NCBI GenBank assembly: GCA_024508915.1
Contig: JANINR010000040.1
Span: forward strand, 1-47,009
Direction: 5' to 3'
Origin: Lysobacteraceae bacterium
Lineage (GTDB): Bacteria > Pseudomonadota > Gammaproteobacteria > Xanthomonadales > Xanthomonadaceae
Length of the DNA stretch: 47,009 nt
Each line of letters starts with the position of its first letter. Position 1 is the first letter of the stretch. The notes under the pieces are model-generated. The model did no database searches. It worked only from the letters and a program-made list of their open reading frames with translations, and had not been told where the DNA came from. A program made the position numbers and the translations under genes. This document shows, in pieces, positions 1 to 47,009 of the stretch.

Positions 1-280
1 GCAGGCGATCTACCGCGGCGACGCGATCCTGCGCCGCGCCGCGGCGTTGCAGGCGCACCCGCTGACCGTGGGCGCCCGCATCGCGCTGAACCCCGCGGAC
101 GCGCAGTCCGCCGGCCTCGCCGACGGCGCGATGGCGCGGGTGGCCGCGGGGCAGGGCACCGCCACGCTGCCGGTCGCGGTGGACGCTCGCGTGGCCGCCG
201 GCTGCGCCTGGATCGAATCCGGCTACGGCGCGACCGCGCCGCTGCTGGCCGCCGGCAAGGTGGAGGTCGCCCGCGCATGA
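1..280 (+). CDS. nuoG: NADH-quinone oxidoreductase subunit G, C-terminal end (partial)
   Basis: The frame is open from base 2 to the TGA at 278-280 and encodes the last ~92 residues of a protein that begins outside the window. The visible part looks like the C-terminal molybdopterin-oxidoreductase-like dinucleotide-binding segment of NuoG (pattern of [16 protein letters not shown] followed by a small beta-rich tail), but the motif content is low. The identification rests mainly on position: its stop overlaps the nuoH start by 4 nt (ATGA at 277-280) and the complete nuoH-N series follows. NuoG carries Fe-S clusters in the peripheral arm of complex I. Confidence 0.85.
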
Positions 281-1368
281 ACCCGCTGATGACCCACGTC
301 GTCGACCCCGTGCACCAGTGGTTGCTGTCGCTGGGCCCGGTCGGCCTGGTCGCGTGGCTGGTGCTGCTGATCCTCGGGATCGCGGTGCCGGTGATCCTCG
401 CCGTCGCGTTCTACGTCGTCTGGGAGCGCAAGCTCATCGGCTGGATGCACGTGCGCCATGGGCCGATGTACGTCGGCATGGGCGTGCTGCAGGCCTTCGC
501 CGACGTGTTCAAGCTGCTGTTCAAGGAAGTGGTGCACCCGACGGCCGCGCACCGCGTGCTGTACGTGCTCGCGCCGATGATCGCGCTGGTGCCGGCCTTC
601 GCCGCCTGGGCGGTGGTGCCCTTCGACGCGCAGGTGGTGCTGTCGAACGCGAACGCCGGCCTGTTGTACCTGCTGGCGATGACCTCGCTGGGCGTGTACG
701 GCGTGATCGTGGCCGGCTGGGCCTCGAACTCGAAGTACGCCTTCCTCGGCGCGATGCGCGCCTCGGCGCAGATGATCAGCTACGAGATCGCGATGGGCTT
801 CGCCATCGTCGGCGTGCTGATCGCCGCCGGCAGCCTGAACCTGGGCGACATCGTGATGGCGCAGTCGGGCGACGCCGGCTTCCTGGAGTGGTTCTGGCTG
901 CCGCTGCTGCCGCTGTTCGTCGTGTACTTCGTTTCCGGCGTGGCCGAGACCAACCGCGCCCCGTTCGACGTGGTCGAGGGCGAGTCGGAGATCGTGGCCG
1001 GCCACATGGTCGAGTACTCGGGATCGCAGTTCGCGCTGTTCTTCCTGGCCGAATACGCGAACATGCTGCTGGTCAGCTTCCTGACCGCCACGTTCTTCCT
1101 GGGCGGATGGCTCTCGCCGATCCCGGCGTCGTGGATCCCGGCCGGGATCCCGGTCGTGTCGACGCTGCTCGGCGGCGGCTGGTGGTGGCTGTTCGCCAAG
1201 GTGTTCTTCTTCGCCAGCGCCTTCATCTGGTTCCGCGCGACGTTCCCGCGCTACCGCTACGACCAGATCATGCGCCTGGGCTGGAAGGTGTTCATCCCGG
1301 TGACCCTGGGCTGGATCTTCGTGACCGCGCTGATGGCGTACTACGGTGTGTTCGAGGTGGGTGCCTGA
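277..1368 (+). CDS. nuoH: NADH-quinone oxidoreductase subunit H
   Basis: A 363-residue multi-pass inner-membrane subunit that connects the peripheral and membrane arms of complex I and helps form the quinone-binding cavity. Family hallmarks are visible: the [14 protein letters not shown] segment near residue 50 and the conserved loop [20 protein letters not shown] around residues 226-245, which faces the quinone site. The length is slightly above the usual ~325-345 residues because of an N-terminal extension ([17 protein letters not shown]). The start overlaps the nuoG stop (ATGA), and the stop shares one base with the nuoI start, so translational coupling is likely. Confidence 0.98.
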
Positions 1369-1856
1369 TGGCCAGGATGTTGGCATGGTTCAAGGGGCTG
1401 CTGCTCATCGAGCTGCTGCAGGGCATGTGGCTGACCCTGAAGTACCTGTTCCGCCCGAAGTACACGCTGATGTACCCGATGGAGAAGACGCCGCAGTCGC
1501 CGCGCTTCCGCGGGCTGCACGCGCTGCGCCGCTACCCGAACGGGGAGGAGCGCTGCATCGCGTGCAAGCTGTGCGAGGCGGTGTGCCCGGCGCTGGCGAT
1601 CACCATCGACTCCGAGCAGCGCGCCGACGGCACCCGCCGCACCACGCGCTACGACATCGACCTGTTCAAGTGCATCTTCTGCGGCTTCTGCGAGGAGTCC
1701 TGCCCGGTCGACTCGATCGTCGAGACCCACGTCCTCGAGTACCACTTCGAGAACCGCGGGGAGAACATCGTGACCAAGCCGCAGCTGCTGGCCCTGGGCG
1801 ACCGCCTGGAGGCCGAGATCGCCGAACGCCGCGCGGCCGACGCGCCGTTCCGCTGA
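1368..1856 (+). CDS. nuoI: NADH-quinone oxidoreductase subunit I (2x[4Fe-4S] ferredoxin-like)
   Basis: A 162-residue peripheral-arm subunit that carries clusters N6a and N6b and passes electrons towards N2 and quinone. Two ferredoxin motifs are complete: [12 protein letters not shown] (about residues 64-75) and [12 protein letters not shown] (about residues 103-114). The N-terminus has an amphipathic/membrane-associating stretch ([22 protein letters not shown]). The ATG at 1368 is read from the last base of the nuoH TGA (TGATG). A 46-nt gap follows before nuoJ, the longest spacer in this part of the operon. Confidence 0.98.
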
Positions 1857-1902
1857 CCGGCGCCCCGACGACGAGCATGCCGACGAGCAGCCTGAGGAAC
1901 CC

Positions 1903-2556
1903 ATGGACTTCGCACTGATCGCCTTCTACGCCTTCGCCGCCGCGGCCGTGCTGTCCGCCGTCGCGGTCATCGGCGCCCGCAACCCGGTGCATTCGGCGCT
2001 GTTCCTGGTGCTGACGTTCTTCACCGTGGCCTGCACCTGGATCCTCGCAGGCGCCGAATTCCTCGGCCTGGCGCTGGTGCTGGTGTACGTGGGCGCGGTG
2101 ATGGTGCTGTTCCTGTTCGTGGTGATGATGCTCGACATCGACGTGGCGCGGATGCGCGAGGGCTACGTGCGCTACCTCCCGGTCGGGCTGGTGGTGGCGG
2201 TGGTCATGCTCGCGGAGATGCTCGCCCTGATCGGCGTGCGTGCCCGGGCGGTCGAGCCGTTCGCCGGCAACGCCGCGGCGGCCGCCGCGGTCGAGGGCAA
2301 CACCCACTGGCTGGCCCGCGCGCTCTTCACCGAGTTCATGCTGCCGTTCGAGGTCGCCGCGGTGATCCTGACGGTCGCGGTGATCGCGGCGGTGATGCTG
2401 ACCCTGCGCCGCCGCGAGGGCGCCAAGCACCAGGATCCGCTCGACCAGGCGCGCGTGCGCGCCGCCGACCGCGTGCGCCTGGTGCGCATGGAGGCCGTGC
2501 GCCCCGCGCCGGCCGCCGGCGACCAGGCCGGCGAACCACAGGAGTCGAAGGCATGA
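1903..2556 (+). CDS. nuoJ: NADH-quinone oxidoreductase subunit J
   Basis: A 217-residue membrane subunit of the complex I proton-pumping arm with five predicted membrane segments. The NuoJ signature is visible in the [52 protein letters not shown] stretch (from about residue 28), which includes the helix with a pi-bulge and the conserved acidic residue in AEFLG. The C-terminal ~45 residues after RRREG are hydrophilic and variable. A GAGG-type ribosome-binding site lies just before the ATG. The stop overlaps the nuoK start by 4 nt (ATGA at 2553-2556). Confidence 0.97.
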
Positions 2557-2897
2557 CGCCGACCGCCACCACGCTCGCGACCGCCGCCACGGCGCTGTCC
2601 CTGGGCCATTTCCTCGCGCTCGGCGCGGCGCTGTTCTGCATCGCCGTCGCGGGCATCTTCCTCAACCGGAAGAACGTGATCGTGCTGCTGATGTGCATCG
2701 AGCTGCTGCTGCTCTCGGTGAACGTCAACTTCGTGGCGTTCTCGCGCCACCTCGGCGACGCGTCGGGCCAGGTCTTCGTGTTCTTCATCCTCACCGTGGC
2801 CGCGGCCGAGGCCGCGATCGGCCTGGCGATCCTGGTCACCCTGTTCCGCAACCGGCGCACGATCGACGTGGCCGAGATCGACACCTTGAAGGGCTGA
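2553..2897 (+). CDS. nuoK: NADH-quinone oxidoreductase subunit K
   Basis: A 114-residue, three-helix membrane subunit homologous to MrpC and part of the proton path. Conserved features are [29 protein letters not shown], with the functional Glu in the second helix, and the Glu in the [11 protein letters not shown] helix. It is about 13 residues longer than the usual 100-102 because of an N-terminal Thr/Ala-rich lead ([17 protein letters not shown]). The start overlaps the nuoJ stop. A start inside this lead, such as a later TTG or CTG, cannot be excluded, but the 4-nt overlap favours the ATG given. Confidence 0.97.
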
Positions 2898-2901
2898 GGC
2901 G

Positions 2902-5013
2902 ATGCCGGACGTCGACACTCTCTACAACGGCCTCGCGCTCCCGGCCGGCGTGCTGCTGGCGGTGGTGCTGGCGCCGCTGGCCGGCGCGATCGTCGCCGGG
3001 CTGTTCCGCAACCAGGTCGGCCGCGCCGGCTCGCACGCGGTCACGATCGCCGGCGTGGCCGCCAGCTGCGCGCTGTCGTGCTGGGTGCTCTGGCAGCTGG
3101 TGGGCAAGGGCGCGCCGCCGTTCAACGAGAACGTGTACACCTGGTTCAGCATCGGCGGCTACGAGGCCCACGTGGGCTTCATGGTCGACAAGCTGACCGC
3201 GATGATGATGGTCGTGGTGACCTTCGTGTCGCTGCTCGTGCACGTCTACACGATCGGCTACATGGCCGACGACCCGGGCTACCAGCGCTTCTTCAGCTAC
3301 ATCTCGCTGTTCACCTTCTCGATGCTGATGCTGGTGATGAGCAACAACTTCATGCAGCTGTTCTTCGGCTGGGAAGCGGTGGGCCTCGTCTCGTACCTGC
3401 TGATCGGCTTCTGGTTCAGGCGACCGACGGCGATCTTCGCCAACCTCAAGGCGTTCCTGGTCAACCGCGTCGGCGACTTCGGCTTCATCCTCGGCATCGC
3501 CGGGGTGCTGTACTGGTTCGGCACGCTCGACTACGCGACCGTGTTCGCCAATGCGCCGACCATCGACGGCCTGACCACGTCCGTGTTCGCCGGCCATGAA
3601 TGGTCGGTGGCGACCATCATCTGCATCTGCCTGTTCGTCGGCGCGATGGGCAAGTCCGCGCAGGTGCCGCTGCACGTGTGGCTGCCGGACTCGATGGAGG
3701 GCCCGACCCCGATCTCGGCGCTGATCCACGCCGCGACGATGGTCACCGCGGGCATCTTCATGGTCGCGCGCATGTCGCCGCTGTTCGAGCTGAGCGAAAC
3801 GGCCCTCGACTTCGTGCTGTTCATCGGCGCGACGACGGCGTTCTTCACCGGCCTGATCGGCATGGTCCAGAACGACATCAAGCGCGTCGTGGCCTACTCG
3901 ACCCTGTCGCAGCTGGGTTACATGACGGTCGCGCTGGGCGTGTCGGCCTACAGCGCGGCGGTCTACCACCTGATGACCCACGCCTTCTTCAAGGCGCTGC
4001 TGTTCCTCGGCGCGGGCTCGGTCATCATCGCCATGCACCACGAGCAGGACATGCGCCGCATGGGCGGCCTGCGCAAGGTCATGCCGGTCACGTTCTGGAC
4101 GATGCTCGTCGGCACGCTGGCCCTGGTCGGCACGCCGTTCTTCAGCGGCTTCTACTCGAAGGACACCATCATCGAGGCGGCGGCGGAGCATGCGCACGAG
4201 GCCGGCAACTGGATCGCGACGTACGGCTACTGGGCTGTGCTGCTGGGCGCGTTCGTGACTTCGTTCTACAGCTTCCGCCTGCTGTACATGACCTTCGCCG
4301 GCCCCGGACGCTTCCGCGACGCGCACGGCGACCACGCGCACGGCGACCACGCGCACGACGACGATGCGCACGACCACGACCACGGCCACGGCCACGGCGC
4401 GCACGAACCGCACGAGTCGCCGTGGGTGGTGACGGTGCCGCTGGTGCTGCTGGCGATCCCGTCCGTGGTGATCGGCTTCCTCACCGCCGGCCCGATGCTG
4501 TTCGGCACCGACATGATGGGCCACGCGAAGCAGTTGCCGTTCTTCCTCGGTTCCATCGACCTCGCGGCCGCGCGCGACGTGGTCGCGAAGATCGCGGAAG
4601 AGGCCTGGCACGGGCCGGTGCAGTTCGCGCTGCACGGGTTCATGGCGCCGGCGTTCTGGCTGGCGTTCGCCGGCTTCCTGCTCGCGACCGCCATGTACTG
4701 GTGGAAGCCGGAGCTCGCCGGCCGCGCCCGCCGCGCCTTCGCCTGGCCGGTGCGCATCCTCGAGGACAAGTACGGCATGGACGCGCTCTGGATCCGCGGT
4801 TTCGCCGGCGGTGGCCTGGCCCTCGGCAAGGTCTCGCGCCAGGCCGACGAGCGGGTGATCGACGGCGCCATCGTCAACGGCAGCGTGCGGGTGGTGGCGG
4901 CCGTCGCCGGCCTGCTGCGCCGCACCCAGTCGGGCTACCTCTACCACTACGCCTTCGCGATGATCCTGGGCCTGATCGCGCTGCTGGCGGCCCTGCTTCG
5001 CTACTGGCACTGA
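2902..5013 (+). CDS. nuoL: NADH-quinone oxidoreductase subunit L
   Basis: A 703-residue antiporter-like subunit at the distal end of the complex I membrane arm. It carries the long lateral helix at its C-terminus. Typical motifs are WEAVGLVSYLLIGFW, KSAQVPLHVWLPDSMEGPTPISALIHAATMVTAGIF (the proton-channel Lys/His helices) and NDIKRVVAYSTLSQLGYM. A His/Asp-rich insertion of ~32 residues (about residues 472-503, bases 4317-4410) sits in a loop between membrane segments. The start lies 4 nt after the nuoK stop. Confidence 0.98.
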   Translation: MPDVDTLYNGLALPAGVLLAVVLAPLAGAIVAGLFRNQVGRAGSHAVTIAGVAASCALSCWVLWQLVGKGAPPFNENVYTWFSIGGYEAHVGFMVDKLTAMMMVVVTFVSLLVHVYTIGYMADDPGYQRFFSYISLFTFSMLMLVMSNNFMQLFFGWEAVGLVSYLLIGFWFRRPTAIFANLKAFLVNRVGDFGFILGIAGVLYWFGTLDYATVFANAPTIDGLTTSVFAGHEWSVATIICICLFVGAMGKSAQVPLHVWLPDSMEGPTPISALIHAATMVTAGIFMVARMSPLFELSETALDFVLFIGATTAFFTGLIGMVQNDIKRVVAYSTLSQLGYMTVALGVSAYSAAVYHLMTHAFFKALLFLGAGSVIIAMHHEQDMRRMGGLRKVMPVTFWTMLVGTLALVGTPFFSGFYSKDTIIEAAAEHAHEAGNWIATYGYWAVLLGAFVTSFYSFRLLYMTFAGPGRFRDAHGDHAHGDHAHDDDAHDHDHGHGHGAHEPHESPWVVTVPLVLLAIPSVVIGFLTAGPMLFGTDMMGHAKQLPFFLGSIDLAAARDVVAKIAEEAWHGPVQFALHGFMAPAFWLAFAGFLLATAMYWWKPELAGRARRAFAWPVRILEDKYGMDALWIRGFAGGGLALGKVSRQADERVIDGAIVNGSVRVVAAVAGLLRRTQSGYLYHYAFAMILGLIALLAALLRYWH

Positions 5014-5017
5014 CCGC

Positions 5018-6538
5018 ATGTCGACCATGACCGATCTCCCGCTGCTCAGCCTGCTGGTCTGGATCCCGATCGTCGGCGGCGTGCTGTGTTTGGCCCTCGG
5101 CGACGCGCGCGCGCAGGCGGCGCGCTGGACCGCGCTCGCGTTCGCGCTCGCGACCTTGCTGGCGAGCATCCCGTTGTTCACCGGCTTCGACTTCGGCGAC
5201 GCCGGCATGCAGTTCGTCGAGCAGCGCGCCTGGATCCCGGCATACGACATCCAGTACCACCTCGGCGCCGACGGCATCTCGGTGGCACTGATCGGACTCA
5301 CCGCGCTCACCACGGTGCTGGTCCTGGTCGGTGCCTGGAGCCCGATCCAGAAGCGCGTGAACCAGTACGTCGCCGCGATGCTGGTGCTCGAAGGCGTGAT
5401 GATCGGCGTGTTCGCGGCGATGGACGCGATGCTGTTCTACGTGTTCTTCGAGGCGATGCTGATCCCGATGTTCATCCTGATCGGCGTCTGGGGCGGCCCG
5501 CGCCGCGTCTACGCCTCGCTCAAGTTCTTCCTGTACACCTTCCTCGGCTCGGTGTTCATGCTGGTCGGGCTGGTGTACCTGTACCTGAAGGGCGGCAGCT
5601 GGCAGATCGCGGACATGGCGGCGCTGCCGCTGGGCATGCGCGAGCAGGTCTGGCTGTTCTTCGCGTTCCTGATCGCGTTCGCGGTCAAGGTGCCGATGTT
5701 CCCGGTCCACACCTGGCTTCCCGACGCGCACGTCGAGGCGCCGACGGGCGGCTCGGTGGTGCTGGCCGCGATCATGCTGAAGATCGGCGGATACGGCTTC
5801 CTGCGCTTCACCCTGCCGATCGTGCCCGACGCCGGCCACGAGCTGGCCTGGCTGGTCATCGCGCTCAGCCTGATCGCGATCATCTACGTCAGCCTCGTCG
5901 CCCTCGTGCAGGACGACATGAAGAAGCTGATCGCCTATTCGTCGGTCGCGCACATGGGCTTCGTCACCATGGGCACCTTCATCGCGTTCTCGCTGGTCCG
6001 CGATTACGGCAACCTCGACGCCGCGCGCCTCGGCCTGCAGGGCGCGATGGTGCAGATGGTGAGCCACGGCTTCATCTCGGGCGCGATGTTCTCCTGCGTG
6101 GGCGTGCTCTACGATCGCCTGCATACCCGCCGGATCGCCGACTACGGCGGCGTGGCCAACGTGATGCCGTGGTTCGCGGCGTTCTTCATCTTCTTCTCGA
6201 TGGCGAATTCCGGCCTGCCCGGCACCTCGGGCTTCGTCGGCGAGTTCATGGTGATCCTGGCCAGCTTCCAGCAGCACCCGCTGCTCGCCTTCGGCGTCGC
6301 CACCACCCTGATCACCGGCGCGGGCTACACGCTGTGGCTGGCCAAGCGGATCATCTGGGGCGAGGTCGGCAACGCCAACGTCGCGGCCATGAAGGACATC
6401 GACATGCGCGAGTGGATCGTGCTCGGCGCCTTCGCCGCGGGCGTGCTGCTCATCGGCGTGTGGCCGAAGCCGCTCACCGACCTGATGGAACCCTCCATCG
6501 CGCAACTGGCGAGCCAGCTCGCCGCCAGCAAGCTCTGA
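5018..6538 (+). CDS. nuoM: NADH-quinone oxidoreductase subunit M
   Basis: A 506-residue antiporter-like proton-pumping subunit with 14 expected membrane helices. Diagnostic segments are FFEAMLIPMFILIG with the key Glu of helix 5 (about residue 145), VKVPMFPVHTWLPDAHVEAPTGGSV, and DDMKKLIAYSSVAHMGF. The start ATG (MSTMTDLPLLS) lies 4 nt after the nuoL stop, and an alternative in-frame ATG occurs three codons later. The length matches the family norm. Confidence 0.98.
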   Translation: MSTMTDLPLLSLLVWIPIVGGVLCLALGDARAQAARWTALAFALATLLASIPLFTGFDFGDAGMQFVEQRAWIPAYDIQYHLGADGISVALIGLTALTTVLVLVGAWSPIQKRVNQYVAAMLVLEGVMIGVFAAMDAMLFYVFFEAMLIPMFILIGVWGGPRRVYASLKFFLYTFLGSVFMLVGLVYLYLKGGSWQIADMAALPLGMREQVWLFFAFLIAFAVKVPMFPVHTWLPDAHVEAPTGGSVVLAAIMLKIGGYGFLRFTLPIVPDAGHELAWLVIALSLIAIIYVSLVALVQDDMKKLIAYSSVAHMGFVTMGTFIAFSLVRDYGNLDAARLGLQGAMVQMVSHGFISGAMFSCVGVLYDRLHTRRIADYGGVANVMPWFAAFFIFFSMANSGLPGTSGFVGEFMVILASFQQHPLLAFGVATTLITGAGYTLWLAKRIIWGEVGNANVAAMKDIDMREWIVLGAFAAGVLLIGVWPKPLTDLMEPSIAQLASQLAASKL

Positions 6539-6551
6539 GGACGCAAGCCGC

Positions 6552-8000
6552 ATGATCGCGACCCTGCCCACCGCCGCCGACCTGCTGCCGCTGCTGCCGG
6601 AACTGGTGCTCGTCGCCGGCGCGTTCGCGCTGCTGATGCTGGACCTGTTCCTGGACGAGGCGCGGCGCGGCGTCACCAACACGCTGGCGATCGTGCTGTT
6701 GCTGGTCGTCGCCGGGATGGCCTTCGCCGGCACGGGCGGGCAGGGCACCGTGCTCGGCGGCATGTTCGTGCGCGACACCATGGCCGACGTGCTCAAGGCC
6801 GCGGCCTGCGTCGTCACCGCGCTGTCGCTGGTCTACGCCTGGCCGTTCCTGCGCGAGCGCGGGCTGTACAAGGGCGAAGTGGCGGTGCTGATGCTGTTCG
6901 CCACCCTCGGCATGATGCTGCTGATCTCCGCCGGCAGCCTGGTCATGGTCTACCTCGGCCTGGAACTGCTGGCGCTGTGCTCGTACGCGCTGGTCGCGAT
7001 CGACCGCGACAGCGCGCTGTCGTCCGAGGCGGCGATGAAGTATTTCGTGCTCGGCTCGCTGGCGTCGGGCCTGCTGCTGTACGGAATGTCGCTGCTGTAC
7101 GGCGCGACCGGGACGCTCGACCTGGCGACGCTGCATGGCGCGATCGCGATGTCGCAGGAGCGGACCCTCCTGCTGATGGGGACCGTGTTCCTCGTCGCCG
7201 GCATCGCCTTCAAGTTCGGCGCGGCGCCGTTCCACATGTGGCTGCCGGACACCTACCACGGCGCGCCGACCGCGATCACCGTGTTCATCGGCTCGGCGCC
7301 GAAGCTCGCCGCGTTCGCGATGGCGTTCCGCCTGCTGGAAGCCGGCGTCGGCCCGCTCAGCGCCGAGTGGCGGCTGCTCGTTGCCGCGCTCGCGGTGGCT
7401 TCGCTGGCGGTGGGCAACCTGATCGCGCTGGCGCAATCCAACCTCAAGCGCATGCTCGCGTACTCGACGATCTCGCACGTCGGCTTCGTGTTCATGGGCA
7501 TCGCCGCGGCGAACGCAGCCGGCTACGCGGCGGCGATGTTCTACGCGATCAGCTACGCGATCATGGCCACGGCCTCGTTCGGCGCGATCGTGGTGCTGGC
7601 GCGCAATGGTTACGAGTCGGACGGCATCGACGACTTCCGCGGCTTGGCGGCGCGCAGCCCCTGGCTGGCGGGCATGATGCTGTGCGCGATGATGTCGCTG
7701 GCCGGCATCCCGCCGTTCCTCGGCTTCTGGGCCAAGCTCGCGGTGCTGCGCGCGGCGATCGGCGGCGACCTGCTGTGGCTGGCGATCGTCGGCATCGTGT
7801 TCGCGGTGATCGGCTGCTTCTACTACCTGCGCGTGTGCAAGGCGATGTACTTCGAGGCCCCGCCGGAGGGCGTGCCCGCGCCGCGGCCGCACGACCGGAT
7901 CCTGCGCACGGCCTTCGGCGTCAACGCGCTCGCGCTGCTGGGGCTGGGCCTGGCCTGGAACCCGATCATGGCCTGGTGCCAGGCGGCGTTCCCCGGCTAG
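6552..8000 (+). CDS. nuoN: NADH-quinone oxidoreductase subunit N
   Basis: A 482-residue antiporter-like subunit next to NuoK in complex I. Visible motifs are GLELLALCSYALVAIDRD, FKFGAAPFHMWLPDTYHGAPTAITVF and NLKRMLAYSTISHVGFVFMGI. It is the last gene of the nuo operon. Its TAG stop (7998-8000) overlaps, on the other strand, the TAG stop of the convergent ABC exporter gene (7997-7999), the two sharing the palindrome CTAG. I see no hairpin terminator between the two genes. Confidence 0.98.
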   Translation: MIATLPTAADLLPLLPELVLVAGAFALLMLDLFLDEARRGVTNTLAIVLLLVVAGMAFAGTGGQGTVLGGMFVRDTMADVLKAAACVVTALSLVYAWPFLRERGLYKGEVAVLMLFATLGMMLLISAGSLVMVYLGLELLALCSYALVAIDRDSALSSEAAMKYFVLGSLASGLLLYGMSLLYGATGTLDLATLHGAIAMSQERTLLLMGTVFLVAGIAFKFGAAPFHMWLPDTYHGAPTAITVFIGSAPKLAAFAMAFRLLEAGVGPLSAEWRLLVAALAVASLAVGNLIALAQSNLKRMLAYSTISHVGFVFMGIAAANAAGYAAAMFYAISYAIMATASFGAIVVLARNGYESDGIDDFRGLAARSPWLAGMMLCAMMSLAGIPPFLGFWAKLAVLRAAIGGDLLWLAIVGIVFAVIGCFYYLRVCKAMYFEAPPEGVPAPRPHDRILRTAFGVNALALLGLGLAWNPIMAWCQAAFPG

Positions 8001-9727
8001 GCATTCCGCCGCACGGCCGGGCTCCGCGCCGGGCCGGGCGCGCGCGTCGCGGTCGCCACGCCGCTGCCGTCGATCTCCACGGACTGGTCGGCCATGGCCG
8101 CCAGCCCGGTGCGGTGCGAGACGACGACGAGCGCGGCATGCGGCAGTCGCCGCCGGAGGGTCGCGAGCACTCCGCGTTCCGACGCGGCATCCAGCGCGCT
8201 GGTGGCTTCGTCCAGGATCGCCAGCGCCGGCGCGCGAAGCAGCACCTGGGCCAGCAGCAGGCGTTGCAGTTCGCCGCCGGAGAAGCGGCTGCCGGATTCC
8301 TGCAGTCCCGCATCGAGGCCGGCACCGCTCCTGCGCACGCGTCCGGCGAGGCCGACATCGGCCAGCGCGCCCCATATCATTTCGTCCGTCGCATCGGGCC
8401 GGGCCCAGCGCAGGCTGTCGCGCACGCTTGCATGCCAGGGACGGACCTGCTGGCTGACGTAGGCGCTCCTTCCGACGAGCGCGCGGTACCGGTCGAAGCC
8501 GACCTCGCCGTGCGCGTCTTCCGCCTCGAAGACTTCGGGCGTCGCCATTCCCGAAAGGATGTCGACCAGGCAGGTCTTGCCGATGCCCGAGTCGCCGCAC
8601 ACCAGGGTCAGCTCGCCCGGGGCCAGCAGCAGGTCGCGGACCTCGAGCGGCACGAGCGACGCCGGCAGCCGCACCCTGCGGAGGCGCAGGGGACGCAATC
8701 CGCCGCCGGGCGCCTGCGGCGGCGACCGGTCCGCCTGCAGCGACACGTACCGTTGCCACAGTTCGAATGCCGGCACCGCCGAGCGCAGCTGCTGCACGCC
8801 TTGCCGCGTCGATGCGAGGTAGGGCAGGAGGCGCGCCAGCAGCAGGCACACCGCCACCAGCGCCGCCTGGTCGATGCCCTGCCAGCGGTGGGCCACGACG
8901 AAGGCCGCGGCGATCGTCGCGGTCGCGAGCAGCTCCAGCAGGAGCCGGCCGTGCGCGGCGAGTTCGAGCTGTCGCCTGTATCCGCGCCCGAGCTGCGTCG
9001 CCATGTCCGCCCAGGACGCGTGGTCCGCGTGCTGCCGCCCGAAGGAACGGACATGGCGCAGGCGCCGCGGAAAGTCCTCGCCGCGCCAGAACAGGCGGGT
9101 CATGTCGGCCACGTAGGCCCGGCTGATGCGCGACTGTTCGCCGCCGAACAGTTTCGTCGCCATCCATGCGAAGGCCGCGAACACCGGCAACGCCAGCACC
9201 AGCGGCGGCGACACCCAGAACGCGAAGGCGAGGGTCACGGCCGTGGTGACCGCCGCGACCAGCAGCTGCAGCATCGCGGTGAATCCGTGGACGATGATCT
9301 CGACGTTGTAGGTGAGGACATTCGCGATCTCGGCCGACGTCGCGTCGCCGAGCGCGTCGAGCTTCGCGCGGACCAGCCGCGCATGGACCCTGCGGCGGAG
9401 GAAGACGCCGTAACGCGACGCCATGCGCGCGCCGAGGCAGGCCGCGGACCATCGCGACACCGCGAACAGGCCGGAGGCTGCGGCGAACAGGGCCGCATCG
9501 GCTTCGAGGCTTGCCGCCGCCGCCGGGATCCGATCGGCGAACGGCAGCGGCGATGATGGCTGGAGCAGCGGGACCAGGAACAGTGCTGCGAGGCTGCCGG
9601 CAAGCGCCGCGACCAGGGACGCGACCACATACGCGGCGATCCGCCGCCGGTCCGCGCGCGTCAGCGTGCGCCCGAAGGCGCGCAGCAGCGCGCCGCGCGC
9701 GTCAGCCGAGGAGTCGTCGCAGGGCAT
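7997..9727 (-). CDS. ABC exporter, fused membrane and ATPase domains
   Basis: A 576-residue half-transporter of the type I exporter family, expected to act as a homodimer in the inner membrane. Residues ~30-310 form the transmembrane domain. The ATPase domain shows Walker A GDSGIGKT (378-385), Q-loop VSQQ (424-427), signature FSGGE (482-486, a variant of LSGGQ), Walker B ALAILDE (501-507) and the switch His538. There is no peptidase C39 domain at the N-terminus. The start at 9727 overlaps the upstream kinase gene by 26 nt, so the two are coupled. The linker before Walker A is short and the nucleotide-binding domain lacks a clear A-loop aromatic. Similar transporters export lasso peptides and glycolipids; the substrate here is unknown. 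Confidence 0.9.
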   Translation of the reverse strand: MPCDDSSADARGALLRAFGRTLTRADRRRIAAYVVASLVAALAGSLAALFLVPLLQPSSPLPFADRIPAAAASLEADAALFAAASGLFAVSRWSAACLGARMASRYGVFLRRRVHARLVRAKLDALGDATSAEIANVLTYNVEIIVHGFTAMLQLLVAAVTTAVTLAFAFWVSPPLVLALPVFAAFAWMATKLFGGEQSRISRAYVADMTRLFWRGEDFPRRLRHVRSFGRQHADHASWADMATQLGRGYRRQLELAAHGRLLLELLATATIAAAFVVAHRWQGIDQAALVAVCLLLARLLPYLASTRQGVQQLRSAVPAFELWQRYVSLQADRSPPQAPGGGLRPLRLRRVRLPASLVPLEVRDLLLAPGELTLVCGDSGIGKTCLVDILSGMATPEVFEAEDAHGEVGFDRYRALVGRSAYVSQQVRPWHASVRDSLRWARPDATDEMIWGALADVGLAGRVRRSGAGLDAGLQESGSRFSGGELQRLLLAQVLLRAPALAILDEATSALDAASERGVLATLRRRLPHAALVVVSHRTGLAAMADQSVEIDGSGVATATRAPGPARSPAVRRNA

Positions 9728-10688
9728 CGACCGAGCTCCCGGGGTGGGCGCCGCGCAGCAGGCGATGCGCGGGCGCGCGCCGGGCCCAGGCTTCGAATGC
9801 ATCCCAGCCCGGCTGGGTCGCGGCATAGCCCTGGCCGGCGGCCAGGCACGCTGCCACCGACGCGCCGTCCACGGGCGCCAGCCGCGCATCGGGGCCTGCA
9901 GCCGACTGCGCGGAGAGGATCACGGTACCGGCCAGCGCCAGCGGCGCCCGCGCTAGCCGGATGCCCGGCGGCGCGTGCCGCAGGTCGGCTTCGAACTTCC
10001 GTACGCCGCTGCGGCGCTGGATCATCGGTGCGGCGGAGATCCAGGCGCGGGCCGCTGCATCGTCGATGCCATCGAGCGCATCGGGGCGGACGTGCAGGAA
10101 GTTCGCGACGCCGGTCGCCATCATTCCTTCCGGCTGCACGAAGACCGCATCCTCGGAAAGGAAATCCAGGCCCTGCAGCAGGCCGTGCAGGGCGACGGTC
10201 GACTTGCCCGCGCCGCTTTCGCCGAGGAGGAGCACGCCGCGGCCGTCGCGGCCCACGCAGGCCGCATGCAGCGGCACGAGGCCCTGGCAGCGGGCGGCGA
10301 GGAGGAATACGGCGAATTCCACGAGCTCGTAGCGCAGGTGATACGGGTGGTCGAGCATGTCCGACGACGCGACCACGCGCGCGCGCCGGCGTTGCGGCGA
10401 GACCAGCACGAAGTTGTGCGCGTCCATCACCCCGCTGAGGAGGCCCTCGTGCAGCCGCGTCCGGACGGGCGGCGGGTCTCCCGCGGGCCGTGCCCGGCGC
10501 GGCACGAGCCGCAGTTCGACCTCGATCGCGGGGGCATCCTGCGGGAACGCGTGCGGCGCGTGTCCTCCATAGGCCGATTCGACGAGTTCCAGCAGCGCTT
10601 CGCTGTCGCTCTCGAAGCGGAAGCGCCCGCCCATGATCTGCTTGTGCGTGGCGAGGCGCGGCCGTGCGGCGGTCATCATGCGGTGCAT
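9702..10688 (-). CDS. HPr kinase-like (HprK C-terminal family) protein
   Basis: A 328-residue soluble protein with the P-loop fold of HPr kinase. HAACVGRDGRGVLLLGESGAGKST contains Walker A (GESGAGKST, residues 156-164), followed by GLDFLSEDAVFV with the acidic residue D180. The N-terminal ~135 residues lack the canonical HprK N-domain. No HPr substrate gene is nearby. Stand-alone relatives occur in lasso-peptide clusters, where they phosphorylate the peptide C-terminus, and in exopolysaccharide/PEP-CTERM clusters. The start is uncertain: ATGs at 10688, 10679 and 10676 are all in frame and none has a clear ribosome-binding site. The gene is first in a two-gene operon with the ABC exporter and has an island promoter just upstream. 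Confidence 0.85.
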   Translation of the reverse strand: MHRMMTAARPRLATHKQIMGGRFRFESDSEALLELVESAYGGHAPHAFPQDAPAIEVELRLVPRRARPAGDPPPVRTRLHEGLLSGVMDAHNFVLVSPQRRRARVVASSDMLDHPYHLRYELVEFAVFLLAARCQGLVPLHAACVGRDGRGVLLLGESGAGKSTVALHGLLQGLDFLSEDAVFVQPEGMMATGVANFLHVRPDALDGIDDAAARAWISAAPMIQRRSGVRKFEADLRHAPPGIRLARAPLALAGTVILSAQSAAGPDARLAPVDGASVAACLAAGQGYAATQPGWDAFEAWARRAPAHRLLRGAHPGSSVDALRRLLG

Positions 10689-10709
10689 CGATCGAAGGCG
10701 GGCCCTGTC

Positions 10710-10742
10710 CCGTGGGTGCGGGCGCGGCGGCGAAAGGTTGCC
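10710..10742 (-). promoter_or_regulatory. Island ECF-type promoter 1 (kinase-ABC operon)
   Basis: Read on the - strand: GGCAACC (10742-10736), 20 nt ending in GCAC, then CCACGG (10715-10710). The downstream gene starts at 10688 or shortly after. It is one of six sites with identical spacing in this island. It stands back to back with promoter 2, with 10 nt between the two GGCAACC blocks. A run of TTT follows AACC, as in promoters 3 and 4. Confidence 0.75.
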
Positions 10743-10752
10743 GCGCCGGGCA

Positions 10753-10785
10753 GGCAACCAAAGGCCCGTCGCCGGGCACCTACGC
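10753..10785 (+). promoter_or_regulatory. Island ECF-type promoter 2 (radical SAM 1 operon)
   Basis: GGCAACC (10753-10759), 20 nt ending in GGGCAC, then CTACGC (10780-10785). The ATG of the radical SAM gene follows only 5 nt later, which predicts a leaderless or nearly leaderless mRNA. The block GGGCAC-YTACGC is almost identical to the one in front of the sigma factor gene (promoter 5). Confidence 0.78.
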
Positions 10786-10790
10786 CCGAC

Positions 10791-12299
10791 ATGCTCAGGA
10801 TCCACCTCGCCCATTCCTACTTCCTGCGCTTCGACCAGAAGCAGTGGGAACGCGGCAAACCGTACCCGCCGCTCGCCACGCTGCAGGTGGCGGCCATGCT
10901 GCGCCAGGCGGGACACCAGGTGACCCTGTTCGACGCCATGCTCGCCGACGGGGTGGAGGAGTTCGCGGCGACGCTGCCGCTCGCGGCACCGGACCTGGTC
11001 GTCCTGTACGAGGACAACTTCAACTTCCTGACCAAGATGTGCCTGGACCGGATGCACGACGCGGCCTGCACGATGGTGGCCGGGGCGCACGCGGCCGGCA
11101 TCCCGGTGGTCGTCGCGGGGTCCGATGCGTCGGACCGGCCGGAGCGCCTGCTGGAAGCCGGCGCCTCGGCCGTGCTCGTCGGCGAAGGCACCGCGGCATT
11201 GCGCGAACTGGTCGCGCGCCTCGACCGCGACCGCGCGATCGAAGCGCCGCAGTGGGTGTCGGGCGTCGCGGGCGTGGCGTCGCTGTCCGCCCACGACATC
11301 GGGTCCGCGCGAACCGGCGCGCTGCCGCCGGACCGCCGGCTGTCCGGCGATGCGGCCTGGGACCTGGTGGACATGGCGCGCTACCGGCGCGCATGGCTGG
11401 AGCGCCATGGCCACTTCAGCCTGAACATGGTCGCGTCGCGCGGCTGCCCGTTCCGTTGCAACTGGTGTTCCAAGCCGATCTGGGGCAACCACTACGCGCA
11501 GCGCAGCGCGCGCGACGTGGCGGAGGAGATGGCCTTCCTCAAGCGCACCTACGCGCCCGACCACATCTGGATGGCGGACGACATCTTCGGCTTCCGCGTC
11601 GACTGGCTCGCCGAGTTCGCGCGCCACCTCGGCGAGCTCGGCGGCTCCGTGCCCTTTACCATCCAGATCCGCGCCAACATGATCAGCGAGCGCATGGCCG
11701 ACGCGCTCCGGGCGGCGGGATGCGTCGAAGCGTGGATCGGGGCCGAAAGCGGCAGCCAGCGGATCCTCGACGCGATGGCCAAGGACACCTCGATTGCCGA
11801 ACTGGTCGACGCACGCCGGCGGCTGGGAGAGCGCGGCATCCGCGTCGGCTTCTTCATCCAGCTCGGCTACCTGGGCGAGCAGCTGGACGACCTGCTGGCG
11901 ACGCGGGCACTGGTGGCGCGCACGGCCCCGGACGAAATCGGCGTCAGCGTTTCCTACCCACTGCCGGGCACGCGCTTCCACGAGCAGGTCAAGGCGCAGC
12001 TGGGCAGCAAGACGCACTGGAAGGAGAGCGGGGATCTCTCGATGATGTTCCGCGGCGCCTACGATTCCGTGTTCTACCGGCGCGTCCGCGACCTGCTGCA
12101 CTGCCAGGTCGAGCTGCAGCAGTCCGCGCAGCACATGGCGCCCGCCGAAGCGCGCGAGGCCCGCGCCCTGCTCGACGCGCGCTGGGACGCGCTGGTCGCG
12201 TGCGAGCGCGAACACAGGACGCCCGATGCCGCCGCCGTCCCCGCCGTGGAGGCCCTTGCCCATGGACGCGCACATGTTGCCGCCGCTGAAGTCGATTAA
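10791..12299 (+). CDS. B12-binding-domain radical SAM protein 1
   Basis: A 502-residue enzyme. Residues ~1-145 form a cobalamin-binding-like Rossmann domain (PYPPLATLQVAAMLRQAGHQVTLFD, then VVVAGSDASDRPERLLEAGASAVLVGEGTAAL) without the DxHxxG motif, as in BchE-type enzymes. The radical SAM core has the CxxxCxxC cluster motif RGCPFRCNWCSKP with C219, C223 and C226, followed by GAESGSQRILDAM, typical of the SAM-binding strand region. Family members carry out methylations, cyclisations and other radical chemistry; the substrate here is unknown. The ATG at 10791 has no Shine-Dalgarno and lies 5 nt after the predicted -10 element. The 3' end overlaps the next gene by 38 nt. Confidence 0.9.
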   Translation: MLRIHLAHSYFLRFDQKQWERGKPYPPLATLQVAAMLRQAGHQVTLFDAMLADGVEEFAATLPLAAPDLVVLYEDNFNFLTKMCLDRMHDAACTMVAGAHAAGIPVVVAGSDASDRPERLLEAGASAVLVGEGTAALRELVARLDRDRAIEAPQWVSGVAGVASLSAHDIGSARTGALPPDRRLSGDAAWDLVDMARYRRAWLERHGHFSLNMVASRGCPFRCNWCSKPIWGNHYAQRSARDVAEEMAFLKRTYAPDHIWMADDIFGFRVDWLAEFARHLGELGGSVPFTIQIRANMISERMADALRAAGCVEAWIGAESGSQRILDAMAKDTSIAELVDARRRLGERGIRVGFFIQLGYLGEQLDDLLATRALVARTAPDEIGVSVSYPLPGTRFHEQVKAQLGSKTHWKESGDLSMMFRGAYDSVFYRRVRDLLHCQVELQQSAQHMAPAEAREARALLDARWDALVACEREHRTPDAAAVPAVEALAHGRAHVAAAEVD

Positions 12300-13491
12300 G
12301 GCCGGGCTGCACCGCGCGACCGAAGCCCTCGCGGTGGAGCTGGCCGGGCCGGGGACCGCGACGCCGCGCTGGGATCGCCTGCAATGGAAGCTGGCCTCGG
12401 CCGCCGCCGCGGCGCACGGCGTCTCGCCCATGCTGAGCGGGCGTTGCCGCTGGGAGCACGCGCCATGGCAGCACTTCCTGCGCGACCAGCACACCCACGT
12501 CGAATGCCGCCAGCGACGCATCACGGCGCTGCTGAAGCGCATCGACGCCGACGCGCGCGCCGCCGGCGTGCCGGTCGTGGCGCTGAAGGGCTCGGCGCTG
12601 CAGGCGATGGGCCTGTATGCGCCGGGCGAGCGCCCGATGGCCGACATCGACCTGCTGGTCCGTGCCGGCGATGCCGGCGAGGCCGGCCGCCTGCTGCAGG
12701 CGCTGGGATACGCCGAGTCGTACGCGCAATGGAAGCACCTGGTGTTCAAGCCGGTCGATGCACGCCCCGTACCGGGCCTCGGCGAACACTGGGACACGCC
12801 GGTCAACATCGAGTTGCACCTCGGCATCCAGGAACGATTGCCGGTATCGGTCGCCGACATCACGGATCGCGTCTTCCCGCAAGACGCGCAGCCCGGCCTG
12901 AACGGCTACGCGACGACGGGAGGCCTGATGGGCCACCTGCTGCTGCACGCCGCCGGCAGCATCTGCAACCGCAGCCTGCGCCTGATGCACCTGCACGACA
13001 TCGCGCTGCTGTCGTCGCGGATGGCGGCGGACGACTGGCTCGAATTGCATGGCCGCGGCGACGACGCTCCCTGCTGGTGGGCATTGCCGCCGCTGCGGCT
13101 GGCCGATCGCTATTACCCCGGCGTCGTTCCCGCCGGCGTGCTGCAGCGGTTCGCCCGCCAATGCCCGGCGCTGCTGCGCGTGCTGTCGCGCCGCCACACC
13201 CTGACGCGCGTCTCCTGCTCGGAACTGTGGCTGCACCCGCTCGCGGGCGTGGAATGGTCCCGCTCCGCCGGCGACGTCGGCCGCTACCTGCGGGACCGGA
13301 TCAGGCCGTCGCAGGAAGCCGTCCAGGAGCGGGCCGACATGCTGCGCACCCAGCTGTGGCTGCAGGGGCAGGACTGGCCGCAGATGGGGCATGTCCGCCG
13401 CGCGCTGCGCTGGCTGGCGCGCCCGGTGCCGCGGATGGACATCCTGTACGCGGTGCGCGCCGCCATGGAGTCGCCGATCCTTGTCGCGTGA
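12262..13491 (+). CDS. Nucleotidyltransferase family protein (NTP_transf_5 type)
   Basis: A 409-residue protein of the minimal nucleotidyltransferase fold. The core motif lies at about residues 104-134: VVALKGSALQ, then ERPMADIDLLV, with the metal-binding D128 and D130. The rest is alpha-helical. Such proteins occur beside HPr-kinase-like proteins in lasso-peptide clusters and in polysaccharide clusters; the transferred group is usually unknown. The start ATG at 12262 was chosen because GGAG lies 10 nt upstream at 12248-12251; an in-frame ATG at 12226 is possible. It overlaps the radical SAM gene by 38 nt and the following methyltransferase by 11 nt, so the three are likely co-translated. Confidence 0.85.
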   Translation: MDAHMLPPLKSIKAGLHRATEALAVELAGPGTATPRWDRLQWKLASAAAAAHGVSPMLSGRCRWEHAPWQHFLRDQHTHVECRQRRITALLKRIDADARAAGVPVVALKGSALQAMGLYAPGERPMADIDLLVRAGDAGEAGRLLQALGYAESYAQWKHLVFKPVDARPVPGLGEHWDTPVNIELHLGIQERLPVSVADITDRVFPQDAQPGLNGYATTGGLMGHLLLHAAGSICNRSLRLMHLHDIALLSSRMAADDWLELHGRGDDAPCWWALPPLRLADRYYPGVVPAGVLQRFARQCPALLRVLSRRHTLTRVSCSELWLHPLAGVEWSRSAGDVGRYLRDRIRPSQEAVQERADMLRTQLWLQGQDWPQMGHVRRALRWLARPVPRMDILYAVRAAMESPILVA

Positions 13492-14467
13492 GCCGCCCGA
13501 CGCGCCGGCCGCCCCGTTGGCGCCGGGCATCCGCCTGCGCTGCCCGCGTTGCGGCGCGGGCATTCCCGGGATGGAGTGCCGGGCCTGCGGGTTCTCGATC
13601 ACGTTGCAGCACGGCATCGCGCGGGCGCTTCCGCCGGAGTCGATGGCACGCTTCGCCGGCTTCATCCACGAGTACGAGCAGGTGAGGGAAGCGGAAGGCC
13701 GCGGCAGCGACCATGCCGACTTCTACCTCGGCCTCCCCCGGGGCGGCGGCGCGCTGCAGGATCCCCGACAGTGGCAGGTCCGGGCGCGCAGCCATGCCTA
13801 TCTGTGCCGGCGCCTGCTCGCCGGCGCCGGCAAAGCGAACGGCTCCGACCGTCTCCTGGATCTCGGCGCGGGCAATTGCTGGCTGAGCTATCGCCTCGCC
13901 TTGGCGGGCCATCGCCCCTGCGCGGTGGACCTGGTGGCGAACGATCGCGACGGCATGGGCGCCGCGCGCCATTACCTCGCGCGGCTGCCCACGCTGTTCC
14001 CCCGGTTCCAGGCGAGCTTCGACCGGCTTCCGTTCGCGGACGCGCAGTTCGACGCCGCGATCTTCAATGCATCGTTCCACTACACCACGGACGGCGAAGC
14101 CGCGCTGCGCGAGGCGCTCCGGTGCGTGCGGCCGGGCGGGGCCGTGATCATCGCCGACACGCCCTGGTACCCCCGCGAGGCGGACGGACGGCGGATGCTG
14201 GCCGAACGCGAGTCGCACTTGCGGCGGTGCCACGGCGTCGCCGGCGCTTCGATCGCCATGCTCGGGTTCCTGACCGACGCCTGGCTGCACGAAATGGAGC
14301 ACGCGCTGTCGATCCGGTGGGAGGTGCACCGCCCCTGGTACGGGCTGGCGTGGGCGCTGCGCCCCGTCGTCGCGACCTTGCGGGGCAGGCGGCGGCCGTC
14401 GCGGTTCCGGATGTACGTCGCGCGCAAGCACAGCGCGACGCCGGCGCATCACGCCGATCCGCGATAG
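13481..14467 (+). CDS. Zinc-ribbon class I SAM methyltransferase
   Basis: Residues ~21-36 form a four-cysteine zinc ribbon (CPRCG, then CRACG; C21, C24, C33, C36). A Rossmann methyltransferase domain follows with motif I LLDLGAGNCWLSYRLALAGH, then AVDLVAND, the post-I segment FDAAIFNASFHY, and CVRPGGAVIIAD. The start is taken at the TTG at 13481, since the in-frame ATG at 13571 would remove half the zinc ribbon. This overlaps the nucleotidyltransferase gene by 11 nt. The 3' end overlaps the convergent glycosyltransferase gene by 19 nt. It is the last gene of the three-gene operon started by promoter 2. The target molecule is unknown. Confidence 0.82.
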   Translation: MSREPPDAPAAPLAPGIRLRCPRCGAGIPGMECRACGFSITLQHGIARALPPESMARFAGFIHEYEQVREAEGRGSDHADFYLGLPRGGGALQDPRQWQVRARSHAYLCRRLLAGAGKANGSDRLLDLGAGNCWLSYRLALAGHRPCAVDLVANDRDGMGAARHYLARLPTLFPRFQASFDRLPFADAQFDAAIFNASFHYTTDGEAALREALRCVRPGGAVIIADTPWYPREADGRRMLAERESHLRRCHGVAGASIAMLGFLTDAWLHEMEHALSIRWEVHRPWYGLAWALRPVVATLRGRRRPSRFRMYVARKHSATPAHHADPR

Positions 14468-15543
14468 ATCGCCTCGAAGGCGCGCGCCGTGCAGTCGGCG
14501 TCCTCGCGCATCGCCCGGTGCTGCGCGGCCGCTGCCATCCGCAGGCGCAGGGCGTCGTCGCCGACGACCTCCGTGATGGCGGCGGCGAGGGCGCCGGCGT
14601 CGCCGACGGGCACGGCCGACGCGGCCGACGGCGCCCACTCCACCAGGTGCCCGACGGCGGTCCCGACCGTCGGCACGCCCGCGATGGCCGCCTCGAGCGC
14701 GACCAGCGGCCCGGCTTCGTGGCGCGACGACACCACCAGCAGGTCGGCCTGCGCCAGCAGCGGGCGCAATTCGCGCTGCGTCATGAAGCCATGGAAGCGG
14801 ACGCAGTCCTGCAGTCCGAGCGTCGCGGCGAGGGCCTGCATCTCGCCGTGCAGCGTGTCCACGCCGACCAGGTCCGCGGTGAACGCCTGGCCCTGCCGGA
14901 GGAGGACCGAGAGCGCGCGCAGCAGGGTCGGCTGGTCCTTGACGCGATTGAGGCTGGCGACGTGGATGAGCCGTGCCGGGCGGTCGCCACGCGGGCGCGG
15001 CGGCGACACCGGCCACGCGCGCAGGTCCACGCCCAGCGGCACGCGTCGCGCCTCGATGCCCAGGTCGCGCAGCGACGCGATGACCGGCGCGCTGGCCGCG
15101 GTGACGGCATCGGCGACTCGCAGCACCACCGCTTCCCGCAAGCGGCTGATGCGGCGTCGCCGGCCGCCGTAGCCGATGTCGTGCAGGGCGACGAGCTCGC
15201 CCCCGGCGATGTGCACCGCGCTGCGCACGCGCAGCACCGCGGCAGCGGCGACGGCCACCAGCCCGCACGATCCCGAGAAGATGGCGTGGATCACGTCGAA
15301 GCGGGCCCGGCGATGCTCGCGGGCGATCGCGGCGATCGCCCGCAGGCGGGTCCAGCCGTCGCCGATGTTGTGGACCGTCGCGCCGGCGAGCGGCCATTCG
15401 CCCGCGAGGGGCTCCTGCCGCAGCGCGAACACGTGCACGTCGTGGCGCTGCGCCAATCGCTCCACCAGCGCCAGCAGTGCAGGGATCACGCGTCGGTCGC
15501 CGCTGCGGTCGACGCCGCCCGGGACGACGAGCGCGATCTTCAC
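14449..15543 (-). CDS. GT4-family glycosyltransferase B
   Basis: A 364-residue GT-B fold enzyme. The N-terminus has KIALVVPGGVDRSGDRR, typical of the acceptor domain. The C-terminal donor domain shows HVASLNRVKDQPTLLRAL, VRFHGFMTQREL, and the E-x7-E region SSRHEAGPLVALEAAIAGVPTVGT (about residues 277-300). It should transfer a sugar from a nucleotide-sugar at the cytoplasmic face. The GTG start at 15543 overlaps the stop of the upstream glycosyltransferase by 4 nt (GTGA). It is the last gene of the - strand operon. Confidence 0.9.
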   Translation of the reverse strand: MKIALVVPGGVDRSGDRRVIPALLALVERLAQRHDVHVFALRQEPLAGEWPLAGATVHNIGDGWTRLRAIAAIAREHRRARFDVIHAIFSGSCGLVAVAAAAVLRVRSAVHIAGGELVALHDIGYGGRRRRISRLREAVVLRVADAVTAASAPVIASLRDLGIEARRVPLGVDLRAWPVSPPRPRGDRPARLIHVASLNRVKDQPTLLRALSVLLRQGQAFTADLVGVDTLHGEMQALAATLGLQDCVRFHGFMTQRELRPLLAQADLLVVSSRHEAGPLVALEAAIAGVPTVGTAVGHLVEWAPSAASAVPVGDAGALAAAITEVVGDDALRLRMAAAAQHRAMREDADCTARAFEAIYRGSA

Positions 15544-16664
15544 CGCACGCTCCGCGCATGCAGGTCGCGCGTGCGCGCATAGGCGTCGGCCCATTGCCGA
15601 CCCAGGGCAGCGAAGGACAGGCGGTCGTCGAAATGGCGGCGCACCTCCGCCGGCGGCGTCCTGCGCGTCCACGCCTCCAGCACGGCCGCGGCCAGTCGCG
15701 CCGGGTCGCCCACCGGCCAGAGGTGCCCGACGCGTCCTCCAGCCGTCAGTGCGCGGAACGGGGCGATGTCGGTCACCACCGGCGTCGCGCCGCAGGCCAT
15801 CGCCTCCAGCAGCGCGTAGCCGCACGATTCCGTCCGGCTTCCGGAGACGAACAGGTCGGCGGCGCGCATCAGGGGCTCGACGCCGGCGTGCGGCACGCGG
15901 CCCAGCAGATGGACGCGGTCCGCGAGCTCCGGATGCGCGCGGACCCGCGCCTGCACGTCGGCCATGAGCGGAGCGCTGCCGAACGCGCACCAGAGATGCA
16001 GCCCGGGGAGCCGTGCCGCGGCGCCGGCGATGCCGTCGATCACGGTGAGCGGATCCTTGCCGCGGGCGAGGTGGCCCACCCACAGCACGCACGGGTCGCC
16101 GTGCAGCCCGGTCGCGGTGCGTGCCGCCTCGCGGTCGCCCGGCGCGAAGCGGCTCGACGACTCGGGGATCGCGAACACCGGCATCGCTTCGCCGAACACG
16201 CCGGCCGCGATGAAGGGGCGCGCTTGCCCGAGCGCGGTGAACGCGACGGCGGAGACCGCGGAATACCAGCGACGCCAACGCCGGCGCCACCACCAGGGCG
16301 GAGCGCGGTCCGCATGGTCCTGGCACAGGATCGGCAACCGCGGCAGGTGGCGGGAGGTCGCGTACGCATCGCCGGCGAACGCCAGGCCCTGCACGTGGAG
16401 GACATCGGGTGCGAGCGCGATGAGCGCGTCCGCGAGGCGCCGTGCCCTCGTCGCATCGTCGGCGCCCGCGATGTCGACGAAGTGGTATTCGATGCCGTTG
16501 CGCACGATGCGGTCCCGCCGTCGCGCGGCCTGCAGCACCGAAACGCGCACGCCGCCGCACGCGGCGATCTCGGCGATGTCCACCAGCGACGGCCACTGCT
16601 CGAGCACGCGCGCGTGCGGCAGTCCTGCCGGCACCGGCAACAGGTTGGCCTGGACGACGTGCAA
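15540..16664 (-). CDS. GT4-family glycosyltransferase A
   Basis: A 374-residue GT-B fold enzyme with the GT4 donor site LWVGHLARGKDPLTVIDGI, VHLLGRVPHAGVEPLM and SGSRTESCGYALLEAMACGATPVVT (E-x7-E). The only possible start is TTG at 16664: the same frame runs into the upstream gene's own TGA (16682-16680), and no ATG or GTG lies between. Together with the next gene it suggests that at least two sugars are added to the product. Acceptor and donor cannot be told from sequence. Confidence 0.88.
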   Translation of the reverse strand: MHVVQANLLPVPAGLPHARVLEQWPSLVDIAEIAACGGVRVSVLQAARRRDRIVRNGIEYHFVDIAGADDATRARRLADALIALAPDVLHVQGLAFAGDAYATSRHLPRLPILCQDHADRAPPWWWRRRWRRWYSAVSAVAFTALGQARPFIAAGVFGEAMPVFAIPESSSRFAPGDREAARTATGLHGDPCVLWVGHLARGKDPLTVIDGIAGAAARLPGLHLWCAFGSAPLMADVQARVRAHPELADRVHLLGRVPHAGVEPLMRAADLFVSGSRTESCGYALLEAMACGATPVVTDIAPFRALTAGGRVGHLWPVGDPARLAAAVLEAWTRRTPPAEVRRHFDDRLSFAALGRQWADAYARTRDLHARSVR

Positions 16665-16679
16665 GGCCGCCGGCCCGGG

Positions 16680-18203
16680 TCAGAGCCCCGAGACCTGCGG
16701 CATGCGCAGCCGCACGAGCCGGCTCGCCCATTCGAGTTCCCATGGGCGATCGATCCTTCCGGTGCGGTAGCGCCATCCCGCCATCGCCCGCAGGCCGCGC
16801 TTGGCCCAGGCGGGCGAGCGCAGGTCCTGCACCGTCGGATAGCGGCAACGCAGGACGGTGACGAAATCCTGGATGCGCCGGCGCAGCCGGTCGTCGAGCC
16901 AGGGCGCATCGGCGTGGCAGGTGTAGGCGACCCAGCGCGGCTCCGCCCATTCCTCCACCGTCGTCGGGAACGCCACCGGCCGGCCGTCCAGGTCGTGCAT
17001 CGGCACGGGCGGGCGGCGCCGTCGATCCGAGGCATGGCGGCTGTGGTCCGGCAGCGGCGTGTAGACGTACACGACCACTTCGGTGTCGGGGTTGATCCGC
17101 TTCAGTTCGCGGATGAACTCGAAGGTGCGCTCGGTCTCTCCCTCGGTGTCTTCCGGCGGCGCCACCATGAAGGACAGTTCGGGAATCACGCCCTGGCGCC
17201 GGCACAGCTTCACCACCTCCACCGTCTGGTCCGGGCGCGTGCCCTTGCGGATGTCCTTCAGCATCTGGCCGTCGGGCGACTCGGCGCCGATGTAGGCCAT
17301 CCGCAGCCGGCTCTTGCGGACCAGCTCCCAGCCGCGGGACGACAGGTTCAGCAGCGCATCGGAGCGGGCGAAGCACCACCAGGGCATCGCGAAGCGGGCC
17401 ATGACCTCGAGCAGCGGGATCATGTCCTGCTCGCGGTCGAAGAAGTTGTTGTCGAAGTACTGGACCGAATCGGCGCCGAGTTCGTGCTTGAAATAGGACA
17501 GGTCGCGCTCGAGCCTGTCCGCGGTCGACAGGTGCGTCGCGCCGCCGTACATCGCGGCGACGCCGCAGAAGGTGCAGCGGAAGCGGCAGCCGGTGGCCGC
17601 CTGGTGCGCGACCGTGCGCTGGCCCAGGTAGGTGCGGGCGAGGTAGCGGCGCGGATCGCCGAGCCGTTCGTACGGTAGCCGGCCGCCGTGGTCGGGCACC
17701 GGGATGGCGCGCGCCGGATTGTGCACGACGCTGCCGTCGCGCTTCCACGACAGGCCCTCGATGCGCGCCAGGGCGGCGTCGGTGCCGCCGCTGCGCAGCG
17801 CGGCGACGAGCTCCGGCAGGCTGCCGTCGCCCGGTCCGCGGATGACGAAGTCCACGTCCGCCGACCCGATCGCGGCGTCCGTGTTGAGGGTGGGGAAGTA
17901 GCCGCCCCAGGCGATGGGAAGTCGCGGGAATCGCTGCCGGATCGCGCGCGATGCCGCGATGGCCGGCGCCAGTTGCGGCCCGCCCATGACGGTGATGCCC
18001 ACCAGGTCGAACGCTTCCTCGTCGAGCGCCTGCAGGCTGCGCTCGATGAAGTCGCGATCGACGTTGCCGTCCACGATCCGGCTGCCGCCCGCGCCGTTGC
18101 GTTCCAGTGCCGCCGAAAGATGCAGCAGGGCCAGCGGGAACCGCGCACCGTGGCGCGAGGTGATCGTGGGATTGACGAGCAGCGTGCGGGGCTTCACGGA
18201 CAT
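16680..18203 (-). CDS. B12-binding-domain radical SAM protein 2
   Basis: A 507-residue protein. The cobalamin-binding-like domain covers ~1-140 (PLALLHLSAALERNG, VGITVMGGPQL, IAWGGYFPTL, DFVIRGPGDGSLPELVAAL). The radical SAM motif is ATGCRFRCTFCG with C206, C210 and C213. Downstream segments YFDNNFF, RMAYIGAESPDGQML and ELSFMVAPPEDTEGE fit the TIM-barrel strands. It is related in architecture to BchE/HpnP-type enzymes and differs clearly from radical SAM 1 (different N-domain and C-terminus), so the two probably do separate steps. It lies 22 nt after the methyltransferase 2 stop and 15 nt before the glycosyltransferase A start. Confidence 0.9.
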   Translation of the reverse strand: MSVKPRTLLVNPTITSRHGARFPLALLHLSAALERNGAGGSRIVDGNVDRDFIERSLQALDEEAFDLVGITVMGGPQLAPAIAASRAIRQRFPRLPIAWGGYFPTLNTDAAIGSADVDFVIRGPGDGSLPELVAALRSGGTDAALARIEGLSWKRDGSVVHNPARAIPVPDHGGRLPYERLGDPRRYLARTYLGQRTVAHQAATGCRFRCTFCGVAAMYGGATHLSTADRLERDLSYFKHELGADSVQYFDNNFFDREQDMIPLLEVMARFAMPWWCFARSDALLNLSSRGWELVRKSRLRMAYIGAESPDGQMLKDIRKGTRPDQTVEVVKLCRRQGVIPELSFMVAPPEDTEGETERTFEFIRELKRINPDTEVVVYVYTPLPDHSRHASDRRRRPPVPMHDLDGRPVAFPTTVEEWAEPRWVAYTCHADAPWLDDRLRRRIQDFVTVLRCRYPTVQDLRSPAWAKRGLRAMAGWRYRTGRIDRPWELEWASRLVRLRMPQVSGL

Positions 18204-18225
18204 GCGGGCTTCCGGATCGTGGGCG

Positions 18226-18924
18226 TCAATGTTCGCGCCGCAACTTGAACACCAGGGCGACGGGATTCTGCAGGGCCGCGCGGTCGAAGCGCGCGCCGGC
18301 TGGAATGTCCGCCGGGTCGAGCATCGGCTCGAGCACCGCGTCGATGCGCAGGCCCGCGGCGGCGCACGCGTCGTGCCAATGGCCGTACAGGTGCGAGGTG
18401 TGCTGCACGGCGTAGCGCCGTCCGCCGGCCTTGAAATCGCGCACCCAGCCGAGCGCATGGCCGATGGGGTGGACATCACTGCACAGCACGGTACCGCCCG
18501 GCTTCGTCGCCCGGCCCAGTTCGGCGAGGCAGCGGCGCAGGTCGGGCACGTGGCCGACGACGAGGCCGCACAGCACCACGTCGGCGCGGCCGTCGGCGAC
18601 GGGAAGGGCGTCGACGCTACCGAGCAGCAATTCGGCGCGGGCGCCGCTGCCGTCGGCGTGCAGGGCCTCGCGCGCACGCGCGAGCATGTCCGGCGAGAGG
18701 TCCACCCCGGTGAGGCGCGACGCGTGGCGGCGATGCGCATGCAGCAGGTAGCGGCCGCTGCCGCAGCCGGCATCGAGGACGTCGTGGCCGCGCAGGTCGT
18801 GCGCGAGCAGGGAGAGCATGGCGCGCTCCTCGGCCAGCATGACGGGGTTGTGTGCGTGCGGCGGATAGTCCGCCGCCCACAGCGCGTAGGCCTCGACCGG
18901 CGCGAGCAGGATCGGGGAGGGCAT
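18226..18924 (-). CDS. Class I SAM methyltransferase 2
   Basis: A 232-residue Methyltransf_11-like enzyme. Motif I is HDVLDAGCGSGRYLLHAHRR, followed by LTGVDLSPDMLARARE, then DVVLCGLVVGHVPDL and KPGGTVLCSDVHP. The N-terminus YALWAADYPPHAHNPVMLAEE resembles UbiE/BioC-like small-molecule methyltransferases. Its ATG shares one base with the amidohydrolase stop (TGATG at 18924), so translation is coupled. The substrate is unknown. Confidence 0.88.
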   Translation of the reverse strand: MPSPILLAPVEAYALWAADYPPHAHNPVMLAEERAMLSLLAHDLRGHDVLDAGCGSGRYLLHAHRRHASRLTGVDLSPDMLARAREALHADGSGARAELLLGSVDALPVADGRADVVLCGLVVGHVPDLRRCLAELGRATKPGGTVLCSDVHPIGHALGWVRDFKAGGRRYAVQHTSHLYGHWHDACAAAGLRIDAVLEPMLDPADIPAGARFDRAALQNPVALVFKLRREH

Positions 18925-20162
18925 CAGCGGCTCCCGGCCGCGGCCGCGACCGCGGCATCGCGTTGCTGCGCGCCGCTGCCCGATGCGAGGGTGAACCCCG
19001 GCTCCAGCGCGGCCACGGCGGCATCGGCGAGCCAGCGCGCGAGCAGCTTCGGCCGGCCGTCCAGCATCGCCGGCACGGTTTCGACGTCCGCCAGCGCGAA
19101 CCATTCGGCGAGGTCGGGATCGGCGAGGCAGGGCAGTCCGTCGCGCACGACGGCGCGAAGCTCGTTGCGCTGCAGGCCGGCGGGGCCGTCCGTCGCCCCC
19201 GGTCCGGTGTCGCGCACGAGCACCAGGTCCGCCACGTCGCCGGGCGCGAGGCGACCGCGCCCCGCGAGACGCAGGATGCGCGCGCCCGCGATGGTGGCCG
19301 CCTCCAGCAACCCTGCGGCGGGCAGCTCGCCGCGCGCGAGCACGCCACGCATCTCCTCGAGCATGTCGCGCGCACCGGTGAGCCGCGAATCGGTGCCGAG
19401 GGCGAGGCGACCGGCCGCCGACAGCCGCCGCGGATCCAGCGTGCGGCCGAGCAGGGCGAGGTTGCTCGACGGGCACCAGACCACGCCGGCCCCGCGCTCG
19501 ATCGCGCGTTCGACATCCTCGGCGGACAGCCCCACGCAATGCACCAGCACGCTGTTCCGGCCGAGGCAGCCGCTGGCATCGAGCGCTGCGAGTTCGGCCT
19601 GCGCGGCAGGGTCGGTGCCCTCCGCGAGGTGGATCATCCAGGGCCGCCCGGCCGGAGTGGCGGCGAAGCTGCGGCGCATGTCGGGGCCGTATTCCGGCCA
19701 TCCGGGCGCATACGCCCAGCCGTACTCCCGGACCACCGCCACGGGGAAGTCCGGCGCGTCGAGCGCGGGATGCCACGGGTCGTGGTGGGCCACGCACGTC
19801 GTGCCGGCCAGCAGGTTCTTCAGCGCGCCATGGCGCAGCCGCACGTGCTTCGGCACCGCGAGCGCCGCGGACACCGCGGGCGCCGCGAAATGCGCCTTGA
19901 AGGCCTCCATCCACTCGTAGCTGTTGCGGAACGGTTGCGCATGCGCGAGTGGCGGGACGGCGTTCACGTGCAGGTGGTCGTGCGCATTGACCAACCCGGG
20001 GAAGACCAGGTGGTCGTCCAGCCGCATGCGGCGCGCGCGCGGGCTTGCGGCGGCGCCGATGCGGCCCGCGCGGATCCGCAGCGGCGCGCGCCGGAACCCG
20101 CCCGGCATCGGCGTGGCGACGCCGTGCAGGTCGATCGCGATCCCGGGGCGCGCGCGGTCCAT
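18924..20162 (-). CDS. Amidohydrolase / cytosine-deaminase-like metal hydrolase
   Basis: A 412-residue protein of the amidohydrolase superfamily. Metal ligands appear complete for a mononuclear deaminase-type site: HxH in NAHDHLH (H61, H63), H178 followed by E181 in MIHLAEG, H208 in LVHCVGLS, and D258 in ALGTDSRLTG. The N-terminal beta-domain and the PGLVNAHDH junction are typical. Members deaminate or dechlorinate N-heterocycles or hydrolyse amides and lactams. Its presence between two methyltransferases suggests a nitrogen-containing ring or amide in the pathway product (inference). It starts 1 nt after the methyltransferase 1 stop. Confidence 0.85.
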   Translation of the reverse strand: MDRARPGIAIDLHGVATPMPGGFRRAPLRIRAGRIGAAASPRARRMRLDDHLVFPGLVNAHDHLHVNAVPPLAHAQPFRNSYEWMEAFKAHFAAPAVSAALAVPKHVRLRHGALKNLLAGTTCVAHHDPWHPALDAPDFPVAVVREYGWAYAPGWPEYGPDMRRSFAATPAGRPWMIHLAEGTDPAAQAELAALDASGCLGRNSVLVHCVGLSAEDVERAIERGAGVVWCPSSNLALLGRTLDPRRLSAAGRLALGTDSRLTGARDMLEEMRGVLARGELPAAGLLEAATIAGARILRLAGRGRLAPGDVADLVLVRDTGPGATDGPAGLQRNELRAVVRDGLPCLADPDLAEWFALADVETVPAMLDGRPKLLARWLADAAVAALEPGFTLASGSGAQQRDAAVAAAAGSR

Positions 20163-20163
20163 G

Positions 20164-20997
20164 TCAGCGACGGCGCATCACCATGAGGAAGTGGTCGCCC
20201 ATGTCGCGCAGCAGCGGCCACGCGCCGAGGCGATCGTCGAGCCGGCCGAGGCCTTCGCCGAGGGTGCGACGGCGCCGGTAGACGTCCACCAGGTAGGGCG
20301 GCGGCATGAACAGGCTCAGCGCGCGGTAACCCGCCAGGGAAAAGCGCGACGCGAAATGGCGATGGAATTCGCGCGGCAGGTAATAGCGCGTCCAGATGGT
20401 GTGCCGGTTCATGCCCACGGGCGTGGCGCCGCGCGCGGCCCGGACGCCGGCCCGCCGGAATCGGCCGCGCACCGCGTAGTGCGCCACTTCCCACGGGCAG
20501 ATCCGGCCCATCACCGAGAACGCCAGGACACCGCCCGGCCGCAACAGGCGCGCGCACTGCTCCGCGGCGGCGGCGAGGTCGGGCACGCAGTTCAGCGGGC
20601 CGAAGTTGGAGTAGATGCCGTCGAACGAGCCGTCGAGGGCATCCAATTCCTGGATGCCGAGCTGCCGGACGTCGACGCGTACCGGGAGTGCAGCGGCGGC
20701 GATGCGCGCCTGCGTCCTTGCGACCATCGCGGGAGACCAGTCGGTGGCCACGACGGGGTAACCGAGCTCGGCGAAGCGGAGTGCGTCGATGCCGGTGCCG
20801 CAGCCCAGGTCCAGCAGCCGCGAGCCGGGCGGAAGTTCGTTGCAGACGACGTCCCAGAGCGTGCGCCGCATCCGCTGGATCAGCTCGTTGTTGCCGCGCG
20901 GACCGTCGTAGTCCGCGGCCACGCTGTCGAAGGCGCGCTGGGTGTCGTGCAGTTGCGCGGCCACCCCCGCGGCGTGGCACAGGCGGGTTTCCGTCAT
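20164..20997 (-). CDS. Class I SAM methyltransferase 1
   Basis: A 277-residue enzyme and first gene of the six-gene - strand operon. Motif I is GSRLLDLGCGTGIDALRFAELGY, followed by VVATDWSPAMVARTQAR, then FDGIYSNFGPLNCVPDL and LRPGGVLAFSVMG. The N-terminal AFDSVAADYDGPRGNNELIQRMR is typical of small-molecule and lipid methyltransferases. The start at 20997 is supported by a GAGGAG ribosome-binding site just upstream and by promoter 3, whose -10 element ends 21 nt before it. Confidence 0.9.
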   Translation of the reverse strand: MTETRLCHAAGVAAQLHDTQRAFDSVAADYDGPRGNNELIQRMRRTLWDVVCNELPPGSRLLDLGCGTGIDALRFAELGYPVVATDWSPAMVARTQARIAAAALPVRVDVRQLGIQELDALDGSFDGIYSNFGPLNCVPDLAAAAEQCARLLRPGGVLAFSVMGRICPWEVAHYAVRGRFRRAGVRAARGATPVGMNRHTIWTRYYLPREFHRHFASRFSLAGYRALSLFMPPPYLVDVYRRRRTLGEGLGRLDDRLGAWPLLRDMGDHFLMVMRRR

Positions 20998-21018
20998 TTC
21001 ACGCGTCTCCTCGGATGC

Positions 21019-21050
21019 CCATGGGTACCCGGGCGCGGGGCAAAGGTTGC
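21019..21050 (-). promoter_or_regulatory. Island ECF-type promoter 3 (methyltransferase/glycosyltransferase operon)
   Basis: Read on the - strand: GCAACC (21050-21045), TTT directly after it, 20 nt ending in GTAC, then CCATGG (21024-21019). It has the same spacing as the other five sites. It should drive the six genes from 20997 down to 14449. Confidence 0.72.
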
Positions 21051-21065
21051 GGCCCGAACCGCGAT

Positions 21066-21097
21066 GCAACCTTTTGCCCGCGAGCCCGCACCCATCC
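21066..21097 (+). promoter_or_regulatory. Island ECF-type promoter 4 (decaheme operon)
   Basis: GCAACC (21066-21071), TTTT, 20 nt ending in GCAC, then CCATCC (21092-21097). It is divergent from promoter 3: the two GCAACC blocks are back to back with 15 nt between them, which looks like an inverted repeat. The decaheme gene starts at 21134. Confidence 0.72.
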
Positions 21098-21133
21098 CCG
21101 AGCACCTCCCACCCGCAAGGACGGCGCCTGCCC

Positions 21134-22288
21134 ATGCCCGACACCCGCCGGCGAAACCGCATGAAGCGATGGGCGGCATTGCCGGCGATGGCGCTGCTGG
21201 CGATGCTGGCGGCGACGGCGGTGCTGTTCGCCCCGCCGGCCCTGCACGCGCAGCAGAAGGACGCCGCCCCCGCCGCGCACCCGGGACGTGCGCTTCCCGT
21301 GCCGCTGACGGCCGAGGACTTCTCGACGCTGCTGCCTCGCACCGACATGGGATCGCGCAATCCCGCGACGCCCCGCCTGGTCCTGGCGGACGACGCACGC
21401 GCCCTGCCTTTTTCAGAAGTCCGCGCCGCTGCCAATCCGCTCGCACCGCATGCGACCGCCATCGGCGCGAAGAGCTGCCAGTCCTGCCACGCGCTCGAAG
21501 GCGTGCAGGTCACGCACACGCTCCATTTCAGCGCGTTCGCGGCGGCCGCGGGCAGCGACGCGCCGCAGGGGGCGTGCGAGGCCTGCCACGGTCCGGGTTC
21601 CGAGCATGCGCTCCGACCGCGGGCGCGGGGGCTGATCATCGCTTACACCCACGAAAGCGCCACGCCCGTCGACGTGCAGGCGCGGACGTGCCTGGGCTGC
21701 CACGCCGGCGGCGCCCGCCAGCACTGGACCGGTTCGGTGCACGACCGCCGCGGGCTCGCGTGCACGGATTGCCACAATCCGATGGCACGCCTGTCCGCCG
21801 AGGGCTTGATGGCGAAGTCCTCGGTCGACGAGGTCTGCTCGACCTGCCATCGCGACGTGCGCGCACAGTTCAACCGCCGCTCCCACATGCCGCTCCCGGA
21901 AGGGCAGCTGTCGTGCGTGGATTGCCACAACCCGCACGGCTCGGTGACGCAACCGCTGCTCAAGACCGCCACCGCCAACGACACCTGCTACGCCTGCCAT
22001 GCCGAAAAGCGCGGGCCGTTCCTGTTCGAACATGCGCCGGTGCGGGAGAACTGCCTCAACTGCCACACGCCGCACGGTTCCAACCACGCGGACCTGCTGG
22101 TGCTGCCGGTGCCGATGCTCTGCCAGCAGTGCCATACGAACTTCCAGCATCCCAACGACCTGCTGACGCGGCAGAACCTCCGCGCGGGGCTCGTTCCCGA
22201 CGAACGCGCGATGGCGCGCGGGTGCCTCAACTGCCACGGGAACATCCACGGGTCCAACCATCCCGCCGGCCCGACGCTGGTGAAGTGA
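21134..22288 (+). CDS. Decaheme c-type cytochrome, DmsE/MtrA-like
   Basis: A 384-residue secreted protein with a Sec signal (hydrophobic stretch at ~14-38, cleavage probably after ALHA). It has exactly ten CxxCH heme-binding motifs (CQSCH, CEACH, CLGCH, CTDCH, CSTCH, CVDCH, CYACH, CLNCH, CQQCH, CLNCH), the number and size typical of MtrA/DmsE/PioA. Such proteins sit inside an outer-membrane barrel and carry electrons across the outer membrane. The barrel gene follows directly. A second in-frame ATG at 21161 (MKRWAALP) is an alternative start; AAGGA at 21117-21121 is nearer the first. It needs the Ccm system, which is not in this window. Confidence 0.93.
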   Translation: MPDTRRRNRMKRWAALPAMALLAMLAATAVLFAPPALHAQQKDAAPAAHPGRALPVPLTAEDFSTLLPRTDMGSRNPATPRLVLADDARALPFSEVRAAANPLAPHATAIGAKSCQSCHALEGVQVTHTLHFSAFAAAAGSDAPQGACEACHGPGSEHALRPRARGLIIAYTHESATPVDVQARTCLGCHAGGARQHWTGSVHDRRGLACTDCHNPMARLSAEGLMAKSSVDEVCSTCHRDVRAQFNRRSHMPLPEGQLSCVDCHNPHGSVTQPLLKTATANDTCYACHAEKRGPFLFEHAPVRENCLNCHTPHGSNHADLLVLPVPMLCQQCHTNFQHPNDLLTRQNLRAGLVPDERAMARGCLNCHGNIHGSNHPAGPTLVK

Positions 22289-22313
22289 AGGGGCTCTCCG
22301 CGAGGCCGCCGCC

Positions 22314-24953
22314 ATGCTGAAACGGAACATGCTTGCCACGCTGGTCGGCGCGATGCTGGGGATGTCCGCCTGCCGGGAAGCAGCGGCCCAGGCCGACACC
22401 AGCGATTCGCAGCGGGTGGGGCACCTGCAGTTCGGCAACGCACTCGATCCGACCGGCTGGGATCCGTTCGCGGTGCCGGACCCGCAAGGCATGTCGTGGC
22501 TGCATCCGGGGCAGCTGCGCACGCCGAGCGGCGCGCTCTACCCGTATCCCCACGCGCTTCCGGCGGAAGACGGCGCGTCGGGCGGCGACTGGACCCGTTC
22601 CGGCCTGCTGCAGCTCGGCTACCTCGCGACCGCGGGCGACGACGACGACATGTTTTTCCGCCGGTATGCCGACTGGGGGAACGGACCGGTGCTTGGCCTG
22701 GTCGCGCTGTCGGCGACCAACCGCAGGACGGGAGGCTATGTCGAGTTCCGCGGCAGCAGGATCGCCGGGGACGACCAGTACTGGCGCCTCCGTGCCGGTC
22801 GTGCGGGCGTCGCCAGGTTCGAATTCTTCCACCGCGCGAGCGTGCATACGCTGTCCACCACCGCGTATCCCCTCTGGGACGGGGTGGGGACGACGCGGCT
22901 GACGCTGCCGGAGGGCATCGCCACCGGAAGCACGCAGGACGAGGTGCGCGCGGCGATGGCGGCGCGGCCGCGGGAAACGCTGGAAACGACACGGCGAAGC
23001 ACGGGAGCGAGCTGGGAAGGCGCCACGGCGAGGCACTGGATCGGCTATGCAGGCGTGTCGCGCGAGCGCCGCGAGGGCACGCGGCCCTGGGGCGGCCCGA
23101 TGTACCTGGGGTATTTCTTCGGCACCCCGGGGCCCGGCGGCCTGGGCGCGCCCGGGATCCCCGGCCGCTACGGCGGCCAGTACGAAACCGTGCGCCCGGT
23201 GGACTTCACGACCACCGACATCCATCTCGGCCTTCGCAACAAGGGCGGCGCGCGCGGCTGGCTGCTGGACATCAGCTTCAACGGATCGTTCTTCCGCGAC
23301 CGCAAGGACCGGCTGGACTTCGAGGTGCCGTTCGCCGTGGCACCGGGCACGACCTCGATGATCGACGGCGGCACCTGGGCGCTCGAGCCGGACAACGACT
23401 ACTACAACCTGCAACTGGAAGCGTCGCATCCGCTCGAATCCTGGAACGGGAACCTCTCGCTGACCGCGGCCTGGTCGACCATGCGCCAGGACGATGCGCT
23501 GCAGGCGCCGCTCGACCCCGCGTTCTGCCCGAGCGGCTCTTCCATCGGCGCGAGCGGCATCGCCTGCGCCGACTGGAACACCACCGCGGCGCTGTCGCGG
23601 ACGAGCGCGAAGGCGCGGATCGACACGACGCTCGTCGACGCGCGCGCGGACTTCCGCCCCACCGCGGCGCTCGGCCTGTATGCCCACCTGCGCCGTTACG
23701 GCGAGGACAACCGCACCCGGTACGCGATGTTCAACCCGCTCACCGGCCAGTACGGATACGTGGCCGAGAACGGATCGGTGGCGCTCCTGATCCCCGAGCC
23801 CGCGTTCACCGGCCTGTTCGACCCGAACGACCCGGCCTATCGCTCGGTGCTCACCCAGGTCGCCAGCATCCCCTTCGGCTACGACCGGTTCGATTACGAA
23901 CTGGGGGGGACCTACGACCTCGGCGACCGTGGCACGCTCGGCGCGCGCTACCGTTTCGAACGGCGCAAGCCGCGCGTGCGGGAGCGCGACCGCGTCGACG
24001 ACCAGCGCATCGAGCTCGACTGGGACGGCAAGGTGTTCGCCGGCGCGACGCTCCGCGTGAGCTACGAAGCGCAGCGTCGCTCGGGCGACGCCTACGACCC
24101 GGCCCCCTACGGCGACGCGTTTTCGCCGTCGCTGCCCGGATACGTCGAGCCGCCCCTCGGCAACACCGCCTTCACCGTCGCGCAGATGTCGAAGTACGAC
24201 CTGGGCGACCTGAGCGCCGGCAGGCTCAAGGCGATCCTGGTCATGCCGCTCGGCGATGACGCGACCTTCAGCGCGACGCTGCACGGGGACAGGAAGCGGT
24301 ACGACGCCGTGATCGGGCGCCGCGCGTTCCACATCGCCGGCGCCGATGCCGCCTGGGACTGGTCGCCGTCGCCGGCCACGACGCTGGCCGCCTACGCCGG
24401 ATACCAGGCGACGCGCCTCGTGCAGGCCAACGTCAACGACAACGAAGCCCTGACGTTCTCGTCGCCGGACCAGGCCGACATGGCCTTCGGCGGGCCGTTC
24501 TACCCGTTCGCCGGCTACTGGTCGGCAACCGACGACGAGCGCGACCTCAACGCGGGCGTCCATCTGAAGCACGCGTTCTCGCCGCGCGTGCGCCTGGACG
24601 TGGGCTACGACGTCATGTCCTCGCGCGGCGTGAACCGCTACGACGCCGCGACGCTGGCGGCGATTTCCACCGTCTACGCCGGGATCCTCGACCAGGCGGC
24701 GATCGGCGACCGCTTTCCCGCCAACCTCTACCGCACCCACGACGTGACCGGGAAACTCGACCTCGCGTTGGCCCGGGACGTCGAGTTGCGCCTGTTCTGC
24801 AAGTACCAGCGCGGCCGGTTCTTCGATTGGCACCTGTCGGGTTTCGACACGCCGGCGGACCTGGTCGTGGGCAATCGCGTGTTCACCCGGCTCGCGCCGC
24901 CGGCGCGCTGGGAGGCGGTGGCCGTGGGGGCCTTCCTGACCTGGCGACTTTGA
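22314..24953 (+). CDS. MtrB/PioB-family decaheme-associated outer-membrane barrel
   Basis: An 879-residue protein with a signal peptide (MLKRNMLATLVGAMLGMSACREAAAQA) followed by a long series of alternating beta-strands rich in aromatic residues. Examples are GARYRFERRKPRVRERD and SAGRLKAILVMPLGDDATFSATLHGDRKRYDA, typical of MtrB/PioB. This barrel sheathes the decaheme cytochrome. The N-terminal CxxC of Shewanella MtrB is absent: the mature protein has only three cysteines (in FCPSGSSIGASGIACADW and LFCKY). The terminal residue is Leu rather than Phe. The gene starts 25 nt after the decaheme stop. Confidence 0.88.
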   Translation: MLKRNMLATLVGAMLGMSACREAAAQADTSDSQRVGHLQFGNALDPTGWDPFAVPDPQGMSWLHPGQLRTPSGALYPYPHALPAEDGASGGDWTRSGLLQLGYLATAGDDDDMFFRRYADWGNGPVLGLVALSATNRRTGGYVEFRGSRIAGDDQYWRLRAGRAGVARFEFFHRASVHTLSTTAYPLWDGVGTTRLTLPEGIATGSTQDEVRAAMAARPRETLETTRRSTGASWEGATARHWIGYAGVSRERREGTRPWGGPMYLGYFFGTPGPGGLGAPGIPGRYGGQYETVRPVDFTTTDIHLGLRNKGGARGWLLDISFNGSFFRDRKDRLDFEVPFAVAPGTTSMIDGGTWALEPDNDYYNLQLEASHPLESWNGNLSLTAAWSTMRQDDALQAPLDPAFCPSGSSIGASGIACADWNTTAALSRTSAKARIDTTLVDARADFRPTAALGLYAHLRRYGEDNRTRYAMFNPLTGQYGYVAENGSVALLIPEPAFTGLFDPNDPAYRSVLTQVASIPFGYDRFDYELGGTYDLGDRGTLGARYRFERRKPRVRERDRVDDQRIELDWDGKVFAGATLRVSYEAQRRSGDAYDPAPYGDAFSPSLPGYVEPPLGNTAFTVAQMSKYDLGDLSAGRLKAILVMPLGDDATFSATLHGDRKRYDAVIGRRAFHIAGADAAWDWSPSPATTLAAYAGYQATRLVQANVNDNEALTFSSPDQADMAFGGPFYPFAGYWSATDDERDLNAGVHLKHAFSPRVRLDVGYDVMSSRGVNRYDAATLAAISTVYAGILDQAAIGDRFPANLYRTHDVTGKLDLALARDVELRLFCKYQRGRFFDWHLSGFDTPADLVVGNRVFTRLAPPARWEAVAVGAFLTWRL

Positions 24954-24964
24954 GGATCGAGACG

Positions 24965-25702
24965 ATGCGCCCGACGAAACGAAGCGCGTGCGCGGCCGCG
25001 ATCGCCGTCGCCGGCATTGCGCTCGCCCTGGCCGCGGCGGACGCACCCGCGTCAGGCGACGGCGCCACCGCGCCGAAGGGTCCATCGTTCCTCGACCTGC
25101 GCCGGCAACCTCCGGTCACGGGAGACCCGCAGGCGGGCAAGGCGTCGTCGGCAGTGTGCAGTGCCTGCCACGGCGAGCGCGGCATCGGCATCGCGGCGAA
25201 TTTCCCCAACCTCGCCGCTCAACCGGCGACCTACCTGTATGTGCAATTGGCGTCCTTCAAGGGCGGCCAGCGCAGCGATCCGATCATGGGCCCGATGGCG
25301 GCGTCGCTCGGCGAGGCCGACATGCGCAACCTCGCCGCGTACTACGCGTCGCTTCCATCGCCGCCCGCTGCGGAACCGGGGGCGACAGGGGACCTGCCCG
25401 GCGGCGCGCTCTTCAACGGCGGCGACCCCGCGCGCGGCATCCCGCCCTGCGCGGGCTGCCACGGCCAGGACGGGCGAGGGCCGGCATCCGGCGGCGAAGC
25501 CGGCGCAGCGACGCCGCACCCGCCGTGGCCCACGGTTCCCCGGCTGCGCGGCCAATCCGGCGTCTATGTCGCGAAGGCGCTGCACGATTTCAAGAGCGGT
25601 GCGCGCGGCAACACCAGCAATGCCGCGATCATGCACGGCGTGGCGGGAACGCTGGAGGACGCCGACATCCAGTCGCTCGCCGACTTCGTGGCGGCGAAAT
25701 GA
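24965..25702 (+). CDS. Diheme cytochrome c (c4/class I type)
   Basis: A 245-residue periplasmic cytochrome with a signal peptide (~1-30) and two class I heme domains: CSACHGERGIG with distal Met candidates in DPIMGPM, and CAGCHGQDGRG with AAIMHGVAGTL. Two-domain c4-type proteins shuttle electrons in the periplasm. Here it probably links the inner-membrane respiratory chain to the decaheme/barrel conduit. It starts 11 nt after the barrel gene stop with GAGGATCGAGACG upstream, so it belongs to the same operon. Confidence 0.9.
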   Translation: MRPTKRSACAAAIAVAGIALALAAADAPASGDGATAPKGPSFLDLRRQPPVTGDPQAGKASSAVCSACHGERGIGIAANFPNLAAQPATYLYVQLASFKGGQRSDPIMGPMAASLGEADMRNLAAYYASLPSPPAAEPGATGDLPGGALFNGGDPARGIPPCAGCHGQDGRGPASGGEAGAATPHPPWPTVPRLRGQSGVYVAKALHDFKSGARGNTSNAAIMHGVAGTLEDADIQSLADFVAAK

Positions 25703-25726
25703 TCGCGCCTGGCTTGCGCGCGGCAA

Positions 25727-25755
25727 TTGAACCCGCGGGAGAGGGTCAGTAAGCT
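25727..25755 (+). promoter_or_regulatory. Possible sigma-70-type promoter for the TorF-like gene
   Basis: TTGAAC (25727-25732), 17 nt, TAAGCT (25750-25755), 28 nt before the ATG at 25784. This is the only gene start in the island with such a site instead of the ECF-type motif. Read-through from the cytochrome operon is also possible. Confidence 0.4.
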
Positions 25756-25783
25756 CGCGCCAAGCGGATCGCCGGGCGCGGAC

Positions 25784-26569
25784 ATGACGGCCACAGGATG
25801 TCGACACGCACGCAGGTCCGGTGCGCGGGGCCGGGTCCGGTCATGCGTGCGCCGCACCGCCGCCCTCATGCTGGCGTGCCTGTGCGCGCCGCTGCCCGCG
25901 CAATCATTGCGAACCACGGGCGAAGTGGCGGTCGCATCGCAACTGGTGGACCAGGGCCTCGCGCTGACGCCCGGGACGCCGGTGCTGCAGGGCTCGATCG
26001 CGTGGGCGTCGCCCGGCGGATGGTCCTTCGGCGTCGCGGCGGCGGTCGAGGCGCGGGCGCCGACGGAGCCGGTCCTGTCCGTGGCGCGCGTTTCGCGCGC
26101 ATGGATGCCTTCCGGCGACTGGCTCGTGCAGGCGGGGATGCTCCACTACGACTATCGACCGGATGGCGGGCAGGGCATGCCGGATCGCTCCGTGGCGACC
26201 CTTTCCCTGGCCTACCGCGACACGGTCTCCCTGGGCGTGTCGGCCTCGCGCCTCGGCGGCGACATGGCGAATCGCGTGCTCGGCGCCGCCGACGTCGGCA
26301 TCAGCTGGCCGCTGACCGCCCGCACCTCGCTGTCGGCGGGCGCGGGCATCGCGCAAGCGCCGGCATCCCGCTACTACGCCCGGTACCGGAGCCGCCGGTA
26401 CGGGCCCGGACCGGTGCGGGTGTACGGTTACGGCAGCCTGGGACTGGTCTGGCGCGACGGGCCATGGCGCCTGCAGCTCGACCGGACGGCGAACAGCCTC
26501 GGGGACCGTTCCGTCTACGGCGCCAGGGCATCCCAGGAATGGGTCGCGACCTGCTCCCGGGCGTTCTGA
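25784..26569 (+). CDS. Putative outer-membrane porin, TorF/Gcw_chp-like
   Basis: A 261-residue protein with an Arg-rich N-terminus and hydrophobic signal (RTAALMLACLCAPLPAQS, cleavage ~residue 40), then a beta-barrel pattern that begins VASQLVDQGLALTPGTPVLQGSIAWASPGGWSFGV. That opening resembles the TorF/Gcw_chp family of small putative porins. The match is by eye and only moderate. Two clustered basic/aromatic patches (YYARYRSRRYGPGPVRVYGYG) lie near the C-terminus. It sits between the cytochrome operon and the sigma operon; its stop is immediately followed by promoter 5. Confidence 0.6.
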   Translation: MTATGCRHARRSGARGRVRSCVRRTAALMLACLCAPLPAQSLRTTGEVAVASQLVDQGLALTPGTPVLQGSIAWASPGGWSFGVAAAVEARAPTEPVLSVARVSRAWMPSGDWLVQAGMLHYDYRPDGGQGMPDRSVATLSLAYRDTVSLGVSASRLGGDMANRVLGAADVGISWPLTARTSLSAGAGIAQAPASRYYARYRSRRYGPGPVRVYGYGSLGLVWRDGPWRLQLDRTANSLGDRSVYGARASQEWVATCSRAF

Positions 26570-26602
26570 GGCAACCGATCCGCCGCCCCGGGGCACTTAC
26601 GC
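26570..26602 (+). promoter_or_regulatory. Island ECF-type promoter 5 (sigma factor operon, autoregulatory)
   Basis: GGCAACC (26570-26576), 20 nt ending in GGGGCAC, then TTACGC (26597-26602), 40 nt before the sigma factor ATG. It matches promoter 2 closely in both blocks and in the GGGCAC shoulder. The same motif upstream of the sigma gene and of its neighbours is the usual sign of ECF autoregulation. Confidence 0.78.
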
Positions 26603-26642
26603 AGGCAATCACGCAAGCACGCAGGATCGAGCGCCAGCATCC

Positions 26643-27227
26643 ATGAACCAGGCGACCGCCCGCGCCGACGCCACCGACCAAGCGCTGCTCCAGCGCATGG
26701 CGACGGGCGATCGCGCGGCGCTGGCCACGTTGTACCGGGAGTACCACGGCCGGCTGTGCCGGTTCCTGTCGCGACTGACCCGGCGCCAGGACATCATCGA
26801 GGAAGTCGTCAACGACTGCTTCTGGATCGCGTGGCAGCACGCGGCCGACTTCCGCGGCGACGCACGCGTTTCCACGTGGTTGATGGGCATCGCCTACCGC
26901 TGCTGCCTCAAGGCGCTGCGCAGGCAGGGCAGCGAGCCCCTGGACGAACTCACCGACGAAACGATGCTGCCCGAACCCGACGGCGGGATCGACGCGGACG
27001 AAGACCGCGAGCTGCGCGACCTGCTGGGAAAGGCGCTGGGGTTCCTGAGCGCGGAGCAGCGGGTGGTCGTCGAGCTCGTCTATGGCGTCGGGCACAGCCT
27101 CAACGAGGTCGCGGCGATCGTGCAGTGCCCCGTCGGGACCGTGAAGGCGCGCCTCTTCCATGCCCGGGTAAAGCTGCTCAACGTCATGCCGGCGCTGAGC
27201 GGCGACACGATGAAGCGGGGAGGTTGA
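26643..27227 (+). CDS. ECF-type RNA polymerase sigma factor
   Basis: A 194-residue protein with only the sigma2 and sigma4 regions. Sigma2 is at ~20-93 (LATLYREYHGRLCRFLSRLTRRQDIIEEVVNDCFWIAWQHAADFRGDARVSTWLMGIAYR). Sigma4 is at ~130-178 (LSAEQRVVVELVYGVGHSLNEVAAIVQCPVGTVKARLFHARVKL), with a helix-turn-helix. It directs RNA polymerase to a dedicated promoter set. The proposed set here is the six motif-bearing sites, including its own. The anti-sigma gene begins 3 nt after its stop. Confidence 0.95.
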   Translation: MNQATARADATDQALLQRMATGDRAALATLYREYHGRLCRFLSRLTRRQDIIEEVVNDCFWIAWQHAADFRGDARVSTWLMGIAYRCCLKALRRQGSEPLDELTDETMLPEPDGGIDADEDRELRDLLGKALGFLSAEQRVVVELVYGVGHSLNEVAAIVQCPVGTVKARLFHARVKLLNVMPALSGDTMKRGG

Positions 27228-27230
27228 GCC

Positions 27231-27872
27231 ATGGCCCTGCCGCCGCGCACCAACAAGGATTGCGTGCTCGCCTGGGAGGCGATGCCCGACGCATTGCAGG
27301 GCGCGCTGACGCCGCACCAGCAGGCGTGGCTCGACGGACACCTGGCGTCCTGCGACGCCTGTCGCGGCCAGTTCGAACAACAGCGTCGCCTGCAGCGCGC
27401 ACTGCGCCTGCCGCCCGATCCCGGGCCGGACATGGAGGCAGGCCTGCAGCAACTGCTGGCCCGCATCGATGCACAAGAGATGCCGGCGGCGCGCGAGCCG
27501 CTGCGGTCCTCCGGCTGGGCCGGGCGCGCCCTCGTCGCCGCCGTGCTGGTGCAGGCGATCGGGCTCGGCGTGCTCGGCGCCCGGCTCTGGACGTTGTCGC
27601 CGGCGCCTGCCCCCGAGTACCGCACCCTCAGCCAGGACACCGCGCCGCTGCCGGCGGGGTCCATCCGGCTGGTGCCCGATCCCGCGATGCCGCTCGCCGA
27701 CTGGGACGCGCTGCTGCAGGCCAATGCGTTGCGCGTGGTCGCGGGGCCGAACGCCGTCGGTGCCTACACCGTCGTCCCGTTCCCCGATGCCGGCGGAGGC
27801 GACGCGCTACTGCAGCGCCTGCGCTCGACCCGCGGCATCCGCCTGGCCGAGCCCGTCGCCGGCGCTCCCTGA
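27231..27872 (+). CDS. Membrane anti-sigma factor with zinc finger and protease-prodomain-like tail
   Basis: A 213-residue single-pass membrane protein. The cytoplasmic N-terminus has a zf-HC2-type zinc finger, H37-x3-C41-x2-C44 (GHLASCDAC), with C11 as possible fourth ligand. One membrane helix spans ~98-120. The periplasmic tail ends in a domain at ~157-209 that aligns with residues ~87-141 of the next gene product. Shared positions include ALR..AG, G.Y..V, D.LL..L and R.AEP. It should hold the sigma factor inactive until a signal. Its stop overlaps the next ATG (TGATG at 27870-27874). Confidence 0.88.
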   Translation: MALPPRTNKDCVLAWEAMPDALQGALTPHQQAWLDGHLASCDACRGQFEQQRRLQRALRLPPDPGPDMEAGLQQLLARIDAQEMPAAREPLRSSGWAGRALVAAVLVQAIGLGVLGARLWTLSPAPAPEYRTLSQDTAPLPAGSIRLVPDPAMPLADWDALLQANALRVVAGPNAVGAYTVVPFPDAGGGDALLQRLRSTRGIRLAEPVAGAP

Positions 27873-29185
27873 TGCGCGCGCTCCCGTTCCTGCTCGCGGC
27901 AGCCGCGGCCCTCGGCGGCTGCGCGCATGCGACCGCGCCGGCGCTCCGCGGCGCGGGCGACGATGCGACGATCGTCGGCGGCAGCCACGCGGCGGAGATC
28001 GACGGGCAGCGCGACATCGTGGTGACGCTCGCCAATCCGGTGGTGCCGCCGGGGGCGCATGCCGCTTCCAACATCCTCGGCTATGGCATCGGGAGCGGTT
28101 ACCGGAACGGCCAGCGCGCCATGTCCGTGCTGGCCGAACTGAAGCAGCGCTACGCGCTTCGCGAGATCGCCGGCTGGCCGATCGTGCCGCTTGGCGTGTA
28201 CTGCGCGGTGCTGCGGCCTGCGCCCGGCGTGGATCGCGACGTCCTGCTCGAGGCGTTGTCGCGCGACGAGCGCGTGCGCATCGCCGAGCCCTTGCACGAG
28301 TACGACCTGTACGCCCGGCCGTCCGCGGCCGCCGTGCGCTACAACGACCCCTACGTCGGCCTGCAGCACGGCCTGGCCGACATCGACGCGGCCTCCGCGC
28401 AGCGCACGAGCCGCGGGAAAGGGGTCGACGTCGCGCTCGTGGACACCGGCGTGGACCTCGCCCATCCCGACCTCAAGGGCCGCATCCGCGGCACCTACAA
28501 CCTGGTCGACGGCGACGCCGCGGCATTCAACGCCGATCGGCACGGCACCGAAATCGCCGGCGTCATCGCCGCCGTCGGCGACAACCACGAAGGCATCGTG
28601 GGCGTCGCGCCCGAAGCGACGCTCAGCGTCTACAAGGCCTGCTGGCATTCCGCCGCACCGGCGTATGCGCGCTGCAACACCTTCACCCTGGCCAAGGCGC
28701 TGGCGGCGATCGTCGACGCCGGTCCCCGGATCGTCAACCTGAGCCTCGGCGGCCCGCCGGATCCGTTGCTCGAGCAACTGCTCGAGGCGTTGTTGCGCCA
28801 GGACCGCATCGTGGTCGCGGCGATGCCGCCGAGCGGCCGGGTCGAAGGATTCCCCGCGGCGACTTCGGGCGTGATCGTGGTGCGCTCCGCACAGGCGGAG
28901 GCGGCGCCGGCGGGGGTGGTGGACGCGCCCGGCACCGACATCCTGACCACCCAGCCCAACGGCCGGTACGACTTCGCGTCCGGATCCTCGCTGGCCGCCG
29001 CGCATGTCAGCGGCATCGCCGCCCTGCTGCTGGCGCTTTCGCCGGAACTGGATGCCGACGGCGTCAGGAGGATCCTTCGGCGCAGCGCGGCCGGCGGCGG
29101 CAACGGGCTGGTGAATGCCGCGGCGGCCGTCGCCGCGCTGTCCGCTCCCGGGCCGGGGCGCGCGCGCGCAAGTACCGCACCGTAA
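27872..29185 (+). CDS. S8 (subtilisin-like) protease lipoprotein, oxyanion Asn replaced
   Basis: A 437-residue putative lipoprotein (lipobox LGGC, C17). An N-terminal domain (~87-141) resembles the anti-sigma tail and an inhibitor-I9-like prodomain. The subtilase domain follows with Asp191 (VALVDTGVD), His224 (DRHGTEIAG) and Ser373 (ASGSSLAAAHVSG). The oxyanion-hole Asn expected in AAGN is not there; the segment reads AAMPPSG (Pro319). Activity is therefore uncertain. It probably acts at the cell envelope, either cleaving or simply binding the anti-sigma factor. Third gene of the sigma operon; its stop lies 6 nt from the convergent neighbour's stop. Confidence 0.87.
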   Translation: MRALPFLLAAAAALGGCAHATAPALRGAGDDATIVGGSHAAEIDGQRDIVVTLANPVVPPGAHAASNILGYGIGSGYRNGQRAMSVLAELKQRYALREIAGWPIVPLGVYCAVLRPAPGVDRDVLLEALSRDERVRIAEPLHEYDLYARPSAAAVRYNDPYVGLQHGLADIDAASAQRTSRGKGVDVALVDTGVDLAHPDLKGRIRGTYNLVDGDAAAFNADRHGTEIAGVIAAVGDNHEGIVGVAPEATLSVYKACWHSAAPAYARCNTFTLAKALAAIVDAGPRIVNLSLGGPPDPLLEQLLEALLRQDRIVVAAMPPSGRVEGFPAATSGVIVVRSAQAEAAPAGVVDAPGTDILTTQPNGRYDFASGSSLAAAHVSGIAALLLALSPELDADGVRRILRRSAAGGGNGLVNAAAAVAALSAPGPGRARASTAP

Positions 29186-29191
29186 CCGGCG

Positions 29192-31255
29192 CTAACGCCC
29201 GACAGGCACGGGCGCTTCCCCGCAGCGCAAGGATGCGGCATCGGCAGGCAGGGACGACGCGTCGCCCTGCAGGTAGATCGCATAGGTTCCGCACGCCAGG
29301 GCGCGGAATCCCCTGGCTTCGAGGACGCGCTCGATCTCGTCGCGCCACGGGGCGACGCGCGCGAACACGACCGCGCTCACGCGATACCGGGCGAGCGACG
29401 CCTCGAACCAGCGGTCCCCGTCCGGCGGGCGATAGTCGCCCGACACGTAGCGCATCATGTTGCTGCGCTGGGCGGTTTCGGCGGGCGTGAACACCAGGCT
29501 GAGGTACATGTGGCGGACGCCGACCGTTTCCGGATGGACGGCGAACACCGGCAACCACGTGGCGATCTGCTCCGGCGCGACCACCACGCCTTGTTCCGGC
29601 ACTTCCTCGACGACCTGCCTGGCCACGGCGAATTCCAGCGGCGGAACCTTCGGCCCCGGCTTGCCGAGGGTGACGGCGTTCGCGCGCCGCAGGGTGCCGT
29701 GCCGCCAGCCGAAGGTGAGCGCGCCGGCCACCAGGACCAGGCAGCAGCACGCCGCGAGCGCCTTCGATTCCAGCCGCAGGAGGAGGGCGGCGATCCCGTC
29801 GATGGTGACGGCCAGGAAGAACGGCAGGGGCAACGCCCAGGTCAGTCGCCAGTACGTCTGCGCGCCGACGTAATGTTCCGCGACGAAGGGCGTGGTGTAC
29901 GGGTTGAGCGCGACCAGGAGGAAGAAGAAGGCGCCCGCGGAAAAGTATCGCGCGCGCGCCGGGTCGCGCACGAATGCCCACGCGGCCAGCAGCGACACCA
30001 GCAGGATCCGCATGCTCCAGGGTCCCCACGTATCGGCGAGCAGCTCGGGGATGGTGGGCATCGGGATGGGGCTGGAGATCGACAGCACCTGCGCGCCGCG
30101 CGTCTCCCTCGCCACCAGCATCGCTGCGCCGACGGGATACCCCGTCGCCAGCATCCCGAGCAGGAAGCGTCGCGTGCGCGCGAGGTCAGGCCACCAGCCG
30201 CCGGCCAGGCCCAGCGCAGCGGCGGCGGGCGCCACGAACATGCCGCTCGCGGCACAGCCGATCGCCGCGACCTGCGTCGCGAGCAGCAGGAACCAGTGGC
30301 GCAGTCCGCCGTGGCGCGCGTACAGCAGCGCGGCGCCCGCGATGGCGGGGACCATGCACGTCGCGAGCACGGACTTGCCCTGGAACATGCGCACGAACGC
30401 GAAATTGCCGTACGCGCGATGGACCTCGCCGAGCGCCATCACGCAGGCGAAGAGGATCGCCAGCACGACCGGCCACCGCGCCGGAACGAGGCGTCGCAGC
30501 AGGAACACCCACGCCAGGATCGAGAGCGCGGCGAACATCGCGGGCAGGAGCGCATAGGCGACGACCAGATGGTCGATGCCGGTCGCGCGCGCGGCCGCGC
30601 CGATCAGGACGTCGTAGTTCGCCAGGCGGTAGAACGGCAGCAGGATCGGGGCATCGGGCAGCCGGTACATCGTGTCGTGCAGCAGCACCGGGGCCTGCGG
30701 AAGCCGCAGCAGGGTCGCGGACACGCTGACGTGGTAGGCGTCGTCCGCGTCCGGCCGGTTCGAAAACAGGACCACGCAGATCGCCGCGACGACGATGCAG
30801 GCCACGACGCCCGTTTCGACCGGGAGGCTGCGATCGCTCCGGTCCGGCTCGCCCGCGGCGCGCGGGCCGTGGCGGAGGGTCCACTGCCATGCCGCCCCCA
30901 TCGCCGCAAGCCCGATCCACCAGGCCAGGGGATAGGGCAAGCCCCAGGACAACAGGCCCACCCACAGCACGGCGAAAGCGAGCGCGGCGACGGACACGGG
31001 CCAGAGGCGGCCCGGAACCGTCCCGGGGATTCCGCCGCGCCCGGCGTCGCCCGCCGCGGCGGGCTCGCGCAGGCGGAACCAGCCGACCGTCGCCGCGACG
31101 GCGACGACCGCGAGCACCGGGAGACCGCGGACGAGGGTGGTGAAGCTGGCCTGGGCCGCGACGATGACGTGCACGTATGCGGTCCAGAGCGCACAGGGCA
31201 ATACGAAGGCCGGCAGCAACCGGTCCCAGATCCGCCCGTCGGTTGCGAATCGCAT
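29192..31255 (-). CDS. Large multi-pass membrane protein, DUF6077/GT-C-like
   Basis: A 687-residue integral membrane protein with ~12 hydrophobic segments up to about residue 540 and a soluble C-terminal domain. The segment RPDADDAYHVSVSATLLRLP (about residues 167-186) resembles the acidic first-loop motif of GT-C glycosyltransferases and of DUF6077-type proteins; the call is by eye only. GT-C enzymes transfer sugars from polyprenyl-phosphate donors on the periplasmic side. The ATG at 31255 has a G-rich leader. It is convergent to the protease gene and preceded by promoter 6, which puts it in the proposed regulon. Confidence 0.7.
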   Translation of the reverse strand: MRFATDGRIWDRLLPAFVLPCALWTAYVHVIVAAQASFTTLVRGLPVLAVVAVAATVGWFRLREPAAAGDAGRGGIPGTVPGRLWPVSVAALAFAVLWVGLLSWGLPYPLAWWIGLAAMGAAWQWTLRHGPRAAGEPDRSDRSLPVETGVVACIVVAAICVVLFSNRPDADDAYHVSVSATLLRLPQAPVLLHDTMYRLPDAPILLPFYRLANYDVLIGAAARATGIDHLVVAYALLPAMFAALSILAWVFLLRRLVPARWPVVLAILFACVMALGEVHRAYGNFAFVRMFQGKSVLATCMVPAIAGAALLYARHGGLRHWFLLLATQVAAIGCAASGMFVAPAAAALGLAGGWWPDLARTRRFLLGMLATGYPVGAAMLVARETRGAQVLSISSPIPMPTIPELLADTWGPWSMRILLVSLLAAWAFVRDPARARYFSAGAFFFLLVALNPYTTPFVAEHYVGAQTYWRLTWALPLPFFLAVTIDGIAALLLRLESKALAACCCLVLVAGALTFGWRHGTLRRANAVTLGKPGPKVPPLEFAVARQVVEEVPEQGVVVAPEQIATWLPVFAVHPETVGVRHMYLSLVFTPAETAQRSNMMRYVSGDYRPPDGDRWFEASLARYRVSAVVFARVAPWRDEIERVLEARGFRALACGTYAIYLQGDASSLPADAASLRCGEAPVPVGR

Positions 31256-31284
31256 CCCGCCCCCCGTCCCTGCCGTCGCAATGC

Positions 31285-31317
31285 CGGTAGGTGCCCGCCG
31301 GCACCGGGGTGGTTGTC
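31285..31317 (-). promoter_or_regulatory. Island ECF-type promoter 6 (membrane protein gene)
   Basis: Read on the - strand: GACAACC (31317-31311), 20 nt ending in GGGCAC, then CTACCG (31290-31285). The ATG at 31255 lies 29 nt further on. It has the same spacing as the other five sites, with one change in the first block (GAC instead of GGC). Confidence 0.72.
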
Positions 31318-31340
31318 CGAAGCTGGCCCCGGCGCGCCGT

Positions 31341-31379
31341 AACCGGTTTCGCGGCCGCGGCAAGCCGGTTGACAACCGG
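31341..31379. promoter_or_regulatory. Pair of AACCGGTT-type palindromes
   Basis: AACCGGTT (31341-31348) is a perfect 8-bp palindrome. CCGGTTGACAACCGG (31365-31379) is palindromic except for its centre. They lie between promoter 6 and the TonB-receptor promoter. They could be operators of a dimeric repressor acting on either gene; no regulator gene is nearby. Confidence 0.4.
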
Positions 31380-31435
31380 ATTCCAAAAAGCGGACGTCCG
31401 TCACAAAACAGGCGACCAAAACCTGCGCGAACCGA

Positions 31436-31464
31436 TTGTTAAGGATTTGTGCAAACCCTAGAGT
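31436..31464 (+). promoter_or_regulatory. Sigma-70-type promoter of the TonB-dependent receptor gene
   Basis: TTGTTA (31436-31441), 17 nt, TAGAGT (31459-31464), in a local AT-rich patch that stands out in this GC-rich window. It leaves a 5' leader of ~58 nt before the ATG at 31530. The ECF-type island motif is absent here. Confidence 0.55.
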
Positions 31465-31529
31465 CGCAATCGTCCGGAGCCTCCGGACGCGGGCCGGGGG
31501 GCCCGCACACCCTTGGGGAAACACCTTCT

Positions 31530-34500
31530 ATGGCCAGCAAGTCTCTGCAGCGGAGGCTCAAGCGCACTGCGCTCGCCCTCTCGCTCGGAATGTGCGTTGC
31601 AAGCGGGGTCCATGCGCAGTCCAACATCACCGGCAGCATCTTCGGCCAGGCGCCGGGCGTGCCGGGCGCAACCATCGTCGTCCAGAACCTCGATTCGGGC
31701 ATGACCCGGACGATTCCGGTGGACGCCGACGGCCGTTATCGCATCACGTCGCTGCCGAACGGTCGCTACAAGGTCAGCCTGCAGAAGGACGGCGCAGTCG
31801 TCGCGGTCCGAGAAAACGTTTCCGTCAGCATCGCCAGCGGCGCGGAAGTGTCGTTCACCGGCGCGGGCGCCGGCGACGCCACCAACCTGGGCGCCGTGAA
31901 CGTGGTCGGCAGTTCGGTTCCGGCCATCGACATCTCGCAGACCGACACCCGCACGGTGCTGACCGCCGAGCAGCTGTCGAAGATCTCGATCGGGCGTACC
32001 GTCACCGACGTGGCGATGCTCGCGCCGAGCGTGGTCCGCAGCGACAGCTACAGCGGCATCCCCAGCTTCGGCGGTTCCGCGGCGTCCGAGAACGCGTATT
32101 ACATCAACGGCTACAACGTCACCAATCCGGTCTCGTCCGTCGGTTTCAGCAGCCTGCCGTTCGACGCGATCGGCGAACAGCAGATCCTGACCGGCGGCTA
32201 CGGCGCCGAATTCGGCCGTTCGACCGGCGGCGTGATCAACATCGTCACCAAGCGCGGCACCAACGAATGGAAGGGCGGGGCGTACCTGTTCTGGACGCCG
32301 GAGTCCCTGGCCGCCGCGCCGCGCGACATCTACTACGCCGATACCGGCTGGTATCCCGTGAGCGGCCCCGCGAAGCTGCCGAACGGCACGACGGTCGACG
32401 CCAGCACGCGCACGGTCGACCAGCGCACCGACGGCACGCTGAGCCAGTACCGCCAGGACAACACGAGCTGGACGACCACGCTCGGCGCCTGGGCCAGCGG
32501 CCCGCTGATCAAGGACCGCCTGTTCGTGTACGCGAACGCCGAACAGGAACGCCGCCAGGGCACCGAAGTGCTCTCCACCCGCGTGTCGACCGGCACCACC
32601 GCGAACCAGGGCTGGCGCGAGTACGAGTTCAACCTGCCGCGCTGGACCGCGAAGGTCGACTGGAACATCACCGACGACCACGTCCTCGAGTTCACCGCGA
32701 TCGAGGACCGCAGCAAGACGGATTCCAGCCGCTACGCCTACAGCTACGCCGACTTCTCGCACGGCAGCGCGCTGACCGCGCACTCGACCGCGGACAACGA
32801 CGCGCGCATGTACGTCGGCAAGTACACCGGCTACCTGACCGACAACCTGACGGTGTCCGCCCTCTACGGCACGCAGAAGATCACCCACGACGACGTTACC
32901 GACGGCATCGATCCGAACTGCCCGCAGATCGTCGCAGCGACGCAGAACAAGGCACCGGGCGTCACCTACACGACCGGCTGCCAGATCTCGACGAGCACCG
33001 CGTACCCGGTGACGCAGCCGGAGGAGAAGACCGACGGCTGGCGCCTCGACGTGACCTACCTGCTGGGGGACCACGAGATCCGCGTGGGCTACGAGGTCCA
33101 GAACGCACAGGCCGCGATCCACAACGGAATGGCCGGCGGCGTGCGCTACACGTACGGCCGGACGACCACGCCGACGTCAGCGGTCGATGCCTCGCTGGGC
33201 GTCGGTTCGCCCGCGTCCGCGAACGGCGGCGCGCTCGGCGACGCGGGCTACTTCGTGCAGAAGCAGTTCCGCGCGGCGAACGCCGATCCGCGGGTCGAGC
33301 AGGCGTCGCAGTACGTCGAGGACCGCTGGCACGTCAGCGACAACCTGCTGCTTTCGCTGGGCCTGCGCAACGAGCAGTTCACCAACTTCGACGGCCTCGG
33401 CCGGCCGTACATCTCGCAGCGCCACCAGCTCGACCCGCGCATCGGCTTCTCGTGGGACGTGCGCGGCGATTCGACGCTCAAGGTGTTCGGCAACGCCGGC
33501 AGCTACCACCTGGCGACGCCGAACCAGGCCGCGGTCCGCGGCGCCGCGGCCTCGCTGAACGCCTCGGAGTACTACACGTACACGGGCGTCGATCCCGCGA
33601 CTGGGGCGCCGACCGGGCTGAAGCTTATCCCGCTGGCGCCGAACAACCCGGTGCAGTGCCCGGGCACCAACATGGTGTCCTCGAACCTCGAGTGCAATAC
33701 CGCCCCGGACCCGCTGACGACGACGGCCAAGAACCTGAAGTCGCACTACCAGTACGAGTACATCCTCGGCTTCGAGCACGCGTTCTCCGACAGCTTCGCC
33801 TGGGGCGCCAAGGCCACCTACCGCGACCTGATGAGCGCGATCGACGACGTCTGCGGCGTCCTGCTGCGCGGCAAGTGCCTGAACGCCAATCCCGGCGAGA
33901 CCAACACGTTCATCTTCAAGAACGCGGACGGCACCTACACCGAGGAGACGTTCACCGCCGAACAGCTCGGCTTCCCGCCGCTGAAGCGCAAGTACTACGC
34001 CATCGACCTGTTCGCGGAGCATCCGTTCGGCGACAGCTGGTACGGCAAGGTCGAGTACACGTTCTCGCGCAACTGGGGCAACACCGAGGGCCAGCTGGCC
34101 TCCGACCTGGATACGGGCGCCGGCGGCCAGGCCGACGTCGGCCGCACCCAGGACTGGGACCTGCCGCAGCTGATGGTGGGATCGAACGGCCTGCTGCCGA
34201 ACCACCGCAAGCATTACCTCAAGGCGTTCGGTTACTACCAGTGGAGCGACCAGTGGCGTACCGGCGCGACCCTGCTCGCCGCTTCCGGCCGTCCGCGCAA
34301 CTGCACGAGCCATTACCCGACCGCGGATGCCGGCCTGTATTCCGGCGCGGCGTACTGGTTCTGCGGGCTCGCCGGCTCGGGGACCACGCCGACGCTGCCG
34401 AACGGCTCGCCGCGTCCGGGCTACGCGCCCGCGGCGCCGGACTACGGCCCGTCGCCGCGCGGTTCGCACGGCTCGGCGCCCTGGTCGTTCACGCTCAACC

Positions 34501-34706
34501 TCAACGTGGCGTACATCCCGCGCTGGGGCGACGGCAAGCTGACCCTGGGCATGGACGTCCTGAACGTGCTCAACCGGCAGGTGGCCGGTGCCTACAACCC
34601 GCGCTACGAAACGAGCACGCGCAACCAGCCGAACCAGTTCTACAACCAGGAAATCCAGATCTCGGCGCCGCGCACGGTCCGCCTCATGGCGCGCTACGAC
34701 TTCTGA
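31530..34706 (+). CDS. TonB-dependent receptor, Oar-like with carboxypeptidase-regulatory-like domain
   Basis: A 1058-residue outer-membrane protein. After the signal peptide (cleavage after GVHA, ~27-30), residues ~30-105 form a CarboxypepD_reg-like domain (NITGSIFGQAPGVPGATIVVQNLDSG). The plug follows at ~125-240 (AYYINGYNVTNPVSSVGF, GGYGAEFGRSTGGVINIVTKRGTNEWKG). The rest is a large barrel ending RLMARYDF with terminal Phe. Oar-type receptors are abundant in Xanthomonadaceae; substrates range from peptides to siderophores and secreted proteins. No inner-membrane transporter is beside it. The start has GGGGAAAC upstream. Confidence 0.93.
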   Translation: MASKSLQRRLKRTALALSLGMCVASGVHAQSNITGSIFGQAPGVPGATIVVQNLDSGMTRTIPVDADGRYRITSLPNGRYKVSLQKDGAVVAVRENVSVSIASGAEVSFTGAGAGDATNLGAVNVVGSSVPAIDISQTDTRTVLTAEQLSKISIGRTVTDVAMLAPSVVRSDSYSGIPSFGGSAASENAYYINGYNVTNPVSSVGFSSLPFDAIGEQQILTGGYGAEFGRSTGGVINIVTKRGTNEWKGGAYLFWTPESLAAAPRDIYYADTGWYPVSGPAKLPNGTTVDASTRTVDQRTDGTLSQYRQDNTSWTTTLGAWASGPLIKDRLFVYANAEQERRQGTEVLSTRVSTGTTANQGWREYEFNLPRWTAKVDWNITDDHVLEFTAIEDRSKTDSSRYAYSYADFSHGSALTAHSTADNDARMYVGKYTGYLTDNLTVSALYGTQKITHDDVTDGIDPNCPQIVAATQNKAPGVTYTTGCQISTSTAYPVTQPEEKTDGWRLDVTYLLGDHEIRVGYEVQNAQAAIHNGMAGGVRYTYGRTTTPTSAVDASLGVGSPASANGGALGDAGYFVQKQFRAANADPRVEQASQYVEDRWHVSDNLLLSLGLRNEQFTNFDGLGRPYISQRHQLDPRIGFSWDVRGDSTLKVFGNAGSYHLATPNQAAVRGAAASLNASEYYTYTGVDPATGAPTGLKLIPLAPNNPVQCPGTNMVSSNLECNTAPDPLTTTAKNLKSHYQYEYILGFEHAFSDSFAWGAKATYRDLMSAIDDVCGVLLRGKCLNANPGETNTFIFKNADGTYTEETFTAEQLGFPPLKRKYYAIDLFAEHPFGDSWYGKVEYTFSRNWGNTEGQLASDLDTGAGGQADVGRTQDWDLPQLMVGSNGLLPNHRKHYLKAFGYYQWSDQWRTGATLLAASGRPRNCTSHYPTADAGLYSGAAYWFCGLAGSGTTPTLPNGSPRPGYAPAAPDYGPSPRGSHGSAPWSFTLNLNVAYIPRWGDGKLTLGMDVLNVLNRQVAGAYNPRYETSTRNQPNQFYNQEIQISAPRTVRLMARYDF

Positions 34707-34756
34707 ACCGACGATGTCCTGAAACGCCCCTTTGTCGCATTTCCCATGGGACGGGC

Positions 34757-34784
34757 CCGCCGGCGCAAGCCGGCGGCTTTTTTT
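34757..34784 (+). terminator. Rho-independent terminator after the TonB receptor gene
   Basis: An 8-bp GC stem CCGCCGGC / GCCGGCGG with loop GCAA, followed by C and seven T. It lies ~50 nt after the receptor stop. Confidence 0.85.
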
Positions 34785-34790
34785 GCGGGC

Positions 34791-34819
34791 TTGCAAAGAC
34801 CGCCCCGCCCCCACATAAT
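34791..34819 (+). promoter_or_regulatory. Promoter of the initiator tRNA gene
   Basis: TTGCAA (34791-34796), 17 nt, CATAAT (34814-34819). A GC-rich discriminator follows, as is usual for stable-RNA promoters, and the tRNA begins 12 nt downstream. Confidence 0.7.
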
Positions 34820-34830
34820 TGCCGGCCTGC

Positions 34831-34907
34831 TGCGGGGTGGAGCAGTCTGGCAGCTCGTCGGGCTCATAACCCGAAGGTCGCAGGTTCAAATCCTGCCCCC
34901 GCTACCA
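34831..34907 (+). tRNA. Initiator tRNA-Met (CAT)
   Basis: A 77-nt cloverleaf with encoded CCA. Initiator hallmarks are present: three G-C pairs at the base of the anticodon stem (GGG/CCC around CTCATAA) and an unpaired position 1:72. The T-arm is GCAGG TTCAAAT CCTGC. Here position 1 is T and position 72 is T, rather than the C1-A72 of Escherichia coli. It stands alone, between its own promoter and terminator, upstream of rimP. Confidence 0.96.
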
Positions 34908-34922
34908 CCTCCGCTGGCGTCG

Positions 34923-34943
34923 AAGGCTCCCTGGAGCCTTTTT
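34923..34943 (+). terminator. Rho-independent terminator after the tRNA
   Basis: AAGGCTCC / GGAGCCTT stem with a 2-nt CT centre and a run of T. It lies 15 nt after the tRNA CCA end. Confidence 0.8.
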
Positions 34944-35011
34944 CGTTTGCGGAGGCCGGGCCTCGTGATCGTGCGGTTCGACGACCACGCCGGAATCCAG
35001 CGGTATTGGAC

Positions 35012-35043
35012 AAAGGGGCCCGATGGGCCCTTTTTTGTTTTTT
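35012..35043 (+). terminator. Second hairpin-plus-T-run terminator before rimP
   Basis: A 10-bp stem (AAAGGGGCCC with GGGCCCTTTT, one G-T pair) and loop GAT, followed by TTTTTTGTTTTTT. It lies ~70 nt after the first terminator and only ~24 nt before the rimP start, so transcription of rimP must begin in between, read through it, or begin within the T run. The 68 nt between the two terminators hold no gene that I can see. Confidence 0.75.
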
Positions 35044-35066
35044 CGCCGATGCGTTTCCCTGGATCC

Positions 35067-35624
35067 ATGACCGACAAGGCACAGGACATCGTCGCGCTGC
35101 TGGCTCCGACCGTCGGGTCGCTGGGCCTGGAGCTGCTGGGCGCGGAATACCTGCCGTCGCCGGGCGGCGCGCTGCTGCGCCTGTACATCGACGTGCCCGA
35201 GCGCGAGGAACGCCTGGTCGGCATCGAGGACTGCGAGGCGGTGAGCCGCGAGGTCTCCGCGCAGCTCGACGTCGAGGATCCGATCAGCGGGCACTACACG
35301 CTCGAGGTCTCGTCGCCCGGCCTCGACCGCCCGCTGTTCACGCCTGCGCAGTTCCAGCGTTTCGCCGGCGGGCAGGCCAAGGTGGGCCTGAAGCTTCCGC
35401 AGGACGGCCGCCGGCGCCTGCAGGGCCGGATCGTCCGGGCGGAGGGCGACACCATCGTGTTCGACGTCGACGGCACCGAGTTCGCGGTGGCCGCCGGCAA
35501 CATCGACAAGGCGCGCCTCGTCCCCGACTGGGTCGCGCTGGGCCTCGCCCCCGCCCCCAAGCCCGGCAAGCCCCCGGCCCCCGGAAAGAAGCCCGCCCCG
35601 AAACGCAACAAACCCGAATCCTAG
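35067..35624 (+). CDS. rimP: Ribosome maturation factor RimP
   Basis: A 185-residue 30S-assembly factor. The N-terminal domain is [31 protein letters not shown], then [38 protein letters not shown] (the family signature). The C-terminal SH3-like barrel follows at ~95-160. A Lys/Pro-rich tail of ~25 residues is an extension beyond the usual ~150. The start at 35067 (MTDKAQDIV) fits the family; an in-frame ATG at 35049 is an alternative. First gene of the rimP-nusA-infB-rbfA-truB operon. Confidence 0.95.
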
Positions 35625-35641
35625 CGAAGCCCGCTCTTACA

Positions 35642-35680
35642 GCCCCTTTAGTAAAGGGGCGGCCAGGCCGCAGGCCTGGC
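35642..35680. repeat. Tandem hairpins in the rimP-nusA spacer, REP-like
   Basis: Two perfect 8-bp stem-loops are adjacent: GCCCCTTT-AGT-AAAGGGGC (35642-35660) and GCCAGGCC-GCA-GGCCTGGC (35662-35680). No T-run follows, so they are not a typical terminator. The pattern resembles the short palindromic repeats scattered in Xanthomonadaceae genomes, but only one copy is visible here. Confidence 0.5.
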
Positions 35681-35752
35681 GGGGTTGTGGAAGACACTGC
35701 TCCTGCAAGTCGAAGCCAACGAATCAACCAGATCTTCAGAGAGACAACCGGA

Positions 35753-37264
35753 ATGAGCAAGGAACTGTTGCTGGTGGTGGATGCGGTCGCGGCCGAGAAG
35801 GGCGTGCCGGAGTCCGTCATCCTCGAGGCGATCGAAGCCGCGCTGGCGTCGGCCGCGAAGAAGCGCTATCCCGACCAGGACGTGCTGACGCGCGTCGCCG
35901 TCGACCCGAAGGACGGCAGCTACGAGACCTTCCGCCGCTGGGAAGTCGTCGCCGACGACGTGGTGATGGAATCGCCCGACCGCCAGATCCGCCTGATGGA
36001 CGCGCTCGACGAGAGCGGCGACGTCGAGGTCGGCGACTACATCGAGGAGCAGATCGAGAACCCCGACTTCGGTCGCATCGCCGCGCAGGCCGCCAAGCAG
36101 GTGATCGTGCAGCGCGTGCGCGAGGCCGAGCGCGCGCAGGTCGTCGACCAGTGGAAGGACCGCGTGGGCGAGCTGGTGACGGGCGTGGTCAAGCGCGCCG
36201 AGCGCGGCAACATCTACGTCGACCTCGGCGGCAACGCCGAAGCCTTCATCCCGAAGGAAAAGGGCATCCCGCGCGACGTGCTGCGCGCCGGCGACCGCGT
36301 GCGCGGCTATCTCTACGACGTGCGCAGCGAGATCCGCGGCCCGCAGCTGTTCATCAGCCGCGCCGCGCCGGAATTCATGATCGAGCTGTTCAAGCTCGAG
36401 GTGCCGGAAGTCGGCCAGGGCCTGGTCGAGATCAAGGCGTGCGCGCGCGACCCGGGCGACCGCGCCAAGATCGCCGTGCTGGCCTACGACAACCGCACCG
36501 ACCCGATCGGCGCCTGCATCGGCATGCGCGGTTCGCGCGTGCAGGCGGTGTCGAACGAGCTCAACGGCGAGCGCGTCGACATCGTGCTGTGGTCCGACAA
36601 CCCGGCGCAGTTCGTCATCAACGCGATGGCCCCGGCGGAAGTGCAGTCGATCATCGTCGACGAGGAGAAGCACTCCATGGACCTCGCGGTCGCCGAGGAC
36701 AAGCTCGCGCAGGCCATCGGCCGCGGCGGCCAGAACGTGCGCCTCGCCAGCCGGCTGTCGGGCTGGCAGCTCAACGTGATGACCCAGGACCAGGTGGCCG
36801 CGAAGTCGGAAGCCGAGCAGGAAGCGGCGCGCGCGCTGTTCCAGGAGAAGCTCGAGGTGGACGAGGAGATCGCGGGCATCCTGGTGTCCGAGGGTTTCAC
36901 CACGGTCGAGGAGATCGCGTACGTGCCGGTCGGCGAGCTGCTGGCGGTCGAGGGCTTCGACGAGGACATCGTCGAGGAACTGCGCTCGCGCGCCCGCGAT
37001 GCGCTGCTCAACGACGCGCTCGCGGTCGAGGAGGGGATCGACGAGCACCAGCCCGCCGACGACCTGCTGGGCCTCGAGGGCATGGACGAGGAGACCGCGT
37101 TCGCGCTGGCCGGCCATGGCGTGCGGACCGCGGACGACCTGGGCGAGCTCGGCGCCGACGAAGTGGTCGAATTCGGCATCGAGGGCCTGGACGAGGCCCG
37201 CGCCGCGGCGCTGATCCTGGCCGCCCGCGCCGAGGAAATCGCCCGCCTGGAGCGCGAGGGCTGA
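35753..37264 (+). CDS. nusA: Transcription termination/antitermination factor NusA
   Basis: A 503-residue RNA-polymerase-binding protein. The N-terminal domain is at 1-~130 (MSKELLLVVDAVAAEKGVPESVILEAIEAAL). The S1 domain (~135-200) contains GVVKRAERGNIYVDLGGNAEAFIPKEKGIP. Two KH domains follow, with IGACIGMRGSRVQAVSNELNGERVDIVLW and AIGRGGQNVRLASRLSGWQLNVM. Two acidic-repeat helix-hairpin-helix modules complete the C-terminus, as in gammaproteobacteria. Confidence 0.98.
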   Translation: MSKELLLVVDAVAAEKGVPESVILEAIEAALASAAKKRYPDQDVLTRVAVDPKDGSYETFRRWEVVADDVVMESPDRQIRLMDALDESGDVEVGDYIEEQIENPDFGRIAAQAAKQVIVQRVREAERAQVVDQWKDRVGELVTGVVKRAERGNIYVDLGGNAEAFIPKEKGIPRDVLRAGDRVRGYLYDVRSEIRGPQLFISRAAPEFMIELFKLEVPEVGQGLVEIKACARDPGDRAKIAVLAYDNRTDPIGACIGMRGSRVQAVSNELNGERVDIVLWSDNPAQFVINAMAPAEVQSIIVDEEKHSMDLAVAEDKLAQAIGRGGQNVRLASRLSGWQLNVMTQDQVAAKSEAEQEAARALFQEKLEVDEEIAGILVSEGFTTVEEIAYVPVGELLAVEGFDEDIVEELRSRARDALLNDALAVEEGIDEHQPADDLLGLEGMDEETAFALAGHGVRTADDLGELGADEVVEFGIEGLDEARAAALILAARAEEIARLEREG

Positions 37265-37327
37265 GCCCGAGCGGTCCAGTGAGGGGTAACGGGTAGAATC
37301 GCCCACGCAAGGAACAACGGAACCCGA

Positions 37328-39910
37328 ATGTCGCAGCAAACCACGATCCGCAAGCTGGCCGAACTGGTGAACACGCCGGTCGACAAACTGCTGGAGCAGC
37401 TGGCCGAGGCCGGCATGCGCTTCGACGGTCCGGACCAGGTCGTCACCAGCATCGAGAAGGTCAAGCTGCTGGGCTTCCTCAAGCGCTCGCACGGCAAGGC
37501 GGCCGCGGCCGAGGAAACCGTCGCGCCGAAGAAGATCACGCTCAGCCGCAGCCGCAAGCAGGAACTCACCGTCGGCGGCGGCAAGAACCGGAACACGGTC
37601 GACGTGGTCGTGCGCAAGAAGGTCACGCTGGTCAAGCCGGCCGAGGGGCAGCAGGCGCCGGCGGCTGCCGGCGGCGAGGACGACGAGCGCGCGGAGATCC
37701 TGCGCAAGCTCGAGGAATCGCGCCTGCGCAACCTCTCCGAGCAGCAGCGCCTCGCCGAGGCCGACCAGCGCCGCGCCGAGGAAGCCGCGGAGCGCAAGCG
37801 CAAGGAAGAGGAAGCGCGACTGGAGGCCGAGCGCGTCGCCGCCGCGGCCGCGCCCGCGCCGGAGGAGGACGCCGCGGCGCGCAAGACGCACGGGCACGGC
37901 CATCCGCGCCCCGCGCCTGCGCGCGTCGACGACAAGTCGCCGGCCCACCGCCACAAGACCCGCGGCTCGCACGCGATGGTCGCGGGCGTCGAGGACGACG
38001 ACCGCACCAGCCGCTTCGCCGGCCAGATGCACCTGAGCGCGGCCGACCGCGCGCGCCGCACCAGCAGCGGTCGCGCCAAGCAGAAGGCACCGCGCCGCCA
38101 GACCGAGCAGAGCCGCTCGGGCACCGGCTTCACCCGCCCGACCGCGCCGATCGTGCGCGAAGTCGCGATCGGCGAGGCGATCACCGTCGCCGACCTGGCG
38201 CAGAAGCTCGCCCTCAAGGGCGGCGACGTGGTCAAGGCGCTGTTCAAGATGGGCGTGATGGCGACGATCAACCAGACCGTCGACCACGACACCGCGGTGC
38301 TGGTGGTCGAGGAGCTCGGCCATACCGCGGTCGCCGCCAACGCCAACGACGCCGAGAGCGAGCTGCTGGCGCACGTCGAGGAAATGCAGGGCGACAAGGC
38401 CCCGCGCCCGCCGGTCGTCACGATCATGGGCCACGTCGACCACGGCAAGACCTCGCTGCTCGACTACATCCGCCGCACCAAGGTCGCCGCGGGCGAAGCC
38501 GGCGGCATCACCCAGCACATCGGCGCGTACCACGTCGACACGCCCAAGGGCACGATCAGCTTCCTCGACACGCCCGGCCACGCGGCGTTCACCCAGATGC
38601 GCGCGCGCGGCGCGAAGCTCACCGACATCGTGGTGCTGGTGGTCGCGGCCGACGACGGCGTGATGCCGCAGACGATCGAGGCGGTGCAGCACGCGAAGGC
38701 GGCCGGCGTGCCATTGATCGTCGCCATCAACAAGATCGACAAGTCCGACGCCGACCCGTCGCGCGTCAAGAACGAGCTGCTCGCCCAGGACGTTGTCGCC
38801 GAGGATTTCGGCGGCGACACGCAGATGGTCGAGCTCTCGGCGAAGACGGGGCAGGGCGTCGACAACCTGCTTGATGCGATCAGCCTGCAGGCCGAACTGC
38901 TCGAACTGCGCGCCGTGCGCGAGGGCCGCGCCACCGGCGTGGTCATCGAGTCCGCGCTCGACAAGGGCCGCGGCCCGGTCGCGACGGTGCTGGTGCAGCA
39001 GGGCACGCTGTCGAAGGGCGACTTCCTCGTGTGCGGCGTGCAGTACGGCCGCGTGCGCGCGCTGTTCGACGAGACCGGCACCCAGGTGCCGTCCGCCGGC
39101 CCGTCGATCCCGGTCCAGGTGCTCGGCCTCTCGGGCGTGCCCGACGCCGGCGACGACTTCGTGGTGGTGGCCGACGAGCGGCTGGCGAAGGACGTCGCAC
39201 AGCAGCGCGACGCCAAGCGCCGCGAGACCAGGCTGGTGAGCCAGGCGGGCAACCGCATGGAAGACATCATGGCGCAGATGGGCGAGGGCAATGCCCAGCT
39301 GACGCTGCCGCTGATCATCAAGGCCGACGTGCAGGGTTCGGTGCAGGCGCTGCGCGAGGCGCTCACCGCGCTCTCCAACGACCAGATCCGCATCCAGGTG
39401 ATCGGTTCGGGCGTGGGCGGCATCACCGAGTCCGACGCGCAGCTGGCCGCGACCTCGAAGGCGACGGTCATCGGCTTCAACGTCCGCGCCGACGCCTCGG
39501 CCCGCAAGCTGATCGAGACCACCGGCGTCGACCTGCGCTACTTCTCGATCATCTACGACGTGATCGACCAGGTGAAGCAGGTCGCCTCCGGCATCCTGGG
39601 CAAGGAGATCCGCGAGGAGATCATCGGCATCGCCGAGGTCCGCGACGTGTTCCGCTCGTCGAAGTTCGGCGCGGTCGCCGGCTGCATGGTCGTCGAGGGC
39701 GTGGTCAAGCGCAGCAAGCCGATCCGCGTGCTGCGCGACAACACCGTCGTCTTCGAGGGCGAGCTCGAGTCGCTGCGCCGCTTCAAGGAGAACGTCGACG
39801 AAGTCCGCAGCGGCACCGAGTGCGGCATCGGCGTGAAGGCGTACAACGACGTCCAGCCGGGCGACCAGATCGAATGCTTCGAGCGCATCGAGGTCCAGCG
39901 CACGCTGTAA
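37328..39910 (+). CDS. infB: Translation initiation factor IF-2
   Basis: An 860-residue GTPase that places initiator tRNA on the 30S subunit. The IF2N module is at the N-terminus ([28 protein letters not shown]). A charged linker (~110-230) with repeated Glu/Arg follows, then the second IF2N (~280-330). The G domain has [13 protein letters not shown] (G1, from ~368), DTPGHAAF (G3) and NKIDK (G4). Domains II-IV follow. Ribosome-binding site AAGGAACAACGGA precedes the ATG. Confidence 0.98.
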
Positions 39911-39926
39911 GCGCGCGCGACACGCC

Positions 39927-40268
39927 ATGCCCGGCAAGGCCTTCCACCGCACCGATCGCGTCTCCGCCCAGCTCCGCAGGGAGCTGGGTGCGCTCGTGCA
40001 TGCGGCCGCGCGCGAGCACGCGCTGCCGTCGGTCAGCGTGTCGGACGTCGAGGTCTCGCGCGACCTGGCGCACGCGAAGGTGTTCGTCACCGCGCTGCAG
40101 CCCGAGCGCGCCCGCGAGGCGATCAAGGGATTGAAGGCGCTCGCGCCCGAATTGCGCCACCAGCTGGCGCGCGCGGTGAAGATGCGGCACGTGCCCGAGC
40201 TGCACTTCCACTACGACGAGTCGCTCGACCGCGGCGAGCGCATCGACCAGCTGCTGCGGGACGCGTGA
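39927..40268 (+). CDS. rbfA: Ribosome-binding factor A
   Basis: A 113-residue KH-like 16S rRNA-processing factor. Recognisable parts are [39 protein letters not shown] and the C-terminal [19 protein letters not shown]. It is 16 nt after infB, and its stop overlaps the truB GTG by 4 nt. Confidence 0.97.
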
Positions 40269-41254
40269 GCGGCAGGAACCGCTTCCGCAAGCTCGACGGC
40301 ATCCTGCTGCTCGACAAGCCGCAGGGGCTGAGTTCGAACCAGGCGCTGCAACGCGTGCGCCACCTGTTCCGCGCCGACAAGGCCGGCCACACCGGCAGCC
40401 TCGACCCCCTCGCCACCGGCCTGCTGCCGGTGTGTTTCGGCGAGGCGACGAAGATCGCCGGCGGCCTGCTCGGCGCGCGCAAGGCCTACGACACCGTGGC
40501 CAGCCTCGGCACCACGACCGATACGGACGACGCCGAGGGCCAGCCGCTGCGGACCCGGCCGGTGCCCGCCCTCACCATCGGCACGATCGACGGGGCCCTC
40601 GCGCAGCTCACCGGCCGCATCCGCCAGCGCCCGCCGATCTACTCGGCGCTCAAGCGCGGCGGCGAGCCGCTCTATGCCCGCGCCCGCCGCGGCGAGATCG
40701 TCGAGGTCGAAGAGCGCGAAGTCGAGGTCCACCGCTTCGAACTGCAGTCGGCCGCCGACCTGATCGACGACCTGCGCGGCGGCGATGCGCCGCCGCAGCT
40801 GCGCCTGCACGTGGAGTGCGGGTCCGGCACCTACGTCCGGAGCCTGGTCCGCGACCTCGGCGAGCTGCTCGGCTGCGGGGCGCACGTCGCCGAGCTCCGG
40901 CGCCTGTGGGTGGATCCGTTCCGCGAACCGCGGATGTGGACGCTCGACGCCCTGCAGGCCCTGGCCGAGCGCGGCGAGCGCGGCCTGGACGCCTGCCTGC
41001 TGCCGGTCGAGGCCGGGATGGCGTCCTGGCCCGAAGTGCGGGTCGCCGTGGCCCAGGCCCGCAAGCTGGGGCAGGGGCAGGGCGTGCCCGGCTTCACGCC
41101 CGCCCCGAGCGTGGCGATCCTGGACGAAGCGGGTCGCGCACTGGGCCTCGGGACGGTGGATGCCGGCGGCTGGTTGCGCCCGCAGCGCCTGTTCGCCTGG
41201 GCGGCCGCGCAGCCCGCGGCCGAACCGGACGCCGTCGCTTCGCCTTGTCCCTGA
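40265..41254 (+). CDS. truB: tRNA pseudouridine(55) synthase TruB
   Basis: A 329-residue enzyme that makes pseudouridine 55 in the tRNA T-loop. The catalytic segment is [24 protein letters not shown], with the Asp in GSLDPLATG. The [18 protein letters not shown] motif and a C-terminal PUA-like domain follow. The start is GTG, from the GTGA overlap with rbfA. Last gene of this operon. Confidence 0.97.
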
Positions 41255-41274
41255 GCGGCCCGGCCCGCTATACT
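41245..41274 (+). promoter_or_regulatory. Sigma-70-type promoter of rpsO
   Basis: TTGTCC (41245-41250), 18 nt, TATACT (41269-41274). It begins inside the last codons of truB and leaves a 5' leader of about 112 nt. In Escherichia coli the rpsO leader carries the S15 autoregulatory site; I could not model one here. Confidence 0.65.
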
Positions 41275-41392
41275 TTCAAGGCTTTACCACCCCGCGACAC
41301 GCGGGCCACGCACGCGGCGGGCCTGGCGGTGCGCTTTCCCCGTCCCGATGGCGGGGGCGTTCCTGCCGACCACGCATCCACCAGAGGCACAC

Positions 41393-41653
41393 ATGTCCAT
41401 CGACAGCACCAGCATCATCGAAGAACACAAGCGCGGCGCCAACGACACCGGCTCCCCCGAAGTCCAGGTCGCCCTGCTCACCGCCCGCATCAACCAGCTC
41501 ACCGAGCACTTCAAGACCCACAAGCAGGACCACCACAGCCGTCGCGGCCTGCTCATGATGGTCAACCGCCGCCGCAGCCTGCTCGACTACCTGCACCGCA
41601 AGGACGCCGAGCGCTACAAGGCCCTGATCCAGAAGCTGGGCCTCCGCCGGTAA
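41393..41653 (+). CDS. rpsO: 30S ribosomal protein S15
   Basis: An 86-residue (88 is usual) four-helix 16S rRNA-binding protein. Family sequence is clear: [43 protein letters not shown] and [30 protein letters not shown]. The start at 41393 has AGAGG upstream. It is followed by a strong terminator and then pnp, as in many Proteobacteria. Confidence 0.98.
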
Positions 41654-41664
41654 GCGACACCCGG

Positions 41665-41694
41665 ACCGCGGCGCCGCAATGCGCCGCGGTTTTT
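41665..41694 (+). terminator. Rho-independent terminator after rpsO
   Basis: A 9-bp stem ACCGCGGCG / CGCCGCGGT with an 8-nt loop and five T. It lies 12 nt after the rpsO stop and about 70 nt before pnp. Confidence 0.85.
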
Positions 41695-41764
41695 CGTTCC
41701 CGCGCGCGGCAAGGGTCGCGCCCGGTCAATCGCAAAGCACAGTCAGAATCCAAGGAATCCCAAC

Positions 41765-43873
41765 GTGGCGAAAATCACCAAGACCTTCCAGTACGGCAAC
41801 CATGAAGTCACGCTGGAGACCGGCGAGATCGCGCGCCAGGCCGGCGGCGCGGTCATGGTCAAGTGCGACGGCACCGTGCTGCTGGTCACGGCGGTCGCCG
41901 CGAAGTCGCAGCGCGAGGGGCAGGACTTCTTCCCGCTCACCGTCGACTACCAGGAGAAGTTCTACGCCGGCGGCCGCATCCCCGGCGGCTTCTTCAAGCG
42001 CGAGGGCCGCCCGACCGAGAAGGAGACGCTGATCTCCCGCCTGATCGACCGCCCGATCCGCCCGCTGTTCCCCGAGGACTACAAGAACGAAGTCCAGATC
42101 ATCGCGACGATGATGTCGCTGAACCCCGAGATCGACGGCGACATCCTGGCGCTGCTCGGCGCGTCGGCCGCGCTGTCGCTGGCCGGGACGCCGTTCATGG
42201 GTCCGATCGGCGCCGCCAAGGTCGGCTACAGGGACGGCAAATACCTGCTGAACCCGACCGTCAGCGAGCTCAAGGAGTCGCAGCTGGAGCTGGTCGTCGC
42301 CGGTACTTCCAACGCCGTGCTGATGGTCGAGTCCGAGGCGGCCGAGCTGTCCGAGGACGTGATGCTCGGCGCCGTGATGTTCGGCCACCGCGAGATGCAG
42401 AAGGCGATCAACGCCATCAACGAGCTGACCGTCGAGGCGGGCACGAAGCCGTCGACGTGGGTCGCGCCGGAGAAGAACGCCGGCATGATCGGCGCCCTGA
42501 AGGAGGCCGTGGGCAACCGCCTCGCCGAGGCCTTCCAGATCCGCGACAAGCTGCAGCGCCGCGACGCGATCTCCGCGCTGAAGAAGGACGTGATGCAGTC
42601 GCTCGCCGGCCGTGCCGAGGCCGACGGCTGGAGCGCGGGCGAGATGTCGAAGGAATTCGGCGAGCTCGAGTACCAGACCATGCGCAGCGCGGTGCTCGAG
42701 ACCAAGGTCCGCATCGACGGCCGCGCGCTCGACACCGTGCGCCCGATCACCTCGAAGGTCGGCGTGCTGCCGCGCGTGCACGGCTCCTCGCTGTTCACCC
42801 GCGGCGAGACCCAGGCGATCGTCGCCGTCACCCTGGGCACCGCCCGCGACGGCCAGATCATCGACGCGGTCGCCGGCGAGTACAAGGAACACTTCCTGTT
42901 CCACTACAACTTCCCGCCCTACTCGGTGGGCGAGTGCGGCCGCTTCGGCGCGCCCAAGCGCCGCGAGATCGGCCACGGCCGCCTCGCCAAGCGCGGCGTG
43001 CTGGCGGTGATGCCGACGATGGAAGCCTTCCCGTACACGATCCGCGTGGTCTCCGAGATCACCGAATCGAACGGTTCGTCGTCGATGGCCTCGGTGTGCG
43101 GCAGCTCGCTGGCGCTGATGGACGCCGGCGTGCCGGTCAAGGCGCCGGTCGCGGGCATCGCGATGGGCCTCGTGCTCGAAGGCGACAAGTACGTCGTGCT
43201 CAGCGACATCCTCGGCGACGAGGACCACCTGGGCGACATGGACTTCAAGGTCGCCGGCACCGCCAACGGCATTTCGGCGCTGCAGATGGACATCAAGATC
43301 CAGGGCATCACCGAGGACATCATGAAGACCGCGCTCGCCCAGGCGAAGCAGGGTCGCATGCACATCCTCGGCGAGATGGCGAACGCGCTGACCGCGCCGC
43401 GCCCGGAACTGAGCGACTTCGCGCCGCGCCTGATCACCATCAAGATCCACCCCGACAAGATCCGCGAAGTGATCGGCAAGGGCGGCTCGGTGATCCAGGG
43501 CATCACCAAGGAAACCGGCACCCAGATCGACATCCAGGACGACGGCACGATCACGATCGCCTCGGTGAATGCTGCAGCCGGCCAGGCCGCGAAGGCGCGC
43601 ATCGAGCAGATCACCTCCGACGTCGAGCCGGGCCGCATCTACGAGGGCAAGGTCGCCAAGCTGATGGACTTCGGCGCGTTCGTCACCATTTCGCCCGGCA
43701 AGGACGGCCTGGTGCACGTGTCGCAGATCTCCAACGAGCGCGTCGAGAAGGTCAGCGACGTGCTGAAGGAAGGCGACATCGTCAAGGTCAAGGTGCTCGA
43801 GGTCGACAAGCAGGGCCGCATCCGCCTGTCGATGAAGGCCGTGGCCGAGGGCGAGGGCGCCTCGGAAGCGTAA
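41765..43873 (+). CDS. pnp: Polyribonucleotide nucleotidyltransferase
   Basis: A 702-residue trimeric 3'-5' phosphorolytic exoribonuclease. There are two RNase PH domains (first ~10-210, second ~310-540, with [27 protein letters not shown] and [30 protein letters not shown]). The KH domain has [15 protein letters not shown], and the S1 domain begins [30 protein letters not shown]. The start is GTG, chosen because AAGGA lies 8 nt upstream (41752-41756). Confidence 0.98.
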
Positions 43874-43901
43874 GCCGGCGGGTTCCCCCGCGGCTTCGTC
43901 G

Positions 43902-43927
43902 AAAAAGCGGGCTTCGGCCCGCTTTTT
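43902..43927 (+). terminator. Rho-independent terminator after pnp
   Basis: AAAAAGCGGGC / GCCCGCTTTTT with a TTCG tetraloop. The stem is perfect over 11 bp and symmetric in its A and T runs, so it could work in both directions. Confidence 0.9.
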
Positions 43928-43950
43928 CTTTTCCTGTGGTCCAATGGGCC

Positions 43951-45225
43951 ATGGTCCTTCGTGATCCGCTGCGGATGTCCCGGCGCCGCCTGCTGGCGGC
44001 GGGCATGGGCCTGTCCACGCTTGCGCTGGCGCCGCCGCTCGCGTGCGCGGCCGCCCGGGTCGATCCCGATGCCGACTGGCTGCCCCCTGAAGAACTGCTG
44101 CAGGACCTGCCGCGGCAGATGCAGGCGCTGGGCGTCCCGGGCGCGGGCATCGCGGTGGTCGAACGGGGGCGGCTCGCCTGGTCGCGCGGGTTCGGCGTGC
44201 TGCAGGCCTTGCCCGGCGTCCACGGGCAGGAGGCGCGCGTCGACGATGCGACCCTCTTCGAAGTGGCATCGATGAGCAAGCCGGTGTTCGCCTACGCGGT
44301 GCTCCAGCTCGTCGATCGCGGCGTGCTGGCGCTGGACGCGCCGGTGGTGGCCTACCATCGCCCCGCCTATCTCGCCGACCACCCGTGGATCGACCGCATC
44401 ACCGTGCGTGATGTCCTGCGCCATTCGACCGGATTGCCGAACTGGCGCAAGGATCCCGCCACCGAGAAACTGGTGCCGGCGGTCGAACCCGGCACGCGCA
44501 TCGACTATTCGGGCGAGGCCTTCGTCTGGCTGCAACTGGCGGTGGAAGCGGTCACCGGCGAAAGCCTCGACCGGACCATGCGCCGGCTGCTGTTCATGCC
44601 GGCCGGCATGCGCGACAGCAGCTACGCCTGGGATGCCGCGATGGCGGCGCGCTCGGTGCATGGCCATGGCCTGCCCGGCGAAAGCCTGTCGGGACCTCCG
44701 CCGCAGGGCCTGCGCGAGGCGTGGGATGCGGCGCTGCCGATCGCCGAACGCTGGCGCAAGCCCCTCTCCGAGTGGCGCTATGCCGACGCCGAGCGCGCCC
44801 TTCCGCTGGCCAGGGCGAGCGCGCCGGGCGCGGTACACGCCGCGGGCGACATCATGGCCAATTCCGCGGCCAGCCTGCGTTGCACGGTGCGGGACTACGC
44901 GCGCTTCATGGCCGTGATGGTGCAGGCGGAACCGCCGCCGTGGGCGCTGCGGCCGGCGTCGCGCGAGGCCATGCTGCGCCGCCAGATCGAGGTGCCGGGC
45001 CGCTGGACCGACAAGGGCCTCGGCTGGAACCTGGAAGCCACGGCGCGGGGGCCGGTGTTCTACCACTCCGGCAGCAATGCCGGCATCTTCAAGGCCTTCG
45101 CGCTCGGCGACGCCGCGCGCGGGCGCGCCATCGTGATCGCGACCAACGCGACGAGCGGCAATCTCCTGTACCGGCGCATCGTGCGTGCATCGACCGGGCT
45201 GGACCTGCTCGCCTTCGACGTCTGA
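43951..45225 (+). CDS. Serine hydrolase, beta-lactamase/penicillin-binding-protein class C-like
   Basis: A 424-residue exported protein. The N-terminus MSRRRLLAAGMGLSTLALAPPLACAAA looks like a twin-arginine signal (SRRRLL) followed by an Ala-rich cleavage region. The active-site motif is SMSK (SxxK) in EVASMSKPVFAYAVLQLVD; the second motif is YSG in IDYSGEAF, with HSGSNAG as the third (HxG/KTG position). Family members are esterases, D-aminopeptidases, carboxypeptidases or beta-lactamases; sequence alone does not decide. The start is at 43951 or at the in-frame ATG at 43975, which would give a tighter Tat signal. Confidence 0.85.
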   Translation: MVLRDPLRMSRRRLLAAGMGLSTLALAPPLACAAARVDPDADWLPPEELLQDLPRQMQALGVPGAGIAVVERGRLAWSRGFGVLQALPGVHGQEARVDDATLFEVASMSKPVFAYAVLQLVDRGVLALDAPVVAYHRPAYLADHPWIDRITVRDVLRHSTGLPNWRKDPATEKLVPAVEPGTRIDYSGEAFVWLQLAVEAVTGESLDRTMRRLLFMPAGMRDSSYAWDAAMAARSVHGHGLPGESLSGPPPQGLREAWDAALPIAERWRKPLSEWRYADAERALPLARASAPGAVHAAGDIMANSAASLRCTVRDYARFMAVMVQAEPPPWALRPASREAMLRRQIEVPGRWTDKGLGWNLEATARGPVFYHSGSNAGIFKAFALGDAARGRAIVIATNATSGNLLYRRIVRASTGLDLLAFDV

Positions 45226-45264
45226 GCGTCGCTCGCGCCAGCGACGATGCCCGAGGACGCGCGC

Positions 45265-46665
45265 CTACTGGCCCCAGGTGCCGCTGCGCTTCATGACGCC
45301 CCACTTCTGCTTGCGCCGCGCCGCCCACTGCCACAGCCCGCGGCAGCGCCAGAGGGTGTTGAGCTGCCGGTAGCCGAAATTCTCGATCACGGCGACGCAG
45401 AACAGCAGCACGATGTCCCGCTTGCGGCTGTAGACGCGGAACGAGAGTGCCTCCAGCAGCAGGCCGTTGACCGAGAGCATGATGCCCATGCCGATGGCGA
45501 CGCTGAGGAAGACCGTCAGCGCCAGCGGCGACACGATGCCCAGCGCGAAGCCGGCGAGCATGAACGCGTAGCCCGCGAGCTCGACCAGCGGCCCGAACCA
45601 TTCGAACAACGCCATGAAGGGCCAAGCCAGCCAGCCCGCGGCACCGCCCTTCGGGCCGAGCGCCCAGGCCGCGTGCCGCGACAGGCTTTCCGACAGTCCG
45701 CGCTGCCAGCGGCTGCGCTGGCGGCCCAGGGTGCCGGCGTCTTCGGGCGCTTCGGTCCAGCAGATCGGATCGGGCACGTAACGGATGCGATAGGGGATTC
45801 GGCGCTCGCGGTGGTAGCGGTGCAGGCGCACCACCAGTTCCATGTCCTCGCCGACGGTGTCGTGGCGATAGCCGCCGGCTTCGATCACCCGCGCGCGGTC
45901 GAACAGGCCGAACGCGCCCGAAATGATGAGCACCGCGTTCATCGGCGACCAGCCCAGCCGGCCGAACAGGAACGCGCGCAGGTACTCGACGATCTGGAAG
46001 CGCGCCAGCCAGTTGCGCGGGATGCCCGCCGCCTCGAGGAAGCCGCCGCGTACGCGGGACCCGTTGGCGATGCGGACGGTGCCGCCGGCGGCCACGGTGC
46101 GCTCGTCGTCGAGGAAGGGCTGCACCACCCGGAGCAGGCTGTCGCGCTGCAGGATCGAGTCGGCGTCGACGGCGCAGAACAGCGCGTTGCGCGCGGCGTT
46201 GATGCCCGCGTTGAGCGCGTCGGCCTTGCCGCCGTTGGCCTTGTCGATCACGCGCAGGTTGGCGTAGGTGCGCGAGCAATAGACGCCGCGGATCTCCGCA
46301 TGCGCCAGGGTGCGCCGCAGCGGCTCCGGGTACGGCTCCAGCGCGAACTCCTCCATCAATCGCTGCAGGGTCGCGTCCTTCGAGCCGTCGTTGACGACGA
46401 CCAGCTCGAAGTCGGGATACTGCAGTTGCAGCATCGAGCGCACCGAACTGCGGATGGTCGCTTCCTCGTTGTACGCGGGGACCAGCAGCGACACCGCCGG
46501 CTCGATGCCGAGGTAGCGCGTGGCGTCGCTGCCGCCGCGTTCCCGCATGTAGCGCTGGAGGCTGGCCATCGACAGCAGGTTGAGGCCGAGGTAGCCGCCG
46601 TTGAGCGCGATGAAGTAGCCGATGAAGCCGACCTGCAGCCACAGGCTGGCGTCGCCGGCGCTCAT
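45265..46665 (-). CDS. Processive GT2 family glycosyltransferase (PgaC/NodC-like)
   Basis: A 466-residue membrane enzyme. There is one N-terminal membrane helix (~6-30). The GT2 catalytic domain has LLVPAYNEEATI, VVVNDGSKDATL, VDADS (donor-site DxD), the acceptor-site GED in TVGEDMELVVRLH, and QRSRWQRG (QxxRW), which marks processive synthases. Three or more C-terminal membrane segments follow. Such enzymes make beta-linked polymers such as poly-N-acetylglucosamine; no partner deacetylase or c-di-GMP gene lies in the window. The start overlaps the HEAT-protein stop by 4 nt (ATGA at 46662-46665), so the two are probably one operon. Confidence 0.92.
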   Translation of the reverse strand: MSAGDASLWLQVGFIGYFIALNGGYLGLNLLSMASLQRYMRERGGSDATRYLGIEPAVSLLVPAYNEEATIRSSVRSMLQLQYPDFELVVVNDGSKDATLQRLMEEFALEPYPEPLRRTLAHAEIRGVYCSRTYANLRVIDKANGGKADALNAGINAARNALFCAVDADSILQRDSLLRVVQPFLDDERTVAAGGTVRIANGSRVRGGFLEAAGIPRNWLARFQIVEYLRAFLFGRLGWSPMNAVLIISGAFGLFDRARVIEAGGYRHDTVGEDMELVVRLHRYHRERRIPYRIRYVPDPICWTEAPEDAGTLGRQRSRWQRGLSESLSRHAAWALGPKGGAAGWLAWPFMALFEWFGPLVELAGYAFMLAGFALGIVSPLALTVFLSVAIGMGIMLSVNGLLLEALSFRVYSRKRDIVLLFCVAVIENFGYRQLNTLWRCRGLWQWAARRKQKWGVMKRSGTWGQ

Positions 46666-47009
46666 CGCGCGCGCTCCGCCAGCGCCCGCTGCAGCGCCTC
46701 GCGGCCGTAGCGGTCGAAGAGCGCATCGCGCATCGCGGCCAGGGCGCCGGGCTCGAGCCCGGGCATCGCGACCAGCGCGTCCGCGGCCGCTTGCCGCACG
46801 GCCCAGTTGCGGTCGGAGAGCATCAACAGCAACGCGTCGGCGTCGGCGGGCACGACCTGGGCGCGCAAGGCGTCGATCGCCGCCAGCCGCGCCGCCCCGA
46901 GCGGATCGCGCAGGCCGGCGAGGATGCGCCCGCGGTCGCCTGGATCGTGCAGCGCGGCGAGCACGCGCAGCGCCGCGATGCGCTCCAGCCCGGGACGCGC
47001 GTCGGCGTC
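46662..47009 (-). CDS. HEAT-repeat protein, C-terminal part (partial)
   Basis: The frame is open from the window edge at 47009 to the TGA at 46664-46662, giving the last ~115 residues of a longer protein. Helical pairs with the HEAT/PBS-lyase repeat pattern are visible: GAARLAAIDALRAQVVPADADALLLMLSDRNWAVRQAAADALVAM. An internal GTG at 46964 is not needed as a start. HEAT proteins next to processive GT2 synthases are found in several proteobacteria; a role in polymer synthesis is possible but unproved. Confidence 0.8.
   Translation of the reverse strand, partial: DADARPGLERIAALRVLAALHDPGDRGRILAGLRDPLGAARLAAIDALRAQVVPADADALLLMLSDRNWAVRQAAADALVAMPGLEPGALAAMRDALFDRYGREALQRALAERAR

Follow-up and report, generated by a model that had tools for sequence, protein, structure and literature searches.

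Several described systems resemble parts of the locus presented here. The RpoE-RseA-DegS-RseP pathway of E. coli, in the parts of PMC8103513 devoted to it, comprises an ECF sigma factor, a membrane anti-sigma factor, an autoregulated operon, and an envelope-related regulon, all of which have counterparts at the locus, as does a periplasmic serine protease as the presumed first cutter. For the class I zinc anti-sigma factors, the motif name Hx3Cx2C follows a section of PMC7406223. According to passages of PMC8999054, the sigma gene adjoins a subtilase gene in ECF54-type groups, as it does here, and control by the subtilase without an anti-sigma factor has been proposed for ECF54. Concerning electron transfer, DmsEF, PioAB, and MtoAB are named as related conduits in a section of PMC8805035, and Cyc2 of Acidithiobacillus is linked to homologs in Rhodanobacteraceae in a section of PMC10654088. 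The sites, their conservation and fixed spacing, the tie to the sigma gene, the gene content, and the fold prediction described below were computed here at the sequence level. The window, i.e., the entire stretch of 47,009 nucleotides that was analysed, contains an island for which the results support an ECF regulon of glycan-type enzymes, an MtrAB conduit, a TorF-like porin, a DUF6077 protein, and a sigma/anti-sigma/subtilase set. No description of this regulon was found in open PMC text, mostly among the top-ranked matches.

The genome (2.39 Mb, 99.8% complete) was scanned with the strict pattern RCAACC-N16-GYACYYAYSS, which yielded exactly six matches, every one inside the island and none outside it. 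These candidate promoters, all strict pattern matches, are the following:

10712 to 10741, minus strand: P1, promoter of hprK-abc, GCAACC-N16-GCACCCAC
10754 to 10783, plus strand: P2, promoter of rsamA-ntp5-mtA
21021 to 21050, minus strand: P3, promoter of mtC-amid-mtB-rsamB-gtB-gtA
21066 to 21095, plus strand: P4, promoter of mtrA-mtrB-cytc-torF
26571 to 26600, plus strand: P5, promoter of the sigma operon, sigma-antisigma-S8 (autoregulation)
31287 to 31316, minus strand: P6, promoter of the DUF6077 gene

The reversed pattern, used as a control, had no match in the whole 2.39-Mb genome. Tolerating one mismatch (pattern without the final SS) added nine sites across the genome, fewer than the 13 of the reversed control, i.e., there was no excess over the six. 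An earlier sequence-only reading of this DNA had located the six sites at coordinates that hold to within 1 nt and had described them as (G/A)CAACC-N16-G(C/T)AC-YYAYSS, the distance from AACC to YYAYSS being exactly 20 nt, which fits all six; it had seen no further site in the window by hand, and the strict scan of the window found none either. As a promoter, the element would consist of GCAACC (often GCAACCTTT) as the -35 element and G(C/T)AC(C/T)(C/T)A(C/T) as the -10 element, separated by a spacer fixed at 16 nt. Across the six sites, the last base of YYAY lies 7–42 nt from the start codon; the gap is 32 nt for hprK with its first ATG at 10679, and 7 nt for rsamA, so that a leaderless or nearly leaderless rsamA-ntp5-mtA mRNA is expected from P2. 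P3 and P4 together form the inverted repeat AAAGGTTGC-N15-GCAACCTTT.

Genes were modelled from codon usage and family hits, and operon membership was assigned from strand and spacing. This gave 19 genes between 7997 and 31255 (family hits unless otherwise stated):

7997 to 9727, minus strand: abc, ABC exporter
9702 to 10679, minus strand: hprK, HprK-related kinase, family hits below cut-off
10791 to 12299, plus strand: rsamA, B12-binding radical SAM protein
12262 to 13491, plus strand: ntp5, NTP_transf_5 nucleotidyltransferase
13571 to 14467, plus strand: mtA, methyltransferase, frame open from 13391
14449 to 15543, minus strand: gtA, GT4 glycosyltransferase
15540 to 16664, minus strand: gtB, GT4 glycosyltransferase
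16680 to 18203, minus strand: rsamB, B12-binding radical SAM protein
18226 to 18924, minus strand: mtB, methyltransferase
18924 to 20162, minus strand: amid, amidohydrolase
20164 to 20997, minus strand: mtC, methyltransferase
21134 to 22288, plus strand: mtrA, MtrA/DmsE-type decaheme cytochrome with 10 CXXCH
22314 to 24953, plus strand: mtrB, MtrB/PioB outer-membrane porin
24965 to 25702, plus strand: cytc, cytochrome c with 2 CXXCH, PdsA-like, under that family's cut-off
25847 to 26569, plus strand: torF, TorF-like porin, under the family cut-off
26643 to 27227, plus strand: ECF sigma factor of 194 aa, regions 2 and 4
27231 to 27872, plus strand: anti-sigma factor with zf-HC2 (Hx3Cx2C), one membrane helix, and a periplasmic b-a-b-b-a-b domain
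27872 to 29185, plus strand: S8 subtilase with an N-terminal lipobox-like Cys, a prodomain, and intact D191/H224/N289/S373
29192 to 31255, minus strand: polytopic membrane protein of family DUF6077, which, judging by its sequence and not by a family hit, may be a GT-C-like glycosyltransferase

All 19 genes fall within the six units, each headed by one site. Where the earlier reading had grouped 16 of 17 genes as one regulon, the grouping is supported, whereas its count was off by the present model, in which all 19 are included. The TonB-receptor gene at 31530 has neither a preceding site nor a match in the corresponding region of the same-genus genome G168 and was therefore excluded. The HprK, NTP_transf_5, radical SAM, and ABC genes could also suggest a RiPP cluster, such as one for a lasso peptide. 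This reading appears less likely, as no asparagine-synthetase-like domain was found among the window genes scanned for families and the relative G006 has sugar-nucleotide genes, Wzz, and a Wzx-like gene. The scanned window genes had no family match to a Wzx flippase, Wzz, or a polymerase, by which a Wzx/Wzy cluster is recognised; Wzz and Polysacc_synt Pfam hits occur in G006.

A position matrix was built from the window's six sites and applied to the starts of orthologous genes in held-out genomes. Sites were found upstream of the leading genes rsamA (31/31), hprK (27/31), sigma (27/29), mtC (21/31), fdtA (21/28), b561 (12/15), and mtrA (4/8), with b561 heading an operon alternative to the mtrA operon; upstream of abc, a site was present in only 12 of 29 held-out genomes. 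None of 22 non-leading genes had an upstream site in the same test, a 23rd, p454, had one in 3/18, and placing the test inside genes gave one match in total. Across 31 held-out clusters, N16 accounted for 103 matches and thirteen other spacer lengths (N10–N15, N17–N23) for two together. G168 retains the island and five of its six sites, P3 being the one missing; P6 is present there and also in the same-genus genome G151. In 32 carriers of the cluster, 146 matches stood against 33 for the reversed control, i.e., about fourfold, and 18 genomes without a close sigma factor showed no excess (6 versus 14 reversed). Two genomes first counted as non-carriers have the sigma factor. The four matches found in them are located ahead of the sigma, DUF6077, and rsamA genes and in the interval from wzz to mtC. 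The outcome that the sequence-only reading had named as speaking against it, i.e., a matrix matching random sites equally often, was thus observed neither in these relatives nor in the own genome, which held no other exact match. Its claim that a site precedes the ECF sigma gene was confirmed, and such a site recurs with a score of at least 11.9 in 79 of 80 named loci (at least 14 in 68), which overlap the held-out genomes, the two conservation tests not being independent; 12 of the 80 score under 14, including L165, which is without any site.

Uniqueness in the genome, conservation in held-out genomes, the fixed spacer, and the contrast between carriers and non-carriers rule out a chance origin of the six sites. 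An RNA leader element was set aside on sequence grounds because the spacer letters vary across loci while both boxes, the spacing, and the operon position are constant. An RNA-family search found tRNA-Met alone. The sigma protein scores above cut-off with Pfam Sigma70_r2, Sigma70_r4_2, and TIGR02937, contains only regions 2 and 4 in about 190 aa, and is encoded in an operon preceded by a bipartite promoter with constant spacing, as expected of an ECF sigma factor. The best explanation overall, which we consider likely, is that the six sites are promoters of this sigma factor (26643–27227). That it reads the sites appears highly likely, and transcription of the units would presumably depend on it. 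It would activate the operon that encodes it as well as the remaining five units, and the surface-glycan enzymes would be made together with the outer-membrane electron conduit (MtrAB, cytochrome c, TorF-like porin). If the element were instead the binding site of another regulator, either an activator or another sigma factor, the neighbouring sigma gene would merely be under its control. Sequence by itself cannot name the reader, and relatives carry many other ECF paralogues (24–45% identity), hence a non-cognate paralogue is possible in this role; the bipartite architecture with its fixed 16-nt spacer at promoter distance from the start codons, the position ahead of the sigma gene in nearly all named loci, and the absence of any excess in the 18 genomes without a close sigma factor render such a regulator improbable. 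The island is also patchy within the genus, located between nuoN and tRNA-Met, which are directly adjacent in five congeners, and could have been spread recently as one little-diverged gene block, so that site conservation would reflect transfer rather than selection on the sites. This is very hard to reconcile with the divergence of the proteins (identity to the window's in held-out clusters of 63–77% for rsamB and 65–72% for sigma) and with spacers that vary between unchanging boxes.

The anti-sigma factor was assigned to class I (zinc) by the Hx3Cx2C motif in its N-terminal helical domain and by its gene adjoining that of sigma; zf-HC2 was above cut-off, and H37, C41, and C44 were invariant in 59 sequences. 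In the resting state, the membrane-bound protein would hold sigma via this zinc-finger domain. Its C-terminal periplasmic domain is predicted as b-a-b-b-a-b (block pLDDT 80–96), the same topology as that of the subtilase prodomain, and the model is suggestive of a subtilisin-propeptide-like fold. VIA-align of the predicted domain returned furin-type and subtilisin prodomains as best rows at Z 7.7–8.1, with Z 7–8 being the tool's common-arrangement level, which overlaps unrelated folds. Foldseek returned nothing at E ≤ 0.001 for the predicted domain, and its top rows were other ferredoxin-like folds (EF-1 beta, S6, ACT). Profile comparison for the propeptide link gave an E-value of 0.008 but a probability of 4.9%, and single-pair sequence tests were mostly negative (the score was equalled by no more than 2 of 200 shuffles for 8 of 40 pairs and for 0 of 6 distant pairs). 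Between anti-sigma C-termini and S8 prodomains, the mean alignment score was 39.8, against 25.6 for shuffles and 24–27 for other S8 regions, the sequences being related and not independent.

The subtilase matched Peptidase_S8 above cut-off, with triad and oxyanion Asn (D191, H224, N289, S373) invariant in 40 sequences. The Cys that closes the signal peptide, C17, is shared by 90% or more of a set of 16 sequences, yet is absent from the 90% list of the 40; the protein is a putative lipoprotein. Subtilase relatives are found together with sigma and anti-sigma at 78 of the 80 named loci, and the three recur together in distant Proteobacteria: among 18 distant stretches, 14 have an S8 relative beside sigma (none seen in 4), and TorF-family hits adjoin five of the eight with genes listed. 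The subtilase would dock on the propeptide-like domain and, on a signal, cut the anti-sigma factor as site-1 protease, for which the domain may carry a decoy; that the protease next door acts on the anti-sigma factor through this domain has, in our estimate, roughly an even chance. Somewhat below even, we place the view that the subtilase is a product of the regulon, e.g., a protease for surface processing or quality control, and the anti-sigma C-terminal domain an unrelated ferredoxin-like sensor: such folds are common (ribosomal protein S6, ACT, and Lrp-type domains are among the same structure matches), pairwise sequence similarity is weak, and the initial cleavage could be the work of a housekeeping protease, whereas the company that subtilase relatives keep in the named loci and distant stretches, and the prodomain scores above shuffles among these related sequences, favour the docking subtilase.

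The conduit consists of a decaheme MtrA-family cytochrome (TIGR03508 score 254.6, cut-off 192.2) and an MtrB-family porin (PF11854 233.3, cut-off 23; TIGR03509 165.6, below its cut-off of 240.05) in tandem. Relatives with the regulon belong to Rhodanobacter, Dyella, Luteibacter, and Xanthomonas and mostly carry a polysaccharide cluster plus either MtrAB or p454. By eye, the latter begins like a signal peptide, carries a single CXXCH near the N-terminus, and is barrel-like in the remainder; no family model matched it, and from the motif of Cyc2, a porin with a fused N-terminal c-type heme, we take it to be a putative Cyc2-like cytochrome-porin. In 80 loci, MtrAB and the Cyc2-like protein never both occurred within 10 kb of sigma. 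We consider it rather more probable than otherwise that the glycan set and the electron conduit form one physiological unit.

More tentatively, and at less than even probability, the anti-sigma periplasmic domain could be a borrowed subtilase propeptide that a dedicated subtilase recognises and cleaves, which would make this a new type of envelope signalling switch, often partnered by a TorF-family porin. In Xanthomonadales, the switch would couple a conduit (MtrAB or Cyc2-like) to surface polysaccharide, the glycan perhaps being part of extracellular electron exchange. New here is the suggestive, model-based prediction of a propeptide-like fold for an anti-sigma factor beside its own subtilase; if true, protease-inhibitor recognition would be a signal-transduction device, with the subtilase predicted to carry the input. 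A sigma factor found across the four genera gains a concrete and testable regulon with a defined promoter, in which outer-membrane electron conduits would be under the same switch as surface polysaccharide.

Compared with the RpoE system, the sigma operon of the island encodes an S8 subtilase of its own (a putative lipoprotein) where E. coli has DegS of the HtrA family, and an anti-sigma factor with a periplasmic domain predicted to be propeptide-like where E. coli has RseA/RseB. Anti-sigma profile positions 16–55 match the class I zinc anti-sigma factor RsiW of SigW-RsiW (PDB 5wuq; E 0.004), whereas the periplasmic parts differ. The anti-sigma gene lies between sigma and subtilase, in contrast to ECF54, for which the proposal in the passages cited above is control in its absence. 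Likeness to Cyc2-type cytochrome-porins concerns p454 of the relatives, which is absent from the window. With MtrAB, PioAB, and MtoAB, the island shares a DmsE-family decaheme cytochrome above cut-off and an MtrB/PioB porin; it differs in that no MtrC-type gene was found among the island genes scanned and in that the conduit is placed within an ECF regulon, beside glycan genes.

The sequence-only reading had counted 17 genes between 7997 and 31255; a codon-usage gene model with Pfam and NCBIfam matches gave 19, forming six units, each headed by one candidate promoter (P1-P6). From strand and spacing, we infer the following operons:

P1: hprK-abc
P2: rsamA-ntp5-mtA
P3: mtC-amid-mtB-rsamB-gtB-gtA
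P4: mtrA-mtrB-cytc-torF
P5: sigma-antisigma-S8, i.e., ECF sigma factor (26643-27227, +), anti-sigma (27231-27872, +), and S8 subtilase (27872-29185, +)
P6: DUF6077

All six sites of that reading were recovered by pattern search: the strict element (G/A)CAACC-N16-G(C/T)AC-YYAYSS occurs just six times in the window, three per strand, at 7-42 nt from a start codon. These were also its only matches in the whole 2.39-Mb genome, where the reversed pattern used as a control had none. With one mismatch allowed and the last two letters dropped, 9 extra places were found in the genome versus 13 for the reversed control. A 16-column scoring matrix built from the six sites scored them at 22.2-24.1; the next best score in the window was 15.2 (within ntp5), and the maximum in nine control regions with only a related MtrAB module was 14.4. 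The divergent pair P3/P4 was a perfect inverted repeat (21042-21074, AAAGGTTGC-N15-GCAACCTTT) with the -35 boxes back to back.

MtrB relatives were found in 12 of 198 genomes of the family (own genome counted), and the surroundings were fetched from 10 of the 11 others. Only the same-genus genome G168 had the whole island at the mtrB locus, flanked by nuoN and rimP. Its hprK, mtrA, sigma, and DUF6077 were preceded by sites and its rsamA by a variant site; none was found before its mtC. Another of the ten, G151, carried sigma and DUF6077 on other contigs. Matches to the rsamB protein came from 98 of the 398 genomes of the order; 69 were strong (64-77% identity, own genome excluded). Thirty of these 69 plus G168 served as the held-out set (n = 31), in which a site was a window-derived matrix score of at least 14 within 250 nt upstream of a gene.

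Candidate sites upstream of genes in the held-out set, including genes of related clusters
rsamA 31/31; hprK 27/31; sigma 27/29
mtC 21/31; fdtA 21/28; b561 12/15
abc 12/29; mtrA 4/8; DUF6077 1/2; p454 3/18
No site at this threshold and distance (22 other genes): ntp5, rsamB, mtrB, cytc, torF, anti-sigma, S8, wzy, wzx, degT, cyt131, ccmC, ccmE, gtA, gtB, mtB, amid, wzz, gt2, gnat, gh, neuD

Control stretches 300-570 nt inside genes gave a single match in total, in torF. With the spacer at 16 nt, 103 matches were obtained in the 31 regions, versus 2 at 10-15 and 17-23 nt combined.

Across 52 scanned genomes, the 32 taken as carriers held 146 matches versus 33 for the reversed control, and in the 31 held-out carriers 103 of 140 matches fell inside the fetched 36-40 kb. 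The other 20, first taken as non-carriers, held 10 versus 14; a sigma search of these 20 retrieved a close sigma in two, G151 (78%) and G017 (65%), and their four matches preceded sigma and DUF6077 in the former, and rsamA in the latter, which also had one between wzz and mtC. The 18 genomes without a close sigma (best match at most 45%) had 6 matches versus 14 in the control. In a named-genome scan for sigma, which overlaps with the held-out genomes, the best 80 of 212 loci included Luteimonas sp. 8-5, Lysobacteraceae bin FW602_bin.31, Rhodanobacter, Dyella, Luteibacter, Frateuria, Pinirhizobacter, Xanthomonas, and some unclassified bins. The site upstream of sigma scored at least 11.9 in 79 of these 80 (the exception, L165, having none) and at least 14 in 68; 33 of 3298 control stretches scored at least 14, probably including some genuine sites from other parts of these loci. 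Its common form was GCAACCTTT-N13-GGYACYYAY, the last block varying in several Xanthomonas copies. The self-activating ECF-sigma regulon proposed earlier holds as far as can be judged from sequence, with candidate sites conserved before sigma and other leading genes; this conservation, with the spacer fixed across genomes, is new in this analysis.

In three relatives with listed genes (G006, G455, G386), the same gene order ran on into a polysaccharide set, comprising in G006 (by Pfam) Wzz, GT2, a Wzx-like flippase, DegT aminotransferase, GNAT and hexapeptide transferases, and FdtA. This set was usually separated from torF-sigma by a redox operon of one of two types: mtrA-mtrB-cytc, or b561 and p454 with a small cytochrome c. 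Among the best 80 of 212 loci, some of them short contigs, p454 occurred in 55, mtrB in 15, both in 0, and neither in 10; mtrAB did not directly precede torF in 7 of the 15 mtrB loci. The p454 protein, probably Cyc2-like, starts like a signal peptide, contains one CXXCH, and is otherwise barrel-like. It matched no family model. Cyc2 homologs are reported from Rhodanobacteraceae (PMC10654088). In G006, ccmC and ccmE come after the subtilase (L089, 489-1970), and ccmC, which serves cytochrome c maturation, is likewise present in 18 of these 80 loci, so cytochrome assembly may join the regulon there; the held-out matrix test found the element before ccmC in 0/4 and before ccmE in 0/3. The window retains MtrAB together with the half comprising HprK, radical SAM proteins, and methyl- and glycosyltransferases, and no Wzx, Wzz, or polymerase genes were among its genes scanned. 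The alternative redox operons beside the sigma locus are a new observation.

In five same-genus genomes without the island, nuoN lies within about 50-150 nt of tRNA-Met, so the island occupies a clean site; its position between these genes (window 8000 / 34831) suggests a tRNA-linked insertion site. A TonB-receptor-like barrel gene (31530-34706) lies between the island and tRNA-Met (34831-34907). Since no element precedes it and no match was found in the G168 region, this gene may have been inserted separately at that site.

The anti-sigma carries an Hx3Cx2C domain, whose H37, C41, and C44 did not vary across 59 sequences, and a single predicted membrane helix; its periplasmic domain (residues 145-208) is predicted as β-α-β-β-α-β, with block pLDDT 80-96 (whole model: pLDDT 78.8, pTM 0.39). 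S8 has an intact catalytic set, a lipobox-like but not universally conserved Cys17, and a prodomain that shares the β-α-β-β-α-β order, and matches pro-subtilisins across both prodomain and catalytic part. The first four VIA-align rows for the anti-sigma domain were the prodomains of PC1/3 and subtilisin BPN' (Z 7.7-8.1, rmsd 2.6-4.2, 66-74 residues), although Z below 8 may reflect just a common arrangement, per the tool's warning; lower rows held many more subtilisin propeptides, interspersed with other ferredoxin-like folds. Foldseek gave no match for the domain at E ≤ 0.001 and ranked EF-1 beta and others above prodomains. Profile alignment placed the anti-sigma C-terminus in register with the S8 prodomain (55 columns, 36% identity, E 0.008, probability 4.9%), and the mean alignment score was 39.8, versus 25.6 after shuffling and 24-27 against other S8 parts (12 × 12 related, non-independent sequences); single-pair tests were significant in just 8/40, and in 0/6 distant pairs.

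The anti-sigma profile matched 22 of 369 class-sample and 10 of 398 phylum-sample genomes, own genome counted in each. Among 18 distant stretches chosen from 17 profile-matching genomes, an S8 relative stood beside sigma in 14 and was not seen there in L245, L246, L252, and L253. A TorF-family match adjoined in five of the eight with listed genes (four above the cut-off, one below), and a sixth had a weak torF match. The sigma-antisigma-subtilase triad has a plastocyanin-like copper protein next to it in two distant loci from the order (L238, 7213-7983, family match below cut-off; L247, 11941-12336, judged by eye).

No description of the regulon or of such an anti-sigma was found in open PMC text, mostly among top-ranked matches; an earlier ECF-group listing is possible. 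The predicted propeptide-like anti-sigma beside its own subtilase appears new here; for ECF54 sigma factors, subtilase control without an anti-sigma has been proposed (PMC8999054).
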